Source: Ferruginibacter sp. (GTDB lineage: Bacteria; Bacteroidota; Bacteroidia; Chitinophagales; Chitinophagaceae). From it: 64,000 nt of DNA. Under the pieces are notes generated by a model, which was not told the origin of the DNA, did no database searches, and saw only the letters and a list, made by a program, of their open reading frames with translations. The position numbers were made by a program, and so were the translations under genes. Shown in pieces: positions 1 to 64,000 of this stretch (the stretch's first letter is position 1; every line of letters starts with the position of its first letter). The stretch spans positions 1 through 64,000 of the forward strand of contig JAQBNH010000017.1 of assembly GCA_028288705.1 (NCBI GenBank), read 5' to 3'.

Positions 1-2
1 CA

Positions 3-1130
3 TTAGCGATCTGCAATGGTGCAACTGTTGTACTTACATCGTCACCAGGAACCGGATTTCTCTGGAGTACTGGTGCTACAACTCAGAGCATTACTGTTTC
101 GGCTGCAGGAACTTACTCGGTAACGCATACAAGTTCTTCAGGCTGCACTTCAGCACCTGCTTCTGTTCAGGTTACGGTCAATGCTCTCCCGGCCACGCCA
201 ACAATTACTTCAAACGGTCCGTTAACGATCTGTAGTGGTGCAACTGTTGTACTTACATCGTCATCAGGATCAGGATATCTTTGGAATACCGGAGCAACAA
301 CACAAAGCATTACAGTAAATACTGCCGGAAATTATTCTGTTACTCATACCAGTAGTTCGGGATGTACGTCTGCACCAGCTGTTGTGCAGGTGACCGTAAA
401 TGCTATTCCTCCAACGCCGGTTATTACATCGGGCGGCCCTTTAACGTTCTGTAATGGTGAATCTGTCCTGCTCACATCATCTGCCGGTGTGGGTTATCTT
501 TGGAGCACCGGGGCTACCACACAGAGTATTACGATAACGGCTAGTGGCAATTATTCGGTGACGCATTCCAACTCCCAAGGCTGTGTTTCTGCTGCTGCAT
601 CAAAACAAATAATCGTAAATGCAACCCCTGCTGTGCCCACTATCAGTCAAAACGGAAATGAATTGCTGAGTAGTGCATCTTCAGGAAATCAATGGTATTT
701 AAATGGTAATGTTATCAATGCGGCAACCAGCCAGAATTATACAGCAGGCGTCAGTGGGTCTTATACCGTGAGGGTGACGAACAGTTCTGGTTGCAGCTCT
801 GTCTCAACTCCGTTGCAGGTTACGTTCCTGGTCGGTCGTTCAACAATGTTAAGAACTGGGGAAGAGTTTATACATAATGTCAGTCCAAATCCCGTTGCTT
901 CAAGTTCCGTAGTAAGTTACCAATTGAAAACCGCGGCTGATGTAAATATTCAGGTTGTGAGCTCGTCAGGAAGGGTGATGGTTCAACTTTTACCAACCCA
1001 GCGGCAGGCCTTAGGGTATTATACGATAAACATCAGCAATGCGATAAAGAAAATAACAGGGGGTATTTATTTTATCGTGTTCAATATTAATGGCGAGAAA
1101 ATCACGGATCCCGTCATGGTTCCAAGATAA
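3..1130 (+). CDS. T9SS-secreted Ig-like repeat protein, C-terminal part (5' end outside window)
   Basis: The reading frame is open from the window edge, so the true start lies upstream and only the last ~375 residues are seen. It shows near-identical Ig-like repeats of 73 residues, each with a core like C-x-G-x-(T/S)-V-x-L-T-S-S, a W-S/N-T-G-A-T-T-Q-S-I-T strand and a G-C-(T/V)-S loop, then a more divergent repeat. The last ~85 residues match a type A T9SS sorting domain: an S-P-N-P motif, an S-S-G-R turn and a G-I-Y-F-I-V strand. This architecture fits a surface adhesin or structural protein carried across the outer membrane by T9SS. No catalytic domain is visible in the part present. An ATG at 384 is only an internal methionine and not the start. 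Confidence 0.85.
   Translation, partial: LAICNGATVVLTSSPGTGFLWSTGATTQSITVSAAGTYSVTHTSSSGCTSAPASVQVTVNALPATPTITSNGPLTICSGATVVLTSSSGSGYLWNTGATTQSITVNTAGNYSVTHTSSSGCTSAPAVVQVTVNAIPPTPVITSGGPLTFCNGESVLLTSSAGVGYLWSTGATTQSITITASGNYSVTHSNSQGCVSAAASKQIIVNATPAVPTISQNGNELLSSASSGNQWYLNGNVINAATSQNYTAGVSGSYTVRVTNSSGCSSVSTPLQVTFLVGRSTMLRTGEEFIHNVSPNPVASSSVVSYQLKTAADVNIQVVSSSGRVMVQLLPTQRQALGYYTINISNAIKKITGGIYFIVFNINGEKITDPVMVPR
12..668 (+). repeat. Tandem 219-bp coding repeats (Ig-like units)
   Basis: Three consecutive units begin at 12, 231 and 450 (for example TGCAATGGTG, TGTAGTGGTG, TGTAATGGTG), an exact period of 219 bp or 73 codons. The first two are nearly identical in DNA over long stretches and the third is more diverged. 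They encode the Ig-like repeats of the truncated surface protein. More copies probably lie upstream of the window. Confidence 0.85.
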
Positions 1131-1149
1131 AAAAAATCTCTTCCGATTC

Positions 1150-1179
1150 ATGCCGCTTCTTCTTGAAGCGGCATTTTTT
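1150..1179 (+). terminator. Rho-independent terminator after the T9SS repeat protein
   Basis: A perfect 10-bp stem (ATGCCGCTTC at 1150-1159 pairing with GAAGCGGCAT at 1165-1174) closes a 5-nt loop and is followed by a T run through 1179. It begins 20 bp after the stop codon of the gene upstream. Confidence 0.85.
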
Positions 1180-1324
1180 ATGGCATAGCGATCCCTATCT
1201 AAAGTGCACTTATAAAAATGGCAAATCTTTTGCAACTCCTCATGTAGCCCTTTTAACGGGCTGATTCAAAAATCAGGAGCTAACCACCTGGAAACATTTT
1301 TAGACGGTCAAATAAGATATCAAT

Positions 1325-1570
1325 ATGCCAGTTCGCCCGAGGCTCACAGCCCTCATGATTACGCATTTAAAAGAGTGCAAGCATAAGTCGGAGCAAAATA
1401 TACCCTGTACACCCAACGATTTTCCCCGCACGCTTAAAGGCTTACTCAGCCGCGACCTCTTAGCCATTGAGCGGGATCTCGTTAAGAACCATTGGGAGAC
1501 ACGAGTAGTGTTTACCCAAAAAGGAGTAGAGCTTTTAAGGTCGCTGGAATACCGGGAGAACATAACCTAG
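1325..1570 (+). CDS. Small winged-helix-like hypothetical protein
   Basis: An 81-residue ORF. The middle (T-L-K-G-L-L-S-R-D-L-L, about residues 36-46) followed by V-F-T-Q-K-G-V-E-L-L (about 62-71) resembles the recognition-helix and wing region of MarR/PadR-like winged-helix proteins, where a "GLL/GLI" segment is followed by a "(T/I)-x-K-G-x-x-L" strand-helix. The N-terminus has Cys18 and Cys28 but no clear zinc site. It lies alone between a terminator and a lipoprotein gene, with no obvious operon partner. An overlapping reverse ORF (1300-1563) has no recognisable features. The call rests on a short motif only and the function is unknown. Confidence 0.5.
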   Translation: MPVRPRLTALMITHLKECKHKSEQNIPCTPNDFPRTLKGLLSRDLLAIERDLVKNHWETRVVFTQKGVELLRSLEYRENIT

Positions 1571-1614
1571 TTAAACTAACAATCAAATTTTATTCCCCAT
1601 AAAAAAACAGAAAA

Positions 1615-2214
1615 ATGAAAACAAAACTATTCACCCCCGCATTAGTAATTATAGCAGCCGGTTTTTTTTCCGCATGCTCCGACAACAAAACAAACAGCAC
1701 CAGTAGTACCTCAACCGATACTTTGTCTCAGGTGGAGCAAACGAAGATGAGTGATACGATGTCGACGACCAACACCATGGCTCCGTCCGCAGTCTCAGAG
1801 GACTTTGTCGCAAAGGCCGCTAGCGGAGGAATGATGGAAGTAGAGCTGGGTAGGATCGCACAAAAAAATGCCGCATCGAAAGATGTAAAAGATTTCGGCA
1901 AGATGATGGAAACAGACCATAGCAAAGCTAACGCTGCACTAAAATCAGCGGCCGCAACAGCAGGGCGAATGGTTCCTGATTCAATGTCGGCAGAACACCG
2001 GATGCACGTGCAGGAAATGCAGGCGAAGACAGGAGCTGAATTCGATAAGGCTTACATGAGCATGATGGTGGATGATCATAATAAAGACATTGCCGAATTT
2101 GAAACTGCCGCTGCCGGGGATAAAGACGCAGCGATCAAGGATTTTGCCGGTAAGACTTTACCAACATTAAAAAAACATTTGGATAAGGCAAAGATGGTTA
2201 ACAGTAAATTATAG
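1615..2214 (+). CDS. DUF4142 lipoprotein
   Basis: A 199-residue protein with a lipoprotein signal (hydrophobic residues 9-19, lipobox F-S-A-C with Cys21), then a Ser/Thr-rich linker to about residue 60. A helical DUF4142 domain follows (from about D-F-V-A-K-A-A-S-G-G-M-M-E-V-E-L-G, through H-S-K-A-N-A-A-L-K and Y-M-S-M-M-V-D-D-H, to the C-terminus). DUF4142 proteins are ferritin-like-fold, usually envelope-located proteins of unknown biochemical function, common in Bacteroidota and often stress-associated. The gene appears to be monocistronic and ends at a bidirectional terminator. Confidence 0.85.
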   Translation: MKTKLFTPALVIIAAGFFSACSDNKTNSTSSTSTDTLSQVEQTKMSDTMSTTNTMAPSAVSEDFVAKAASGGMMEVELGRIAQKNAASKDVKDFGKMMETDHSKANAALKSAAATAGRMVPDSMSAEHRMHVQEMQAKTGAEFDKAYMSMMVDDHNKDIAEFETAAAGDKDAAIKDFAGKTLPTLKKHLDKAKMVNSKL

Positions 2215-2228
2215 TTGTCTCCAACATC

Positions 2229-2259
2229 AAAAAGCCCGGTTGCGAGACCAGGCTTTTTT
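2229..2259. terminator. Bidirectional terminator between DUF4142 gene and kduD
   Basis: AAAAAGCC-C-GGT (2229-2240) pairs with ACC-A-GGCTTTTT (2247-2258) around a 6-nt loop, with one C/A mismatch. A-rich on the left and T-rich on the right, it can work in both directions between the convergent genes ending at 2214 and 2276. Confidence 0.75.
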
Positions 2260-2275
2260 ATGTATGTCATTTTCC

Positions 2276-3037
2276 TTAACGGCCCATCCAGCCACCGTCT
2301 ACTGTGATGATCGTCCCATTTATATAGTCTGCTGCTGTTGAGGACAGGAACACATAAGCGCCGGCCATATCTTCCGGTAGTCCCCAACGATTCGCCGGTA
2401 TACGGGAAAGGATAGCCGCACTTCTGGATGCATCAGCTCGCAATTGTTCTGTATTATCTGTGGCAATATAACCGGGTGCGACTCCATTTACATTTACGCC
2501 TGATCCTGCCCACTCATTTGCTAATGCTTTGAGGAGCGAAGAGATCGCGCCTTTGCTGGCCGCATAACCCGGAACATTAATGCCGCCCTGGAACGACAGC
2601 AACGAGCAGGTGAAAATAATTTTTCCTGTGCCTCTGGCGACCATGTCCCTTCCAAATTCGCGGGCAAGAATAAATTGCGCATTTAAATTAATATCAATAA
2701 TGGTATCCCAAAATTCGTCCGGGTGTTCCGCCGCCGGTTTACGCAAAATATGCCCGGCATTATTTACCAGGATGTCAATGAGGGGATGCTCAGCTTTTAC
2801 TTTTTCAATGAATGCATATACAGATGCACGATCGGAAAGATCGCACTGATAAGCATAGAATTTTTTCCCTGATGCAAGTACCGCCTGTTCAACTGCGGAG
2901 CCGGTAACTTCAAGTTTACTACTCACCGCAATAATATCCGCGCCAGCATCTGCGAGGGCCGTTGCAATCGCCAGGCCAATGCCACGGCTGCTTCCGGTGA
3001 CCAATGCTAATTTTCCATCAACTCTGAAATTCAACAT
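2276..3037 (-). CDS. kduD: 2-dehydro-3-deoxy-D-gluconate 5-dehydrogenase KduD (SDR family)
   Basis: A 253-residue classical short-chain dehydrogenase. Visible motifs are the cofactor glycine motif T-G-S-S-R-G-I-G (14-21), N-N-A-G (92-95), Ser145 and the catalytic pair Tyr158/Lys162. The C-terminal stretch I-P-A-N-R-W-G-x-P-E-D and the ending V-D-G-G-W are typical of KduD. KduD interconverts 2,5-diketo-3-deoxygluconate (DKII) and 2-keto-3-deoxygluconate (KDG) with NAD(P)H in the cytoplasm. It is the last gene of the leftward operon, 10 bp after kduI, which makes the pathway assignment firm. It ends at the shared terminator. Confidence 0.9.
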   Translation of the reverse strand: MLNFRVDGKLALVTGSSRGIGLAIATALADAGADIIAVSSKLEVTGSAVEQAVLASGKKFYAYQCDLSDRASVYAFIEKVKAEHPLIDILVNNAGHILRKPAAEHPDEFWDTIIDINLNAQFILAREFGRDMVARGTGKIIFTCSLLSFQGGINVPGYAASKGAISSLLKALANEWAGSGVNVNGVAPGYIATDNTEQLRADASRSAAILSRIPANRWGLPEDMAGAYVFLSSTAADYINGTIITVDGGWMGR

Positions 3038-3047
3038 ATGCTGCGTT

Positions 3048-3878
3048 TTATTTTAATGATTTAACAGGTACAGGATCCATATCGGTAAACACCATATTCT
3101 CTCCCGCCATCGCCCAGATGAAAGAATAGTTACCGGTGGCTACACCACTATGAATGCTCCAGCTTGGAGATAAGATCGCCTGCTCGTTATTTAAAAACAT
3201 ATGGCGGGTTTCCTGCGGCTCGCCCATAAAATGAATGATCCGCTGATCTTCAGCGAGGTCGAAATAAAAATAAGCTTCCATCCTGCGATCATGCAAATGC
3301 GGCGGCATCGTGTTCCAGATACTGCCCTTCTTAAAATTGGTAACGCCCAGAACCAACTGGCAACTTTGTATCCCGTCGTTATGAATGTATTTGTTGATCA
3401 CACGTTCGTTATTATTTTCCAGGCTTCCCATTGCGGCCGGCAATGCATCTGCCGGTTTCATCAACCTCGTAGGATAATTTGTGTGCGCAGGGCAGGAGAA
3501 TAAAATAAACTTGGCCGGTGCCGCATTGTTGATGCTACTGAAGACTATATGCTCTTTCCCTTTGCCGATATACAGGCAATCCTGTTTATCCATAACGATG
3601 TTTTCTCCATCAACGGACACTTGGCCTTGTCCGGCGATATTGATTATTCCAATCTCGCGCCGGCTAAGAAAATGTGTTGATTTTAATTGCTCATATGTTT
3701 GCAGTTGTAAGGGCTTATTCACGGGGAAAGCTGCACCAACGATCATGCGATCATAGTGCGTATATGCACATTCTATACTATCCGGTACAAGCAAATTTTC
3801 CAGGAGAAATTTATCGCGGATCTGTTGTGTATTGTATTTGCTGAAATCTTCAGGATGAACCTGGTGAATGATCTTCAT
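3048..3878 (-). CDS. kduI: 5-dehydro-4-deoxy-D-glucuronate isomerase KduI
   Basis: A 276-residue protein of full family length. It has the cupin-type metal site expected of KduI: His194 and His196 in P-P-H-L-H-D-R-R-M-E, Glu201 and His243 in W-S-I-H-S-G, equivalent to the zinc ligands of the E. coli enzyme two residues later. It isomerises 4-deoxy-L-threo-5-hexosulose uronate (the same open-chain DEH/DKI made after uronate lyases) to 2,5-diketo-3-deoxygluconate, which KduD then reduces to KDG. It sits between the PL6 lyase gene (12 bp upstream) and kduD (10 bp downstream) in one operon. Confidence 0.95.
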   Translation of the reverse strand: MKIIHQVHPEDFSKYNTQQIRDKFLLENLLVPDSIECAYTHYDRMIVGAAFPVNKPLQLQTYEQLKSTHFLSRREIGIINIAGQGQVSVDGENIVMDKQDCLYIGKGKEHIVFSSINNAAPAKFILFSCPAHTNYPTRLMKPADALPAAMGSLENNNERVINKYIHNDGIQSCQLVLGVTNFKKGSIWNTMPPHLHDRRMEAYFYFDLAEDQRIIHFMGEPQETRHMFLNNEQAILSPSWSIHSGVATGNYSFIWAMAGENMVFTDMDPVPVKSLK

Positions 3879-3890
3879 AATATATATTTT

Positions 3891-6134
3891 TTATTGACTG
3901 ATATTATTTATGTCTTTTACAAATTGGTTTTTTTCTGCAGTGCCTGAAAAATAACTGCTGTTGTTTTCCATTAAATGATCGGCGCGCAATCGGTCAGCAT
4001 ATTTTATTGTAGTGCCAGCTTTATTGCTGTTAATAAACAGGTTGTTGCTGCTTATTGATTGCTGAACGCCTGAAAAGTAAACCAGGGGCTTCGTTTCGTT
4101 TGATGTATTCATGATTCGATTACCCTTAAAACTGATCAGCGGGCCCATCGTACTTTCATCGTTGCCCCCGCGATACACAGAAAGAATAGGGCCTTTGATA
4201 TTGATGAACTTGTTGTTTTCCATAATAATATTTTCCGCGTTATACCAGCCCTTATCATCATTTTCTTTATCCAAAACAAAAAGTGCAGCAGACAAATCAT
4301 TAAATGAATTATTTATCACAATAAGCGAAGGTGCATATGATCCTTTACTGGCGTTGAAAAATACCGGCAGGTTTTGTTTCCCGGCCACACCGCTAAAATA
4401 GCAGTCTTCAATGCTTATTTTATAATTTGCCGAACTACTTGCCGTATCCGAAAGAATAAAATTTTCTGCAGCAATATTTGCCAATACCAGGTCGACTTTT
4501 TTAAAAGTTGTTTGGCTGCCCGCTGCAGCGATGAACAATGCCGGCAGCGCAGTTGAAGTAAAAAGCTGCGCAGTATTGTCTGCTGTGGTAATTATGTGGT
4601 TCCCTTTCAGTAAAAGCGCTTCGGTAAAATGGTAGGTTGTGCCTGTTAAACGAATTGTTGAATTGCCGGATGAAATAGCTTGTTTTAATTCTGCAAAATC
4701 TTTACACGACAGCAGCTTGTATCCACCCGGAACTGTCTCCCATACTGGTTTTGTTTTGGATCCGGTACTTCTGCGCAATGCTTGTTCCATGGACTTTCCA
4801 TAAGTTTTATATAGATCAGAACCGGCGAATTTCGGCCAGCCATATTTCAGCCGTTGCTTTGTTTCCTGCTCGATATTGCTGCTCAGCTTTTTTGTAGCTG
4901 CTTCATGCGTGGTAATATAGGGTTGGGTACTGATGCCAGTAACCGGCGATGAGCCATTCAACTTGTCAATATAATTTGCGAAGAAAAAGATACTGTCTGC
5001 CCCTTTTTCCAGGTTCATGAAATTATTTTCTCTTGGCTGCAGGAAAAGGTTGTTGGCCACGAAAACATTTTTCGGTAACTGTGATCTTTCGGTATCATGT
5101 CCTTCACCGAAACTAAGCCGGCTGCAATTGACAAAACTGTTGTTTGCGATCACAGCATCACGCACCGGCATATACCTGTTCACCGGGGAATTGGGAACGC
5201 CGCTCATTACGGCAAGTGGCGCGCGGAAGTTAGAACCCGTGCAGTTCACGAAGAGATTGTTCACTACCCATTGCCCTTCATTGATCACGCGTACCCCGCC
5301 CGTGCCTGGTTTATTGGCACCGTCGAAAATATTATGTTCTACCGTATTGTTATTGCCATGGCGTAATACAACTGATCCCTGGCAAGTCTTAAAAATATTG
5401 TCACGAATAAAATTGCCGCCGGATTTTAGAGAGATAATTTCTACTTCGCCATCACAATTTTCAAACAGGTTATGATGAATGTTTGTAAACGAGTTATACA
5501 TGCTCGTGCCGGATACGCCAACCCTGATGATCTCTCCACCGTTTGATCCCAATGCAGGTCGCAGGCCAAAATAGTTGCTGTCAATACTATGATGGTTTTC
5601 GCGGCTGCCTGTTTCTTCCAGCATAACCGCGATTAATACACCGAAGTTTTGTTTGTTTAAAAAACTACAGTGATCCAATCGGTTTTCTGATCCGTAGAAT
5701 GCGATCCAATAATTTTCATCGCCCCGTTTAGGATTGTTATAATCTGCAATGGATGAATTGGTCACGCGACAGTTCTTTGCCAGATCTTTTTGCGAAGATC
5801 TAAAGCTGATTACAGGCTTATTCCCGGAAAATCCTTTAACGAAACTCCAGCCGTCTACGATGATATACTCTCCGCCAATACTCAGGCTTGAATTGCCTGT
5901 CAAGAGTAACTTCCCGGGCGTTTCTGCTTTAAACCTGATCGGCTGTAGGGCAGTACCACGGCAGGTTAAGAGCGCGGAAACATTTTTCCATTCCCCGTTC
6001 TTTAAAATGATAATGTCGCCTGGTTTTGCTTTTTTATTCGCTTCGACTAATGAGAAAGCATCTGATACATGGATCGTATTAGCAGAACAAATGGTTGCGA
6101 ATAAAAGAAATGCGAGCAATGATGTAAGTTTCAT
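3891..6134 (-). CDS. PL6 family alginate lyase (chondroitinase B-like beta-helix)
   Basis: A 747-residue secreted protein with a signal peptide (residues 1-18, ending C-S-A-N). The N-terminal right-handed beta-helix carries the PL6 signature: N-G-G-E (198-201) with Arg204, calcium-site acids Glu230/Glu232 in D-G-E-V-E-I-I-S, the catalytic base Lys237 and the catalytic acid Arg258 in L-R-H-G-N. A long C-terminal half with further beta-helix-like repeats (about 460-747) matches the two-domain PL6 type. PL6 enzymes cleave alginate (G-rich or MG) by beta-elimination in the periplasm or at the surface. It lies 6 bp downstream of the lacI-type regulator. Substrate preference within PL6 cannot be read from sequence. 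Confidence 0.9.
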   Translation of the reverse strand: MKLTSLLAFLLFATICSANTIHVSDAFSLVEANKKAKPGDIIILKNGEWKNVSALLTCRGTALQPIRFKAETPGKLLLTGNSSLSIGGEYIIVDGWSFVKGFSGNKPVISFRSSQKDLAKNCRVTNSSIADYNNPKRGDENYWIAFYGSENRLDHCSFLNKQNFGVLIAVMLEETGSRENHHSIDSNYFGLRPALGSNGGEIIRVGVSGTSMYNSFTNIHHNLFENCDGEVEIISLKSGGNFIRDNIFKTCQGSVVLRHGNNNTVEHNIFDGANKPGTGGVRVINEGQWVVNNLFVNCTGSNFRAPLAVMSGVPNSPVNRYMPVRDAVIANNSFVNCSRLSFGEGHDTERSQLPKNVFVANNLFLQPRENNFMNLEKGADSIFFFANYIDKLNGSSPVTGISTQPYITTHEAATKKLSSNIEQETKQRLKYGWPKFAGSDLYKTYGKSMEQALRRSTGSKTKPVWETVPGGYKLLSCKDFAELKQAISSGNSTIRLTGTTYHFTEALLLKGNHIITTADNTAQLFTSTALPALFIAAAGSQTTFKKVDLVLANIAAENFILSDTASSSANYKISIEDCYFSGVAGKQNLPVFFNASKGSYAPSLIVINNSFNDLSAALFVLDKENDDKGWYNAENIIMENNKFINIKGPILSVYRGGNDESTMGPLISFKGNRIMNTSNETKPLVYFSGVQQSISSNNLFINSNKAGTTIKYADRLRADHLMENNSSYFSGTAEKNQFVKDINNISQ

Positions 6135-6140
6135 GAATTC

Positions 6141-7187
6141 CTATTTATAAATTTTGGATCTTGTTGTTTTTATGGCAATCCGTTGCGAAGACTCACGGAT
6201 GATAAGTTTTGGTTTCAGTACTTCTTCTACCGCACTCATGTCATCATTATTATGCATCGTTTCAATAAATAATTTTGCTGCCATCTTCCCCAATTCAAAC
6301 GCAGGCTGTTCTACACTGGAGATACCGGGTGTTACAAGACTTACGACAGGCTCGTTATTAAAGCCGACCAACCCTATATCCTGCGGCATCTTCAGGCCTT
6401 TCTCTTTTATAGCCAGCATCGCGCCGATTGCCATCCGGTCGCTGATTGTAAAAATTGCGTCTGGTCTTTTCTTCATCGACAGTAATTCCTGCGTGGCGAG
6501 ATAGGCATATTCCCGGTTAAAATCGCAATGCACGATCAGGTCTTCCACAGGCATGATCTTATATTTTTTTAATGCCGCAAGATATCCGTCCAGCCTGCTG
6601 TTGCTGATGCCGAGGTTTTTCGGACCTGCTAGAATGGCGATCCTTTTGTATCCCTGTTCAATCAAATGTTCGGTTGCCTGGAAACCACCATCTTCATTAT
6701 CGAGGCGTACACTTGGTGCAATCAATTGTGGTGTTACGCGATCGAATACCACCATCGGCATCTGCTTTTCCTGGATTTTTTTAAAATGATCGAACACCTT
6801 TGTTTCACTGGAAACCGAAATAATAAAACCATCAACGAGGCTGTCTAATAGGCGGCGCGTGTTCACCATTTCGCGGCCAAAGGATTCATTACTCTGACAA
6901 ACCATTACGGTGTAACCTGCTTCCAGCGCCACTTCATCGATCCCACGGATCATACAGGCCAATACATAATCGAGGTTGGGAACGATTACGCCAATGTTAT
7001 GTGTTTGCTTTTGTTGCAGGCTTAATGCGAGTTTGTTGGGCTGGTAACTAAGTTCTTCTGATAACGCCATCACCGCCCGGCGTGTGTCGGGATTTACATC
7101 AGGTGCATTGCGCATCGCACGGGAAACTGTTGAGATAGAAATGTTCAGGTGGCGCGCAATATCTTTTATCGTAGCCGGCTTATTCAT
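6141..7187 (-). CDS. LacI-family transcriptional regulator of the alginate locus
   Basis: 348 residues from the ATG at 7187; an in-frame TTG at 7199 would add four residues and is less likely. The N-terminus has the LacI helix-turn-helix (T-I-K-D-I-A-R-H-L-N-I-S-I-S-T-V-S-R-A-M), then the hinge helix region (Y-Q-P-N-K-L-A-L-S-L) and a periplasmic-binding-protein-like effector domain (I-G-V-I-V-P-N onward, with F-D-R-V and S-D-R-M-A-I-G-A). It is the first gene of the leftward operon and divergent from the rightward operon, with a perfect palindrome typical of LacI operators between them. The effector is probably a pathway sugar acid such as KDG or DEH, but this is inference. Confidence 0.9.
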   Translation of the reverse strand: MNKPATIKDIARHLNISISTVSRAMRNAPDVNPDTRRAVMALSEELSYQPNKLALSLQQKQTHNIGVIVPNLDYVLACMIRGIDEVALEAGYTVMVCQSNESFGREMVNTRRLLDSLVDGFIISVSSETKVFDHFKKIQEKQMPMVVFDRVTPQLIAPSVRLDNEDGGFQATEHLIEQGYKRIAILAGPKNLGISNSRLDGYLAALKKYKIMPVEDLIVHCDFNREYAYLATQELLSMKKRPDAIFTISDRMAIGAMLAIKEKGLKMPQDIGLVGFNNEPVVSLVTPGISSVEQPAFELGKMAAKLFIETMHNNDDMSAVEEVLKPKLIIRESSQRIAIKTTRSKIYK

Positions 7188-7489
7188 GAGCAGTTGCAAT
7201 TGTTCCCAAATCTAGATTAAATAGGGTTACGGAAAAACCGGCAACGTTACCGGTAACGTTGCCGGTTGATATATTTTGAATATTGTTCTATAAACTATCA
7301 TAAAATCGAGTCTATCTTCAGTAAATCGCGATAATATTAGAAATTATTAATTGAAGGGAAAAGAGGTTAGGAACTTAATTCCGTTAATATTACAACCGAC
7401 GTTTGCCGCTATCTACATTATAACTGCTTTTCAAAGCTGCAACACCGCCGGATTTAAAACTTCTTTACGCGCTTTAAAAAAACAATACG
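7188..7489. promoter_or_regulatory. Divergent promoter region of the alginate operons
   Basis: A ~300-bp non-coding stretch between the regulator gene and the rightward operon. It holds the LacI-type palindrome at 7236-7267, then an AT-rich section (about 7268-7350) suitable for a rightward promoter. I do not see a perfect TAnnTTTG box; TATCTTCA near 7313 is the nearest. A small ORF reading across 7351-7608 has no protein-like features and overlaps the SDR gene. Confidence 0.6.
7236..7267. promoter_or_regulatory. 32-bp perfect palindrome, putative double LacI-family operator
   Basis: The 32 bp read identically on both strands, centred on ACC|GGT at 7251/7252. They contain two abutting 12-mers, GGCAACGTTACC (7240-7251) and GGTAACGTTGCC (7252-7263), each a near-palindrome around AACGTT as in LacI/GalR operators. 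It begins 49 bp upstream of the regulator's ATG and ends 223 bp upstream of the SDR gene, so one bound regulator could silence both operons. Confidence 0.85.
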
Positions 7490-8245
7490 ATGGACTTAAT
7501 GAAAGGAAAGATTGCCCTGGTTACAGGTGGCTCAAGAGATATCGGCCGCGAAGTGTCATTGAAACTTGCCAAGGTCGGAGCAAAGGTTTGTGTGAATTAT
7601 TTTGGTAACGAAGAACTGGCCACAGAAACGATAGGGTTGATAGAAGCTGCTGGGGGTGAAGCCTTGGCGGTTTATGGGGATATGACAAAAGCTGCAGATG
7701 TAAAACAATTGGTTGATAAATGCAGGGAAAAGTTCGGCGAACAAATTCATGTGTTGGTTAACGTAGCAGGCGGTTTGATGGGCCGTAAGCCATTGGCAGA
7801 CCTGGATGAAGAATTTTGGGATGCTGTAATAAATGTAAACCTGAAGTCAGCTTACCTCGTTACCCGTGAAGTGGTTCCTTACATGCCTGCGGGCAGCGCG
7901 ATTGTAAATTTTGCTTCACAGGCCGCAAGAGATGGTGGTGGTGGCGGGGCGCTCGCTTATGCAACAGCAAAAGGTGGCGTACTAACGTTAACGCGTGGCC
8001 TGGCGAAAGAGCTTGGTCCGAAAGGTATTCGTGTAAATTGTGTTTCACCTGGGATGATCAGCACAGCTTTCCACGACACATTTACAAAACCAGAAATACG
8101 CACCAACGTAGCTGCCGCAACGCCATTGCGCAGGGAAGGAAAAGCCGCTGAGGTGGCTGATCTTGTTGTTTATCTGGCCGGCGATCAATCTTCTTTCATC
8201 AATGGTGAAAGCGTGGAGATCAACGGCGGAACTTACTTTGCTTAA
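7490..8245 (+). CDS. SDR-family oxidoreductase, probable DEH reductase
   Basis: A 251-residue classical SDR with T-G-G-S-R-D-I-G (13-20), an N-V-A-G variant of the N-N-A-G motif, a Ser in N-F-A-S-Q-A-A, the catalytic Y-A-T-A-K and the C-terminal I-N-G-G-T. The Asn-Tyr-Phe-Gly-Asn after strand 2 is compatible with NADPH use. As the first gene of the alginate operon beside PL17 and KdgF it most likely reduces DEH (4-deoxy-L-erythro-5-hexoseulose uronate) directly to KDG, as SDR-type DEH reductases do in other alginate degraders. It clearly differs from KduD encoded in the other operon. Start is the ATG at 7490; a second ATG three codons on is also possible. Confidence 0.8.
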   Translation: MDLMKGKIALVTGGSRDIGREVSLKLAKVGAKVCVNYFGNEELATETIGLIEAAGGEALAVYGDMTKAADVKQLVDKCREKFGEQIHVLVNVAGGLMGRKPLADLDEEFWDAVINVNLKSAYLVTREVVPYMPAGSAIVNFASQAARDGGGGGALAYATAKGGVLTLTRGLAKELGPKGIRVNCVSPGMISTAFHDTFTKPEIRTNVAAATPLRREGKAAEVADLVVYLAGDQSSFINGESVEINGGTYFA

Positions 8246-8284
8246 AGACTGCGGAAAATAATTCCGCCCGTTAATTTTTATCAT

Positions 8285-10480
8285 ATGCGATTGCTTAACT
8301 TCTTTTTAGTACTACTGATCATGCCTGCATTTGTTCATGCGCAACATCCTGTTGCATACATGAAGAAGGCTGATATCCTCGCATTGAAAAACGAAATTCC
8401 GAAGTATCCTTTACTGAAAGAATCTTATCGTGAAATTAAAGCTGACGTAGATGCCTGGCTGGGAAAGGATGTGGATGTGCCTTTTCCAAAAGATCCGGCT
8501 GGTGGTTATACGCACGATAAACACAAGGCTAACTATACGCTGATGTTCAACAGTGGCTTGCTATATAATCTCACAGGCGATCAGCGCTATGCATTATTAG
8601 TGAAAAATATGTTGCTGAAATATGCGCAGCTAAATCCGACGCTTAAAAATCATCCGGAGTCCACTTCAAGTTCACCTGGGCGGATTTTCTGGCAGGCCCT
8701 TAATGATGCCAATTGGCTTGTGTACACTGGAATGGCGTATGACCTGGTTCGCGAATCCTTATCCCTTTCTGAACGTAAGCAAATAGAAGACGGCGCATTC
8801 AAACCGGAAGTTGATTTTTTTACAAAGGATCTAAAGCCCTGGTTTAACCTGGTACATAATCATGGTGTTTGGGCTTGCGCCGGTGTTGGAATTGTAGGTA
8901 TCGCCACAGATAATAATGATTACGTTGAGATGGCATTGAAGGGAACAGAAAAGATTGGCAACGGAGGATTTCTTGCGCAGCTCGACGGCTTATTCTCTCC
9001 CGACGGATACTATACCGAGGGCCCTTACTATGTACGTTACGCGATTTTGCCATACTACCTTTTTGCAAACGCGCTCTACCATGCGCGGCCCGAATTAAAA
9101 ATATTTGAACACCGCAACCAGATCCTGCGGAAGGCATTGCTTGCAGCTTTACAGCAAACAAATCTTAACGGAACATTTTTCCCGATCAACGATGCGCTAA
9201 AAGAAAAGGATTACACGAGTAACGAACTTGTTACCGCAATCGACATTGCATGGGAAGTGTATGGAAAAGATAACGGGTTGCTCACTGTTGCCAAAAAGCA
9301 AGACCGTGTTTTATTGAGCAAAGGCGGGGCATCGATTGCCGCTGCACTTGCGGGTAAGCAGGCTGTATCTTCGCAATTTCCCTATACGTCTGTTGAATAC
9401 CGCGACGGTGCTAAAGGAGATGAAGGTGGCGTTAGTTTATTGCGTTCAGGCTCTGGCAAAGATCTGACCACCCTGATTTTCAAATACACATCGCACGGTT
9501 TATCGCATGGTCATTTTGATAAATTGAATTACAACCTTTTTGATAAAGGCAACGAAGTGATCACTGATTATGGATCGGTAAGATTTATCGGTGTGGAACA
9601 AAAGTATGGTGGACGATATCTCGCGGAAAACAAAGCCTATGCGGGTCAAACGATTGCGCACAATACATTAGTGGTTGATGGTGCCAGTCATTTTAACGGC
9701 AAAGAGGAAGTGGGTGAAAAGTATCATGCTGATAAATTGTTCAGTGATATCAGCAAGGCGAATCTCCAGGTTGTTATCGCCGAAGATGAACATGCTTACG
9801 ACGGCGTTCGAATGCAACGCAGCCTTTATATGTTGCAATTGCCAGGGGAGAAGAAGTTTATCATCGACTTATTTCACGTAACATCTGACAAGCCACATCA
9901 ATACGATCTGCCTTTCCAATACTCGGGGAACCTGATCAGTACATCATTTAAATACAACGCTTTTACAAATCAGCAGGAAACGCTGGGTAAGAAAAACGGC
10001 TACCAGTTTCTGTGGAAAGAAGCAGTCGCGAATGTGAAAGATACTCTTGTGCAACTTACGTTTCTGAATGAGCGTACTTACTATACAATTTCATCGGCGA
10101 TACATGATTCGGCGCAACTATTTCTCACGCGCAGCGGAGCGAATGATCCCAATTTTAATTTGCGTCATGATCCCGCCTTTATCATTCGCAAGCAGGCCAA
10201 AGATGAAAGCTTTTTAAACCTGATAGAGATTCACGGCAATTTTGATCCGATCATGGAGTTCTCCTCAAACTCATATAGCACGGTGAAAAAAATAACCTGG
10301 CTTAAAAATGAGCAGGACATCTCTGTTGCCAGCATCCTGATCAACGGGAAAGAATTGCTGATCGCGCAAGCCAATAAGGATTTCAATAAAGCCAGCAAAC
10401 ATTCTTTTGGTACCGGTGCAGCAGCTGTTCAATGGAACGGTCCCTATTATGTTACTTATGATGGAAAATCAATTCAATAA
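8285..10480 (+). CDS. PL17 family oligoalginate lyase (heparinase II/III-like)
   Basis: 731 residues with a signal peptide (1-19, ending V-H-A-Q). An alpha/alpha-toroid N-terminal domain is followed by a heparinase II/III-like beta-sandwich. Asn192-His193 (L-V-H-N-H-G-V-W), Tyr249 (T-E-G-P-Y-Y) and Tyr441 (E-Q-K-Y-G-G-R-Y) sit at a constant offset of nine residues from the catalytic N201, H202, Y258 and Y450 of Saccharophagus Alg17C. G-L-S-H-G-H-F-D-K-L is the usual metal-site motif. PL17 exolyases release unsaturated monouronates from alginate oligomers, usually in the periplasm. It is 39 bp downstream of the SDR gene and 36 bp upstream of kdgF. Confidence 0.93.
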   Translation: MRLLNFFLVLLIMPAFVHAQHPVAYMKKADILALKNEIPKYPLLKESYREIKADVDAWLGKDVDVPFPKDPAGGYTHDKHKANYTLMFNSGLLYNLTGDQRYALLVKNMLLKYAQLNPTLKNHPESTSSSPGRIFWQALNDANWLVYTGMAYDLVRESLSLSERKQIEDGAFKPEVDFFTKDLKPWFNLVHNHGVWACAGVGIVGIATDNNDYVEMALKGTEKIGNGGFLAQLDGLFSPDGYYTEGPYYVRYAILPYYLFANALYHARPELKIFEHRNQILRKALLAALQQTNLNGTFFPINDALKEKDYTSNELVTAIDIAWEVYGKDNGLLTVAKKQDRVLLSKGGASIAAALAGKQAVSSQFPYTSVEYRDGAKGDEGGVSLLRSGSGKDLTTLIFKYTSHGLSHGHFDKLNYNLFDKGNEVITDYGSVRFIGVEQKYGGRYLAENKAYAGQTIAHNTLVVDGASHFNGKEEVGEKYHADKLFSDISKANLQVVIAEDEHAYDGVRMQRSLYMLQLPGEKKFIIDLFHVTSDKPHQYDLPFQYSGNLISTSFKYNAFTNQQETLGKKNGYQFLWKEAVANVKDTLVQLTFLNERTYYTISSAIHDSAQLFLTRSGANDPNFNLRHDPAFIIRKQAKDESFLNLIEIHGNFDPIMEFSSNSYSTVKKITWLKNEQDISVASILINGKELLIAQANKDFNKASKHSFGTGAAAVQWNGPYYVTYDGKSIQ

Positions 10481-10516
10481 CCTGAAACAACAACGATAAG
10501 AATTAAACGTACAGTT

Positions 10517-10864
10517 ATGTCAACAAGTGAAATGGTAAATGTGTTCGTCGAAAATAAAGCGATCGCATGGGAGCAAATGGCTCCGGGAGTTAAACGAAAG
10601 GTAATGGCCTTTGATGAAAAGTTAATGCTTGTAAAAGTGGAGTTTGAAACAGGCGGCATTGGCTCTGTTCATCAACATCCGCATGTTCAGATCTCACACG
10701 TAGAGAGCGGAATTTTCGAAGTGGAAATAGACGGCGTGAAAAAAGTTTTATCAACCGGTGATGCTTTTTATATTCCTGCAAATGTATTGCATGGCGCGGT
10801 TTGCCTTGATGCCGGTGTTCTAATCGACGTGTTCAGTCCGATGCGTGAAGATTTTATCAAATAG
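10517..10864 (+). CDS. kdgF: KdgF, cupin that linearises unsaturated uronates
   Basis: A 115-residue single-domain cupin. The metal-binding set is visible: His52, His54 and Gln58 in H-Q-H-P-H-V-Q, and His92 in L-H-G-A. The C-terminal D-x-F-x3-R (Asp104, Phe106, Arg110) matches the residues found essential in characterised KdgF. KdgF catalyses conversion of pectin- or alginate-derived 4,5-unsaturated monouronates to the open-chain ketonized form (DEH/DKI), the substrate for the SDR or KduI. It lies between PL17 and the beta-helix lipoprotein gene, 5 bp before the latter. Confidence 0.92.
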   Translation: MSTSEMVNVFVENKAIAWEQMAPGVKRKVMAFDEKLMLVKVEFETGGIGSVHQHPHVQISHVESGIFEVEIDGVKKVLSTGDAFYIPANVLHGAVCLDAGVLIDVFSPMREDFIK

Positions 10865-10869
10865 AAAAT

Positions 10870-11886
10870 ATGCAACGCCTTTTATATATCGTTTCTTTTT
10901 TATTGCTCATCGCCTGTAGCAAAAATGCGATGCCGGGAACAGCTAATCCTGTTGCTGCATCTGTATTGCGGACCGTGAATGTCAGCAATGCAAGTGAGTT
11001 AAAAGCGGCGCTGGCAGATGCCCAAGCGGGTGACGATATTATTTTATCAGATGGTAGTTACAAAGGGAAGTTCGTTGTCGCTGCAAACGCTGATGGTCGC
11101 GCTGATGCCATGATCACGTTAAGGGGTAGCCGAAACGCGATCCTTGATGCAGAAAATATCAATACCGGTTATGTGCTATACCTGCAAGCCGACTACTGGA
11201 AAATTTCCGGTATCAGCATCAGCAATGGTTTGAAGGGAATTATGGCGGATGGTATCCATCATTGCCTGCTGGAGAAGATCCGCGTATTCAATATCGGGGA
11301 AGAAGCGGTGCATCTCCGAAAAGCCAGTACACACAACAGCCTTAGGGAACTAGAGATCAGCCATACGGGTTTAAAAACGGCCGATTATGGTGAAGGGATT
11401 TACATCGGATCGGCAAAAAATAATTGGCCGAATTACAGTAACGGTCTGGCTGATAAATGCGATTCTAATTATGTTATAAATAATATTATCGGTCCGGAAG
11501 TTAAAGCAGAATGTATCGACATTAAGGAAGGTACGACCGGGGGTATTATCCGTGACAATAGGTTTGACGCAACCGGCATCACGGGTGCCAACAGCGGCGA
11601 CAGTTGGATTGATGTAAAAGGAAACGGATACCTGATTGAAAATAATCGCGGTACAAACCCGGGCGGGACGATTTTCAAGGACGGCTACCAGGTTCATTGT
11701 GCAGTGCAAGGTTGGGGAAACGACAACCTGTTTAAAAATAATTATTGCGAAGTGAATGCAGCTGGCTACGGATTTAATATTCAGCTATCGGGAAGTAACG
11801 GCACTACTTCAGGGAATAAAGTTTTTTCAAATAACCAGGTTGTTGCCGCTGCCAGTGGTGTTAGCAATATTCCTTTATCAAATTAA
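10870..11886 (+). CDS. Right-handed beta-helix lipoprotein, putative uronate polysaccharide lyase
   Basis: A 338-residue lipoprotein (lipobox L-I-A-C, Cys16, followed by Ser-Lys). The rest is a parallel beta-helix starting at about V-N-V-S-N-A-S-E-L-K-A-A-L and G-D-D-I-I-L-S-D-G-S-Y, the usual opening of chondroitinase-B/pectate-lyase-like folds. Conserved-looking patches are E-E-A-V-H-L-R-K, G-E-G-I-Y-I-G-S, A-E-C-I-D-I-K-E-G-T and D-S-W-I-D-V-K-G-N. The canonical PL6 motifs (N-G-G-E, L-R-H-G-N) of the other lyase are absent, so it is not a standard PL6 enzyme. Its operon position supports a role in cutting or binding uronate polymers. PL31-like or uncharacterised beta-helix lyase are alternatives. 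Confidence 0.65.
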   Translation: MQRLLYIVSFLLLIACSKNAMPGTANPVAASVLRTVNVSNASELKAALADAQAGDDIILSDGSYKGKFVVAANADGRADAMITLRGSRNAILDAENINTGYVLYLQADYWKISGISISNGLKGIMADGIHHCLLEKIRVFNIGEEAVHLRKASTHNSLRELEISHTGLKTADYGEGIYIGSAKNNWPNYSNGLADKCDSNYVINNIIGPEVKAECIDIKEGTTGGIIRDNRFDATGITGANSGDSWIDVKGNGYLIENNRGTNPGGTIFKDGYQVHCAVQGWGNDNLFKNNYCEVNAAGYGFNIQLSGSNGTTSGNKVFSNNQVVAAASGVSNIPLSN

Positions 11887-11889
11887 GCG

Positions 11890-13179
11890 ATGAAAATAAA
11901 AGGACTTCGGTGGTGGATCATTGGGCTGATTGCGGTGTCGACGATCATAAATTATATAGATCGAAGTGCGATCAATATCATGTGGCCTTACATCTATAAG
12001 GAATTTGGTATTGCTGATGCGGATAACAAAAATGCATTGGCGCTGATCACCACATTCTTTATGGTTGCATACGCGATTGGTCAAACTGTTACCGGTAAAT
12101 TAATGGATGCTGTGGGTACCCGCCTAGGTATGGTCGTGTCGATCGCTGCCTGGAGTGTTTCAATTGCATTGCATGCTGTAGCAAGGTCTTTGGGAAGTTT
12201 TAATATTTTTCGCGCATTGCTTGGTATCAGCGAAGCAGGCAACTGGCCGGGCGCAACAAAAAGTAATGCTGAATGGTTTCCGGCAAAAGAACGTGCAATT
12301 GCGCAGGGGATTTTTGGCGCAGGTGCTTCGCTGGGATCTGTGGTAGCAGCACCTTTTATCGCTTACATCTACCTGGCCTTTGGCTGGCGAATGACTTTTT
12401 TAGGCATTGCCGTTTTAGGATTTCTCTGGATCATTCCATGGCTGATCATCAATAAGAATACGCCAGACAAACATCCCTGGATCACGAAAGAAGAACAAGA
12501 CCTTATCCTGGATAAACAGGAAAATAAAGCTGTACTTACCGCCGACACAAACGTGTACAGCTGGCGCGAACTATTAAAATTTAAAAACACCTGGGGTATC
12601 TTAAGTTCGAGATTTTTTATAGATCCGGTTTGGTGGATGTTCGTGACATGGTTGCCAACATTTTTAAAAGAACAATTTGGGTTTGATATCAAGCAAGTCG
12701 GTGCGTTTGCATGGGTTCCATTTTTATTTGCTGCCATGGGCGGATTGATCGGTGGCTTTTATTCATCCGCATTGATTAAGAAAGGCGTGCCGGCGGCAAC
12801 TGCACGTAAGCGAGCGGTAACGATTGGTTGCGTCATCATGTTACTGTCATTAGTAAGTATTGCGCTCTACCTGGATAATCTAAAAGATCATGTGAATGTC
12901 GCTATCGCCTTAATCAGCTCAACATTATTTGGCTTCCAGTTTTTGATCAATAACCTGCAAACATTACCTGCAGATTATTTTAATGGAAAAAACGTGGGTA
13001 CAGTTGCAGGGATGGGCGGAACCACTGCAGTAATCGGGACGGTAATCACCACATGGTTGGTGCCCGTGCTGACAAAAACAAGTTATACATCATTTTTTAT
13101 CATGGGTGCATTGATGGTGCCACTGGCCTGGCTTTGCATCACTTATATATCATCTGCCAAAAAAACAATTGCTTCCTAA
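11890..13179 (+). CDS. MFS transporter, ACS family, ExuT-like hexuronate/DEH importer
   Basis: A 429-residue inner-membrane protein with about 12 hydrophobic helices. N-Y-I-D-R (21-25) in the first helix and G-I-S-E-A-G-N-W-P-G-A-T-K around helix 4 are signatures of the anion:cation symporter group that includes hexuronate transporters such as ExuT. In this operon it should carry unsaturated or linearised uronate monomers made in the periplasm into the cytoplasm, where KdgF, the SDR, KduI and KduD act. It starts 3 bp after the beta-helix gene. Confidence 0.88.
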   Translation: MKIKGLRWWIIGLIAVSTIINYIDRSAINIMWPYIYKEFGIADADNKNALALITTFFMVAYAIGQTVTGKLMDAVGTRLGMVVSIAAWSVSIALHAVARSLGSFNIFRALLGISEAGNWPGATKSNAEWFPAKERAIAQGIFGAGASLGSVVAAPFIAYIYLAFGWRMTFLGIAVLGFLWIIPWLIINKNTPDKHPWITKEEQDLILDKQENKAVLTADTNVYSWRELLKFKNTWGILSSRFFIDPVWWMFVTWLPTFLKEQFGFDIKQVGAFAWVPFLFAAMGGLIGGFYSSALIKKGVPAATARKRAVTIGCVIMLLSLVSIALYLDNLKDHVNVAIALISSTLFGFQFLINNLQTLPADYFNGKNVGTVAGMGGTTAVIGTVITTWLVPVLTKTSYTSFFIMGALMVPLAWLCITYISSAKKTIAS

Positions 13180-13197
13180 ACGCTCAAATGCTGCTAT

Positions 13198-16100
13198 ATG
13201 AAAAGAATTTTATTTGCCCTTTTGCTGTTGATTAGTTTTAATGGCTTCTCCCAAACAACCTTTTACTGGGTAGGCGGAACAACCTTATCCAGCTTCACGT
13301 CTAACAGTAACTGGAATACATCTCTTGATGGTTCCGGTGCGTTTCGTACGGCTGCAGCTGCGACCGACGTATTGATTTTTAGTGGTGACAATATTGGTGG
13401 AGGAACGCCAACAACAGGTGTTGTGAGCACAAATATTACCACAACGACTGCCGGCCAGATCAAATTAATAAATAATGCAAACGTCGTTTTTCAACGGCCG
13501 GCAGCAGGTGGTGGAACAGGAACGATTACGATCGCAGGCGGAACCGGTGAAGACTTCCAGGTAGATAATGGCTCGAGCCTCAGCATGAATATTGTTGCGG
13601 CTGATGGAACGATTGTCATTGCTTTAGCTCCTGGTGCAACGGGGCGTGTAGCAGGAACGATCAGTCTCGCAAACAGTGCACACCGTATCGTTTCGCAAAC
13701 AACGGGCGCATTGGTTTTTGCGGCAGGAGCAAATGTTTCAACGAATACCACTAATTATCCCTTTGGTTCAACATCTTCTACGCCAATCGCGGTGGAAAAG
13801 GGCGTTGTATTTGAATCGGGTGCCAGTCTGATCTACCTCGGTGGTAACAGCCCGATGGGAAATAGTTCAACCTTTTCTGCCATTGATTTTCGCAGCGGAA
13901 GTAACTATTATCTTAGGTCGGCACCTGGCACTGGCTCATTCTTAAACGCCAAAATCTTCGGTAATCTTTTCCTGGAGAACAGCACAACTTTCACAACAGA
14001 CGGTCCGATCAGCAAGATCGATAATTTTACTATCGGTGCCGGATCAACCTTCACTGTTCATACAAGCGGCTCAACCGTTGTTACCGGAAACGTTTTAGTG
14101 GACGGCATTTTAAAAACACCCGCCGCGGCGAGTACAAATGTGCTGGTGATGGCAGGGCTTGCGCCACAAACTATTTCGGGTACAGGTACGATCACGCTGC
14201 CGGGTTTCACTGTTGCCGATCGCGCACAGGTAAGCCTGGCAAAAAGTTTAGTGATCAATTCTGCTACAAACGTTTTTGGGAAATTAAATTTCAATGGAAA
14301 TCAATTATCCGGCACAGGAACTTTTACATCGCGTGTGAATAATACCGCGGCAACGGTGATTGGCAATTTAACAGCAGGAGGCTACCAGGTGACCGGCGTT
14401 ACAGGAACGCTTACAGGTATTACGGGGCTTCAAATTTCGGGTACGGGCATCGCGCCAAATACAGCGGTAGTGGCCTTTTCGACAACGGGCACCATCAATC
14501 TTTCACAGCCGATGACCGCTTCAGGAACGGCAGTGACGTTGACTTTCAGCAGTGATACGGCAACACTCGCAACGGCACATTCCAGCGGGCTCGATAGTCT
14601 GAATGGTTCAGTAGTTGTGAGCAACACGAAAAATTTCCAAAGCGGAACAAACTACATTATCAATGCGGCAACAAGCTGGCCATTTGGAATTACTTCCGGT
14701 TCTACCAACACCACTATTAACGCAGGATTCGTTGAGATCAATGCAGCAACAGTACTCAATCGCAACATTACATTATTCAATCATCTTATGCTGAATGCTA
14801 AGTTAACTGCACGTCCACTTGATACCGTTCATGTGAATGCAGGCGCAGTTATCAATGGAAATATTGGATCAACAAATTACATCGTTACTTCTGTCAATCC
14901 CGCAACTGGCGCGCTGGGCGCTTTGCAATATGATGGTATTAGTTCTTCTGTTCTTCTTCCGGTTGGTACAACGAATTATTATCTGCCCGCAACGGTGACT
15001 CCAACAACAACGAGCAGCTTTGTTGCATCCGTCTTTGAAGGAATTACATCGAACGGAACGGTGTTAGGCACACCACTTTCTGCTGCACAAAAGCAATCAG
15101 TTGTAAATGCCGTATGGCTCGTCAACAGGATTTCCGGCTCAGGCGCATCTGGCTTACAAATACAATGGAATCCGGCTTTGGAAGGATCAACTTTCACCAC
15201 ATTACCAGGGACAGACATTGGCCTGATTTACAACACGGGAAGCTCTTACGCGTTGCCGGTAGGTACAGGAAACAATACCACAAATACAGTTCAGGCAACT
15301 GTTACTGCCTTTGGCGCATTTAGTGCCGGGGCGATCCCAAGCACGCAGCCGTTTATTTTTAATGCGATCCCCACAAAAACTTATGGTGATCCGGATTTTA
15401 ACGCAGGTGCTTCCAGCCTGAATACCACACAACCGATCTTATACAGTAGCAGCAATCCGTTGGTAGCAACGATCGTGGCGGGTAACATTCATATCACTGG
15501 TGCCGGAACTACTGACATCACTGCATCGCAGGTAAGCGATGGATTTTATCCGGGCGCGAGCATTACGAGAACACTCACCGTTAACAAAGCAACTTTAACT
15601 ATTAGTGCGGATAACAAAACAAAGTTTGAAAGTGAAGCAGTTCCTCCATTGACTTTTACATACAGTGGATTTGTTTATGGCGAAACTGCAGCAGTTTTAA
15701 TTAACCCGGTGGCGATCACAACTACGGCCACCATTGCATCGGTACCGGGTGCTTACCCGATTACTGTTTCGTCTGCCAGTGCATTAAATTATACGATCGT
15801 TTATGTAAATGCTGTGATGACAGTCTTGCCTAGGCAAAACCAAACAATAACTTTTGCGGCGCTCCCGGTTAAGACTTATGGCAACGCGGATTTTGCAGCC
15901 GGTGCTACCACGACCAACTTAACAATTCCTATCATATACACAAGTAGTAATACTGCGGTCGCCACGATCATCGGAAATAATATTCACATCACCGGTGCAG
16001 GTACAACCAATATCACTGCCTCGCAGGCGGGAAGTATCGGTTATTTTCCGGCGACAAGTGTGATACGAGCGCTTACTGTAAACAAAGCACCGCTTACCAT

Positions 16101-16596
16101 TCGCGTGAGGGATACGTCAAGATTGCAGGGTCAGGATAACCCTGTGTTTACACTTACTTACACAGGATTTGTGTTAGGACAAACAGTCGCTGACCTTACT
16201 ACGCCGCCGGTTGCGACAACGGATGCAACGGTGAGTTCCTCTCCCGGATATTATACCGTAAATGCCTTAGGCGCTACCTCATCTAATTACACAATAACAA
16301 CTGTTCCTGGCAGATTGACCGTATTGCCTTTGTCGGGTAATACAGCATTGTACATGCTGCTTTATCAACCCAATGCCAATACTTTAAATGCACGGTTATT
16401 TTCTCCTAAACCAAATCTTGCAGACATCGTTTTGTATGATTTGAATGGACGTCAATTGCAACAGAAAAATGTATTTCTGCCTGCAGGATTTATTACAAGC
16501 AGTTTATTTATTAATAACATTCCGTCTGGTGTATACATTGTCAGGGTTAAAGGAGATGGTATAGATTTAAAGCAATTGGTGCGGATCATCCGGTAA
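13198..16596 (+). CDS. Large T9SS-secreted surface protein with Ig-like and MBG-type repeats
   Basis: 1132 residues with a signal peptide (1-19, ending G-F-S-Q). Residues ~20-700 are Gly/Thr/Ser-rich beta structure with stretches typical of passenger-like beta-solenoids. Two tandem ~165-residue units follow (starting near 716 and 881), each an Ig-like part (K-T-Y-G-(D/N)-x-D-F, S-S-N-x-x-V-A-T-I, G-A-G-T-T-(D/N)-I-T-A-S-Q) and an MBG-type part (L-T-x-T-Y-(S/T)-G-F-V). The last ~80 residues form a T9SS type A sorting domain (L-Y-D-L-N-G-R, G-V-Y-I-V-R-V). No lyase motif is visible. It sits 18 bp after the transporter and 10 bp before a lyase gene, so it is co-transcribed. It may be an alginate-binding surface protein, but there is no direct evidence. 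Confidence 0.75.
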   Translation: MKRILFALLLLISFNGFSQTTFYWVGGTTLSSFTSNSNWNTSLDGSGAFRTAAAATDVLIFSGDNIGGGTPTTGVVSTNITTTTAGQIKLINNANVVFQRPAAGGGTGTITIAGGTGEDFQVDNGSSLSMNIVAADGTIVIALAPGATGRVAGTISLANSAHRIVSQTTGALVFAAGANVSTNTTNYPFGSTSSTPIAVEKGVVFESGASLIYLGGNSPMGNSSTFSAIDFRSGSNYYLRSAPGTGSFLNAKIFGNLFLENSTTFTTDGPISKIDNFTIGAGSTFTVHTSGSTVVTGNVLVDGILKTPAAASTNVLVMAGLAPQTISGTGTITLPGFTVADRAQVSLAKSLVINSATNVFGKLNFNGNQLSGTGTFTSRVNNTAATVIGNLTAGGYQVTGVTGTLTGITGLQISGTGIAPNTAVVAFSTTGTINLSQPMTASGTAVTLTFSSDTATLATAHSSGLDSLNGSVVVSNTKNFQSGTNYIINAATSWPFGITSGSTNTTINAGFVEINAATVLNRNITLFNHLMLNAKLTARPLDTVHVNAGAVINGNIGSTNYIVTSVNPATGALGALQYDGISSSVLLPVGTTNYYLPATVTPTTTSSFVASVFEGITSNGTVLGTPLSAAQKQSVVNAVWLVNRISGSGASGLQIQWNPALEGSTFTTLPGTDIGLIYNTGSSYALPVGTGNNTTNTVQATVTAFGAFSAGAIPSTQPFIFNAIPTKTYGDPDFNAGASSLNTTQPILYSSSNPLVATIVAGNIHITGAGTTDITASQVSDGFYPGASITRTLTVNKATLTISADNKTKFESEAVPPLTFTYSGFVYGETAAVLINPVAITTTATIASVPGAYPITVSSASALNYTIVYVNAVMTVLPRQNQTITFAALPVKTYGNADFAAGATTTNLTIPIIYTSSNTAVATIIGNNIHITGAGTTNITASQAGSIGYFPATSVIRALTVNKAPLTIRVRDTSRLQGQDNPVFTLTYTGFVLGQTVADLTTPPVATTDATVSSSPGYYTVNALGATSSNYTITTVPGRLTVLPLSGNTALYMLLYQPNANTLNARLFSPKPNLADIVLYDLNGRQLQQKNVFLPAGFITSSLFINNIPSGVYIVRVKGDGIDLKQLVRIIR

Positions 16597-16606
16597 AAAA
16601 AACAAT

Positions 16607-17812
16607 ATGAAAAAATTGATCTGGATTTGTTTGATAGGTGGTGTGAGCAACTATTGTACTGCGCAAAAGTACACAGCAAGGGTTTTCGTTTTGTCGGAGA
16701 AAGCATTGGCAGCAAACAAATCTAAAATTGACAATAAGGATGCATTGATCATGCCTGCCTACAAACAGTTATTGAAGGATGCAGACAAAGCGCTGAAGTT
16801 TGGTCCGGTGAGTGTTATGGGAAAAAAACATCTGCCGCCAAGTGGCGATCGTCACGATTATATGAGCCTTGCGCCATATTTCTGGCCCGACCCGGCAAAG
16901 CCAGATGGTTTGCCCTACATCCGCAAGGATGGACAGACGACGCCTGAAGTAAAAGAATACCTCGACAAAGAATACATGCCAAAACTTTGTGAATCAGTAT
17001 TTACGTTGGCGCTGAGCTATTATTTTTCCGGTGAAAAAGTTTATGCTGATCACGCTGCTAAACTGATGAAGGTGTGGTTCCTGGATACGGCAACACGCAT
17101 GAATCCGAATCTTGAGTTTGCGCAGGCAATAAAAGGGGTAAATACCGGACGTGGCGCGGGTATGATCGATTCGAGGCATTTTGTAAAATTGATCGATGCG
17201 ATCGGGCTATTGTCGGCGAGTAAGTCATGGACAAAAACTGACCAGGAAGGAATGCAGAAATGGTTTCATGATTTTTTACAATGGATGCAAACGAGCAAAA
17301 ATGGTCGTGATGAAATGGCTGCCAAAAACAATCATGGTGCATGGTATGATGCGCAACGTTTGTCGATGGCTTTGTTTATTGACAGCGCCGATCTGGCAAA
17401 AAAAGTTGTAGCTAATTCTTTAATCAGGCTGGATAAACAAATGGATGAGCAGGGAAATTTCCCGTTAGAGATGGAGCGAACCATATCCCTTCACTACACC
17501 GTGTTTGCGTTAAATGCATTTCTCGCAATTTCAGAAATGAGCGCACATTCCGGCGCTGATATATCACAACAAGTAACTCCGTCAGGAAAGTCGCTGAAAA
17601 AAGCCATCGATGTTCTGGTTCCGTATCTCTCCGGGAATAAGAAATGGGATGGTCCGCAAATAAAAGAATATAACCAGGAAGAGAGTTTGCCATTATTACT
17701 CGCTGCGTATAAAAATTACGATTGCAAAGCCTGCCTCGCTATAATCAAGTCAGTCGGGAAAGACTATAACCAAAGTGCACGCGTTCATTTACTAACTGAT
17801 ATTGCTTTTTAA
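16607..17812 (+). CDS. Alginate lyase superfamily enzyme (PL38/PL5-like alpha-barrel)
   Basis: 401 residues with a signal peptide (1-19, ending C-T-A-Q). It belongs to the alginate_lyase alpha/alpha-barrel superfamily. H-D-Y-M-S-L-A-P-Y-F-W-P-D-P (83-96) and K-N-N-H-G-A-W-Y (240-247), with His243 as likely catalytic base, are visible, plus Arg291 and Tyr297 in E-R-T-x-S-L-H-Y. The "PPSGDRHDYMS" style N-terminus is closer to the PL38 group (glucuronan or alginate active) than to classical AlgL (PL5). It should act in the periplasm. Exact substrate (polyM, polyMG or glucuronan) cannot be decided from sequence. Confidence 0.82.
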   Translation: MKKLIWICLIGGVSNYCTAQKYTARVFVLSEKALAANKSKIDNKDALIMPAYKQLLKDADKALKFGPVSVMGKKHLPPSGDRHDYMSLAPYFWPDPAKPDGLPYIRKDGQTTPEVKEYLDKEYMPKLCESVFTLALSYYFSGEKVYADHAAKLMKVWFLDTATRMNPNLEFAQAIKGVNTGRGAGMIDSRHFVKLIDAIGLLSASKSWTKTDQEGMQKWFHDFLQWMQTSKNGRDEMAAKNNHGAWYDAQRLSMALFIDSADLAKKVVANSLIRLDKQMDEQGNFPLEMERTISLHYTVFALNAFLAISEMSAHSGADISQQVTPSGKSLKKAIDVLVPYLSGNKKWDGPQIKEYNQEESLPLLLAAYKNYDCKACLAIIKSVGKDYNQSARVHLLTDIAF

Positions 17813-17830
17813 ATTTTATAAACTGCTGTT

Positions 17831-20800
17831 ATGAAAAAAATACGAATCTTTTTATTAATGCTTCCGCTGTTACTTTTTGCAGTGGTGGCTTTTCCCCAAA
17901 GCCGGACCCTTACCGGCAAGGTTACAGATGCGGTTTCCGGTGAAGCACTGGCAGGCGTAAATGTGATGGCAGAGAAACAAAAGACAACGGTTGCTACAAA
18001 AGCCGATGGAACCTATTCGATTTCGGTAAAATCAGGATCAACTATTTTGATTGTGTCACACACAGGTTATATTACGCAAGCTGTTGATATCACTGGTAAA
18101 ACGACTTTGGATGTATCGCTAAAAGCAAATACGGCTGCGCTGGATGAAGTAGTGGTAATTGGATATGGAACGCAGAAGCGATCGAGTGTAACAGGTGCTG
18201 TGGCAAAGTATAAAAATGACCGGTTGGATGAAGCACCCGTATCGCGGCTTGACCAGGCATTGCAGGGGAAAATTGCCGGCGTTCAAATTCAGAATGTTTC
18301 TTCGGAAGCAGGTGCAGATCCGCTGATCCGTGTTCGTGGTGTAAACTCAGTGAATGCGAATGCAAGTCCGTTGATCGTTGTGGATGGCCACCCGATGCCA
18401 AACGGCGATGCACTTTCTTTTATAAATATGGCAGACGTTGAGTCTGTAGAAGTATTAAAGGATGCGGCTTCGGCGATGATCTACGGGTCACGTGGTGCGA
18501 ATGGTGTGATCATGATCACAACCAAAGCAGGAAAAGCAGAAAAGCCGAAATATTCGTTGAAATTTTCGACAGGTTTTAAATCGCAATACGAATTGTACCC
18601 GATGATGACGACCAGCGAATACACAAACCTCTTATATTATGAGGCTTCGCTTAAAGCATTGGATCCGAGCATCACACCACCGACAGGTACAGCGATAATC
18701 GCAAATAACGAACGTGCAGCCTATATCGTAGAAAATACGATCAGGGGCGGTAAAGGGTCAGACTGGCAGCAGGAGGCATTGCGCGATGCGTTGGTAAGAA
18801 ACATTCAGTTAAGTGTTTCAGGTGGAAAGAAAGAGGTGCGCTATTTCCTTTCAGCAGGCGTGCAAAAAGACCAGGGCATGATGTACCATAGCGAATATGA
18901 TAAATATAACCTGCGTGGAAAATTAGATGTGCAGTTAAATAAGAAAGCAAAGTTTTCATTCAACTTTAATCCGAGTTATATCAAAAGAGAAAGGCCGTCG
19001 GTAAATTTTATTGATTTTGTGCGTTTCCAATCTTTTCTTCCGGTATATCACGATGCAACAACAATTGCATTTGTAACGCAGGCGCCGCAATGGGCTTCTC
19101 TCCGGGTTGGCGATTTTGCACAGGCCCGTCATTTTAATGGAAGAACTTACAGTGGCCTGATGCCTGACGGATCTTTGTATACGAGCACTGCTGCGTTGGA
19201 TCCTTTTAACACGGCGAACAACACACCAAAGTCGGTGATGGAAACGCGTACAATCACGTCGAACGATTATCGCGTTGTGAGTTCTGCGGATTTCACTTAT
19301 TCTATCTTACCAGGACTGGATTTTAAAAGCCTTGCCAGTGCTTATGTGAGTTATACCAACGCTTTGGATTTTTCTAAAAGGAATTCATTTAAAGACGGCG
19401 ATATCAACAAAGGCATTTTTTCTAACCGCCTGTTAATTGATATGCTTTCTGAAAATACGCTGACATACAACAAGGAAATTAAAGATCATGCCTTCACTGT
19501 TCTTGCCGGGTATACTTACCAGAAAACGACTATCAAAGACGAACAAACAACCGGACTTGATTTTCCAAGTGACGACATTCAATCATTGAAGAGTGCGTTG
19601 CAAATCGACCAATCGAAAGCTGCTACATTCAACACGCGTGAGCAAATTGGTTTGCTTTCCTACCTTGGCCGTGTGCTTTATTCTTACAAAAATAAATACC
19701 TCATGTCAGCGAGTATCCGTCGTGATGGTAGTTCTTATTTTGGGCCTGGTTACAAATGGGGGAATTTCCCTGCGGTATCTGTTGGTTGGGTTGCCTCAAA
19801 GGAAAAGTTCATGCAGGAAGTTAAATGGGTCAACAACCTGAAATTCCGTGGTAGCCTTGGCGTGAGCGGCAATAACAGGATACAATCATTTGCATACCTT
19901 GATCTGTTGTACTCTGCCAACTATTCGTTCGGTTCTGGTAACGGCACGTCTAATGCTGGCCAGTCGCCATCTCAAAACACAGTGCTTTCCGATCGTGACC
20001 TGACATGGGAACGTACTTTCCAATACAATGTTGGTCTGGACGCGGCCATCCTGAAAAATGCGATCACCTTTTCTTTAGATCTATACCAGGGCAAAAGTGA
20101 TTCCTTGTTGTTGAAACAATCTGCAATGGGCACAACCGGTTATTCGCAAACATGGAATAATATCGGTCGAGTGCAGAACCGGGGTATCGAATTAGAAGTG
20201 ACATCCAATAATATCCGCAGGAAAAATTTTAAATGGACAACGTCTGCAAATATTTCTCATAACAAAAATAAATTACTGGAACTAGCCGGTGAAAAATTTC
20301 TCCTTAACCAGGGCGAGCGTACTGAATTGTATCGTAATGAACCTGGCTTTCCATTGGTGCAGTTTTATGGGTTTAAAACAGATGGTGTATGGTTGTCGCA
20401 GGCGCAAATTGATGATGCTAAAACGGGCGGCCTTACCAGTAACTTAAGTAATGTATTTGTGCCCGGCGGATTAAAGCTTATCGATACAAATGGTGATAAA
20501 GTGATCGATGAAAAAGATCGGGTGGTGACCGGCAATCCTTATGCAGATTTTACATGGGGCCTTACAAACAGTTTTACTTACAAGTCTGTTGACCTTAGTT
20601 TTTCCTTCCAGGGATCACAGGGAGGTGAGTTGGTAAACGGTGATCCAAACTATAATGAAACAAAACGCTATAACCGTAACTACAATAGCAATCGCTGGCT
20701 GAGTCCGGGTTTCCCGGGAGATGGCAAAACGCCATACTCAACTATAGGATTCAACTGGATGCTCACAGATTATGTGGTCGAAGATGCTTCTTATTATGCC

Positions 20801-21046
20801 TTACGTGAAGTTGTTGTTGGCTATACTTTTCCAACAGCGCTCGCAAGTAAATTGCATATCGGTTCTGTGCGTGCTTATTTTTCTGCGCAGAATATTTATT
20901 TCCATTCTGCCGCGGGATATCGCGGTATCAATACAGAAGCACGCTTTTCATCAGGCCCATATAACACTCCGTTAGCAGATGGTTATCAGCGCGGAAGTTT
21001 TCCAATGCCGAAAACTTATCTTTTTGGAATCGACATTAATTTCTAA
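17831..21046 (+). CDS. SusC-like TonB-dependent outer membrane transporter
   Basis: 1071 residues with a signal peptide (about 1-23), a carboxypeptidase-regulatory-like domain (~26-105), a TonB-box-like stretch (L-D-E-V-V-V-I-G-Y-G-T-Q), a plug domain (from R-L-D-Q-A-L-Q-G-K-I-A-G-V, with V-R-G-V-N-S and V-V-D-G near 160-200) and a long beta-barrel ending in an aromatic C-terminus (D-I-N-F). It imports oligosaccharides across the outer membrane together with the SusD-like lipoprotein encoded 18 bp downstream. Its place in the alginate operon makes oligoalginate the expected cargo. Confidence 0.95.
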   Translation: MKKIRIFLLMLPLLLFAVVAFPQSRTLTGKVTDAVSGEALAGVNVMAEKQKTTVATKADGTYSISVKSGSTILIVSHTGYITQAVDITGKTTLDVSLKANTAALDEVVVIGYGTQKRSSVTGAVAKYKNDRLDEAPVSRLDQALQGKIAGVQIQNVSSEAGADPLIRVRGVNSVNANASPLIVVDGHPMPNGDALSFINMADVESVEVLKDAASAMIYGSRGANGVIMITTKAGKAEKPKYSLKFSTGFKSQYELYPMMTTSEYTNLLYYEASLKALDPSITPPTGTAIIANNERAAYIVENTIRGGKGSDWQQEALRDALVRNIQLSVSGGKKEVRYFLSAGVQKDQGMMYHSEYDKYNLRGKLDVQLNKKAKFSFNFNPSYIKRERPSVNFIDFVRFQSFLPVYHDATTIAFVTQAPQWASLRVGDFAQARHFNGRTYSGLMPDGSLYTSTAALDPFNTANNTPKSVMETRTITSNDYRVVSSADFTYSILPGLDFKSLASAYVSYTNALDFSKRNSFKDGDINKGIFSNRLLIDMLSENTLTYNKEIKDHAFTVLAGYTYQKTTIKDEQTTGLDFPSDDIQSLKSALQIDQSKAATFNTREQIGLLSYLGRVLYSYKNKYLMSASIRRDGSSYFGPGYKWGNFPAVSVGWVASKEKFMQEVKWVNNLKFRGSLGVSGNNRIQSFAYLDLLYSANYSFGSGNGTSNAGQSPSQNTVLSDRDLTWERTFQYNVGLDAAILKNAITFSLDLYQGKSDSLLLKQSAMGTTGYSQTWNNIGRVQNRGIELEVTSNNIRRKNFKWTTSANISHNKNKLLELAGEKFLLNQGERTELYRNEPGFPLVQFYGFKTDGVWLSQAQIDDAKTGGLTSNLSNVFVPGGLKLIDTNGDKVIDEKDRVVTGNPYADFTWGLTNSFTYKSVDLSFSFQGSQGGELVNGDPNYNETKRYNRNYNSNRWLSPGFPGDGKTPYSTIGFNWMLTDYVVEDASYYALREVVVGYTFPTALASKLHIGSVRAYFSAQNIYFHSAAGYRGINTEARFSSGPYNTPLADGYQRGSFPMPKTYLFGIDINF

Positions 21047-21064
21047 ACAGTAGAAACTCATTTT

Positions 21065-22612
21065 ATGAAACTTATACATAATTTATTGCTCGTAGGTCTT
21101 GTAGCGGGGTTGTCCAACTGCAAGAAAGTGATCGATACCGTTCCGTTGAACGATATTAATTCAGCCACGTACTATTCCAATTATACCGAGATGAAAGCGG
21201 CGCTAACGGGCTGCTACAACGGCTTACAAAAGCCGATGAATGTGGAGTGGCAGCTTACTGAACTCCGTACGGATAACTCCAAACAGGGAAGTCCCGGAAG
21301 TACCGCGTCTACCAATCGTGATCTGAGTGATCTCGATATGTTCATCCCGAGCACATCGCACCAAACAATATATACATACTGGTTAGCATCCTACAACAAT
21401 ATCCGTAATGCGAATATTGTATTGCAAAAATTAGGCGTGGTATATGATCCTGCAGCCGGCGCCATAACGCTTCAACAAGTTCCTATTCCTGTAACAGAGG
21501 CTGAACGTAAACAAATTGCCGGCGAGGCACTGTTTATTCGTGCTTATCACTATTTTAATCTGGTGCGTTTATACGGCGGCGTTTTTTTAGTTCATACACC
21601 TATTTCTGCGGCTGATGCAAAGCTGATCAACCGTGTACCTGCTGCCGATATTTATAAATTGATCCAGGCGGATCTTACGAATGCGGCTGCGTTTATGGCG
21701 CCATTGAAATATGCGCAGATTCCTGCAGCAGACCAGGGAAGAGCTACAAGCTGGGCTGCAAAAGGATTACTTGCGAAAGTGCTGCTGACGCAAAATAAGA
21801 AAAGCGAAGCTGCTGTATTGTTGCAGGACGTTATTGCGAATAGTGGTTACGGGTTGCAGTCAAGTTATGCGAATGTGTTTTCGATTGCTAATGAAATGAA
21901 TTCGGAAATTTTATTTGCGGTCCGTTACAAATCCGGTGGACTGGGGTTGGGCGGACATTTCGCGAATACTTTCGCCCCATTGGGAAGTGGCTCCGCAGTG
22001 ATCAATGGTGACGGCGATGGATTAAATTATCCAACTGCTGATCTGGATACACTCACAAACGGTGATGGGCGCAAGGCGACATTAATCGCAACTTATGGAA
22101 CAGGTACTGCCGCAAAATTGTATGTAAGAAAGTTTTTCTCTCCGGTAGCATTAATCGATGATGCAGAAAACGACTGGCCGGTTCTTCGCTATGCTGACAT
22201 ATTACTGATGCTGGCCGAGGCGCAGGGTTATTCGCCTGCAAGTATCGACCTGATTAACAGCGTTCGCCCGCGTGCAGGATTACCATTGTATACTTCTTCA
22301 ACAATAACTTCAGTAGCTCAATTCGAACAGGCTTTGTCTAACGAAAGAAGAATTGAATTTGCGTTTGAAAATCAGCGTTTCTTCGACCTTGTAAGGTTCA
22401 ACAGCACCTTCACTACAATTACCTCGGAGCAAGCGATGAAAGATCATTTTAGCCGTGAGTACCTGTCGCATTATAAATTATATGTAGCACCTGCACCAAC
22501 ATTGGCGGAGTTATATTCTTACACGACCAGGGATCACATGTTACTGCCGATCCCGCAAAGGGAAATCGACACGAACACCGGGCTTGTTATTCCGCAAAAC
22601 CCCGGATACTAA
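21065..22612 (+). CDS. SusD/RagB-like surface glycan-binding lipoprotein
   Basis: 515 residues with a lipoprotein signal (G-L-S-N-C, Cys19). It has typical SusD features: an opening D-T-V-P-L-N-D, TPR-like helices with A-E-A-L-F-I-R-A-Y-H-Y-F-N-L-V-R-L-Y-G-G, a late W-P-V-L-R-Y-A-D-I-L-L-M-L-A-E-A, N-E-R-R-I-E-F-A-F-E and a terminal L-L-P-I-P-Q-R-E-I-D. It caps the SusC barrel and captures glycan at the surface. No SusE/F-like partner follows, so the large T9SS protein upstream may fill that role. Confidence 0.95.
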   Translation: MKLIHNLLLVGLVAGLSNCKKVIDTVPLNDINSATYYSNYTEMKAALTGCYNGLQKPMNVEWQLTELRTDNSKQGSPGSTASTNRDLSDLDMFIPSTSHQTIYTYWLASYNNIRNANIVLQKLGVVYDPAAGAITLQQVPIPVTEAERKQIAGEALFIRAYHYFNLVRLYGGVFLVHTPISAADAKLINRVPAADIYKLIQADLTNAAAFMAPLKYAQIPAADQGRATSWAAKGLLAKVLLTQNKKSEAAVLLQDVIANSGYGLQSSYANVFSIANEMNSEILFAVRYKSGGLGLGGHFANTFAPLGSGSAVINGDGDGLNYPTADLDTLTNGDGRKATLIATYGTGTAAKLYVRKFFSPVALIDDAENDWPVLRYADILLMLAEAQGYSPASIDLINSVRPRAGLPLYTSSTITSVAQFEQALSNERRIEFAFENQRFFDLVRFNSTFTTITSEQAMKDHFSREYLSHYKLYVAPAPTLAELYSYTTRDHMLLPIPQREIDTNTGLVIPQNPGY

Positions 22613-22714
22613 TTTGGTAATTCTTTTATAAAAATCTTTATCCCGCGGTCTTCGTGAATCCGGCAACCGCAGGATAATATATCTTCAACACTGATACTAG
22701 AACAAATAATCAAA

Positions 22715-23596
22715 ATGAAAAAAATCCTCTTCGCATGTTTTTTATTTTCTGCTGCAGCAAGCTTTGCGCAGGATTCTGTCTATAAAAAAGTGGAATACCC
22801 GGCGGGCTTCAGCGAAAAAATTGATGTCGTTTATACCAAAGTCGAGGATTGGGAAGGCCGTATGGATCTTTATCTTCCGCCTTCCACAAATGCGCCAACG
22901 CCTGTCATCATCAATATACACGGAGGTGGATGGAATAAGGGTGTGAAAGAAAGTCAGACAGGCTTTAATACTTTCTTCAAACTCGGGTTCGCGGTTGCAA
23001 ATATCGAATACCGGTTGAGCCAGCAAGCCCCTGCACCAGCAGCTGTTCAGGATACGCGTTGTGCATTGATCTACCTGATCAAACATGCAAAAGAATTAAA
23101 TATTGATGTCAACAGGATTGTGATCATGGGTGGAAGCGCCGGTGGGCATCTTGCATTGATGGGTGGACTTCTGGCGAATGATCATCGCTTCGATAATAAT
23201 TGCCCGGTGACAGAGAATATTAAGATTGCTGCCATCATTGATAAATATGGTATCAGTGATGTATGGGATTGGGGCTATGGTCCGCGTATTACCAGCAAAT
23301 CTGCCAAGCAATGGCTGGGTGATAAAGCTGCAGACCAGGCATTTGCAGCTACCGTTTCACCAATGACGTATGTAACAAAAAATAGTCCGCCAACATTTAT
23401 CGTACACGGTGATGCGGATCCAACAGTGCCTTACCAGCAATCTGTTGACCTGCATAAAAAGTTTATGTCAGTAGGTGTAAAAACGGAATTTATGACGGTT
23501 GAAGGTGGCGTTCATGGAAAATTTCCCGCTGATAAGAACTCAGAAGTTAATAAAGCTATCGTGAACTTCTTAAAAGAATTGAAGATCGTTAACTAG
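22715..23596 (+). CDS. Secreted alpha/beta-hydrolase, esterase/lipase family
   Basis: 293 residues with a signal peptide (1-18, ending S-F-A-Q). Motifs of the BD-FAE/acetyl esterase group are complete: oxyanion-hole H-G-G-G-W (69-73), nucleophile elbow G-G-S-A-G-G with Ser141, acid Asp in H-G-D-A-D-P-T-V-P (233 or 235) and His267 in G-G-V-H-G-K-F. It lies 102 bp after susD without a terminator between, so it may be the last gene of the alginate operon. An acetyl esterase acting on O-acetylated uronate polymers is plausible but not demonstrated. Confidence 0.8.
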   Translation: MKKILFACFLFSAAASFAQDSVYKKVEYPAGFSEKIDVVYTKVEDWEGRMDLYLPPSTNAPTPVIINIHGGGWNKGVKESQTGFNTFFKLGFAVANIEYRLSQQAPAPAAVQDTRCALIYLIKHAKELNIDVNRIVIMGGSAGGHLALMGGLLANDHRFDNNCPVTENIKIAAIIDKYGISDVWDWGYGPRITSKSAKQWLGDKAADQAFAATVSPMTYVTKNSPPTFIVHGDADPTVPYQQSVDLHKKFMSVGVKTEFMTVEGGVHGKFPADKNSEVNKAIVNFLKELKIVN

Positions 23597-23643
23597 CCTT
23601 TTCCAGGAAAGTTGCTGATGAAGGATTTTTGACTCAAGGTTAC

Positions 23644-23651
23644 TAACTTTG
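23644..23651 (+). promoter_or_regulatory. Putative -7 box (TAACTTTG) of panD
   Basis: The octamer matches the Bacteroidota TAnnTTTG -7 consensus exactly, but no well-spaced TTG -33 box is visible. It ends only 4 nt before the panD ATG, so initiation 5-8 nt downstream would give a leaderless or nearly leaderless mRNA. Confidence 0.5.
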
Positions 23652-23655
23652 CCGC

Positions 23656-24000
23656 ATGCTAATAGAAGTATTGAAATCTAAGGTCCACAGGGCAGTAATT
23701 ACCGAAGCAAATCTCAACTATGTCGGAAGCCTTACTTTGGATGAAGATCTGATGGATGCCGCAAACCTGATTGAGAACGAGAAGATCCAGGTGGTTAATG
23801 TAAATAATGGGGAGCGTATTGAAACCTACATTATCAAAGGAAAGCGTGGTAGTGGCGTAGTTTGCCTGAACGGTCCGGCAGCGAGACGTGGTGCAGAAGG
23901 TGATGTGGTGATCATTATTTCTTATGCGACAATAGATTTTGAAGAAGCTAAAACGTTCAAGCCCTGGGTAATCTTTCCTAAGGACGGAAATAAATTATAA
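23656..24000 (+). CDS. panD: Aspartate 1-decarboxylase PanD (pyruvoyl enzyme)
   Basis: A 114-residue proenzyme of normal family length. Self-cleavage at Gly24-Ser25 (Y-V-G-S-L-T-L-D) produces the pyruvoyl cofactor on the large chain. The N-terminal K-S-K-V-H-R-A-V-(I)-[11 protein letters not shown] and N-G-P-A-A-R are classical PanD motifs. It converts L-aspartate to beta-alanine for pantothenate and CoA synthesis in the cytoplasm. It stands alone between the alginate locus and the polysaccharide locus and ends at a strong terminator. Confidence 0.97.
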
Positions 24001-24020
24001 AATATTTAAATGTTATTGTG

Positions 24021-24051
24021 AAGGGATAGGCTGATGCTTATCCCTTTTTTT
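24021..24051 (+). terminator. Rho-independent terminator after panD
   Basis: AAGGGATA (24021-24028) pairs with TATCCCTT (24039-24046) over a 10-nt loop, followed by a T run to 24051. It starts 21 bp after the panD stop codon. Confidence 0.85.
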
Positions 24052-24312
24052 GTGCGTGGTATGGCGGATAATATCCAAACAGCTGCATCGCGGTAACGTT
24101 GACGATAGCTTTCGGAACTTTTTTTTCAGTATGACAAAATATGTTCATACCATTCGGCGTTAACAATACGACCTGGCAGTAAAATGCTATCCAATAACCA
24201 AGTTTCACTAATGAACAACAGTGAAGTGCCCGCAAAGTCCCTAAAGCCCTAATGCTTTTTTGATTAGCGACATTTCCTGGCCGTTAGCTAAACGCCTCGA
24301 AAAACCAAATTT
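24052..24312. other. Intergenic stretch upstream of the first secreted hydrolase
   Basis: I see no convincing gene here. A 65-codon reverse ORF (24038-24235) runs into the panD terminator and has no protein-like features. At 24092-24103 a single GGTAACGTTGAC differs by one base from half of the LacI-type double operator at 7252-7263, but it is not palindromically extended and may be chance. Confidence 0.5.
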
Positions 24313-25920
24313 ATGAGATCTAAACTCTACTCAATCAAGGTATGCAGCCTTTTGATCATTCTCCTCAGTTTTTTTAGTATCAACAAATCTTCTGCACAAC
24401 AGTACTTAACCACAATCGATGGCTGGAATGCTTATGTTCATCTTCCGGATGATTATAACGACGGAACATTGAAGCGTTACCCGTTGATTTGTTTTGTTCC
24501 GGGCCTGGGAGAAGTAGGAACAGATCCGACAAAAATGTTAGTATACGGTCCATCAAAATATGTAGCAGAAGGGCATAATATGCAGTTCATGGTGAACGGT
24601 CGAATCGAGAAGCCAATCGTTATTTCCATTCAGCCTTTGAGTGCATGGCCTGGCGCGGCAACGATCAATCGCAAAATGGACAGCATCTTCAATCGTTTCC
24701 GTTGCGATTTGCAACGTATCAATGTTACCGGGCTTTCTATGGGCGGTTGGACATGGGATAACTTTGTTGATGGTTACAATCCGGTTTATACAAATAAAAT
24801 AACTTCTATCGTTTCGTTAAGCGCTCCGGAACCAGATAATACCGTTGCTAATATGCGCCAGTTTGCTGAGGCGGGCGGTAAATTTTGGGCCTTTGAAGGA
24901 AACCAGGATCTGCGCGGCAATGATAAGATCCGCGACACCATGAACAAATATGTTTTAGGATCTGCGCGCTACACATTATTCAGCGGCGGTCACTGTTGCT
25001 GGAATACTTTTTACAATCCCACATACACAGAAAATGGCGAAAGCGTTTATACGTGGATGTTAAAGCAAAAGAAGCCAATGGCACCCGCTGCACCACAAGC
25101 TGATGCTGGCAACGATTCCAGTATTGCAGTTGTTGTGCCTGCCGTTCCATTAAAAGGTTGGGGTAATGACCCGAACGGTTTACCAATCAACTTTGCATGG
25201 AGGAAAATATCAGGTCCGGCTGCAGGAACGATATCTAATCCCGGAACTTCACAAACAACGATTTCAGGATTAACTTCCGGGATATACCGGATAGAACTTG
25301 CAGTAACAAATTTCCTTGGATCAGTTGCAAAGGATACTATCCTGATCAACAATGGCAACCTGGTGTTACCACTCACGTTGACTGATTTTACCGCTAAAGC
25401 CTCCAAACAGTCAGTTGTGCTGCAGTGGAAAACAGCAAACGAAATCAACAGCAGTTATTTCATTATTGAGAGGAGTAACAATGGTACACAGTTCAACAGC
25501 GAAGGAAATGTACAAGCTACGGCGCTGCCAGGCCAGGGCGCGAATTACAACTTTACTGATGCAACCCCTGAAGCAGGAATAAATTACTATCGCCTGAAAA
25601 TCGTTGACAAAGACGGCCGTTTCGAATACTCAAAGGTTGTAAATGCGAACATCGCAGATATCAAAAATTCCAGTGCGGAAATTCTCACAGTGCATGCCGC
25701 CACTTCAACGATAGAAGTCCAGATCAATAGCAACAAAGCACAACAAATCAGTCTGCTGGTGTCAGACGTAAGCGGCAGAAAGTTATTGGTAACGTCGTTG
25801 AATTTACAGAAAGGCCTTAACAGGATTTCGCAATCACTAAACCTGGTGCGTGGTATGTATATCACCAGAATGATAACAGCATCGGAAGAATTTACAAGCC
25901 TGCCTTTTATTAAACAATAA
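24313..25920 (+). CDS. T9SS-secreted alpha/beta-hydrolase with PKD-like domain (hydrolase 1)
   Basis: 535 residues with a signal peptide (about 1-29). The hydrolase domain (~30-255) has W-N-A-Y-V-H-L-P, F-V-P-G-L-G-E-V-G, the nucleophile elbow G-L-S-M-G-G-W (Ser142), a probable acid Asp199 (E-G-N-Q-D) and His227 in G-G-H-C-C-W. A PKD/Ig-like domain (~262-345) and an FN3-like domain (~350-445) follow, then a T9SS type A-like sorting domain. It resembles esterase/PHB-depolymerase-type secreted hydrolases. The same N-terminal domain recurs at the front of the protein at 56082-62234. Substrate unknown. Its position next to polysaccharide synthesis genes suggests a polymer-directed esterase, which is inference. 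Confidence 0.78.
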   Translation: MRSKLYSIKVCSLLIILLSFFSINKSSAQQYLTTIDGWNAYVHLPDDYNDGTLKRYPLICFVPGLGEVGTDPTKMLVYGPSKYVAEGHNMQFMVNGRIEKPIVISIQPLSAWPGAATINRKMDSIFNRFRCDLQRINVTGLSMGGWTWDNFVDGYNPVYTNKITSIVSLSAPEPDNTVANMRQFAEAGGKFWAFEGNQDLRGNDKIRDTMNKYVLGSARYTLFSGGHCCWNTFYNPTYTENGESVYTWMLKQKKPMAPAAPQADAGNDSSIAVVVPAVPLKGWGNDPNGLPINFAWRKISGPAAGTISNPGTSQTTISGLTSGIYRIELAVTNFLGSVAKDTILINNGNLVLPLTLTDFTAKASKQSVVLQWKTANEINSSYFIIERSNNGTQFNSEGNVQATALPGQGANYNFTDATPEAGINYYRLKIVDKDGRFEYSKVVNANIADIKNSSAEILTVHAATSTIEVQINSNKAQQISLLVSDVSGRKLLVTSLNLQKGLNRISQSLNLVRGMYITRMITASEEFTSLPFIKQ

Positions 25921-25941
25921 TAATTTAAGTATAGATAGGGG

Positions 25942-25977
25942 AATAGGTAGTGTTGAAAGACGCTACCTATTTTTTTG
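25942..25977. terminator. Bidirectional terminator between hydrolase 1 and the leftward polysaccharide block
   Basis: AATAGGTAG (25942-25950) pairs with CTACCTATT (25963-25971) and is followed by a T run through 25976. It serves the rightward hydrolase gene, and the stop codon of the leftward EEP gene lies inside its right arm. Confidence 0.8.
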
Positions 25978-27090
25978 TAGGCGTAGGTCAGTCACCAGGC
26001 CATTATGGTCACTCGCATCGGTGATGATCCGTTTGGTTTGTTGTGCTGAAAAGTAGGAAGAATGAAAGATATAATCTATCCTGAGTGTGGGGGAAATAAA
26101 CTGGAAAGTTTTACCAATGCCCGCCCCTTTTTCGAGCCACGCATCCTGCAGTCCCTTTTTTAGTTGCGTGTACGCATAGCTGGTAGGAACGTCATTGAGA
26201 TCACCGGTAAAAATTACCGGCCGTTGCTGGGCCGCGATCATATTCCTCACGATTTCTACCTGCGCGAAGCGCTGACCATAACCATACTTCAATTTTCGGA
26301 TAATATTCATGGAGCCTGCCAAGGCACTGTCTTTCCCATGTTTGATGGCTTGCAGCGCGCGGTATTCATTGTTTTGAAAACGGAAAGACTGCAAGCGCGT
26401 TGTAATCACATTGATCGTGTCCTTACCTACTAAAATTCCCGCGCGGATGGCACTACCTGCAAATGGCAGTTCGTATTGTTTGCGTGCGGTATCTACAATC
26501 GGAAATTTACTAAAGATGATGCTGCCACTGTAGAAAGACTTGTCGAATTTTGGGTAATCAAAGGAAAAGAAATGATAGGGATAGCCCATCGTGCGGGAGA
26601 TAGAATCGATAAAATTGTAGTGCCCGTTCGGCGCCATGCCGGTGAACAATTCCTGTAAGCAAATTACATCCGCATTGAGGGTTTTCAATTCCCCGAGAAT
26701 AACCAGGTTATTTTTTATCGCCGTGCCGGAATCGATCGCGGTGTAATTCATTAGCCCAACATTCCAGGTAACAACGCGCAAATCGCCACCTTCCTTTATA
26801 TCATTAAATGCCGGTCGATTCAGCCCGACACTTGCAAAGATGTTTGGCAAACTCAGGCAGAGTGACAGGAAAGATACCCAAGCCTTCTTACGATCACAAA
26901 TCAACCAGAAAATAAAAAAGCAAAAAGTACCAGCGAGCAACACCGGAAAAATAAGTCCGCAAAGTGCCACTGGCCAGAAACGCACGGGATTTGCCAGCGG
27001 TGAAAGATTGCTCATAAGCATTAAAACAAGGCAAAAAATATTTGCTATGAAAATACCGCGGAACAATTTTCTTTTTAGCGATTCGTTCAT
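25963..27090 (-). CDS. Membrane-anchored endonuclease/exonuclease/phosphatase (EEP) family hydrolase
   Basis: 375 residues. About three hydrophobic segments (roughly 12-30, 38-66 and 72-90) anchor it in the membrane. The EEP domain follows with T-W-N-V-G (Asn110), L-Q-E (Glu147), G-D-L-N-D (296-300), R-I-D-Y-I-F and S-D-H-N-G (360-364), so the metal and catalytic residues are complete. The family includes nucleases and lipid or inositol phosphatases. Membrane-bound versions are common in Bacteroidota and of unknown substrate. It is the last gene of the leftward block, 3 bp after a methyltransferase gene. Confidence 0.85.
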   Translation of the reverse strand: MNESLKRKLFRGIFIANIFCLVLMLMSNLSPLANPVRFWPVALCGLIFPVLLAGTFCFFIFWLICDRKKAWVSFLSLCLSLPNIFASVGLNRPAFNDIKEGGDLRVVTWNVGLMNYTAIDSGTAIKNNLVILGELKTLNADVICLQELFTGMAPNGHYNFIDSISRTMGYPYHFFSFDYPKFDKSFYSGSIIFSKFPIVDTARKQYELPFAGSAIRAGILVGKDTINVITTRLQSFRFQNNEYRALQAIKHGKDSALAGSMNIIRKLKYGYGQRFAQVEIVRNMIAAQQRPVIFTGDLNDVPTSYAYTQLKKGLQDAWLEKGAGIGKTFQFISPTLRIDYIFHSSYFSAQQTKRIITDASDHNGLVTDLRLQKNR

Positions 27091-27093
27091 GAT

Positions 27094-27855
27094 CTATTTC
27101 GACACGTAATAAATAGCGTCGCCTTTCCAGAATCCATATTTGTAATTATCTGCTTCCGAAAATTCAGCAGTATAGTCATCAACACGCACATTAAAACCGG
27201 CAGCGCGCAGGCGATCTGCATAATCCAATCCGTAATAACGCACGTGCTCTTTTAAACCAAAGGCTTTCAATCTTTCCTGCGGATCAGTGATGCTGGAATC
27301 TTCATAAGTCTTAACTGTTTTGCCATTGATCGGAACCTGCATGATGCCCCATCCGCCAGGTGTCATCAATTTGTACAGATTATTGATCGCAGTTTTATCA
27401 TCTTCAATATATTGGAAAACGTGATTGCAAATGATCACATCATAACTATTGTCGGGTTCATTGTGATTCAGCACGTCGAAATATTGCGTGCCTGCAGGAT
27501 AAAGGTGCGGGAAAATATCAACTGGATGATAATCGATATTTTTTTGCTTTTTAAAATGACTCATGAAAATTGTTTCGGGTGCAACATGAAGCATTTTGTG
27601 CGGCTTGGTATATAAGTCTGTTTTATTTTCAAAGTACATCCAAAGCAGGCGATGTCGTTCCAGGCTTTCACATTTAGGGCACCAGGCATTTTTCCGGCGA
27701 CTGTCTCCAAACGGCGCAAACTCACTGTATTTGCTGCCGCAGCAAGGGCACAACACTTTATTACCCGCTAATTTGAGTCGGAGAAATTGCAACCGGACCT
27801 TATTCAGGATCGGGAATAATGGCCCCAGTGCTTCTTTTGCTTGTGTGCTTAACAT
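27094..27855 (-). CDS. Class I SAM-dependent methyltransferase with zinc-knuckle N-terminus
   Basis: 253 residues. A likely zinc site is formed by C-P-C-C (Cys36, Cys39) and C-P-K-C (Cys59, Cys62). A methyltransferase fold follows (M-L-H-V-A-P-E, then D-V-I-I-C-N-H-V-F-Q-Y-I and P-G-G-W-G). The glycine-rich SAM loop is replaced by H-V-A-P-E, as in several Bacteroidota polysaccharide-cluster methyltransferases. It is likely to methylate a sugar or a cell-surface precursor in the cytoplasm. It is in a tight operon with the deacetylase gene (21 bp) and EEP gene (3 bp). Confidence 0.78.
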   Translation of the reverse strand: MLSTQAKEALGPLFPILNKVRLQFLRLKLAGNKVLCPCCGSKYSEFAPFGDSRRKNAWCPKCESLERHRLLWMYFENKTDLYTKPHKMLHVAPETIFMSHFKKQKNIDYHPVDIFPHLYPAGTQYFDVLNHNEPDNSYDVIICNHVFQYIEDDKTAINNLYKLMTPGGWGIMQVPINGKTVKTYEDSSITDPQERLKAFGLKEHVRYYGLDYADRLRAAGFNVRVDDYTAEFSEADNYKYGFWKGDAIYYVSK

Positions 27856-27876
27856 GCTAATGTATTTTACTATTTG

Positions 27877-28893
27877 TTAGAATCGGTGTACTTTATTTTT
27901 ACTACGGAATTGTTGAACAGACATAAACGTAAGCATTCCTTTTAATTGTTTTTGCAGGGAAATATCAGGTCGCTCTGCATTGAAACGATGAACCATTTTA
28001 TTGTGCAATTCATCCTTCTGATTTTGGATGCCGAAGAAAAGATCGACGTCTGTTAAAACTAACTTATCAAATAATTGTTGCGGAAGGCTTTGATCTGAAT
28101 ATGGAAAAGAAAAGAAATTATGTTCTGCATGAAGTTTGTCACGCACATAAGCGCACGAATGCAAGGTTTGATCGAGTTGCTGCTGTTCGTTCAGCTGCTG
28201 GTAATACGGATGATCCCAGCTATGCGCGCCAATTGTAAACCCGCGCTGCTGCAGCTGTTGAAGTTGCTCAAACCTTAAAAAAGGTTGCTGCTGTTGCAAG
28301 TAATCGGCGTATGAAAAATTTATGTTACCTGCAATGTTATCGAGTATAAAACTTTTAGATTGACTGATTTGCTTAATTGCAGACACGACGTTTTCAAGAG
28401 TTGGGTCTTTTAATTGAAGGTGAGCTGCACATGCTGACAACATCGCTGGCTGTGGATCTTTTTTCAGTTCGTGGATAAGCAGGCTGGCTTTGCTGCGAAA
28501 GAACAATTGTTTATTATCAATAAAAGCGGGGTTGATAAAAAATATGGCCGGAACAGCTTTCGCCTCCAGGATCGGTGCGATAATATCGAATACTTCGCGG
28601 AAGCCATCATCGAAAGTTAACAGGAATGATTTTTCCGGCAAGCGGTTTTGTGTGTTGATACAATCCAATAAAACTTCCGGGTAAACCGGTTTGTAATATT
28701 TCAATAGAAAATCCAGATCTTCCGTGAACTGCTTAACGTTTTTGTACGCATACAATTCACTGATATGTGGCAATACCTTGTCACTTACTGTATGGTGATA
28801 CGGCAGCAGGGTAGTGGCCGGACTGATCTTTTGTAGTAGCGGCAAAGGAAGGAGCGAACAGCTGTTGTAGTAAAGCTTTTTAAGTAAGTTCAT
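27877..28893 (-). CDS. Polysaccharide deacetylase family protein (NodB/CE4-like)
   Basis: 338 residues. The NodB core is visible: T-F-D-D-G (93-97) supplies the metal-binding and catalytic Asp, and H-S-W-D-H (224-228) gives the two metal-binding His. An unusual Gln-rich segment lies just before (about 199-216). No cleavable signal peptide is evident, so it may act in the cytoplasm or be membrane-associated. It probably removes N- or O-acyl groups from a sugar of the locus polymer. Its start overlaps the preceding glycosyltransferase gene by 14 bp, indicating translational coupling. Confidence 0.85.
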   Translation of the reverse strand: MNLLKKLYYNSCSLLPLPLLQKISPATTLLPYHHTVSDKVLPHISELYAYKNVKQFTEDLDFLLKYYKPVYPEVLLDCINTQNRLPEKSFLLTFDDGFREVFDIIAPILEAKAVPAIFFINPAFIDNKQLFFRSKASLLIHELKKDPQPAMLSACAAHLQLKDPTLENVVSAIKQISQSKSFILDNIAGNINFSYADYLQQQQPFLRFEQLQQLQQRGFTIGAHSWDHPYYQQLNEQQQLDQTLHSCAYVRDKLHAEHNFFSFPYSDQSLPQQLFDKLVLTDVDLFFGIQNQKDELHNKMVHRFNAERPDISLQKQLKGMLTFMSVQQFRSKNKVHRF

Positions 28894-30097
28894 TCTTAAG
28901 CAGTTCGTCGATATAAATTATTTTCTGGTGTTCTGTTTTAAGGAAGTCCTTCTTTGCTGTTTTTATTTTCAGGAGGGATTTTACCTGCGTAATCATGAGC
29001 TTAGGAATATGAATCAATGATTCCATCATGCCGCGCTGATGACTTTGCGTGGCGATGATCAGAACAAAATTAAGTGCGTAGAAAAATAATAAAATGATCC
29101 ATGCGATCGCGATAAATGGCGCCACAAAAATCGAAATAACAAAAAGGACCACCATCATCATAATCAGCATAAACATTGGAGGACGTAACATTGTTGTTCC
29201 TAATAATATTCTTCCGGGATGCATGGTTTTTATTCCTGCCCAAAATAACTGCCAGCTATCGTTAAAGTGGTTGAAGTAAGTATAGATCCAACGCGTACGT
29301 TGTTTTTCAAAAACATCACTTTCTTCTACTTTTTCATCATACACAATTGCATCACCGGCAAATCCAATCTGCTTAACCTTTCTCGCGAGCTGCGACTGTA
29401 ATTTTTTATCAAACCCGCCAATCGTGTCCTGGTAACGGATCTCGCGATATAACGCAAGTTCCAGCGCGATGCCCAATCCGAGAATAGCAGAAGAAATCCC
29501 CAGTTCCATTTTTACAGTACGTTCGAGAAATGTATAATAGATATGCCCCACAGAATCCAGTTTCGCGTAAGTGCTGCCGGTGTTCTTTGAGAGCATATGT
29601 GTCTGTACAACGCGAAAGCCACGCTGGAAATAGTGATTTAGATTTTGCAGGTAATTTGGATGAACAAGATTATCACTATCGAAAATAATCATTGCATCGT
29701 GTTCCTTTTTGAAATGATCGATCGCGTAGTGGATAGACTTTATTTTAGAATGCAATGCCACCTCGGGTTTGAGAATTACAATACGCGGATCGTTATAATA
29801 CGCTTGAACATCAGGGCAATCATCAGCCACAACATAAAGCGTAAAATTGCTATAAGCTTGTTTAAGAAAAGAATCAACGAGCGGTGCGATAAATCTGGTA
29901 TCCTGGTGGGCAGTAACGATTGCTGCAAAATCAAAATCTTTGTTGAACTTTACGGGGTAACGTTGTAATAGATTTTTTCGTTTTCCGCCGGTAAGATAGT
30001 GCAGCGCGAAAAGCAGTATTGGAACAAAGAAATAGAAGGCAACGATAATATTCGCGGCATAAAAAAGGTATTTAAGTATGGCAATAACAATCTCCAT
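28880..30097 (-). CDS. Membrane-bound GT2 family glycosyltransferase
   Basis: 405 residues. An N-terminal membrane segment (~5-36), a GT-A catalytic domain with V-A-D-D (89-92), the D-S-D nucleotide/metal motif (140-142) and a Q-R-T-R-W motif (265-269) typical of processive beta-glycosyltransferases, then two C-terminal membrane segments (~295-345). It may polymerise or extend a beta-linked chain. It is 0 bp from the methyltransferase gene upstream and overlaps the deacetylase gene downstream. Confidence 0.85.
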   Translation of the reverse strand: MEIVIAILKYLFYAANIIVAFYFFVPILLFALHYLTGGKRKNLLQRYPVKFNKDFDFAAIVTAHQDTRFIAPLVDSFLKQAYSNFTLYVVADDCPDVQAYYNDPRIVILKPEVALHSKIKSIHYAIDHFKKEHDAMIIFDSDNLVHPNYLQNLNHYFQRGFRVVQTHMLSKNTGSTYAKLDSVGHIYYTFLERTVKMELGISSAILGLGIALELALYREIRYQDTIGGFDKKLQSQLARKVKQIGFAGDAIVYDEKVEESDVFEKQRTRWIYTYFNHFNDSWQLFWAGIKTMHPGRILLGTTMLRPPMFMLIMMMVVLFVISIFVAPFIAIAWIILLFFYALNFVLIIATQSHQRGMMESLIHIPKLMITQVKSLLKIKTAKKDFLKTEHQKIIYIDELLKNELT

Positions 30098-30850
30098 TTA
30101 GGATTTATTTTTTTGCCAAACCGTAACGAAGCCACCGGTACAGCCATACGGCAGCCATTCCGCAATTGCACAATCCATTTTCTGTAAAACCTTTAATCGC
30201 TTTGCAAGAAAAGAGAAAGGGAAAACATCTTCAACGAAATTTGTTTTCCCAAACTTCATGATTTTAAATTTTGTCTTTTCAGCCAGTTGTTCCAATGAAT
30301 TTTTTGTGAAGAACTGGATATGCGTCAGGTCACTGGCATCAGATTGTGCAGTCGTTCCCTTGTAACCCAATGCAGATTTTGTCTTCTGCACTGTTTTCCA
30401 GACAAGGTTATTTTTTTTCTGCAGGTTGATGATCGGTTTTGTCACAAAAACTTCACGGGGCCCTTGTCCATTAGGAACAGTAACGATCAGAACGCCGTCA
30501 TCCGTTATTGACTGGTATAATACTTCTAATAATTTTGCAGGTTCGTTTAAATGTTCGAGTACTTCACTACAGATGACCGCGTTATATTTCACCCCTTCTG
30601 CAACCAATTGTTCGGCGCTTTTTACATCAAACTTTACGTTGGGATAAATGTTTAGCTGTCTTGCTTTCTGTATTGTTTTCTCGCTGATGTCAACACCATA
30701 AACATTAAATCCTTCTTTCCCCAGGCTTCGCGAAATAACGCCATTGCCACATCCCACATCCAGCACAACTGCGCCCTGAGGGAGCTTTTCTTTTAATGTA
30801 TCAATGATAAAATTCAAACGCTTAATGTCAGCAATTCTCTCAAACTCCAT
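30098..30850 (-). CDS. Class I SAM-dependent methyltransferase (UbiG-like)
   Basis: 250 residues. The SAM-binding motif V-L-D-V-G-C-G-N-G (29-37) is followed by G-V-D-I-S (motif II), S-E-V-L-E-H-L (post-II) and V-P-N-G-Q. Such enzymes methylate sugar hydroxyls or acids in surface polysaccharides, though the acceptor cannot be told. Its start overlaps the end of the GT4 gene by 11 bp. Confidence 0.85.
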   Translation of the reverse strand: MEFERIADIKRLNFIIDTLKEKLPQGAVVLDVGCGNGVISRSLGKEGFNVYGVDISEKTIQKARQLNIYPNVKFDVKSAEQLVAEGVKYNAVICSEVLEHLNEPAKLLEVLYQSITDDGVLIVTVPNGQGPREVFVTKPIINLQKKNNLVWKTVQKTKSALGYKGTTAQSDASDLTHIQFFTKNSLEQLAEKTKFKIMKFGKTNFVEDVFPFSFLAKRLKVLQKMDCAIAEWLPYGCTGGFVTVWQKNKS

Positions 30851-32009
30851 TGTAAACTTTTTCTTGGTGATGATTATCTTTCCGGGTCAACGCTGCATAA
30901 ACCGTTTCAATTTGCCTTGTCATGGCAGCGGCGTCAAATTTATTTTTGACCGTAAGTACGGCATTCGTTTCAAATTCTTTTCGCATCTGCTCATCCGTAC
31001 TGATTTGCACGATAGCCGCTGCTAAATCTTCGGTCAAATTACTTAATTCTATTAACAAACCGTTCTTCTTATGTTCGATCACTTCGCAGGTTCCATCTAC
31101 GTTGGTGCCGATCACGGCTTTCCCCATACTCATTGCTTCCAGTAGGCCGATTGGTAATCCTTCCCATAGAGATGGCAGCACAAAAATATCTGCAGCAGCG
31201 AGTACATCCGGAACATCCTGGCGAAATGATTGAAAGATTACGCGTTCTTGAATGCCCAACTGTTTTACGAGTTGTAAGGCTTCGGCTTTTTCATCGCCGT
31301 CACCAACCATTAATAATTTTAATGAGGGATTTTTCTCCACTGCTACCGCAAAAGCTTTCAGTAAAGCCAACGGTTGTTTATGTGAAGTGAAACGGGCAAT
31401 AAACAGCACCAGCGTTTCCCCGGAACTAATTCCAAGTTCTTCGCGGATATTTTTAAAATTCCCCTGCGGGTTAAAGCGCTTCCGGTCAATCCCGTTATTG
31501 ATCACCTCTGAATTAAAATTATGGAGATATTTCTGCCCCGATTTTTTGTTGGAATCCGAGACGGAAATATTCACATCCATTTTTGAAGTGAGGAGTTTTT
31601 CACCGCCCACACGGATCTTACGAACGAGCGGATGTTGGTCTCCATGAAATGACCAGCCGTGAACAGTATAAATGATGGGTAATTTTAATGATTTCGCGGC
31701 CCAAAACACGTTGGAATTGGCGCGGGTGCCGTGCGCATGAACGAGGTCAATTTTCTCCCCGAGGATCAACTGCTTCACTTTCTTCCATTTCCTGATATCA
31801 AAAGGCTTTTCGGTGTGGATGATATGCGTTGGCACATTCATCGCTTTTAAGCGATCGATCATCGGCCCGTCTGTGAAAGATAACACCACAGGTTCATAAA
31901 GATTGCGGTCCAGGTTTTCGACAAGACTGAGCAAGTGACTTTCGCCACCACCGATCTGTCCCTGGCGGATGCACTCTAAAACGCGTATTTTTCTTTGCAG
32001 TTGGGGCAT
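30840..32009 (-). CDS. GT4 family glycosyltransferase
   Basis: 389 residues with the GT-B fold. The N-terminal domain has G-G-G-E-S-H-L; the C-terminal domain has L-V-L-F-I-A-R-F-T-S-H-K and the E-x7-E motif (E-G-L-P-I-G-L-L-E-A-M-S-M-G-K-A-V-I-G-T). It retains the donor-sugar transfer mechanism and likely adds one sugar to the lipid-linked repeat unit at the cytoplasmic face. It follows a 104-bp gap after the upstream GT2 gene with no terminator. Confidence 0.9.
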   Translation of the reverse strand: MPQLQRKIRVLECIRQGQIGGGESHLLSLVENLDRNLYEPVVLSFTDGPMIDRLKAMNVPTHIIHTEKPFDIRKWKKVKQLILGEKIDLVHAHGTRANSNVFWAAKSLKLPIIYTVHGWSFHGDQHPLVRKIRVGGEKLLTSKMDVNISVSDSNKKSGQKYLHNFNSEVINNGIDRKRFNPQGNFKNIREELGISSGETLVLFIARFTSHKQPLALLKAFAVAVEKNPSLKLLMVGDGDEKAEALQLVKQLGIQERVIFQSFRQDVPDVLAAADIFVLPSLWEGLPIGLLEAMSMGKAVIGTNVDGTCEVIEHKKNGLLIELSNLTEDLAAAIVQISTDEQMRKEFETNAVLTVKNKFDAAAMTRQIETVYAALTRKDNHHQEKVYNGV

Positions 32010-32113
32010 TAGTGAGTTACAAAATAGTAAAGAATTCCGTCAGCCAGCGATTTTATTTCGCATAAGATCGCCTTGCATTGCGTAGCAATACTTCCCTGTA
32101 GTCAAATAAATGA

Positions 32114-33034
32114 TTATACTACGGAATGTTTGGAAGTGGTAAGGTTCCAGGTAATGCCTTTAATAAAGGATTTCAGGTGTTTGAATTCCTTTTTTGCAGC
32201 AAATTTCAGCACTGTTTTAGGAACGGTAAGCAGGCCGAAAAAGCCAATAAATACGGCAAATTGTCCAAGGCTTGCGTGTCGGCGCATATAAAGAATGCGG
32301 TTACGCGTCATGAAATGAACCTTTACGGCACTGGCTTTACCCATGCTCATTGATTCTTTATGAAAGATCAGGCCCTGAGCCTGGTAGTAGATCTTATAAC
32401 CTGCTTTAATGATGCGTGCACTCCAGTCTGATTCGTCATAATACACGAAATATTTTTCCGCCATCATGCCCACCTTATCGATCACTTCTCTTTTTACCAT
32501 CATTGCGCATCCGTGAGCGCTATGTGTAAAACCGGATACGTCATGCTGACCGTTATCCACTTCAAGGCTTCCAACAGCGGTTGTTTTGCCGGTAAGCATG
32601 CTCATTTTATTAAAGCCTGCATATTGGATAACAGTAGGGTTGTGGTGAAAACGGATCTTCGGGCATACCACGCCGATAGTTGGATCCATGTAAAAAGGTT
32701 CCAGGCATTTTTCGATCAGATCAGGTGTTACTTCTGCATCATTGTTTACCTGGAAGCAAAAATCATAATCAGGCCTCGAATGGCGCATGCCAAAATTATT
32801 ACCGCCGGCAGAACCGAGGTTCACAGGGCTTTTTACAATTTTTACGTTCGGATAATTTCCCGCCAGGATTCTTGCAGTGGGATCTTCGTTAGAGCCATTG
32901 TCGACAACAATGATCTCATAATTTTTGTACGTGAAATTTCGTGTACTTTCTAAAAATTCGCAGGTGACATCGGTTCCGTTCCAATTGAGTGTAACGATTG
33001 AAACAAATGGATTGTCCTCTTTTAAGGTTCGCAT
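32114..33034 (-). CDS. GT2 family glycosyltransferase (WbbL/rhamnosyltransferase-like)
   Basis: 306 residues. GT-A features: V-S-I-V-T-L-N-W-N-G near the N-terminus, V-D-N-G-S (46-50), N-N-D (the D-x-D equivalent) and H-G-C-A-M-M-V-K-R, followed by F-V-Y-Y-D-E-S-D-W-S. A short hydrophobic stretch near the end may touch the membrane. The closest recognised group is WbbL/RfbF-like rhamnosyltransferases. Donor sugar is not certain. Confidence 0.88.
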   Translation of the reverse strand: MRTLKEDNPFVSIVTLNWNGTDVTCEFLESTRNFTYKNYEIIVVDNGSNEDPTARILAGNYPNVKIVKSPVNLGSAGGNNFGMRHSRPDYDFCFQVNNDAEVTPDLIEKCLEPFYMDPTIGVVCPKIRFHHNPTVIQYAGFNKMSMLTGKTTAVGSLEVDNGQHDVSGFTHSAHGCAMMVKREVIDKVGMMAEKYFVYYDESDWSARIIKAGYKIYYQAQGLIFHKESMSMGKASAVKVHFMTRNRILYMRRHASLGQFAVFIGFFGLLTVPKTVLKFAAKKEFKHLKSFIKGITWNLTTSKHSVV

Positions 33035-33078
33035 CAGTTTTAATTTATTTAGTGTGGTGGCCGAGGTAAGGCCGTAGG

Positions 33079-34191
33079 TTATACGTTGGTTTTTTGTAAT
33101 AACGCCGTTGGCGTCTGAAGCATGATCTTGAGATCACCGCGAAGGCTGCGATGACGCGCATAATTGATATCTAGCAGGATTCTTTCCTCCGTACTCATAT
33201 CTTCTTTGCCGCGTTTAGACACCTGCCACAGGCCGGTAATGCCTGCCGGTGCCATAAATCTTTCTGCCCACTCATCAGTGGTAAGTGTGGATGCTTCGTA
33301 AAGCGGTAACGGCCTGTTACCTACAATACTCATGTCGCCCTTAAGCACATTGAATAATTGAGGAAGTTCATCCAGGCTCGTATTGCGCAGGAAGGAGCCC
33401 ACGCGCGTAACACGTGGATCATTTTGGATTTTGAAGAAAGCGGGAACTTTTTCAGTAGACTGGTAGATATTAAGGTCAGCCAGTTCTTTGATTTTTTTAT
33501 CAGCATCCACAACCATTGTGCGGAACTTAAAGAATTTGAAAACACGGAAACCTTTACCGGCACGTTCTGCACTGTAAAAGATCGGTCCGCGTGACTCCAG
33601 TTTGATAGCGATCGCTATCAGGACAAAGAGTGGCAGGCAAAACAGGATCGCAATCGATGACAGAACAATATCGACCGTCTTTTGCAGATAGGAAACACGG
33701 GAGCAACCATTATCCTTTAATTGCCCGCGGCTTAGAGCTTTAACGGTACGAAAACTGCCTTTGATCTTTTGGATGAATTTTGCCTTGTAAGGGAGGCGAC
33801 GATAATTGGAACGGAGGTTAACAACATCATCTACGAGCTTTTGACTGTACAGTTGCTTGATCTCGGTCGCTTTCAAAGCTGCCTCGTTATAGATCACCGG
33901 TATATTTTTGAATTCACTGCTTCCGAGCCAAACTTTAAAAGCTACCAGCTCAACATGGTTAAGCGGCATGTCTATAACAATAAGTTCGGGAGCAATGGGG
34001 GATTCGATCAAAGAAGTTTTTGCATCTTCGTATTGTTCCGCAAAAAGGCTATTGCAGAAAGCAGCAGTATATTCTTCCCTTGCGGCGCTGTCGTTGCCGA
34101 TAAACAGGAAGGAATTTTGAGCGGTGAGATGAATGCCGGGTAATTCGGCCTCAAATACTCCTGTCTTTCCGATTTTAATGGAGCTGTCCAT
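33079..34191 (-). CDS. Phosphoglycosyl transferase (WcaJ/PglC-like) with receiver-like N-terminal domain
   Basis: 370 residues from the ATG at 34191 (an upstream TTG at 34197 adds two). Residues ~165-370 form a monotopic phosphoglycosyl transferase: membrane helix (~171-197), R-x-G-P-I-F-Y, F-K-F-R-T-M, and L-D-E-L-P-Q-L with the catalytic Asp274-Glu275 pair. It transfers a sugar-1-phosphate to undecaprenyl phosphate and starts repeat-unit synthesis. Residues ~25-130 look like a degenerate response-regulator receiver (strand-end acid in V-I-D-M-P-L, Asp74; P-V-I-Y-N-E; no obvious phosphorylation Lys/Thr pair). A lone receiver is encoded 62 bp upstream. Confidence 0.85.
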
Positions 34192-34253
34192 AAACAATAT
34201 TTAATCGTGTAGTTCATTCATCGAGGTAAGCGATAGTCAGAACCAGAGATGGG

Positions 34254-34679
34254 TTAAAAAATGTTTAAATTGAATGAGGTTCTTCTTTTGCGAATGCCTT
34301 CTTTACCGTCAAGGTAAATCAGCGAACGAACTTTATCAGACAGGAAAACAGGATCAAAAGGTTTGGTTAAGAAAAGGGAAGCACCCAATTCTACCGTTTT
34401 GCTTTTTAAGGTTTCATCATCAGAATTAGAAATCACAACGGTCCTGATATTACTGAAAACAGCACTTGTGGAAATATGTTCCAGTAATTCAAAATTATCA
34501 GAATCGGCATCCGGAATATCCAGGATGATCAAGTCTTTATTCAGGTCGTCCTGTAAATGATACAGGGCATCGCTGCAACTTTTTACGGAGGTCACAGCAA
34601 AATCTTTTTTAAGAACTGTAGACATCAAGAAACTTAATGCGTTACTATCCTCTATAGTTAAAATCGTTTTTTTTATCAC
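34254..34679 (-). CDS. Single-domain response regulator (receiver only)
   Basis: 141 residues, starting at a GTG (34679), since a stop codon lies just upstream in frame and no ATG occurs before residue 20. All receiver residues are present: Glu10-Asp11, phosphoacceptor Asp54 (I-I-L-D-I-P), Ser84 (V-V-I-S-N-S) and Lys106 (L-T-K-P-F). There is no output domain, only a short basic tail. It precedes the phosphoglycosyl transferase gene on the same strand, so it may control that enzyme by protein contact, or serve a phosphorelay or histidine kinase encoded elsewhere. Confidence 0.88.
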   Translation of the reverse strand: MIKKTILTIEDSNALSFLMSTVLKKDFAVTSVKSCSDALYHLQDDLNKDLIILDIPDADSDNFELLEHISTSAVFSNIRTVVISNSDDETLKSKTVELGASLFLTKPFDPVFLSDKVRSLIYLDGKEGIRKRRTSFNLNIF

Positions 34680-34994
34680 GGTTCAAGGTTTTAAGTGTAA
34701 ATAACTGGCGTTATTAGATTAAAATTCCTCAAAGGGATAAATTGGAAAATAGGTCGATGGCTATTCGGAGTATTAAATAGAATAATACATTAGATATCAG
34801 AGATGAAGCGGTCTTGTAAGGATTACGTTACTACGTGGAATACGTGTTTTTGGTAGGAATTGAAAAACTTTTGTTCAGAGGGAGATAAACTCTTGTGGTG
34901 TAAAACTAGATAAAAAATCGGATTGGCAAAATAATTTTTAATTTTTTTTAAAATTTTACCGCAACAGGGTATAAGCCCAGGTAACAAATGGCCA
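34680..34994 (-). promoter_or_regulatory. AT-rich intergenic region upstream of the receiver/phosphoglycosyl transferase genes
   Basis: A ~315-bp stretch with no credible gene. It contains a strongly AT-rich block (about 34910-34965) with long T and A runs. The leftward promoter of the receiver gene should lie here, but I see no exact TAnnTTTG box on the reverse strand. A reverse ORF at 34823-35077 overlaps the neighbouring GT2 gene and has no domain-like content. Confidence 0.5.
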
Positions 34995-36179
34995 TTACAA
35001 TTTTCTTTTTGCCTTGTCCCATAACACCGATTGTTTGTTGTTGGTAAATCGTATGAAACCCATGTACAGCGCGGCATTCATGAAAGTAAAATAGTACGGA
35101 ATATAAAGAAGTTTTATTTTTTTATCGCGCAGGGCGAACAGCCAGCCGGTGAAAGCAGCGACGTAAAAAATAATTTGTGCCGCGAGTAAAACAGCAAATA
35201 CTTTTTCATGCGTTTGCAGGTACAGGTAGAGGTTAGTTAGCAAAATTATGGGTAACAAAACAGGGCAAACGATCCAGCGAAGCACCCTGTGGGAAATGTA
35301 CTGGAAGGATAAACGGCCATATTTAAATATATTCAACAGGTCTTTCAGCATCAGTACAGACTGAAATCCGCCGGCACTGATCCTGATTTTGCGTTTCTGT
35401 TCATCTTTCATGGTCATAGATGGCGCTTCAGAAGCATAAGCCCCCGGTTCATACATTACTCGATATCCTTTGCGACATATTTTCATGGAGATAATAAAGT
35501 CGTCGAGCAGGATATTGTTTCCAACCGGTTCAAATAACTCAGTCCGTATGGAAAATAGTTCACCTGCTGCGCCAACCACGGTGTAAAATTCAGCATCTAG
35601 CTTCTTCAAAACCGATTCATAGCGCCAATAAAGCCCTTCGCCAGCGCCGGCGGTGTTTTGCGTCGCAGAAAGGTCAATCACTTTTTTCTCGCCGGAAACC
35701 GCTCCAATACTTTCATCCTGGTAATGCTTAACAATTTCACGGATACAGTCACGGTTCAATAAGGTATTGGCATCGCTAAAAACCGTGAAGGGCGTGGTTA
35801 CATGGCCCATCACCCTGTTAATAGCCGCTACTTTTCCTTCACGTTCAGGTTTGAAAAATAGCTGGATCCGGGGGAATTCGCTGATGATCTCAACCGTCCG
35901 GTCATTGGATCCATCCGCGGTGAAAATCAGTTTCAGTTTATCTTTTGGATAATTAAGAGCGAAAGTATTGGCGATTTTTTCGCGAATGATCAGTTCCTCA
36001 TTGAACGTAGCTACGATGAGGGTGACGTCAGGTTCAAATGAGCCTGCCCGAACTTTTGGAGCATTCTTAGAGAAAAGGTGCCTGATTTTTATCAATATCC
36101 AAACCAGTATTCCGTAGCCGAGATAACTGTAGAAAACAATAAAAAGACTGACCCAAAACAGGATTTTAATAAATAACAT
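34995..36179 (-). CDS. Membrane GT2 family glycosyltransferase
   Basis: 394 residues. An N-terminal membrane helix (~5-30), then GT-A motifs: V-A-T-F-N-E-E (56-62), T-A-D-G-S (87-91), D-A-N (136-138) as the D-x-D equivalent, and Q-K-R-K-I-R with G-G-F-Q-S in place of the Q-x-x-R-W motif, followed by C-terminal membrane helices (~300-385). It resembles exopolysaccharide GT2 enzymes (ICSA/BcsA-like topology). It is the first gene of the leftward block, separated from the receiver gene by 315 bp, so it may be transcribed on its own. Confidence 0.85.
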   Translation of the reverse strand: MLFIKILFWVSLFIVFYSYLGYGILVWILIKIRHLFSKNAPKVRAGSFEPDVTLIVATFNEELIIREKIANTFALNYPKDKLKLIFTADGSNDRTVEIISEFPRIQLFFKPEREGKVAAINRVMGHVTTPFTVFSDANTLLNRDCIREIVKHYQDESIGAVSGEKKVIDLSATQNTAGAGEGLYWRYESVLKKLDAEFYTVVGAAGELFSIRTELFEPVGNNILLDDFIISMKICRKGYRVMYEPGAYASEAPSMTMKDEQKRKIRISAGGFQSVLMLKDLLNIFKYGRLSFQYISHRVLRWIVCPVLLPIILLTNLYLYLQTHEKVFAVLLAAQIIFYVAAFTGWLFALRDKKIKLLYIPYYFTFMNAALYMGFIRFTNNKQSVLWDKAKRKL

Positions 36180-36498
36180 GAATATTTTTTAGCGGGAATA
36201 CGGTCATTCTCAACGGAGAAGACGGTGATAAAGAAGATAAAATTTGATTTTTTTATAGAAATAAAAAAATTTATTTGTTATAGTCAAACATTTATGCAAC
36301 TTTTGCGTATTCAAAATAGCTTTTTACCGAAGCGACCACAATTCATATTCCTCTTTAAAGCTGCCCTCTTTTAAGTTCCAACACTTAAGTTCAATATCTC
36401 CACATGCTTTGAAACCAGCATGAGCAATTACCAGATACGAATACCTCCGTATAATTCAATTCCTGTTCCAAACCGTCGTACAATTAAACCTTACAGGA
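36180..36498. promoter_or_regulatory. Divergent intergenic region with an AT-only inverted repeat
   Basis: This ~320-bp region separates the leftward GT2 gene from the rightward 2357-aa hydrolase gene and must hold both promoters. A perfect 10-bp inverted repeat made only of A and T (36247-36256 and 36261-36270, loop AGAA) lies about 230 bp before the giant gene. No exact TAnnTTTG box is seen. No credible small gene is present. Confidence 0.55.
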
Positions 36499-39400
36499 AT
36501 GAAAAAGTTTTTTACCCTAGTTTTTATCGCACTTTCTGCAATCATGAGCCAAACTGCCAACGGGCAGGCGAATGTATTGAACCCGGCCGATCCCGATGTA
36601 GTTTTTACTGCTACAAATCAACCGGCGATTCCAACCTGGGGAGTTATGAGTAAGTGGGGGCATACCAGCCGTTTGGCCTGGAACCCATATTCCTACGGGT
36701 ACAAATCATATTATTTTAAAGGAATGGCCTTCAGGCTCAAATTCCCTAAATCATATCAGCACAATATAGCAGACGGTAAAAAATACCCTGCTATCTTTTT
36801 CTTTCATGGCCTTGGAGAACCAGGACCTGTTTATGACAATGAGTTTCATCTGGTTCATGGTGGTCAGTTACATGCCGAGAAAGTAGACGACGGAACTTTT
36901 GACGGATTTTTAGTATATCCACAGAGTCAGGGTGGTTACATGCAAAGCTATTTCCCTGCGTTGCACGACCTCATGGATTCGCTGGTTAAATATGTAAAGC
37001 TGGATATAGATAGGATCAACATAGGTGGACTTTCTTCCGGCGGGCAAGCTTGCTGGGATTTTCCGCAAACAGCTGCCAATGCAAAATACGCAGCCGCAAT
37101 GGAGCCCATTTCGGCTTCCCAATATGAAGATGTCAACTACTTCGCCAGTCATATTACTATCCCTATTTTAGTAGGTAATGGTGGACAGGATGTTGCACCT
37201 TATCCATCTGTTGTTACAGATATCATCAACTCATACCGTAATCTCGGAGGAAATATCAAGCAAAGTTATTTTGAAGACCAGGGCCACGGCGCCTGGAATT
37301 CGTATTGGGCTGATGCCAAGTATTGGCCATTTGTTAATGCTGCGCATAAGGCGAACCCGCTAGTGTATTTCCAACGTGACGCGTTTTGTCCCAACGAATC
37401 CGTAAATGCAAAATTGGGACTGCAGTCCGGATTTGCTGCATACGAGTGGAGCAAAGACGGGGTAACCATCCCCGGTGCCACCTTAAAAGATCTTACCGTT
37501 ACTCAATACGGAACTTATCGCGGCCGTTTTAAAAGGACAGCTACTTCGGCTTGGTCTGACTGGTCACCTGCACCGGTTGTCATCTCACAAAAACAAGCTA
37601 CCGTAACACCGCCTATTGCGATCAACGGAATGTTTACGCATATTCTTCCCGCACCAGATGGGAATACTACTGTGCCTTTAATGGTTCCTGCCAACTATGC
37701 ATCTTACGAATGGCGCAGGATCAGTGACAATACGATTGTGAGTACAACCAGCAAATACAATGCACCTGTTGGACAATATAAAGTGATGGTGACGGAACAA
37801 TACGGTTGTAGCAGTAACTTCTCTGCTCCCTTTGTGGTGATGGCCGCTAACGGTATCAACCTGCCGGATCCTGCAAGTAATTTGAATGCAGTGGCATTGT
37901 CGAATACCGCTGTTCAGTTGGAGTGGGATAATAATCCGACACCAATTAATAACGAAACGGGTTTTGAAGTATATCGCAGTACCACTTCCGGTACAGGATT
38001 TAAACTGATAGCGAAAATTGGTGCTGATGTTATCAGCTACCTTGATCAAAACTTATCTGCTAACACAAGATATTATTATGCTGTGAGAGCCGTAAATAAC
38101 AACGGAGCTTCGGCAGTTAGCAGTGAAATCTCTACAATCACAAAATCTGATGTGGTAGCTCCGACAGCGCCACCAAACCTGCGTGTAACAGTTACGACAA
38201 GAACATCTGTAACACTGGCTTGGGATGACGCGACTGATGATGTAGGAGTATTTAAATACGATGTTTATGTAAATGGGCTGAAGTCTTACAGCACTTCTGC
38301 TACAACCTTTACTGTAAATGGCCTGACAACCTTACAGACTTACGGATTTGTTGTTAAAGCCAGAGATATTACAGGAAACGTGTCGCCCGCAAGCAACCAG
38401 GTGAGTGGCACTGCGGCTTTACAAGGGTTGAATTACAAATACTACCAGGGAAGCTGGAGCGTGTTACCGGATTTCAATGCGCTGATCCCGGTTAAGACGG
38501 GTAATTCTCCAAACGTTGATATTACAGTTCGTAATCAAAATGACAACTTCGCTTTCTTATGGGAAGGTTTCATTAATATTACTGTTGCCGGAACTTATAC
38601 TTTCGAAACGAGTTCTGATGATGGAAGTAAGTTATACATCAATACGCCATATAGCTTTGGTGCTGTACCATTAGTTAACAATGATGGTGCTCACGGAACA
38701 ACATCTAAAACAGGCACTATCACACTTGCAGTTGGCACCTACCCAATTGCAATTACTTTCTTCGAAGCAGGAGGTGGTGAAGTTATGGACGTCTATTATG
38801 CGAATGTTGCCGGTGGGATTGCCCGTCAGAAAATTCCAAATTCAGCATTCACTGATGCGGTGACGATTCCTTTAAGTGCATTACCTGTTCAGCCGTCTTC
38901 GCTGAAAGTAACAGCTTTCTCATATAATAAAGTCAATATTACTTGGGCTGATCAAAGCAGTAACGAAACGGGTTTTGAAGTAGTGCGTTCAACAAGCTTG
39001 CTTGGTTCTTATATCCCTGTTGGTACCGCAGCCGCTAATGCTACAAGCTTTACCGATTCAATTGGTTTAGCTGCCTCTACCATTTATTTTTATAAAGTAC
39101 GCGCTGTCAATAATATGGGACAATCTCCATTTATCAGCGTACTGGAAGGTGCATGGAGTTTCGATAACAATATGAATGATGGCAGTGGTAACGCACGTAA
39201 TCTTACTGCCGGAAGCAGCCCCACTTATAATGCTGCAGATAAAAAAGAAGGTACTCATTCATTGAACCTGAATGGCAGCAATCAATATGCAGACATGGCA
39301 TTCAGCAGCGCAGGTAAGTTCCCGAGCAATGCTTATACAACACGTACCGTTTCTGCCTGGATCAAACCTACGAGTGCGACAATGTTGTTGTCGAATAAAA

Positions 39401-42400
39401 TTATCCTTGATTTAGGCGGGGCAGACAATGGCCTTTCTTTAAGAATCAACGCAAATACGTTACAAGCTGGTATCGCCAGCAACAATGTGCGCAGTACTGC
39501 TATTGTGAACAGCCTTTCTACAACTCCAGGTTGGATCGCTAACGGCTGGAACCATGTTACAATGGTATATAACGTGGACGTTTTGAAACTGTTTATTAAT
39601 GGCATCGAAAAAGTATCTACGCCACTGCCGTTTACTTCAGTGGGAAGTTCTACAAGCCTTTCAAGAATTGGCGCAACAAATTCGGGCAATGCATTTAACT
39701 CATCAACTTCTTCTACCAATTATGGTGGACTGATCGACGATGTAGATATTATTACCGAACCATTGGATGCAAGTGGTATCCTGTCGATGATGACACAGGC
39801 ATATGGTGCTGACACTACCGGCGCATTACCTTCAGTTCCGACTGCAACATCGATCACCAGTGCAGTTGCTCAATCACCTGTTGCAGTCAAACTTACGATT
39901 GCCGACAATTCAAACAACGAAACAGGATTTGAAATATATCGTTCGGTAGCGAATGCTATCAGTTATCGTTTGCTAACGACTGTAGGAGCGAATGCAACTG
40001 CTTCGTTCGTTTATAACGACAATGGCTTGTTCCCGAATACCACTTACTATTATAAGATCAGGGCAATCGGTGTTGGCGGAAATTCTGCCTTCAGTACTGA
40101 TGTTCCTGCAAAAACATTAAACAATATTCCTGTCATTGAAAACGTCAGCAACTTCACGATGCGTTATGACGCCGTGAAAGCACTGGCACTTTCTGCAACA
40201 GATGCTGACGGGGAAGTTTTGACTTTCAGTTTATTGAATCCACTTCCTGGTTTTGCAAATTTTGTGAATACAGGAAACGGTACAGCCAGCCTTAACCTCT
40301 CACCAGCATTCACTGACCAGGGTGTTTACAATTTCTCTGTAGTGATCGCAGATAATAATGGTGGTAAAGACACAACAGCTTTTGCTTTAACGGTAAATGA
40401 AAATTATACGCCGGTTATCACTGCCTTATCCAACATGACAGTTGCAGAAGGAAGCTCTACAATTGTTCCGCTAAACGCAACAGATCAGGATGGCAACGCT
40501 ACATTAACATGGGCAATAAGTGCAGGGCCTTCTTTTGTAACAATTGCAGATGCAGGAAATGGTGCAGGCAGTCTGACTGTAGCTCCGGGTTTCGCTCACG
40601 CAGGAGTTTACACGGTAAAAGTTATCGCTAACGATGGCGCCGGTGGCAGCGAGTTTGCAACATTTAATATTACAGTCACGGATGTAGTTCCACCTGTTGA
40701 AAGGATCTACATGAGCATGAAATACAACAGTGCCAATCCTCCGGCACCATGGAACACGATTGCCACTGTGAATACAAATAACCTGGTAAATTCAGACGGA
40801 CAAACAACGAACGTCGGAATCCAGTTTCTAAATACAAACTGGAACGCGGGCGATGCCGGTGCAGTTACTTATAACAACTCGGGAGTTTATCCTGATGCGG
40901 TGATCAAAGATTATTTCTGGTTCGGTGTTTACGGTGCGCCGGAAACAGTTGACTTTAATTTGAAAGGCCTCACTGTCGGTTCCAAATACAACGTTACATT
41001 GTTTGGTAGCAGTGCCTGGACAGGTCTTGGCAATAACGGAACAACGGTGTACACGATTAACGGTGTTGCGAAACCACTTTATGTAGATAACAACAAAACA
41101 AATACGGTAACCTTTAACGGTATTGTTGCAGATGCTTCAGGTAACATCACCGTGAACATGAGCAAGGGTGCAGCTACGCCTTACGGTATGGTGAATGCAG
41201 TTGTTCTGGAAAAACCATTTGATGACGGTACTGCACCTGTTCTTCCAACGAACTTTGCAGGAGCTGCATTGAGCAACGGTACGATCAAACTAAGCTGGAC
41301 AGATGTTGCCTACAACGAGAGCAATTATTTTGTTTCCCGCGCAACAAATCCTGCAGGCCCGTTCACTGTGCTGAATCCGGTTGGAGCAAATGCAAACGAC
41401 TCAACTTATGTTGACAATACGGTGCTGAGCAGTGTAAACTATTACTACAAATTAGCTGCTACCAATTCGGTGGGAACTTCAGGATTTACGAATGTTGTCA
41501 GCGTGACCTCTACTAATAAAGCGCCAATCCTGGGTGCGATCACAGATGTAATTGCTAAAGGCGGTGCTACAACAACAGTTGGAATCAGTTCTACCGACGA
41601 TGTGGGAGATATCCTTACAACAACTGTTACTAATTTGCCGGCATTCGCTGTGTATCAAAACACAGGTAACGGAACCGGAAATATCATCTTTACACCAACG
41701 GTGAATGATTTGGGCGTATACGCAAACATCCTTGTTAAGGTTACCGACAATGCCGGTGCAAGTTCAAGTAAATTATTCAATGTAACAGTAACGGACAGCA
41801 GCTTAAGAACAACGTACCTGAACTTCGGTCCGGAAGGCGTTCCTGCACAGGCGGCACCATGGAATAACTTCCTGGGTTATCCGTTCGCAGGTTACAATTA
41901 CAACAACATCAAAGATGATGCGAACGTTACAACCACTTATGGTTTCAAATTCCTCGATCAGTGGAATGGTGGTTTAAGTATCGGTATGACTACAGGAAAT
42001 AACTCTGGCGTGTTCCCGGATAATGTTATGAAGACCAGCTTCAACACCTACACAAATGGCAATCACATTATCGAGTTCAATGGCCTGAATCCTGCTAAAC
42101 TTTACAGCATCGGTTTCCTTACGAATTTCCACGCCGGAAACGCAGCAGTTGTCACGTTCACGAACGGAAGCCAGGTGGTTACTGTTGATGGTAAGTACAA
42201 TACAAATGTGCTGGCTAACCTGAATGGTCTTAGTCCGAATGCGTCAGGGGTGATCCAGGTTACGATTAACAAACTCGCAGCTAATTATATTCTCTGCCTG
42301 AATGGTGTTGTAATTCGCGAATACAATAGCGCAACCCCGGTTGTTCGTCCTGCAGACCTTTTTGCAGAAACGATCCTGGAAACAGATAAGATCAAATTAA

Positions 42401-43572
42401 CATGGGGCGACAGGAGCAACAATGAAACCGGATTCGAAATCTGGCAGTCTTCCACTTCAGCGACTTCAGGCTTCGCATTGGTTACAACTACGGCAGCAAA
42501 CGTGACAACCTACACGAATACCGGCCTTACATCTAATGCACGCTACTGGTATAAAGTGTTAGCCGTAAAAGGCGCAACCAAAAGTGCTTATTCGAACGTG
42601 GCTACTGCTGTGTTGGCTGCTAAACTGATACTGATTAACCTGAACGTGAATGCAGCACAGGCGGCACCGTCACCCTGGAACAGCACAAGTTCTCCTTCCA
42701 CACAAGGAGCAACTTTCCCTAATCTCATTAATACCGGCCTCGTTAATACCGGCTACGAAATGACGATTACTAAAGAGTTTAATGGAGCAGGTTTCGCAGG
42801 ATTATCCGGAACAGGAATCTTCCCGTCAAACGTAATGGTTAGTAATTACTGGTCAGATGCGGGTCAAACTTCACAGGTGAAATTCAAAAACCTTGATCTG
42901 AGTAAGAAATATCGGATCGGTTGTTTTGGTAGCAATACCAATGTGAACTACACGATCGGGCACTATAGCTGTAATGGCAAAACGGTTGAATTAAACAGTT
43001 ATTACAATGACTCAAAAGTTGTTTACCTGGATAAACTCACGCCGAATAGTGATGGTGAATTGGTACTGGATGTGAAAACTGCATCTGGCGCGCCCTACAC
43101 GTTTACCGGTGCATTCACGATTGAATACTTTGATGATAACAGTGCTGATGAGCCAATCGTTAATACCCTTTATCCAAATGGTGTTCCTGCAGCTCCGCCA
43201 ATTGCAGGTCGCGGAATACTAAGCCCTGACGTTACAGCAGTCACAACTCAGAACGCATTGGGTAATATTAAGCCTGCAACGCCTGTTATTACCGAAGAGA
43301 TTACAAAAAATATCAAGGTCTTCCCGAATCCTTTCACAAACAGGATCCAGGTTGAACTGGAAAACATGAAAGCCACTGCGGTAACCATTATGTTATATGA
43401 CATCAACGGAAAACTTATTTTCAAAAGCAATGGAATCAATGCGATGAAAGGAAGAAACGTTGTATCAGCAGAACTTCCTGTTGGGATTTCAATTGCCCCA
43501 GGTAGTTATGTGATCAATATTTTGATCGATGGCAAAATGAGTAAATCAGTGAAACTGATAAAAGTCAACTAG
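36499..43572 (+). CDS. Giant T9SS-secreted alpha/beta-hydrolase with FN3, PA14, LamG and repeat modules (hydrolase 2)
   Basis: 2357 residues with a signal peptide (~1-23, ending N-G-Q). Approximate layout: alpha/beta-hydrolase 70-290 (G-L-S-S-G-G-Q with Ser179, Asp231, His263 in D-Q-G-H-G-A-W); Ig-like ~290-450; FN3 454-551 and 552-640; PA14 642-787; FN3 794-880; LamG-like 880-1107; FN3 1110-1207; two cadherin/Ig-like domains 1209-1394; an unrecognised ~170-aa module at ~1403-1573, repeated at ~1771-1943 and ~2043-2213, separated by FN3 and Ig-like domains; T9SS type A sorting domain ~2271-2357 (V-F-P-N-P-F, G-S-Y-V-I-N-I). The binding modules suggest a cell-surface enzyme or adhesin that contacts glycans. 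It ends at a terminator. Confidence 0.8.
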   Translation: MKKFFTLVFIALSAIMSQTANGQANVLNPADPDVVFTATNQPAIPTWGVMSKWGHTSRLAWNPYSYGYKSYYFKGMAFRLKFPKSYQHNIADGKKYPAIFFFHGLGEPGPVYDNEFHLVHGGQLHAEKVDDGTFDGFLVYPQSQGGYMQSYFPALHDLMDSLVKYVKLDIDRINIGGLSSGGQACWDFPQTAANAKYAAAMEPISASQYEDVNYFASHITIPILVGNGGQDVAPYPSVVTDIINSYRNLGGNIKQSYFEDQGHGAWNSYWADAKYWPFVNAAHKANPLVYFQRDAFCPNESVNAKLGLQSGFAAYEWSKDGVTIPGATLKDLTVTQYGTYRGRFKRTATSAWSDWSPAPVVISQKQATVTPPIAINGMFTHILPAPDGNTTVPLMVPANYASYEWRRISDNTIVSTTSKYNAPVGQYKVMVTEQYGCSSNFSAPFVVMAANGINLPDPASNLNAVALSNTAVQLEWDNNPTPINNETGFEVYRSTTSGTGFKLIAKIGADVISYLDQNLSANTRYYYAVRAVNNNGASAVSSEISTITKSDVVAPTAPPNLRVTVTTRTSVTLAWDDATDDVGVFKYDVYVNGLKSYSTSATTFTVNGLTTLQTYGFVVKARDITGNVSPASNQVSGTAALQGLNYKYYQGSWSVLPDFNALIPVKTGNSPNVDITVRNQNDNFAFLWEGFINITVAGTYTFETSSDDGSKLYINTPYSFGAVPLVNNDGAHGTTSKTGTITLAVGTYPIAITFFEAGGGEVMDVYYANVAGGIARQKIPNSAFTDAVTIPLSALPVQPSSLKVTAFSYNKVNITWADQSSNETGFEVVRSTSLLGSYIPVGTAAANATSFTDSIGLAASTIYFYKVRAVNNMGQSPFISVLEGAWSFDNNMNDGSGNARNLTAGSSPTYNAADKKEGTHSLNLNGSNQYADMAFSSAGKFPSNAYTTRTVSAWIKPTSATMLLSNKIILDLGGADNGLSLRINANTLQAGIASNNVRSTAIVNSLSTTPGWIANGWNHVTMVYNVDVLKLFINGIEKVSTPLPFTSVGSSTSLSRIGATNSGNAFNSSTSSTNYGGLIDDVDIITEPLDASGILSMMTQAYGADTTGALPSVPTATSITSAVAQSPVAVKLTIADNSNNETGFEIYRSVANAISYRLLTTVGANATASFVYNDNGLFPNTTYYYKIRAIGVGGNSAFSTDVPAKTLNNIPVIENVSNFTMRYDAVKALALSATDADGEVLTFSLLNPLPGFANFVNTGNGTASLNLSPAFTDQGVYNFSVVIADNNGGKDTTAFALTVNENYTPVITALSNMTVAEGSSTIVPLNATDQDGNATLTWAISAGPSFVTIADAGNGAGSLTVAPGFAHAGVYTVKVIANDGAGGSEFATFNITVTDVVPPVERIYMSMKYNSANPPAPWNTIATVNTNNLVNSDGQTTNVGIQFLNTNWNAGDAGAVTYNNSGVYPDAVIKDYFWFGVYGAPETVDFNLKGLTVGSKYNVTLFGSSAWTGLGNNGTTVYTINGVAKPLYVDNNKTNTVTFNGIVADASGNITVNMSKGAATPYGMVNAVVLEKPFDDGTAPVLPTNFAGAALSNGTIKLSWTDVAYNESNYFVSRATNPAGPFTVLNPVGANANDSTYVDNTVLSSVNYYYKLAATNSVGTSGFTNVVSVTSTNKAPILGAITDVIAKGGATTTVGISSTDDVGDILTTTVTNLPAFAVYQNTGNGTGNIIFTPTVNDLGVYANILVKVTDNAGASSSKLFNVTVTDSSLRTTYLNFGPEGVPAQAAPWNNFLGYPFAGYNYNNIKDDANVTTTYGFKFLDQWNGGLSIGMTTGNNSGVFPDNVMKTSFNTYTNGNHIIEFNGLNPAKLYSIGFLTNFHAGNAAVVTFTNGSQVVTVDGKYNTNVLANLNGLSPNASGVIQVTINKLAANYILCLNGVVIREYNSATPVVRPADLFAETILETDKIKLTWGDRSNNETGFEIWQSSTSATSGFALVTTTAANVTTYTNTGLTSNARYWYKVLAVKGATKSAYSNVATAVLAAKLILINLNVNAAQAAPSPWNSTSSPSTQGATFPNLINTGLVNTGYEMTITKEFNGAGFAGLSGTGIFPSNVMVSNYWSDAGQTSQVKFKNLDLSKKYRIGCFGSNTNVNYTIGHYSCNGKTVELNSYYNDSKVVYLDKLTPNSDGELVLDVKTASGAPYTFTGAFTIEYFDDNSADEPIVNTLYPNGVPAAPPIAGRGILSPDVTAVTTQNALGNIKPATPVITEEITKNIKVFPNPFTNRIQVELENMKATAVTIMLYDINGKLIFKSNGINAMKGRNVVSAELPVGISIAPGSYVINILIDGKMSKSVKLIKVN

Positions 43573-43592
43573 AAAAACCTCACTTTAAAACG

Positions 43593-43628
43593 AAAAAATC
43601 TGGTATTTTTAAAATACCAGATTTTTTT
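43593..43628 (+). terminator. Rho-independent terminator after hydrolase 2
   Basis: A long AT-rich inverted repeat (around AATCTGGTATT and AATACCAGATT, with flanking A and T runs) starts 21 bp after the stop codon and ends in eight T residues. Confidence 0.85.
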
Positions 43629-43697
43629 TCAACAGGAAGTTGAGAAAACCTGAGCTTAACCTTACTTCTGAATTCTTTAAATACGTAATGTCTTGTT

Positions 43698-44549
43698 ATG
43701 AACATTTTAAGAAACCCTGCATGGATAAAGGCTTTTGAATACCCGTATGAAAAATATGATCAGATTCCTGAGAGTGTCTTTACTGATATCAACTCCAGGC
43801 TCGATAAAATGCAGTCTGACAATCCCGTAGCCAGTATCGTTGTCACCGCCTGGAACGAAGAGGTCGACATTCTCCGCACCGTCGGTAGTTTATCCCGAAC
43901 AAAAACAACAGTTCCAATCGAAATCATTGTAGTTAATAATAATTCCACTGATAGAACGCAGGAAACCCTCGACAAACTTCATATCCGCAATTTCTTCCAG
44001 CCGATACAAGGCTGGGGACCCGGCCGCCAGATGGGGATGGAGCATGCCCGGGGGAAATATATTTTACTCGCCGATTCTGATTGTATTTACCCGGATTGTT
44101 GGGTAGATAATCTGGTAAAAGCTTTGGAAACCCCTGGCGTAGTGTCTGTTTATGGGCGATATTCTTTTATCAGCGAACCAGGATTTTCGCGCTGGCAGTT
44201 GTCAATCCTGGAAACTTTTAAAGATGCAATTGCCGAGGTTCGGCAGCTCAACAGGCCTTTCCTGAATTCATATGGCATGAGCATGGGTTTCGTAAAAGAA
44301 TTTGGCCTGAAAGAAGGTTTTTACATGAATAAGAATCATGGAGAAGACGGACGCATGTGTTATGACCTGATGAAGTATGGTAAAGTAAAACCTGTGCGTT
44401 CACGCAAAGGCCGGGTTTGGACTGGAGTACGAACCCTTAAAAAGAGCGGTAGCTTTTCAAAAGTGATGAGTACCAGGATCAAAAAAGAACTCAGTCGTTT
44501 CTCTGAATATTTTCACAAACGCATGCGCTACCACCTACCGAAAGATTAG
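43698..44549 (+). CDS. GT2 family glycosyltransferase
   Basis: 283 residues. GT-A signature: S-I-V-V-T-A-W-N-E-E (46-55), V-V-N-N-N-S-T-D-R-T, G-P-G-R-Q-M-G-M and L-A-D-S-D (the D-x-D motif). No membrane segment is obvious and the C-terminus is strongly basic (K-K-S-G-S-F-S-K... R-I-K-K-E), which may hold it at the membrane surface. It lies alone between the terminator of the giant gene and the promoter of the export operon. Confidence 0.85.
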   Translation: MNILRNPAWIKAFEYPYEKYDQIPESVFTDINSRLDKMQSDNPVASIVVTAWNEEVDILRTVGSLSRTKTTVPIEIIVVNNNSTDRTQETLDKLHIRNFFQPIQGWGPGRQMGMEHARGKYILLADSDCIYPDCWVDNLVKALETPGVVSVYGRYSFISEPGFSRWQLSILETFKDAIAEVRQLNRPFLNSYGMSMGFVKEFGLKEGFYMNKNHGEDGRMCYDLMKYGKVKPVRSRKGRVWTGVRTLKKSGSFSKVMSTRIKKELSRFSEYFHKRMRYHLPKD

Positions 44550-44587
44550 TTCAGGAGATTTATATAACTGTTAAAGAACATAGGCGG

Positions 44588-44619
44588 TTGATGAGTAAAG
44601 GTTAACTTATCTACATTTG
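44588..44619 (+). promoter_or_regulatory. Putative promoter of the export operon (TTG-N21-TACATTTG)
   Basis: A TTG at 44588-44590 is followed after 21 bp by TACATTTG (44612-44619), an exact match to the Bacteroidota TAnnTTTG -7 box with spacing in the normal 17-23 range. Initiation near 44626 would give a ~70-nt leader to the Wzz-like gene. Confidence 0.65.
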
Positions 44620-44697
44620 CAATCACCAGAACAATAGATCCATCCTCCGCGATCAACCACGCGCTTACCCGCTTAACAACCAAAAATAATTTTCAAA

Positions 44698-46911
44698 ATG
44701 GATTTAGTTTATTTTTTTAAAGTCTTATTTCGCCGGAAATGGATCATCATCGGACTGTCTGCTCTCGCAGTTATTGCAGCGTTCGTTTTCCTGATGTTTA
44801 AGAAGCCCCTGTTCGTGTCCCAGGCACAATATTCTACCGGATTTACCGCGGAAAAAGTGCGTTTGATCGATGGTACTTCTGCCATTGACCTGTTCACAGC
44901 AGATGTCAAATTCAATAATGCGATTGAAACATTCAAATCTCCCAAAGTAGTCAGCATTATGGCCTATAAACTGATGCTGCACGATATGGACAATCCTGCA
45001 AAAGCCTATCGCCCGCTGTCTAAAAAACAGATGGAATCTGGTATCTATAAATTGGTACCCAAGGAAACAGCCAAACGTGTTCTCATAGACAAGATAAACA
45101 AGAATGAATTGTTGCGCTCCGACGTAGAGGGCGAGATAAACATCATCGAATATGTAAAGTTATATCGCTACGATTATGAATCGATCCTGGAATTTATGAC
45201 GATCGAGCGTGTTGGAAGAACAGATTACCTGGATATCATTTTCCGCTCCGAAAATCCTTTGCTTTCCTCTCTTGTGGTAAATAATATGGGCCAGGAATTC
45301 TTAAATTATTATAAAAATTTAACCTCGCAGCGAACAGAAGAAAATGCTGAAGGCATTAAAAAAATGGTGACTGCCCAGCAGTCTAAAGTAGATAGCCTTG
45401 GCGAAAATTTGTTTAAAGCGAAACAGAGCCAGGGTAGTATTGATCCTGTCAGCTTAAGCACCAGCGCGATGGAAACGGTGAAGGAATTAGAAACGAAGCT
45501 GGCCGAAGAAAAAAGTAAAGAGAATGAACATGCCAACCGCAAGCAATATTTGGAAGAACGTTTGAAAACATTAACCGGTGGAGCGGCAACTACAACAGCG
45601 GCGCCATCAAATAATAAAGAAGAAATTTTACGCCTGACTAATAAACGCAATGACCTACAGGCAGAACTGGCCAGGAAAGGCGGTTCTGACGCAGACCTCG
45701 AAAAACAAATTGCAGATTTACGTGGCCAAATCAACGCCAAAATTAGCAGCGGGGGGTCTTCACGGCCAAAATCAAATGCAAAAGATATTGACGACCTCAC
45801 ATCAAAAATTGCAGAAGAGAATGCGATGTTGAATGCAGCGCGTTCCACAATTGAGGATTATAATTCAAGGATCAGGAAGTACACAGGACTCAGCAATAAA
45901 GCGTCAGCGGGTTCAGATGTAAAAATTGATGCGATCAAATCTCAGCTTGATATTGAAAATAAACAGTTAGGATCGGTTATCGAAAAATATACACAGGCAG
46001 AAGGGCTTGTGAAAGATGATCCAACAACAAACTTCATTCAGACGAGGATTGGCCAGCCAGCCATTGATCCTGAATCCAAAAAGACCATGCTGACGATGTT
46101 ATTGTCGGGCATGTCAATGCTATTTCTTTCATCAGTGATCTTTCTTTTCCTGGAGATATTTGATCCTACATTGAAGACACCCACCATCTTCAGGAAGCAC
46201 CTGAAAATGAAACTGGCTGCAGTGTTGAATCATCTTCCATTGAAAAAACAAAATGTAACAGACATTGTCATCAATGAAAATGATGGGAAGAAATTCAAAA
46301 AAGAAAATATTTTCAAGAACAATATCCGCAAATTAAGACACCAGGTCACCAACAGCGGGCAGCAAGTGTTCCTCATCACAAGTACACAAAAAGCAACAGG
46401 CAAAACGACTGTCGTGGAAGCATTGGCAGCAAGTTTACTTTTGAGCAAAAAGAAAGTGTTGCTTATCGATTTAAATTTCGGGCACAACTCGCTCACAGCA
46501 AAATATTCTCCTGAGGTCATGATCCAGGATATCGCTGAAAATGCAGATATTGATTCAGCTTTCACAGCAGGTAAGTTATGGACGCCAACCAGCACGGAAG
46601 GTCTGGCGCTTATCGGTTGTAAAGAAGGAAGTTTTACGCCTTCTGAAGCACTGTATAATTTAGATATGACTGCCCTGCTGGAAAAAGTGAAGGCGTCTTT
46701 TGATTATATTTTTATTGAAGCTGCCGCGCTTAATGATTTTGCAGACAGCAAAGAAATTTCGCGTTATGCAGAAGGCGTGTTCCCGGTGTTCTCGGCAGCT
46801 TCTTCTATCTCACATGCAGATGATGAGTCGCTGAAATTCCTTACCGAGTTGGGTGCAAAAAACCAAGGGGCAGTGCTTAATGATGTGCTGACCGAAAACA
46901 TCAATTTCTGA
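44698..46911 (+). CDS. Wzz/GumC-type polysaccharide co-polymerase fused to a degenerate BY-kinase-like domain
   Basis: 737 residues. A membrane helix (~14-34), a Wzz domain, a long periplasmic coiled-coil region (~215-440, rich in Glu/Lys/Gln), a second membrane helix (~462-485), then a cytoplasmic ATPase-like domain (~540-737). Walker A is T-G-K-T-T (Lys569). The A' motif reads L-L-I-D-L-N-F (Asp591, Asn593 instead of the second Asp) and Walker B is D-Y-I-F-I-E (Glu674 instead of Asp). There is no C-terminal Tyr cluster (ends N-I-N-F). It should regulate chain length and export of the polymer, probably without normal tyrosine kinase activity. First gene of the export operon. Confidence 0.85.
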   Translation: MDLVYFFKVLFRRKWIIIGLSALAVIAAFVFLMFKKPLFVSQAQYSTGFTAEKVRLIDGTSAIDLFTADVKFNNAIETFKSPKVVSIMAYKLMLHDMDNPAKAYRPLSKKQMESGIYKLVPKETAKRVLIDKINKNELLRSDVEGEINIIEYVKLYRYDYESILEFMTIERVGRTDYLDIIFRSENPLLSSLVVNNMGQEFLNYYKNLTSQRTEENAEGIKKMVTAQQSKVDSLGENLFKAKQSQGSIDPVSLSTSAMETVKELETKLAEEKSKENEHANRKQYLEERLKTLTGGAATTTAAPSNNKEEILRLTNKRNDLQAELARKGGSDADLEKQIADLRGQINAKISSGGSSRPKSNAKDIDDLTSKIAEENAMLNAARSTIEDYNSRIRKYTGLSNKASAGSDVKIDAIKSQLDIENKQLGSVIEKYTQAEGLVKDDPTTNFIQTRIGQPAIDPESKKTMLTMLLSGMSMLFLSSVIFLFLEIFDPTLKTPTIFRKHLKMKLAAVLNHLPLKKQNVTDIVINENDGKKFKKENIFKNNIRKLRHQVTNSGQQVFLITSTQKATGKTTVVEALAASLLLSKKKVLLIDLNFGHNSLTAKYSPEVMIQDIAENADIDSAFTAGKLWTPTSTEGLALIGCKEGSFTPSEALYNLDMTALLEKVKASFDYIFIEAAALNDFADSKEISRYAEGVFPVFSAASSISHADDESLKFLTELGAKNQGAVLNDVLTENINF

Positions 46912-46926
46912 TAAACCGTTTTGTAC

Positions 46927-48045
46927 ATGAAACCTCCACGGCTTACATGGATTGATTATGCACGGGGTATCGCGATCATCCTCGTTGTCTACCGTCATAA
47001 TTTTGAAGGATTGAAAGAGTCTGGTGTTCCGGTGGATCATTATATGTTCCTCGAATACCTGAACATCTTTTTCTTCAGTTTTCGTATGCCATTATTCTTC
47101 ATTATCTCCGGCATTTTTGTTGCCGGCAGTTTGCAGAAAAGAGGCCTGCCAAACTTTGTAGAAACGAAAATGAGGAGTATCCTCTATCCATATTTTTTGT
47201 GGGGCTTCTTGCAACTTAGTTTGCAGATGGTTTTCTCAAAATATACCAATGGCCATCCAACGCCGGAATCCTATTTACATCTTTTTTACCTACCCCGCGA
47301 GATCGCACAATTCTGGTATTTATATGCATTGTTCAATGTATCTGTGTTGTATGCGTTCGCGAAGCAGGTACTTAAACTTTCCGTCCGCTACCAGCTGATG
47401 ATCGGGTTGGCCGCTTTTTATATTTCTTCCCTACTGTACCAAAAAAGTATTAATGTAGGTTTCGTGAGTGATATCCTGCATAATTATATTTTTTACGCGA
47501 TTGGTGATGCGATCAGCCGGGTGATTACAGACAGGAAAAATTTTAAGTGGTTCGAATCTGGAAAATTATTGTCAGCCATGCTGTTGCCATTTATCCTCGC
47601 ACAGGCATATTTTCTTTGGGCGAATCTGGATCATGCCAATGCAAAATATATGTTTGTAGAATATTACCAGCCCTTTGCTTTCCTGCTGATTGCTATTGTA
47701 GGTTGTGCTTTCATCATCAATCTTACATTCGTAATGCAACGGGTAAAGATCCTGAATTGGCTGCCTGAGCTTGGTCGTCATTCACTTTATATTTATGTTT
47801 CGCACGTGATTATTTTCGCCTGCGTGAGAATCATCCTGACAAAATTCCTTGGCGTGACCAATGTGCCGCTGATCCTGATCTCTGGCATTACTGCGGGATT
47901 GATCGGCCCCATCATTTTGTATAAACTTGCCGTTAAATTTAATATGCGCTGGATATTTACGTTAGAGAAAGAAGACAAAAAAGAATCAACACACACTTTT
48001 ATTAAACCTGTAGCCAGCAGCGCGTCCCTGGAGAACAATCGCTAA
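46927..48045 (+). CDS. Acyltransferase 3 family membrane protein (OafA/YrhL-like)
   Basis: 372 residues from the ATG at 46927; the TTG at 46921 adds two and is less likely. About ten hydrophobic helices. The N-terminus R-L-x-W-I-D-Y-A-R-G-I-A-I-I-L-V-V-Y-R-H carries the Arg and the catalytic His of the family, and R-M-P-L-F-F-I-I-S-G follows. These enzymes O-acetylate or succinylate surface sugars at the inner membrane. It lies 15 bp after the Wzz-like gene and 2 bp before the flippase gene. Confidence 0.9.
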   Translation: MKPPRLTWIDYARGIAIILVVYRHNFEGLKESGVPVDHYMFLEYLNIFFFSFRMPLFFIISGIFVAGSLQKRGLPNFVETKMRSILYPYFLWGFLQLSLQMVFSKYTNGHPTPESYLHLFYLPREIAQFWYLYALFNVSVLYAFAKQVLKLSVRYQLMIGLAAFYISSLLYQKSINVGFVSDILHNYIFYAIGDAISRVITDRKNFKWFESGKLLSAMLLPFILAQAYFLWANLDHANAKYMFVEYYQPFAFLLIAIVGCAFIINLTFVMQRVKILNWLPELGRHSLYIYVSHVIIFACVRIILTKFLGVTNVPLILISGITAGLIGPIILYKLAVKFNMRWIFTLEKEDKKESTHTFIKPVASSASLENNR

Positions 48046-48047
48046 GT

Positions 48048-49400
48048 ATGTCCACTACAGCAAAATACCAGGGCTGGATCCATTCGGGTTTTTTCAGCGG
48101 GTTACAAAAATTATCCGTGCCATTATCGGGATTACTTGTCACGATGATCCTGGCGAAACGCGCTTTAACGAAAGAGGAAATGGGGGTGTGGGCCATGTTC
48201 ATGACGATCACGTCTATTATCGAACTGATCAGGCAGGGATTGGTGAAAACTTCCCTGATCAAATTTATTAACCACAGTTTACCTGAAGAAGAAAAATATG
48301 TCTTGAGTGCCGCCCTGTTTATCAATGCGTTTATCACGATTGTAACGGCTATCCTGATGTTCATTTTTACGCCTTATATCGCAACGCTGTTGAAAGCTCC
48401 TGAGCTAAAAAGTATGTTGTATATTTTACAGGCCGGCATGCTGATAATGATTCCCTTCTCCCATTTCGAATGGCTGATGTACGGTAAAATGCAATTCAAG
48501 GGGTTATTCTGGACATATCTTTTTCGGCAAGGCGCAACGCTCTTGTTTGTTTTTCTTGTTTACCTTTTTGAAAAGAAAGTGTCACTAAATATGCTTGTGA
48601 TTATTTACGATGCGTGCCTGCTGATCGGAGTGATCGTATCCTATCGTTTCGTACGGCCATTTTTAAAAAGTGGTTTAGCGATAACGAAAGAATGGGTGCT
48701 CAAATTATTAAGTTTTGGCAAGTATGTTTTTGCGTCTGGTTTAAGCACGCTTGTATTTCGCACGGCTGATCAAATGATGCTCTCTCCATTATTAGGAACA
48801 ACTGTTTTCAATGCTTCTCAGAATATAGCGATGCGATTTGTTAATCTCTCAGATTTGCCTTCACAAACGTTAGGGGATATTCTTTTTCCAAAAAGTTCCA
48901 GCCGCGAAGCCAGTAGCAATCCATCGATGATAAAATATTATTACGAAAAAACCGTAGGTGCTTCCTTATGTTTTGTTTTGCCGCTCGTCTTGTTCGTGTT
49001 GCTTTTTCCCAAATTAATTATCATTGTTTTGGCAGGGCCGGAATATTATGATGCGATCCCATACCTGCAACTGATTTCCGTTACCTGTATTTATCTCGCG
49101 TTTCTGAAGCAATACGGCGTCATCATGGATTCTACGGGAAAGCCGAACCTAAACCTGATGGCCATAACTTTTATCGCCATCATCCACGTAAGCTTTACAT
49201 ATTTTTTCATCAAATATTTTCATTTCCTCGGTGCAGGCTATGCGTTGCTTTGTTCGCATACTGTTGGTTTTTTATTGACACAATATTTACTGAATAAACT
49301 GTACAATATAAATTTTCTGAATTGTTTTAAATATGCATTCCAGTTTTATCCTGAATTTTATAAAATTATAATCAGTAAACTGCCATGGAGAAAGCGTTGA
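48048..49400 (+). CDS. Wzx-like polysaccharide flippase (MATE/MOP superfamily)
   Basis: 450 residues with about 12-14 hydrophobic helices and a few charged loops (L-A-K-R-A-L-T-K-E-E-M-G-V-W-A early, R-T-A-D-Q-M-M-L-S-P-L in the middle). This is the usual pattern of oligosaccharide flippases, which turn lipid-linked repeat units to the periplasmic face. It overlaps the next glycosyltransferase gene by 16 bp. Its partner polymerase is probably the ligase/polymerase-like protein encoded at 50722-52221. Confidence 0.88.
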   Translation: MSTTAKYQGWIHSGFFSGLQKLSVPLSGLLVTMILAKRALTKEEMGVWAMFMTITSIIELIRQGLVKTSLIKFINHSLPEEEKYVLSAALFINAFITIVTAILMFIFTPYIATLLKAPELKSMLYILQAGMLIMIPFSHFEWLMYGKMQFKGLFWTYLFRQGATLLFVFLVYLFEKKVSLNMLVIIYDACLLIGVIVSYRFVRPFLKSGLAITKEWVLKLLSFGKYVFASGLSTLVFRTADQMMLSPLLGTTVFNASQNIAMRFVNLSDLPSQTLGDILFPKSSSREASSNPSMIKYYYEKTVGASLCFVLPLVLFVLLFPKLIIIVLAGPEYYDAIPYLQLISVTCIYLAFLKQYGVIMDSTGKPNLNLMAITFIAIIHVSFTYFFIKYFHFLGAGYALLCSHTVGFLLTQYLLNKLYNINFLNCFKYAFQFYPEFYKIIISKLPWRKR

Positions 49401-50596
49401 TCAATAGCCGCGATTTTATCATGTTTGGATTACAGCCGTGGGATATTGAGATCGGCAGTAATTTTAAAAATATGGCCGAAGAGATTTCGCGCCACAATCG
49501 TGTGTTGTACGTGAACCGTCCCCTGGATCGCATCAGCTATTATAAGAACAAAAAAAATGCAAAAGTTCAGGCACGGATCAAAAGCATCCGTTCAGGTGAA
49601 AATGTTCTGGCTGTTGTTAAACAGAATTTGTGGGCGTTTAATCCGCGCACAATTTTGGAATCCATCAACTGGATGCCGCCAGGCTTTTTATACAAATTCT
49701 TCAATCGGAGAAATAGTAAGAAACTGGCGATTGAAATAAAGAAAGCAGCGGCTGATCTTGGGTTTGAAAATCCGGTTTTACTGGTCGACAATGACTTTTT
49801 TCATGGCCTTTACCTGAAAGAGTTTTTACAGCCTGATCTGTTCATTCATTATATCCGGGACTATTTGCTATCGCAGGACTATTTTGTAAAACATGGTAAG
49901 ATTTCTGAGCCCGGCATTATGAAAAAAGCGGATGCAGTTGCGGCCAATTCGCAATACCTCGCCAATTATGCCGGACAGTACAACAGCAACACGGCCGATA
50001 TTGGCCAGGGTTGCGACGTCGACGATTTCCTGGTGAAACCTGCAGTGGTGCCTGAAGATATTGCAGGCATACAAAAACCGGTGATCGGGTATTGCGGCTC
50101 TCTTACCTCAACCCGGCTGGATATTGAGTTGTTACAAAATATTGCAGCGGAAAAGCCGGAATGGAGTATTGTGCTTGTTGGACCGGAAGATGATCGTTTT
50201 AAATCATCGTCTCTTCATCAATTACCTAATGTTCATTTCCTCGGCGGAAAATCCCCATCAGAATTACCGGCATATATCCATGCTTTTGATGTATGTATTA
50301 ATCCGCAGCTGTTGAACCAAATGACGATTGGCAATTATCCCCGCAAGGTAGATGAGTATCTCGCAGCAGGGAAGCCTGTTGTAGCTACGAAAACAGAAAC
50401 GATGAAGATCTTTGGTGACCTGAGTTTTTTGTGCGAAGGGAAAGATGAATATATCGCGGCATTAAGCAAAGCCATAGCAGTAAGTAATGATCCCATCCTG
50501 GTAGAAAAAAGAACAACACTAGGTAAATCCCATACATGGACGGCCTCTGTAGAAGCCCTGTACAAACTGATCTTAAAAACAACACATCATGCGTAA
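49385..50596 (+). CDS. Glycosyltransferase, GT-B fold (GT4-like)
   Basis: 403 residues. The C-terminal half has I-G-Y-C-G-S-L-T-S-T-R, V-L-V-G-P-E-D, Y-I-H-A-F-D-V-C-I-N-P and K-V-D-E-Y-L-A-A-G-K-P-V-V-A-T, typical of GT4-like donor-binding domains, although the first Glu of the E-x7-E motif is not clear. The N-terminal part (F-I-M-F-G-L-Q-P-W-D-I-E-I-G-S-N) resembles exopolysaccharide-cluster glycosyltransferases in Bacteroidota. Overlaps the flippase gene (16 bp) and the 43-aa membrane protein gene (8 bp). Confidence 0.85.
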   Translation: MEKALINSRDFIMFGLQPWDIEIGSNFKNMAEEISRHNRVLYVNRPLDRISYYKNKKNAKVQARIKSIRSGENVLAVVKQNLWAFNPRTILESINWMPPGFLYKFFNRRNSKKLAIEIKKAAADLGFENPVLLVDNDFFHGLYLKEFLQPDLFIHYIRDYLLSQDYFVKHGKISEPGIMKKADAVAANSQYLANYAGQYNSNTADIGQGCDVDDFLVKPAVVPEDIAGIQKPVIGYCGSLTSTRLDIELLQNIAAEKPEWSIVLVGPEDDRFKSSSLHQLPNVHFLGGKSPSELPAYIHAFDVCINPQLLNQMTIGNYPRKVDEYLAAGKPVVATKTETMKIFGDLSFLCEGKDEYIAALSKAIAVSNDPILVEKRTTLGKSHTWTASVEALYKLILKTTHHA

Positions 50597-50720
50597 ACAA
50601 GACGAGGAATTTGAACAGGACGCGGAGGATACGCAAACATCGAATGCCACACAAGTGATCGCGCTCGTTTTTGTTACTATCGTGATGGTTTTTCTATATA
50701 TAAAAATTATTTTCTTTTAA
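50589..50720 (+). CDS. 43-aa single-pass membrane protein
   Basis: Starts with ATG at 50589, overlapping the end of the glycosyltransferase gene by 8 bp, and stops at 50718-50720, one base before the start of the next gene. The translation opens with an acidic segment (M-R-K-Q-D-E-E-F-E-Q-D-A-E-D, residues 1-14), followed by a hydrophobic helix (V-I-A-L-V-F-V-T-I-V-M-V-F-L-Y-I, ~23-38) and ends K-I-I-F-F. The tight packing and the charge/hydrophobic pattern suggest a real translationally coupled gene. It may help assemble or regulate the neighbouring ligase/polymerase or flippase. No family is recognised. Confidence 0.7.
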   Translation: MRKQDEEFEQDAEDTQTSNATQVIALVFVTIVMVFLYIKIIFF

Positions 50721-50721
50721 T

Positions 50722-52221
50722 ATGGGTTCAACCGGACATACAACTTTTGGCTTACGCAACTGGCTCGGCAGGGAAATCCTTGCCAAGCGGCTGGGTTCCC
50801 CATTGGGCATTATTGTCCTTTCATTGATTGCTGTCGCTGCTGCATTTCTTGCGGCCAAAGGTTTAGCAGTTCTTACGTTTGCCATTGTAGGGATGTTGAT
50901 CGGTTGCCTCGTAGTGTATTGTTGTATTTTCTATCCGCTGAAGGCTTATTACCTCGTTATTGTAATCGCCTTCTTTGCATTTTATCCCAACCGGATCCTC
51001 GACAAAGAACTTCCGATCAGCACCTTCATTGAGATCCTTGTACTTTTTCTATTTATCGGTACTTACTGGAAAGGCAAGGCAGATATCAACCATAAAGGCC
51101 ACTTGTTGGGAACGGCGATTAGTATCTTCCTGGTGATAAACATCCTGTTTTTTATTGTGGAGTTATTTAATCCCAGCATGGGAACGCCTGCAGGATGGTT
51201 CTTTAACAGCAAGCGTTATTCCGTTTATATACTTTTTTATGTGATCTCTTACCGGCTGATCAATACGCCCGATCGTTTCAGGTACTTCTTAAAGTTTTGG
51301 GTGATCATGTCGTTTATCACCGCTGCATATGGTTGTTACCAGCAATGGTTTGGGTTGCTGCCTTTCGAATTAAATTATCTCAGGAACGATCCGCACGAAT
51401 TCGCCTTGTTATTCCAGGGTGGTGTGATCCGTAAGTTTTCTTTCCTTGATGGTGTGGTAACCTTTGGTAATCTTTCGGGATCGATGGCCGTGCTCACAGT
51501 TATTCTCGCAATGAATGAAAAAGTGAAAAAGCGAAAACGGCAATTGTTTTTCATCACCTGGATTTTATTCCTCGGCATGTCTTATTCCGGCACACGTACA
51601 ACAACAATCATGATGCCTGCAGGGATTGCGCTGTATGTGTTAACCACGCTACGTAATAAAGCAACATTGCTCACAATGTTTGTTACTATCATGGCCGTGA
51701 TGTTCGTGATGTTTGCGCCCATTGATAATCCTACGCTAAACAGGATGCGCTCCACCTTTGATTCTAAAGATGAATCACTAAACGTGCGCGAAATGAACAG
51801 GCATTTCATCCAGCCTTATATTCATGCACATCCTTTGGGCGGCGGGGTGGCAACTTCGGGAGTAGAAGGAACGCGGTTTAATCCAACACACCCACTTGCC
51901 GGTTTTCCGCCGGATAGTGGGTTACTAAAACTGGCTTTAGATATGGGCTGGCTCGGTCTTGCCATTACCATGCTCTTTTATCTCGTAATTCTTTATACCG
52001 GGATTCAATATTATTTCAGGTTGCGTAGCCCGGAATACCGAAAATACACGGTCGCAATAACAGCCTGCTTGTTTTCTATCATGGTGACGTTATACGCGCA
52101 GGTATCCATCGGCCAGATTCCGAACGCATTTTTCTTTTATGCAGTGATCGCATTATATAAACGGATGCTGGAGTTTGATGAGCGCGAGCGGCTCGGCATC
52201 CCGTATTTGCCTTCGTTATAA
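50722..52221 (+). CDS. O-antigen ligase/polymerase-like membrane protein (Wzy_C family)
   Basis: 499 residues with about 11-12 hydrophobic helices and a large periplasmic loop containing H-P-L-G-G-G-V (about 371-377), the Wzy_C-type signature, with N-P-T-H-P-L and P-P-D-S-G-L-L-K just after. Such proteins polymerise or ligate lipid-linked glycans in the periplasm. The gene context with a Wzx-like flippase and Wzz-like protein favours the polymerase role. It starts 1 bp after the 43-aa membrane protein. Confidence 0.87.
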   Translation: MGSTGHTTFGLRNWLGREILAKRLGSPLGIIVLSLIAVAAAFLAAKGLAVLTFAIVGMLIGCLVVYCCIFYPLKAYYLVIVIAFFAFYPNRILDKELPISTFIEILVLFLFIGTYWKGKADINHKGHLLGTAISIFLVINILFFIVELFNPSMGTPAGWFFNSKRYSVYILFYVISYRLINTPDRFRYFLKFWVIMSFITAAYGCYQQWFGLLPFELNYLRNDPHEFALLFQGGVIRKFSFLDGVVTFGNLSGSMAVLTVILAMNEKVKKRKRQLFFITWILFLGMSYSGTRTTTIMMPAGIALYVLTTLRNKATLLTMFVTIMAVMFVMFAPIDNPTLNRMRSTFDSKDESLNVREMNRHFIQPYIHAHPLGGGVATSGVEGTRFNPTHPLAGFPPDSGLLKLALDMGWLGLAITMLFYLVILYTGIQYYFRLRSPEYRKYTVAITACLFSIMVTLYAQVSIGQIPNAFFFYAVIALYKRMLEFDERERLGIPYLPSL

Positions 52222-52250
52222 AGGTTATAGAATTAGTGCCGGGAGCACTA

Positions 52251-52258
52251 TATCTTTG
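52251..52258 (+). promoter_or_regulatory. Putative -7 box (TATCTTTG) before the TolC-like gene
   Basis: An exact TAnnTTTG match 29 bp before the ATG of the TolC-like gene, in the 66-bp gap after the ligase gene. A -33 TTG box at correct spacing is not seen, so the call is tentative. Confidence 0.45.
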
Positions 52259-52287
52259 TAACCTGACCCGATGTTAAATTTACTTTT

Positions 52288-53037
52288 ATGAAACTACTTT
52301 TCTTGATTATTGGAATAAGCTGCGGCAGCCAGCAATTGTTCGCACAAAGCCTGGCCAAAATTCCGGATTCAGTGCGGGCGAAAATGGACAATTTTAATAA
52401 CGTAACACCTAAGGCTCCAACAGTCGACGTGACAGATGAGGCATGGATCAAAGCACGGCTGGTGAAACTGGCGATGGAAAATCCAGAATTAATTGCTGCG
52501 GATGCGAATATCAGGATCGCTGAAATTGCCCGTCAAAAAACGAACAGCAATCTTTTAAGTTCAGTGAACGTCGGTGCAAATATCAATGAGTTTGTAGTTA
52601 AGAATTCTCCGGCTGCGAGTTTCTTTCCTAAATATAATGTTGGTGTGAGCATTCCCCTGGATCTGTTCGCAAAAAATAAAGCGGCTAAACAAACTGCGGA
52701 TGAACTGATCACCGTAAACCAGGCGAATAAGGACCTGCAGGTGAAGCAGATCAAAATGGAAGTATTGATCCGTTACGAAAATTACAAAGAGAAAAAAGAA
52801 TTGGTGACCTTGCAAAAGCAGGGGATGGAGGAAGATCTGGGCGCGTATGAAAGAGCGCAAAAAGATTATGCCGACGAAGCCATCACCGTAGAAGAAATGG
52901 GTCGCTTCTATAAAATCTATGTAGAGCAAAAATCAAAGCTCGTTACCCGCGAACGTGAGTACAATGTGGCGGTGATTGAGTTGGAAGATATGATCGGGAT
53001 GCCCTTGTCAAAAGCATTACAGGCCCCAACAAAATAA
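52288..53037 (+). CDS. Half-length outer membrane efflux (TolC-like) protein
   Basis: 249 residues with a signal peptide (~1-20, ending L-F-A-Q). The body resembles one TolC repeat: A-M-E-N-P-E-L-I-A-A-D-A-N-I-R-I-A-E-I-A-R-Q-K (about 70-92), a beta-strand pair (V-G-A-N-I-N-E-F ... V-G-V-S-I-P-L-D-L), then long helices (K-A-A-K-Q-T-A-D-E-L ... V-L-I-R-Y-E-N-Y-K-E-K-K). TolC family proteins are usually ~420-480 residues with two such repeats; only one is present, and no in-frame continuation exists because a reverse gene begins 1 bp later. It may form a hexameric or otherwise atypical channel for polymer export. Confidence 0.75.
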   Translation: MKLLFLIIGISCGSQQLFAQSLAKIPDSVRAKMDNFNNVTPKAPTVDVTDEAWIKARLVKLAMENPELIAADANIRIAEIARQKTNSNLLSSVNVGANINEFVVKNSPAASFFPKYNVGVSIPLDLFAKNKAAKQTADELITVNQANKDLQVKQIKMEVLIRYENYKEKKELVTLQKQGMEEDLGAYERAQKDYADEAITVEEMGRFYKIYVEQKSKLVTREREYNVAVIELEDMIGMPLSKALQAPTK

Positions 53038-53038
53038 T

Positions 53039-53983
53039 TTACTGTTTGGGTTTTATCATTTCCAGCATCAGGCTGTCCACCATCATGCTGAACTTCTTTG
53101 CACCTGTAGAATTAAGGTGATCGTCATTTTTAAAATCGTGGACATCGAATCGGCTACTTTGCTCAAAGTCTGCATAGGTCAGGTTTGGCAACGTCTTCAG
53201 GCTATCGATGTAGTGCCTTCTCCGCATATTTTTTTCAGCAATTTCGTTGGCTATATAAGTGCTGTACATCGGTGTTGACATTACGAGCAACTTCAGGTTA
53301 TGGCTTAATGCATACCTGATGATCGCATCCAGTTTCCTTCGATTGAAAGCAAAATTTTCCGGGGAATTGATCGTGTGTTTGTCTTTTAGTCGCTCTGCGG
53401 AAGTTTTCGCGAGTGCAAGCGTGTCGTAATCCAGGTCTTCCATTACGCCTGGGAAGTCGTTTAAAATAAATCCAAATTTATTGAGTTTATACCGCAGTTT
53501 GCGCGGATTCATTTCATCTATCAGTAATTTATTGAAGAAGGAAGGTTCCGACGAGTAGATTGATATCCTGTTGAGCAGGGAAACAGGGGCGAGTTCTACA
53601 TCATAAAACCTTTTATACCAGGGCAAGCGGAAGTATGCCGCGTCATTTTTTTCTTCCATCGTGTGATAATCCATTTCCAGGATCAGCAACTTTAACGCAG
53701 GTAATGTAGCGACTGTTTTAAAAAACAAAGCAGAATCCAGTTGAACATCCTGGCCAGCATTTGCCAGGTTCGCGGTTGGTATATGCAGAAATTCCGGGTT
53801 GATCGCATTTTGGTTATGGGAAGAACCCAGCACCAGCGCTTCAATAGCTCCGGCATTCTTTCGCAGGTATGCCGGCTTCGTATTAAATGTGCTTGGATAA
53901 AAAAGTATGTAGCATTCTATTCCAACCAAAAGCAGGAAGACCGGTAATAAAAACAAACACAACTTTATTAGGAAACGCCTCAT
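53039..53983 (-). CDS. Membrane-anchored SGNH-like protein paired with MBOAT
   Basis: 314 residues with an N-terminal membrane anchor (~5-28). V-L-G-S-S-H-N-Q-N (51-59) provides a candidate nucleophile Ser54 or Ser55 and D-D-H-L-N (Asp287/288, His289) a candidate Asp-His pair near the C-terminus, as in SGNH/DltD/AlgX-like acyl-transfer partners. The gene follows the MBOAT gene by 2 bp on the same strand. A two-step system is expected: the MBOAT protein moves an acyl group across the membrane and this protein attaches it to the polymer. No close named family is recognised. Confidence 0.7.
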   Translation of the reverse strand: MRRFLIKLCLFLLPVFLLLVGIECYILFYPSTFNTKPAYLRKNAGAIEALVLGSSHNQNAINPEFLHIPTANLANAGQDVQLDSALFFKTVATLPALKLLILEMDYHTMEEKNDAAYFRLPWYKRFYDVELAPVSLLNRISIYSSEPSFFNKLLIDEMNPRKLRYKLNKFGFILNDFPGVMEDLDYDTLALAKTSAERLKDKHTINSPENFAFNRRKLDAIIRYALSHNLKLLVMSTPMYSTYIANEIAEKNMRRRHYIDSLKTLPNLTYADFEQSSRFDVHDFKNDDHLNSTGAKKFSMMVDSLMLEMIKPKQ

Positions 53984-53985
53984 GA

Positions 53986-55455
53986 TTAAAATTGAAAATA
54001 AATAAATTCCTGTTCCGCGTTAGCGCTCGCAAAATAGAAGATCAGCAAGACGAGGCTATAGTAAAATGCCCATCGTACAGGCTTTGGAAAACGAAAGCCC
54101 CAGTTATATATCGCATATTGATGTTCCCGGCCCAGCCATTCTATAAAAATAAATACCGCCACTAATATCGGCAGGCCATAGCCGACCGTTTGTTTTATAA
54201 AATGCCCGGCTGAGATGTAAGTTGCTTTGTCGAACAAGCCGGTCGTCATCCGCGCAATATAATCTGCAGCATGACTTACATTTTCTGCACGGAAAAATAT
54301 CCATGCGATGACGGTTAATGAAAAAGTGATGATCATCGCAAAAAATTCCCTGGGCGTTGGAAATAATTTTCCCTGGGCAACTGTATCCAGGTTATTCCGG
54401 TTATAATTGAAAAGAATGGATGGCATGATATACAGGGCGTTTAAAAATCCCCATACGATAAATGTCCAGTTGGCGCCATGCCAGAAGCCGCTCACCAGAA
54501 AAATGATAAATGTATTGCGCACTTTCATCAACGTGCCGCCCTTACTGCCTCCAAGGGGAATGTAGAGGTAATCACGAAACCAGGTCGACAGGGAAATATG
54601 CCAGCGCCGCCAGAATTCTGCGATGTCGCGGGAAAAATAAGGGAAGGCAAAATTGCGTAACAATTCAATCCCGAAAAGGCGCGCAGTGCCCAGGGCGATA
54701 TCCGAATAGCCGGAGAAATCGCAATAGATCTGGAAAGTAAAAAACAAGGCTCCCAATACCAGTGTCGCGCCGGAATAATCGCTGGCATTGTTAAAGATCA
54801 TGTTCGCATACTGGGCGCAACTATCGGCGATCACGATCTTTTTAAACAGCCCCCAAAGGATCTGGCGTAGTCCATCGATCGCACGTGTGTAATCAAATTT
54901 TCGTTCCCGTTGAATTTGTGGAAGCAGGTGGGTCGCCCTTTCAATCGGGCCAGCCACAAGAAGCGGAAAGAAGCTCACGAAGACAGAGTAATCGATAAAG
55001 TTTTTTTCCGGCTTGATCCGTTCTTTATAAATATCGATTACATATGAAAGTCCGTGGAAGGTGTAAAAAGAAATGCCCACGGGCAAGATAACTTTCAACG
55101 TCCAGAAATTTGCATGAAAGCCCACCAGCGAAAGTGCTTCTGCAAAAGACTGGGCAAAGAAATTATAATATTTGAAAACGCCTAAAAAGCCGAGGTTGAT
55201 TCCGACGCTTAACCAAAACCAGAATTTCTTCATTGATTTCGTAGGCGCGCTGGCCATCTTCAGGCCCGTGAAATAATCAAGCAAGGTCGAGAAGATCAGC
55301 AGGAATAAAAACCGGTAGTCCCAACAGGCATAAAAAAAATAACTGGAGACGAGTAGTAAAACGTTCTGTCGTTTGTGATCGCCTTTTGTAGCAAACCAGT
55401 ACAGCAGGAAAACTATGGGTAAGAACAGGGCAAAACTCAGCGAATTAAAAAGCAT
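53986..55455 (-). CDS. MBOAT family O-acyltransferase (AlgI/DltB-like)
   Basis: 489 residues with about 10-12 hydrophobic helices. Family marks: F-Y-A-C-W-D-Y-R-F near the N-terminus, W-R-R-W-H-I-S-L-S-T-W-F-R-D-Y-L-Y-I-P-L-G-G in the middle and S-G-F-W-H-G-A-N-W with the catalytic His. These proteins acetylate alginate, teichoic acids or other secreted polymers. No alginate polymerase genes are in the window, so the acceptor is probably the polymer of this locus. The SGNH-like partner is encoded 2 bp downstream. Confidence 0.92.
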   Translation of the reverse strand: MLFNSLSFALFLPIVFLLYWFATKGDHKRQNVLLLVSSYFFYACWDYRFLFLLIFSTLLDYFTGLKMASAPTKSMKKFWFWLSVGINLGFLGVFKYYNFFAQSFAEALSLVGFHANFWTLKVILPVGISFYTFHGLSYVIDIYKERIKPEKNFIDYSVFVSFFPLLVAGPIERATHLLPQIQRERKFDYTRAIDGLRQILWGLFKKIVIADSCAQYANMIFNNASDYSGATLVLGALFFTFQIYCDFSGYSDIALGTARLFGIELLRNFAFPYFSRDIAEFWRRWHISLSTWFRDYLYIPLGGSKGGTLMKVRNTFIIFLVSGFWHGANWTFIVWGFLNALYIMPSILFNYNRNNLDTVAQGKLFPTPREFFAMIITFSLTVIAWIFFRAENVSHAADYIARMTTGLFDKATYISAGHFIKQTVGYGLPILVAVFIFIEWLGREHQYAIYNWGFRFPKPVRWAFYYSLVLLIFYFASANAEQEFIYFQF

Positions 55456-56081
55456 CCTATCTCTGTTGTCGTTTAGTAATGGTAAAAGGTGGTGGAAAAT
55501 CAGCAGCAGCCTGCCCGGATGCCGCGCTTTATTTTATCTCCTGGTTGTCAAGTTCCTAAGAAAGAAAATAAGGTCTGCAGGCGACCTTTTCAACTTTAAA
55601 AATAGAGAAAACTTTACCAACTTCAAAAATGTTCCAAAAATCCCGAAAACTGCAGCCCCACGGGTTTGTCTGTGGGGATAATATTGTGGAAAATTTTTCT
55701 GTTACAACAATGCATTCAATATGAAGAAGTTACTATCCGGCCGTGAAAAAAAACGGTGGGATTCAGTGTGGAATAGTGTTTTGATAGTATATTTACAACG
55801 AGACGATCGTTTCACACTCCCTCATAATCCTTTTCCTTTTTTGAACGCGTTTAGATTTCAGTGCCATATTATTTTGGTCTGATTTTTGAGAAACGCCGGC
55901 AACCAGAATTATGCCGAACGAAAAAACCTACCGTTGCATGCCTTGAAAGAATATGCGAATATTTTTTCACAGACAAATAGAATGAAATGACCAAGACCAT
56001 TTACTGTTTGATTAAGGTGGCTTCAGATGAAAAAACCGTTTTAATTTTTGATCAATCCAATAATCAGAACACGCCTTCGTG
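55456..56081. promoter_or_regulatory. Long divergent intergenic region upstream of hydrolase 3
   Basis: About 625 bp without a credible gene, holding the divergent promoters of the MBOAT gene and the 2050-aa hydrolase gene. The forward ORF at 55415-55681 starts inside the MBOAT gene and has no domain-like content. No exact TAnnTTTG box, terminator or long repeat is evident. The distance suggests a long leader or distal regulation for the giant gene. Confidence 0.5.
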
Positions 56082-59000
56082 ATGAGAAAAATAAATTGTA
56101 TCTGCAAGATCGCAATCTTACTGTTTGCAACCTGCATGCTTTGGCCTTCAGTAAAAGCGCAACAAACGCTCACCCAAATAAACGGCTGGAATGCTTATGT
56201 ACATCTTCCCGCGAGCTACAACAGCAGTTCTGCGAATTACCCCACGATCATCTTTTTTCCCGGCCTTGGTGAAGTAGGAAATACTGCTTCCAAAGTGATC
56301 CAATACGGTCCGGGCGCATATATCGCTCAGGGTTGGAATGGTAATGTTACAGTTGCCGGAAGCCTGGTGGAATTCATAGTGATCAGCCTGCAAACGCCGA
56401 ATGCATTTCCTAATGAGAACCAGATGAATGCCCGCATTCAGAATATTAAAAATAATTACCGTGTTGATCCAAACAGGCTTTACCTCACAGGTCTTTCGCA
56501 CGGTGGATGGTGCAGCAGCACGTTCGTTACCGGGGATAATGCAAACGGGCCGTATACCTATGCTTCCCAGATTGCTGCTGTTGTTACAGTTCAGGGTATG
56601 ATCCCGGATGATAACCAACCTTATCCAAATCTTTTCGACAATTTCGCTAACGCTGGCGGAAAATACCTTGGCTTCGAGCAAACGCTTGATGGCCGGGATA
56701 CACGCACCGTAGTAGACAGGATGAATATGACCAAGCCAAATTCCGCTGTGTATGTTCAAACGAGTTATGGTGGAGGCGGTCACTGCTGCTGGAGTGAATA
56801 TTATGGAGGTAATGGTACTCAGCCGGGGACTTATATGTTGCAGGGCGTAAACCAGAATATTTATCAGTGGATGGCCCGCCAGACACTTGGTCCGCCCGCG
56901 AATATTCCCCCTACTGCAAATGCCGGAACAGATAAAGTGATCGCTTTCCCGGTTTCTTCTACAACATTAACGGGATCGGGTTCAGATCCCGACGGAACAA
57001 TAACAGGGTATCAATGGACAAGAATCTCTGGTCCTGCTTCCGGCACAATTGTTTCTCCGGCTTCTGCCATCACCAACCTGATCAACCTGGCAGAAGGGAC
57101 TTATCAATATGAGCTGAAAGTAACTGATAATTCCGGTGCTTCAGACCGGGATACCGTAAACGTTACGGTTGTTGTTGCGGGAAATCAGGCACCTACGGCA
57201 AATGCGGGACCTGATCAAACGATCACCTTACCAACAAGCGTAGCGCTGTTGAATGGTAGCGGAACAGATCCGGATGGCGTCATTACAAATTATAACTGGG
57301 CGCAACTATCTGGGCCAAATACAGCCACTTTAACAGGCGCCGCATTGCCATTCGCCGTGTTGAGCAATCTGGTACAGGGCTATTATAAATTTAGGTTGCA
57401 GGTGATGGATAATAACGGTGCGATCGACACGGATACCGTTGCAATTACGGTGAATCCTGTTCCGCCTATCCCTTGTAACAATTTGCCCGGCGTGAAATAT
57501 TTTCTTTCGCAAACTGGTGCAGGCGAAATTTACAGGCCGAATGGCTCTGCATGGAAAGGTGGCGATACGATCGTGATCACCGGAACTAATTATTCTGTTA
57601 TCGAGTTTAATAATATTGGCGGCGATCCCTGCCGGCCATTGGTGATTATGCCGCTTACAACGGTTTCTACTCCGGTTTTCCGAATCAAAGGGAAATCTCA
57701 TCATATTAAATTATGGGGTGGACCAACAGCTTACGGTATCAGGGTAAACGGCCCGCTGGCACTTACGATGTGTGATCATATCGAAGTAAATAATATTGAA
57801 TGTTACGGCGGAAGCAATGGCATTTATTGCAAGCAGGATCCTATTTATGCTGATCCGTCAACCTGGCAATCGAGCGGTTACGTGATGAGTAATTTTAAGT
57901 TCCGTAATATATGGGTGCATGATTGTGATGGCGAAGGCATGTATATTGGTGTCACGCAACCTGATGGCGTGGTACGTCAAAAGCCGGATGGGTCAGACAC
58001 CTTAATTGTTCCGATCCGTCTGGATAGTGTTGAAATCTCCAATTGCCTTGTAGAACGCAGTACGTGGGACGGCATACAATTAAGTAATGCACGCGGAGGC
58101 AACAAGATCTTCAATAACGTTGTGAAGAATTACGGCACGATCAATATGAGCAGCCAGCAGGCGGGGATCATACTTGGCGGCAACACAAGTGGTGACGTCT
58201 ATAATAACACGATTCGCCAGGGAACAGGAAACGGAATGGAAATTTTTGGATACGGCGTGATCAATGTATATAATAATACGCTGGATAGCTGCGGATATGA
58301 CGGAACAGCCAATGGTCAGCAATCTATCTATGCAAGTGATTTCCTGATCAGCTCTGATACCAATCCAAAGCAGACCATCATCGCCTACGGAAATAACATC
58401 AATCGGCCGAAAACTGCCGGAGCCATCTTTATCACCGGTTATTATAATAATTCATTTCCCTCTTCTGTGTATAATAATACTTTCTGTATTCCGGGTGCGC
58501 CAACTAACTGGCAATCCACTTACCTTAAACTTAATGTTTACGGAAGCGTGAATACGAATAACACGCTTTATTGTTCCAGCAGTTCTGCGCCTTTTTCGAA
58601 TGCGGGTCCCGATCAAACAATCAGCCTTCCGCAAACGACCGCGGTGCTCACAGGTTCAGGGATGGATCCTGATGGAACGATCGTAGGATACCAGTGGACG
58701 AAAGTGAGCGGACCTTACGGCACCATCCTGAACAGTACCAACCCAACAACAAATGTTGAGTCGCTCCAGGCCGGAACATATAAATTTGAACTGCTGGTGA
58801 CAGATAATGGCGGAGCTACTGCGCGTGACACGATGCAACTGAATTTGGTTGCACCGAATCAACTTCCGACCGTAAATGCCGGCCCGGATCAAACAATCCA
58901 GTTGCCGGTAAATATTGCGACACTCACGGCGATTGCTTCGGATAGTGATGGGACGATCACAAATTATCAATGGACAAAAATTTCGGGTCCTGCGGGAGGA

Positions 59001-62000
59001 TCCATTGCTGCATCAGCTGCTGCAACAACAACGCTTTCCGGCCTTCAACAGGGTACTTACAGTTTTGAATGTAAAGTGACCGATAACGCCGGGGCTATTG
59101 CGCGCGATACTGTAAACGTTATTGTAAATTCCGCAGGCAATATAGCTCCTGTTGCCAACGCAGGTCCTGATCAAACCATCAGCTTACCGGTTAACGTGGT
59201 GAATTTATCAGGCGCAGGAACAGATGCCGATGGGATAATCTCCAGCTATCAGTGGGTAAAGATTTCCGGTCCTTATGGCACGATACTCAGCGTAAACGCG
59301 GCGTCCACAGTTGTTGAATCTTTGGTAACCGGTACATACAAATTTGAATTGACGGTCACAGATAATAACGGTGCAACAGGGAAGGATACCGTTCAGGTTA
59401 CCGTGAATGCGCCGGCAAATCTGCCGCCGGTGGCACATGCAGGTGGCGACCAGGTGATCAGTCTTCCGCAAACCACCGCTACGTTAAATGGCAGTGGCAC
59501 TGATGCCGACGGAACGATCAATGCTTTTTACTGGGCTAAATTATCCGGCCCTTCAGGTGGAATTATTGCCAATCCTTTAGTCGCATCTGCAGCGATCAGC
59601 AGTTTATCGCAAGGCGTGTACAAATACGAACTAACGGTTACCGATAACAGCGGTGCATCTGCAAAAGATACCATGCAACTTACTGTGAATGCAGCTGCAC
59701 CGCCGCCAAATATTTTGCCGGTAGCCAATGCAGGACCTGACCAGGTTGTTACGCTTCCTGTTAATAACGTTTCGCTGAATGGTGTAGGGACCGATGCTGA
59801 CGGTACGATCACCGGTTACCAGTGGACGAAAATTTCAGGGCCCGCTGCTGGAACAATTAATAATTCCGGTGCTCCAACTGCGACCGCCGTCAATCTGGTA
59901 CAAGCAATATATTTATTTGAATTAACGGTGACAGACAATAACGGCGCCACCGCGAAGGACACCGTTCAGGTGACTGTCAATCCAGCTGCAAATATTCCGC
60001 CAACGGCGATTGCCGGAAACGACCAGGTGATTACGCTTCCTGTAAATTCGGTTAATTTAAATGGCAGTGGAACAGATCCTGACGGAAACATTGTGATCTT
60101 TTCATGGAATAAAATCTCCGGTCCAACGGCAGGCATAATCAACAATCCAAATGCCTTGGGAACATCCGTTACAGGAATGGTTCAGGGACTGTACAAATTT
60201 GAATTAACGCTGGTCGACAATAACGGTGCAGCAGGGAAAGACACAATGGAAGTCTTGGTAAATCCTGCGCTCAACCTTGCCCCAATCGCTAATGCAGGAA
60301 CTGATAAGGTTATTACTTTGCCTGTCAACAGCTTGTCTTTCACCGGAGCAGGAACAGATACCGACGGAACAATTACCGCTTATCAATGGCTGAAGATTTC
60401 CGGGCCGGCTGCAGGAACGCTTACCAATGCGAGTGTTGCTACAACATCAGCCATTAACCTTGTGCAGGGCGTTTACCAGTTTGAATTAACAGTAACGGAT
60501 AATAATGGCGCAACAGGAAAAGATACGATGCAGGTGATCGTCAACGCGGCCTTGAATATCGCACCTGTGGCGAATGCGGGGGCTGACAAAATAATTACGC
60601 TTCCTGTAAATACGGTCTCAATAATCGGTAACGGCACTGATACGGATGGAATTATTGCCAACTATCAATGGCTGAAGATTTCCGGGCCGGCTGCAGGAAC
60701 GCTCTCCAATGCCAGCGCGTCAACAACATCAGCTATTAACCTTGTACAGGGCATTTATCAGTTTGAATTAACCGTAACGGATAATAACGGCGCAACAGGA
60801 AAAGATACAATGCAGGTATTTGTAAATGCAGCTCCTAATATCGCTCCAACGGCGATCGCCGGTAACGACCAGGTGATCACACTGCCGCTTAACAGCATCA
60901 ATCTAAATGGCAGCGGTACAGATCCGGATGGAACGATCGTTGGCTTCTTATGGACAAAAATTTCGGGGCCTTCTGCCGGCAACATAAGTAATCCAAATGG
61001 ATTGGGAACAACTGTTACCGGAATGGTGCAGGGAACCTATCGTTTTGAACTTACGCTTACCGATAATAATGGTGGCATTGGAAGGGACACGATGCAGGTG
61101 ATTGTAAATCCGGCGCCGAATGTTGCACCAACTGCCTACGCCGGTAACGACCAGACGATCCAATTGCCGGTGAACTCAGTGAACCTTTCGGGCAGCGGAA
61201 CAGATTCTGATGGGTTTATTGCCGCTTACCAATGGACAAAAATCCTCGGCCCTTCGGCTACCATCATCAGCGCTAATGCCTCTGCAACCACGGTATCTGG
61301 GTTAGTCCAGGGAATCTATGTTTTTGAACTACGGGTAACGGATAATAATGGTGCGATCGCAAAAGATACCATGCAGGTTACTGTTCTGGCGGCTCCTAAT
61401 CTTCCTCCAACTGCCAATGCGGGGGCAGACCAGGACATCAGCTTGCCGGTGAACCTGATTGGGTTGCTCGGAGCCGGAACCGATCCTGACGGTTCCATCG
61501 TTGGCTACCAGTGGACAAAAATTGCGGGGCCAACAGCTGTAATAGGAAACCCAAATGCGATTGCTACCAGCGTGTCAGGCTTAATCGAAGGCACTTATAG
61601 TTTTGAATTAAAGGTGACGGATAACAACGGCGCATCTGCGAAAGACACGATGCAGGTTTTCGTTCATCCCGCACCAGTTATTCCGAATGTTGCGCCGGTG
61701 GCTCACGCAGGGAGTGCGATCAGTATATTATTTCCTGTGAACAATGTTGATCTTACCGGATGGGGAACAGATGCTGACGGCACCATCGTTTCCTACCAAT
61801 GGCGCGTAGTGAGCGGCCCGGTACCTTATACGCTTGTTACAGCAAACCAACCACAAACTGCGTTTCGTAATCTGGTAGAAGGAATTTATGTCCTGGAGCT
61901 GACCGTTACAGATAATAATGGCGCAACAGGGAAAGATATTGTGCAGGTAACGGTAGGGAATAGCCGCCTGAAGCCCGATTTGAATGACGTGCAAATCTAT

Positions 62001-62234
62001 CCGAACCCAGTAACCGACCAGGCACATGCAAAACTGTATGTGACCAAAGATAAAACAGCGAAACTGGTGCTGACAGATGCTCGGGGCGCCATCCTGATGC
62101 AAAAAGAAGTTCAGATCAATTCTGTCTTGCAGGAAGAAGTTATCAGCATGAGGCAGTATCCTGCCGGCATCTATTTCTTGAAACTGGAATCACCATCAAC
62201 GAAACCGGTATCTAGGAAAATAGTGAAATTATAA
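56082..62234 (+). CDS. Giant T9SS-secreted alpha/beta-hydrolase with PKD array and beta-helix domain (hydrolase 3)
   Basis: 2050 residues from the ATG at 56082 (a GTG one codon earlier is less likely); signal peptide ~1-26 (ending V-K-A-Q). Alpha/beta-hydrolase ~28-268 with G-W-N-A-Y-V-H-L-P, F-P-G-L-G-E-V-G, G-L-S-H-G-G-W (Ser139) and G-G-G-H-C-C-W (His234). Two PKD-like domains (~275-460), then a beta-helix domain (~462-834, Asn-rich turns such as N-N-I-E-C-Y-G-G-S-N-G-I and V-Y-N-N-T-I), then 12 more PKD-like repeats (~835-1960), then a T9SS type A sorting domain (I-Y-P-N-P-V, G-I-Y-F-L-K-L). The hydrolase domain is clearly related to that of the gene at 24313-25920. It may act on, or hold, the extracellular polymer. 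It ends 7 bp from the convergent HAD gene. Confidence 0.82.
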   Translation: MRKINCICKIAILLFATCMLWPSVKAQQTLTQINGWNAYVHLPASYNSSSANYPTIIFFPGLGEVGNTASKVIQYGPGAYIAQGWNGNVTVAGSLVEFIVISLQTPNAFPNENQMNARIQNIKNNYRVDPNRLYLTGLSHGGWCSSTFVTGDNANGPYTYASQIAAVVTVQGMIPDDNQPYPNLFDNFANAGGKYLGFEQTLDGRDTRTVVDRMNMTKPNSAVYVQTSYGGGGHCCWSEYYGGNGTQPGTYMLQGVNQNIYQWMARQTLGPPANIPPTANAGTDKVIAFPVSSTTLTGSGSDPDGTITGYQWTRISGPASGTIVSPASAITNLINLAEGTYQYELKVTDNSGASDRDTVNVTVVVAGNQAPTANAGPDQTITLPTSVALLNGSGTDPDGVITNYNWAQLSGPNTATLTGAALPFAVLSNLVQGYYKFRLQVMDNNGAIDTDTVAITVNPVPPIPCNNLPGVKYFLSQTGAGEIYRPNGSAWKGGDTIVITGTNYSVIEFNNIGGDPCRPLVIMPLTTVSTPVFRIKGKSHHIKLWGGPTAYGIRVNGPLALTMCDHIEVNNIECYGGSNGIYCKQDPIYADPSTWQSSGYVMSNFKFRNIWVHDCDGEGMYIGVTQPDGVVRQKPDGSDTLIVPIRLDSVEISNCLVERSTWDGIQLSNARGGNKIFNNVVKNYGTINMSSQQAGIILGGNTSGDVYNNTIRQGTGNGMEIFGYGVINVYNNTLDSCGYDGTANGQQSIYASDFLISSDTNPKQTIIAYGNNINRPKTAGAIFITGYYNNSFPSSVYNNTFCIPGAPTNWQSTYLKLNVYGSVNTNNTLYCSSSSAPFSNAGPDQTISLPQTTAVLTGSGMDPDGTIVGYQWTKVSGPYGTILNSTNPTTNVESLQAGTYKFELLVTDNGGATARDTMQLNLVAPNQLPTVNAGPDQTIQLPVNIATLTAIASDSDGTITNYQWTKISGPAGGSIAASAAATTTLSGLQQGTYSFECKVTDNAGAIARDTVNVIVNSAGNIAPVANAGPDQTISLPVNVVNLSGAGTDADGIISSYQWVKISGPYGTILSVNAASTVVESLVTGTYKFELTVTDNNGATGKDTVQVTVNAPANLPPVAHAGGDQVISLPQTTATLNGSGTDADGTINAFYWAKLSGPSGGIIANPLVASAAISSLSQGVYKYELTVTDNSGASAKDTMQLTVNAAAPPPNILPVANAGPDQVVTLPVNNVSLNGVGTDADGTITGYQWTKISGPAAGTINNSGAPTATAVNLVQAIYLFELTVTDNNGATAKDTVQVTVNPAANIPPTAIAGNDQVITLPVNSVNLNGSGTDPDGNIVIFSWNKISGPTAGIINNPNALGTSVTGMVQGLYKFELTLVDNNGAAGKDTMEVLVNPALNLAPIANAGTDKVITLPVNSLSFTGAGTDTDGTITAYQWLKISGPAAGTLTNASVATTSAINLVQGVYQFELTVTDNNGATGKDTMQVIVNAALNIAPVANAGADKIITLPVNTVSIIGNGTDTDGIIANYQWLKISGPAAGTLSNASASTTSAINLVQGIYQFELTVTDNNGATGKDTMQVFVNAAPNIAPTAIAGNDQVITLPLNSINLNGSGTDPDGTIVGFLWTKISGPSAGNISNPNGLGTTVTGMVQGTYRFELTLTDNNGGIGRDTMQVIVNPAPNVAPTAYAGNDQTIQLPVNSVNLSGSGTDSDGFIAAYQWTKILGPSATIISANASATTVSGLVQGIYVFELRVTDNNGAIAKDTMQVTVLAAPNLPPTANAGADQDISLPVNLIGLLGAGTDPDGSIVGYQWTKIAGPTAVIGNPNAIATSVSGLIEGTYSFELKVTDNNGASAKDTMQVFVHPAPVIPNVAPVAHAGSAISILFPVNNVDLTGWGTDADGTIVSYQWRVVSGPVPYTLVTANQPQTAFRNLVEGIYVLELTVTDNNGATGKDIVQVTVGNSRLKPDLNDVQIYPNPVTDQAHAKLYVTKDKTAKLVLTDARGAILMQKEVQINSVLQEEVISMRQYPAGIYFLKLESPSTKPVSRKIVKL
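58585..61960 (+). repeat. Array of 12 PKD-like coding repeats (~280 bp each)
   Basis: Units open with a pattern like A-N-A-G-x-D-Q-x-I-x-L-P-V-N and close with L-T-V-T-D-N-N-G-A-x-x-K-D-T-M-Q-V. Neighbouring units near 60280 and 60560 are 282 bp apart and almost identical over long stretches (both contain GGGCCGGCTGCAGGAAC), showing recent duplication. Units near 60000 and 60840 resemble each other more than their neighbours, a sign that a two-unit block may have been copied. Confidence 0.85.
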
Positions 62235-62241
62235 AAAGTGA

Positions 62242-62835
62242 CTAAGGAAATTTCCGGAAGAAGGGTTTTGTTGCCAGTGCGATCATCTCTTTATCACCGG
62301 AACTATCACCGTAGCAAAAAATATTTACATAATCAGCCGGGTTGTACACTTGTACAATCCGGTTTACTTTTTCTGCAGCATTGCAGTTTGGCCCATCCAG
62401 TTTCCCCGTAAGCAAACCGTTTTTCACTACAAGTTTGCTGCATAAATATGGAATGCCTTGTTCGATACACCAAGGGCTTACCCAATTTTGAGCAGAAGCC
62501 GAAACAACGACTATTTCATCTCCATTTTTGCGGTGATTATTTAGCGCTGCCTGCGCCTCAGGGCGTATTAAGGAAGGAAGTTTTGTTTTAGTGAAAGACT
62601 GGCAAAGCTGGTCGAACTTTTCTATGGGCATGCCGGAAAAAAAATGACTCAATAATTTTTCTTTAGCCGCCGTATTCGTAATCACACCTACTTTCATCGC
62701 AACAAGCCATGGTGCGAGCACTGCCATCCCCGCAAAATACGCAGCGCTGCCTTTGCTGAATTTAACTAATTCAAGCATGGTATCGGTTCGGGTTATCGTA
62801 CCGTCGAAATCAAAAAAAGCAATGGTCTTTTCCAA
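62242..62835 (-). CDS. HAD-IB family phosphatase
   Basis: 197 residues, starting at a TTG codon (62835) because a stop lies just upstream in frame and no nearby ATG exists. Motif I is F-F-D-F-D-G-T (Asp9 nucleophile, Asp11), motif II V-V-S-A-S-A (Ser), and motif III-IV Y-G-D-S-S-G-D. Such small HAD phosphatases accompany UbiA-type prenyltransferases and may remove the phosphate from decaprenyl-phosphoryl-5-phosphoribose. It starts 6 bp after the UbiA gene, so the two are translationally linked. Confidence 0.85.
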   Translation of the reverse strand: MEKTIAFFDFDGTITRTDTMLELVKFSKGSAAYFAGMAVLAPWLVAMKVGVITNTAAKEKLLSHFFSGMPIEKFDQLCQSFTKTKLPSLIRPEAQAALNNHRKNGDEIVVVSASAQNWVSPWCIEQGIPYLCSKLVVKNGLLTGKLDGPNCNAAEKVNRIVQVYNPADYVNIFCYGDSSGDKEMIALATKPFFRKFP

Positions 62836-62841
62836 GATCTT

Positions 62842-63729
62842 TTATTTAAATACCGTGAAATCTTTTACGTACAGAATGATGTAAAAGCAAATCACCCAAA
62901 GCAGGATCGTCACCTGGATAAACCTGTCCTTGTACAAAATTTTTGTGGGGGATTGAGAATCCTGCTGCACAAAAATAAGCTGCAGGTAACGGAAGATGCC
63001 CATCAACACAAACAAGCACGTATAATATAAACGATGAGTTCCCAGCCGATCGATAATTTCCGGCGACATCGTGTACATAAAATAAGATACAATGATCACC
63101 GCGCAAATTAATGATAGCGCCGTATTGATGAAATCGAGGTTGTATCCTTTCACCGCCTTGCGCATGTCGTTGCCGGAAGATAATTTTAGCAGCACATCAT
63201 CTCTTCTTTTCGCCATTGCCATAAACAAGGCGAGCAGGAAGATCATGATCGTAAGCCATTCGCTTAGCCCAACTCTTGCGATCACCGCCCCGGCTTTTAC
63301 CCGCAGGACAAAACCAATGGCAATAATGATGATATCGAGGATGGGAATATTTTTCAGACCAAAAGAATAGCCAAGATTAAGCAGGAAATAAATCGCCAGA
63401 ACGAATAAAAATTTGTCGCGAATAAACCAGGCGCCCGTAAAACCTACGATCAGGAAAAGGATACAAATGGCAATCGCAGTTGGTGGTTTTACGGCTCCCG
63501 AAGCGAGCGGGCGTTTGCACTTCACCGGGTGTTTGCGGTCGTCTTCGATATCGCGATAATCGTTGATGATATAAATACTGCTGGCGACAAGACTGAAGCA
63601 GGCAAAGCCCCCCAGTAGTTCGAGCATCGTATCCAGGCTGAAAAATAAGCCGGCGAAAAAAACAGGAATAAAAAGAAACGCGTTCTTTGCCCAGTCTTTC
63701 GGCCTGATTAATTTAATGTATGATTTCAT
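62842..63729 (-). CDS. UbiA-family prenyltransferase, probable decaprenyl-phosphate phosphoribosyltransferase
   Basis: 295 residues with about nine hydrophobic helices. The first active-site motif N-D-x-x-D (I-N-D-Y-R-D, Asn56-Asp60) followed by E-D-D-R-K-H-P-V-K-C-K-R-P-L-A-S-G matches the DPPR synthase subgroup rather than ubiquinone or heme enzymes. That enzyme joins PRPP to a polyprenyl phosphate to start synthesis of polyprenyl-phosphate pentose donors (ribose/arabinose). The HAD gene downstream fits the dephosphorylation step. The polymer of the locus may therefore contain a pentofuranose, which is inference. Confidence 0.85.
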   Translation of the reverse strand: MKSYIKLIRPKDWAKNAFLFIPVFFAGLFFSLDTMLELLGGFACFSLVASSIYIINDYRDIEDDRKHPVKCKRPLASGAVKPPTAIAICILFLIVGFTGAWFIRDKFLFVLAIYFLLNLGYSFGLKNIPILDIIIIAIGFVLRVKAGAVIARVGLSEWLTIMIFLLALFMAMAKRRDDVLLKLSSGNDMRKAVKGYNLDFINTALSLICAVIIVSYFMYTMSPEIIDRLGTHRLYYTCLFVLMGIFRYLQLIFVQQDSQSPTKILYKDRFIQVTILLWVICFYIILYVKDFTVFK

Positions 63730-64000
63730 GCGTTGGTGCTAATGGGTTGATCGTTATTGCGGCGGGAATAATGATTTTCTACCAGCCATAAGATCATCGG
63801 TAAAAATATAAGTATAATCGGAACCATAAATAATCGCGTTTGGTAGGCTACTACTGATACATAGTGAACGGCAAACCAAACCGGCACGAGAAAAATAAAC
63901 CATTTTTTCAGCAGGTGCGGAAAAGATTTGAATTTGTACAGGATGATAAATGGAATCACCGCGAAAGTGCCTATCAGTTCCATATACGCCTTTACAGCAA
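63726..64000 (-). CDS. Membrane protein, C-terminal part (5' end outside window)
   Basis: The reverse frame is open to the window edge, so the gene extends beyond it; an ATG at 63983 is only a possible internal methionine. The visible ~90 residues contain two to three hydrophobic segments (I-G-T-F-A-V-I-P-F-I-I-L, I-F-L-V-P-V-W-F, V-P-I-I-L-I-F-L-P-M-I-L-W-L-V) and a hydrophilic tail (N-H-Y-S-R-R-N-N-D). The "Q-T-R-L-F-M-V-P" stretch resembles the end of integral membrane glycosyltransferase/DUF proteins, but no family can be assigned. It overlaps the UbiA gene by 4 bp, so it is part of the same operon. Confidence 0.6.
   Translation of the reverse strand, partial: AVKAYMELIGTFAVIPFIILYKFKSFPHLLKKWFIFLVPVWFAVHYVSVVAYQTRLFMVPIILIFLPMILWLVENHYSRRNNDQPISTNA

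Follow-up and report, generated by a model that had tools for sequence, protein, structure and literature searches.

Giant T9SS-Tailed Esterase Candidates in a Recurrent Exopolysaccharide Gene Cluster of Ferruginibacter sp.

The exopolysaccharide gene cluster described here encodes, among its biosynthetic genes, three proteins, H1, H2, and H3, with esterase-type α/β-hydrolase domains and T9SS tails. The giant H2 recurs beside the same polysaccharide genes in the same family. With moderate confidence, we propose that H2, H3, and probably H1 are carbohydrate esterases that are exported by the T9SS, held at the surface, and belong to the exopolysaccharide of this locus. In many bacteria of the family, giants encoded in the polymer gene cluster probably trim and hold the polymer outside the cell. 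The association would connect a major secretion system of the Bacteroidota with a single defined pathway for a widespread exopolysaccharide and would give the giant T9SS proteins of Chitinophaga and relatives a testable job. The window analysed is a stretch of 64,000 nucleotides.

The locus and its hydrolases

The genes between the hydrolases agree with the preliminary description, as follows: four GT2 and two GT4 glycosyltransferases, Bac_transf, Wzz, Acyl_transf_3, Wzx, Wzy_C, OEP, MBOAT, and Polysacc_deac_1 (Table 1). Present are the initiating transferase (PF02397), flippase (PF13440), polymerase (PF04932), and co-polymerase (PF02706) of a Wzx/Wzy-dependent pathway. No Wza-type outer-membrane exporter was found among the 19 locus proteins scanned, which include an OEP protein instead. 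The hydrolases had been described as a trio bracketing the locus, a picture that has to be given up: the locus extends beyond H3 to about 70 kb, with two further T9SS proteins. From H3 on, and past the end of the window as far as C24:69,958, the locus has HAD and UbiA, followed by a membrane protein, a methyltransferase, a GDSL-like T9SS protein, a second acyltransferase, and a LamG T9SS protein. The GDSL/SGNH label at C24:65669-66907 is from inspection by eye; Pfam gives no hydrolase family there. On the left side, there is an alginate-type utilisation locus.

Table 1. Features of the locus, from left to right, in window positions (Ferruginibacter sp., JAQBNH010000017.1).
Feature	Position	Strand	Remarks
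H1	24313..25920	+	535 aa; esterase-type α/β-hydrolase, PKD (K319L-like), weak T9SS type A tail
Exo_endo_phos family protein	25963..27090	-	
Methyltransferase	27094..27855	-	
Polysaccharide deacetylase, Polysacc_deac_1	27877..28893	-	
GT2 glycosyltransferase	28880..30097	-	recurs in related loci
Methyltransferase	30098..30850	-	
GT4 glycosyltransferase	30840..32009	-	
GT2 glycosyltransferase	32114..33034	-	recurs in related loci
Initiating sugar-phosphate transferase, Bac_transf	33079..34197	-	recurs in related loci
Response-regulator receiver protein	34254..34679	-	recurs adjoining Bac_transf in related loci
GT2 glycosyltransferase adjoining H2	34995..36179	-	recurs in related loci
H2 giant	36499..43572	+	2357 aa; esterase, Fn3/Ig, PA14, LamG, three malectin/CBM-like repeats, T9SS type A tail
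H2 esterase domain	36559..37398	+	Ser179, Asp231, His263
H2 malectin/CBM-like repeat 1	40687..41226	+	
H2 malectin/CBM-like repeat 2	41797..42336	+	the modelled repeat
H2 malectin/CBM-like repeat 3	42613..43152	+	
H2 T9SS type A sorting domain	43318..43539	+	
GT2 glycosyltransferase	43698..44549	+	
Wzz-like polysaccharide co-polymerase	44698..46911	+	with ATPase (AAA) domain
Acyltransferase family 3 (Acyl_transf_3)	46921..48045	+	closest usual partner of H2
Wzx-type flippase	48048..49400	+	
GT4 glycosyltransferase	49385..50596	+	
Wzy/ligase-type polymerase, Wzy_C	50722..52221	+	
Short outer-membrane efflux (OEP) protein	52288..53037	+	
Protein without Pfam family	53039..53983	-	adjoins MBOAT
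MBOAT O-acyltransferase	53986..55455	-	
H3 giant	56079 (GTG) or 56082 (ATG)..62234	+	2051/2050 aa; esterase, PKD repeats, β-helix, T9SS type A tail
H3 esterase domain	56160..56897	+	
H3 right-handed β-helix region	57468..58577	+	Pfam Beta_helix, aa 650-800
HAD phosphatase	62242..62835	-	recurs in related loci
UbiA prenyltransferase	62842..63729	-	recurs in related loci

All three hydrolases have the α/β-hydrolase domain with intact Ser and His motifs, as first described: the nucleophile elbows are GLSMGG (H1), GLSSGG (H2), and GLSHGG (H3), and the late His motifs are GHCCW, GHGAW, and GHCCW, respectively. The N-terminal domain said to be common to H1 and H3 is indeed so, with 41–42% identity. 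The H2 domain is a distant relative of that of H3; an H3 query gave weak matches to the H2 relatives of G065 and G077 and none to the H2 of the present genome at E ≤ 1e-5. The triad of H2 is invariant in 30 of 30 sequences. In the H1/H3-type domain, the Ser is invariant (29/29) and the His motif is found in 26 of 29 rows, the other three being truncated. The sequence HCCW was considered for marking the H1/H3 domains linked to the locus and was rejected: some have it, others lack it, and it is found also in L020, which is not near an H2 giant.

The nearest PDB sequence relatives of the hydrolase domains are the esterase 3doh and the carboxylesterase 4q82, whose kin we take to be EstA-like carboxylesterases; 3doh is also nearest by fold to the modelled H2 domain, an α/β-hydrolase. 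Feruloyl and acetylxylan esterases are among the esterase relatives. By sequence, H1, H2, and H3 are kin of EstA-like carboxylesterases, and ester hydrolysis is predicted. Since the H2 triad is invariant and its esterase domain shows roughly the same degree of conservation as the Fn3/PA14 part, catalysis by H2 is probably under selection.

The tails of H2 and H3 match both PF18962 (29.9 and 32.3 bits; cut-off 27) and TIGR04183 (30.7 and 32.9; cut-off 23). The claim of three T9SS tails is weakest for H1, which scores 18.6 with PF18962, below the cut-off, and 23.5 with TIGR04183, just over it. The N-termini of all three are hydrophobic as judged by eye and form putative signal peptides. A T9SS tail was found in 17 of 20 H2 relatives (E ≤ 0.001), and the host genome has SprA_N in a 2441-aa frame. 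No PEP-CTERM model is among the NCBIfam matches of the tails at E ≤ 0.01. Genome-wide, 40 T9SS tail matches are listed, four of which, together with the weak tail of H1, are at this locus. None of the 40 lies within 60 kb of the two other Bac_transf sites of the genome (C1:3147 and C11:153125; the former is 3 kb from a contig end, which makes the check there one-sided), so the tails cluster at this locus beyond chance.

The three H2 repeats look malectin/CBM-like, and a model of the second indicates jelly-roll kinship. For these repeats and for the H3 β-helix, which the preliminary description had overlooked, no PDB relative was found by sequence, in one search at E 0.01 and another at E 1, the latter yielding two rows at the level of chance. 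The PKD repeats of H3 contain 14 K319L-like stretches. LamG occurs in 5 of 20 H2 relatives, and conservation extends along H2 except in the LamG region.

Recurrence in the family

The expected co-occurrence of T9SS giants with Wzx/Wzz loci is strong for H2 within the family, where the order is often glycosyltransferase, H2, Wzz, acyltransferase, Wzy. Among 117 genomes, 29 have both H2 (E ≤ 1e-20, including G104, known from a fragment only) and this Wzz type, 3 have H2 only, 1 has this Wzz only, and 84 have neither; the Wzz cut of 1e-70, in a gap from 1e-71 to 1e-49, was chosen after the maps were seen. The two genes lie within 25 kb in 26 of the 29 genomes having both. For the H1/H3-type domain, the association is real and less exclusive: 32 of 134 copies, in 22 of 32 genomes, are no more than 31 kb from an H2 giant, where 3.1 would be expected, and the other 102 are elsewhere, which is in part the scatter of homologues that had been named as counting against a link to polysaccharide loci.

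Two sets of giants, overlapping in genomes, were mapped. Set A has 33 of 53 listed giants, the remaining 20 being either additional copies in genomes already represented or located in the fragmented G025, G030, and G104. Set B, found with one peptide pattern, draws on the best 80 of 91 relatives (78 loci); of its 83 giant frames, it has the 58 flanked by 5 kb and 3 kb or more. Of the 33 set A giants, 29 are surrounded by three or more core genes, at bit-score thresholds chosen after the maps were seen. In one count, 26 of 30 giants have an acyltransferase within 10 kb, as do 47 of the 58 in set B. Six seeds went into the acyltransferase profile: two came from this locus and four from L204, L211, and L221. 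These loci therefore match it by construction; the one acyltransferase gene checked against Pfam is that at 46921 of this locus.

Fifteen giants of set B, from the best 80 of 91 relatives, are without a core gene. Seven of them (L172, L185, L186, L187, L197, L198, and L220) are further copies in genomes that have an in-locus copy, and L157 has core genes 10–20 kb off, its genome, G035, being in set A. In set B, fewer than two core genes accompany each of ten giants (L146, L147, L149, L184, L204, L207, L211, L215, L217, and L221), for which no core-bearing copy was seen elsewhere in the genome; Wzz genes are present in all nine of their genomes that were searchable.

All 10 genomes tested have SprA. 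Of these, G034, G003, and G004 lack both the H2 giant and this Wzz type, and G245, G258, and G240 lack the H2 giant (E ≤ 1e-25). The T9SS thus occurs independently of this locus.

Proposed role and its alternatives

We suggest the following course of events. The membrane acyltransferases (acyltransferase-3 and MBOAT) would add acyl groups to the glycan during synthesis, and the T9SS giants would encounter the exported polymer outside the cell. They would bind it via the malectin/CBM-like, PA14, and LamG modules and the PKD/Fn3 stalks, cleave acyl esters, thereby tuning the charge, gelling, and adhesion of the polymer, and help to retain it at the cell. Of the activities first suggested, editing of the polymer is favoured, backed by the kinship to esterases and by the acyltransferase that usually accompanies the giants; binding gains support from the three malectin/CBM-like repeats, PA14, and LamG.

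It is possible, though unlikely, that the giants are mainly matrix scaffold adhesins holding the polymer at the surface, with a minor or vestigial esterase domain. Repeats, including the putative binding modules and the PKD arrays, form most of each protein, and H2 is conserved along nearly its whole length, but the invariant triad and the conservation of the esterase domain argue against a vestige. We give still less weight to the giants attacking outside polysaccharides to obtain nutrients, with their genes lying in the locus only incidentally. The feruloyl and acetylxylan esterase relatives, the utilisation locus to the left, and SusC/SusD-like genes near a few giants, mostly outside polysaccharide loci, are consistent with that role; yet only 2 of 30 giants, and 5 of the 58 from the best 80 of 91 relatives, have such genes (BLAST with the pair in this window, E 1e-10) at a distance of up to 10 kb, and none is near H2 here. 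The core genes around most giants and the tracking of H2 with one Wzz type also speak against it.

Slightly more doubtful is that the hydrolases are transacylases that move acyl groups or ester-link polymer chains, or polymer to giants, forming a covalent protein–polysaccharide layer via T9SS. UbiA, HAD, DprE2-like, and DprE1-like genes occur together in seven related loci, this locus excepted. In mycobacteria, UbiA, HAD, DprE2, and DprE1 supply the arabinose donor used for a glycan to which secreted α/β-hydrolase-fold enzymes add acyl groups. An arabinose-containing polymer in this strain was considered and rejected, as DprE1 was not found in the genome (single query, without positive control). 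Least probable is that the locus makes a glycan anchoring T9SS cargo, and that cargo genes adjoin it for this reason; in P. gingivalis, a Wbp/Vim linking sugar joins such cargo to a glycolipid (A-LPS; PMC7468200). Against this, SprA is found in all ten genomes tested, including the six named above without an H2 giant, and few cargo genes are here compared with the 40 tail matches listed.

Comparison with known systems

Unlike the giants, 3doh and 4q82 have a few hundred residues, without a T9SS tail or giant repeats. We know of no polysaccharide locus for either. The locus resembles Wzx/Wzy-dependent exopolysaccharide loci with acylation genes in its initiating transferase, glycosyltransferases, Wzx, Wzy, Wzz, and acyltransferases; no Wza-type exporter was seen among the genes scanned. 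To our knowledge, no described locus of that kind has conserved T9SS giant esterases inside. No description of the association was found in the available portions of the open-licence PMC literature, and the terms sought are absent from PMC4598101. As in P. gingivalis A-LPS, T9SS cargo and a surface polysaccharide would cooperate; there, according to PMC7468200, the glycolipid tethers the cargo, whereas here the T9SS is present also without the locus.

The PEP-CTERM/EpsH (exosortase) system, a protein-sorting system associated with exopolysaccharide production, was found by gene profile and EPS neighbourhood (Haft 2006, PMC1569441). Both sorting routes go with exopolysaccharide. In contrast to that system as described there, the route here is T9SS, which also occurs without the locus, and the link is a conserved esterase giant, not the sorting machinery. 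If our proposal is correct, the H2/Wzz/acyltransferase trio would be a genome marker for the pathway, and dedicated T9SS enzymes finishing a polymer outside the cell would be a Bacteroidota counterpart of the exosortase–EPS systems of other phyla.

The three hydrolase proteins and their locus

H1, H2 and H3 are secreted-looking proteins in which no Pfam hydrolase family scores above the cut-off. However, a profile of 30 H2 domains matches the solved esterase 3doh (1.8e-27), and a profile of 29 domains of the second, distant hydrolase family, the H1/H3-type, matches another solved esterase, 4q82 (1.8e-34). The H2 domain model has a pLDDT of 90.6, and its best Foldseek match is also 3doh, a thermostable esterase. 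Residues Ser179, Asp231 and His263 of H2 do not vary in 30 of 30 relatives. By profile matches, the T9SS tails are unambiguous on H2 and H3 and borderline on H1. The genome encodes SprA, as a 2441-aa frame.

Coordinates of the hydrolase proteins and of the GDSL-like protein
Feature	Position	Strand	Description
H1	24313-25920	+	secreted-looking protein with alpha/beta-hydrolase domain
H2	36499-43572	+	secreted-looking protein with alpha/beta-hydrolase domain
H3	56079/56082-62234	+	secreted-looking protein with alpha/beta-hydrolase domain
GDSL-like (by eye) T9SS protein	L001:5670-6908 = C24:65669-66907		right end of locus

Among and beside the giants of this locus (H2 and H3; the term also covers their relatives elsewhere) lie the initiating transferase Bac_transf with GT2/GT4 enzymes, a Wzz-like co-polymerase, Wzx, Wzy_C and OEP, and acyltransferase-3, MBOAT and deacetylase genes. 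The locus extends past the window to position 69,958 of the same contig (C24), and its right part, after H3, holds HAD, UbiA, a membrane protein, a methyltransferase, the GDSL-like protein, a further acyltransferase and a LamG T9SS protein. None of the 40 T9SS tails listed in the genome is within 60 kb of the other two Bac_transf places, one of which adjoins a contig end.

A separate alginate-type utilisation locus (window 3891-23596) directly adjoins H1 on the left. It contains the lyases Chondroitinas_B, Alginate_lyase and Hepar_II_III_C, together with SDR, SusC, SusD and a BD-FAE esterase.

Association of the giants with polysaccharide genes

H2 is matched at E <= 1e-20 in 32 of 117 genomes of the family, Chitinophagaceae, and relatives of the Wzz-like gene at E <= 1e-70 in 30. 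Both occur in 29 genomes, H2 alone in 3, Wzz alone in 1 and neither in 84 (Fisher p 6e-23, phylogeny uncorrected). The two lie within 25 kb of each other in 26 of the 29 genomes with both, and on separate contigs in the remaining 3. At least three of six core polysaccharide genes are found within 20 kb of 29 of the 33 set A giants, those in the family stretches analysed, this H2 included. The distribution is patchy, since three sampled congeners (G034, G245 and G258) have no H2 giant at the cut-offs used.

In the named-genome scan, the best 80 of 91 relatives represent 78 loci, mainly in Chitinophaga, Parafilimonas, Pseudoflavitalea, Paraflavitalea and other Chitinophagaceae. Among the matches listed, the 58 giants with flanks (set B) have four or five core genes within 10 kb in 38 cases, two or three in two, one in three and none in 15; 7 of these 15 are extra copies, in genomes that also have an in-locus copy. 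In the family genome G028 (C6:167-190 kb), an H2 giant that lacks polysaccharide core genes has the T9SS translocon gene SprA roughly 12 kb away.

The acyltransferase-3 gene is the closest partner of H2: 26 of 30 set A giants have it within 10 kb, against a background of 2 per 890 kb elsewhere in those loci, as do 47 of 58 set B giants among the matches listed. This gene is also found in several loci lacking the polysaccharide core, e.g., L207, L211 and L221, whose records are titled Flammeovirgaceae, Cyclobacteriaceae and Catalimonadaceae, respectively. The gene order in L207 is H3-type protein, PorP/SprF, one more gene, acyltransferase and H2, which is broken into two frames in the record (533 and 1694 aa); the H3-type protein has the hydrolase domain, 15 PKD stretches and CHU_C, the other T9SS tail type. 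CHU_C (T9SS type B)-tailed PKD giants, at L207:2-6769 and L211:1591-9294, have PorP/SprF genes following them and H2-type giants in the same records, outside the family.

The H1/H3-type domains are a broader family than H2. Of 134 copies, 32 lie no more than 31 kb from an H2 giant, where 3.1 would be expected, and none of 20000 simulations reached that number. These copies are spread over 22 of 32 genomes; the remaining 102 are situated elsewhere. A 1790-aa protein of the relative G021 (L066:10486-15858) joins an H3-type hydrolase, a GDSL-like domain, a beta-helix and PKDs, and this single-protein fusion connects H3 to the GDSL-like gene located beyond the window's right edge. As evidence the other way, contig C19 of the present genome encodes two more H3-like giants of 1513 and 1539 aa (L142 and L143; C19:419-430 kb), one with a hydrolase domain 75% identical to that of H3. 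No other gene resembling those of this locus is found in the 40 kb examined around them.

In seven relatives (G021, G080, G055, G065, G007, G014 and G113), UbiA, HAD, DprE1-like and DprE2-like genes cluster near giants (e.g., L066:15940-19504). This set suggests a polyprenyl-arabinose-type donor. A single query, run without a positive control, did not find DprE1 in the present genome.

Proposed role and relation to known systems

The giants are most likely esterases exported by the T9SS; they would encounter the finished polymer at the cell surface, bind to it and strip off acyl groups that the acyltransferases of the locus had added. The conserved H2 triad argues for catalysis, the esterase kinship and acyltransferase partner for an ester substrate, and the CBM-like repeats for binding. 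SprA occurs in every one of the 10 genomes tested, among them G034, G003 and G004, which lack both the H2 giant and the Wzz; this disfavours the polymer as the general T9SS anchor. A nutrient role is argued against by the SusC/SusD-like genes, near just 2 of 30 set A and, among the matches listed, 5 of 58 set B giants.

A search of open-licence papers did not find an association of T9SS hydrolase giants with polysaccharide loci described. The nearest published idea, going by the portions of the sources consulted, is the PEP-CTERM/EpsH system, in which protein sorting is tied to exopolysaccharide (PMC1569441). The attachment of T9SS cargo to a glycolipid, as presented in the portion consulted of PMC7468200, is a different relation from the one proposed here.
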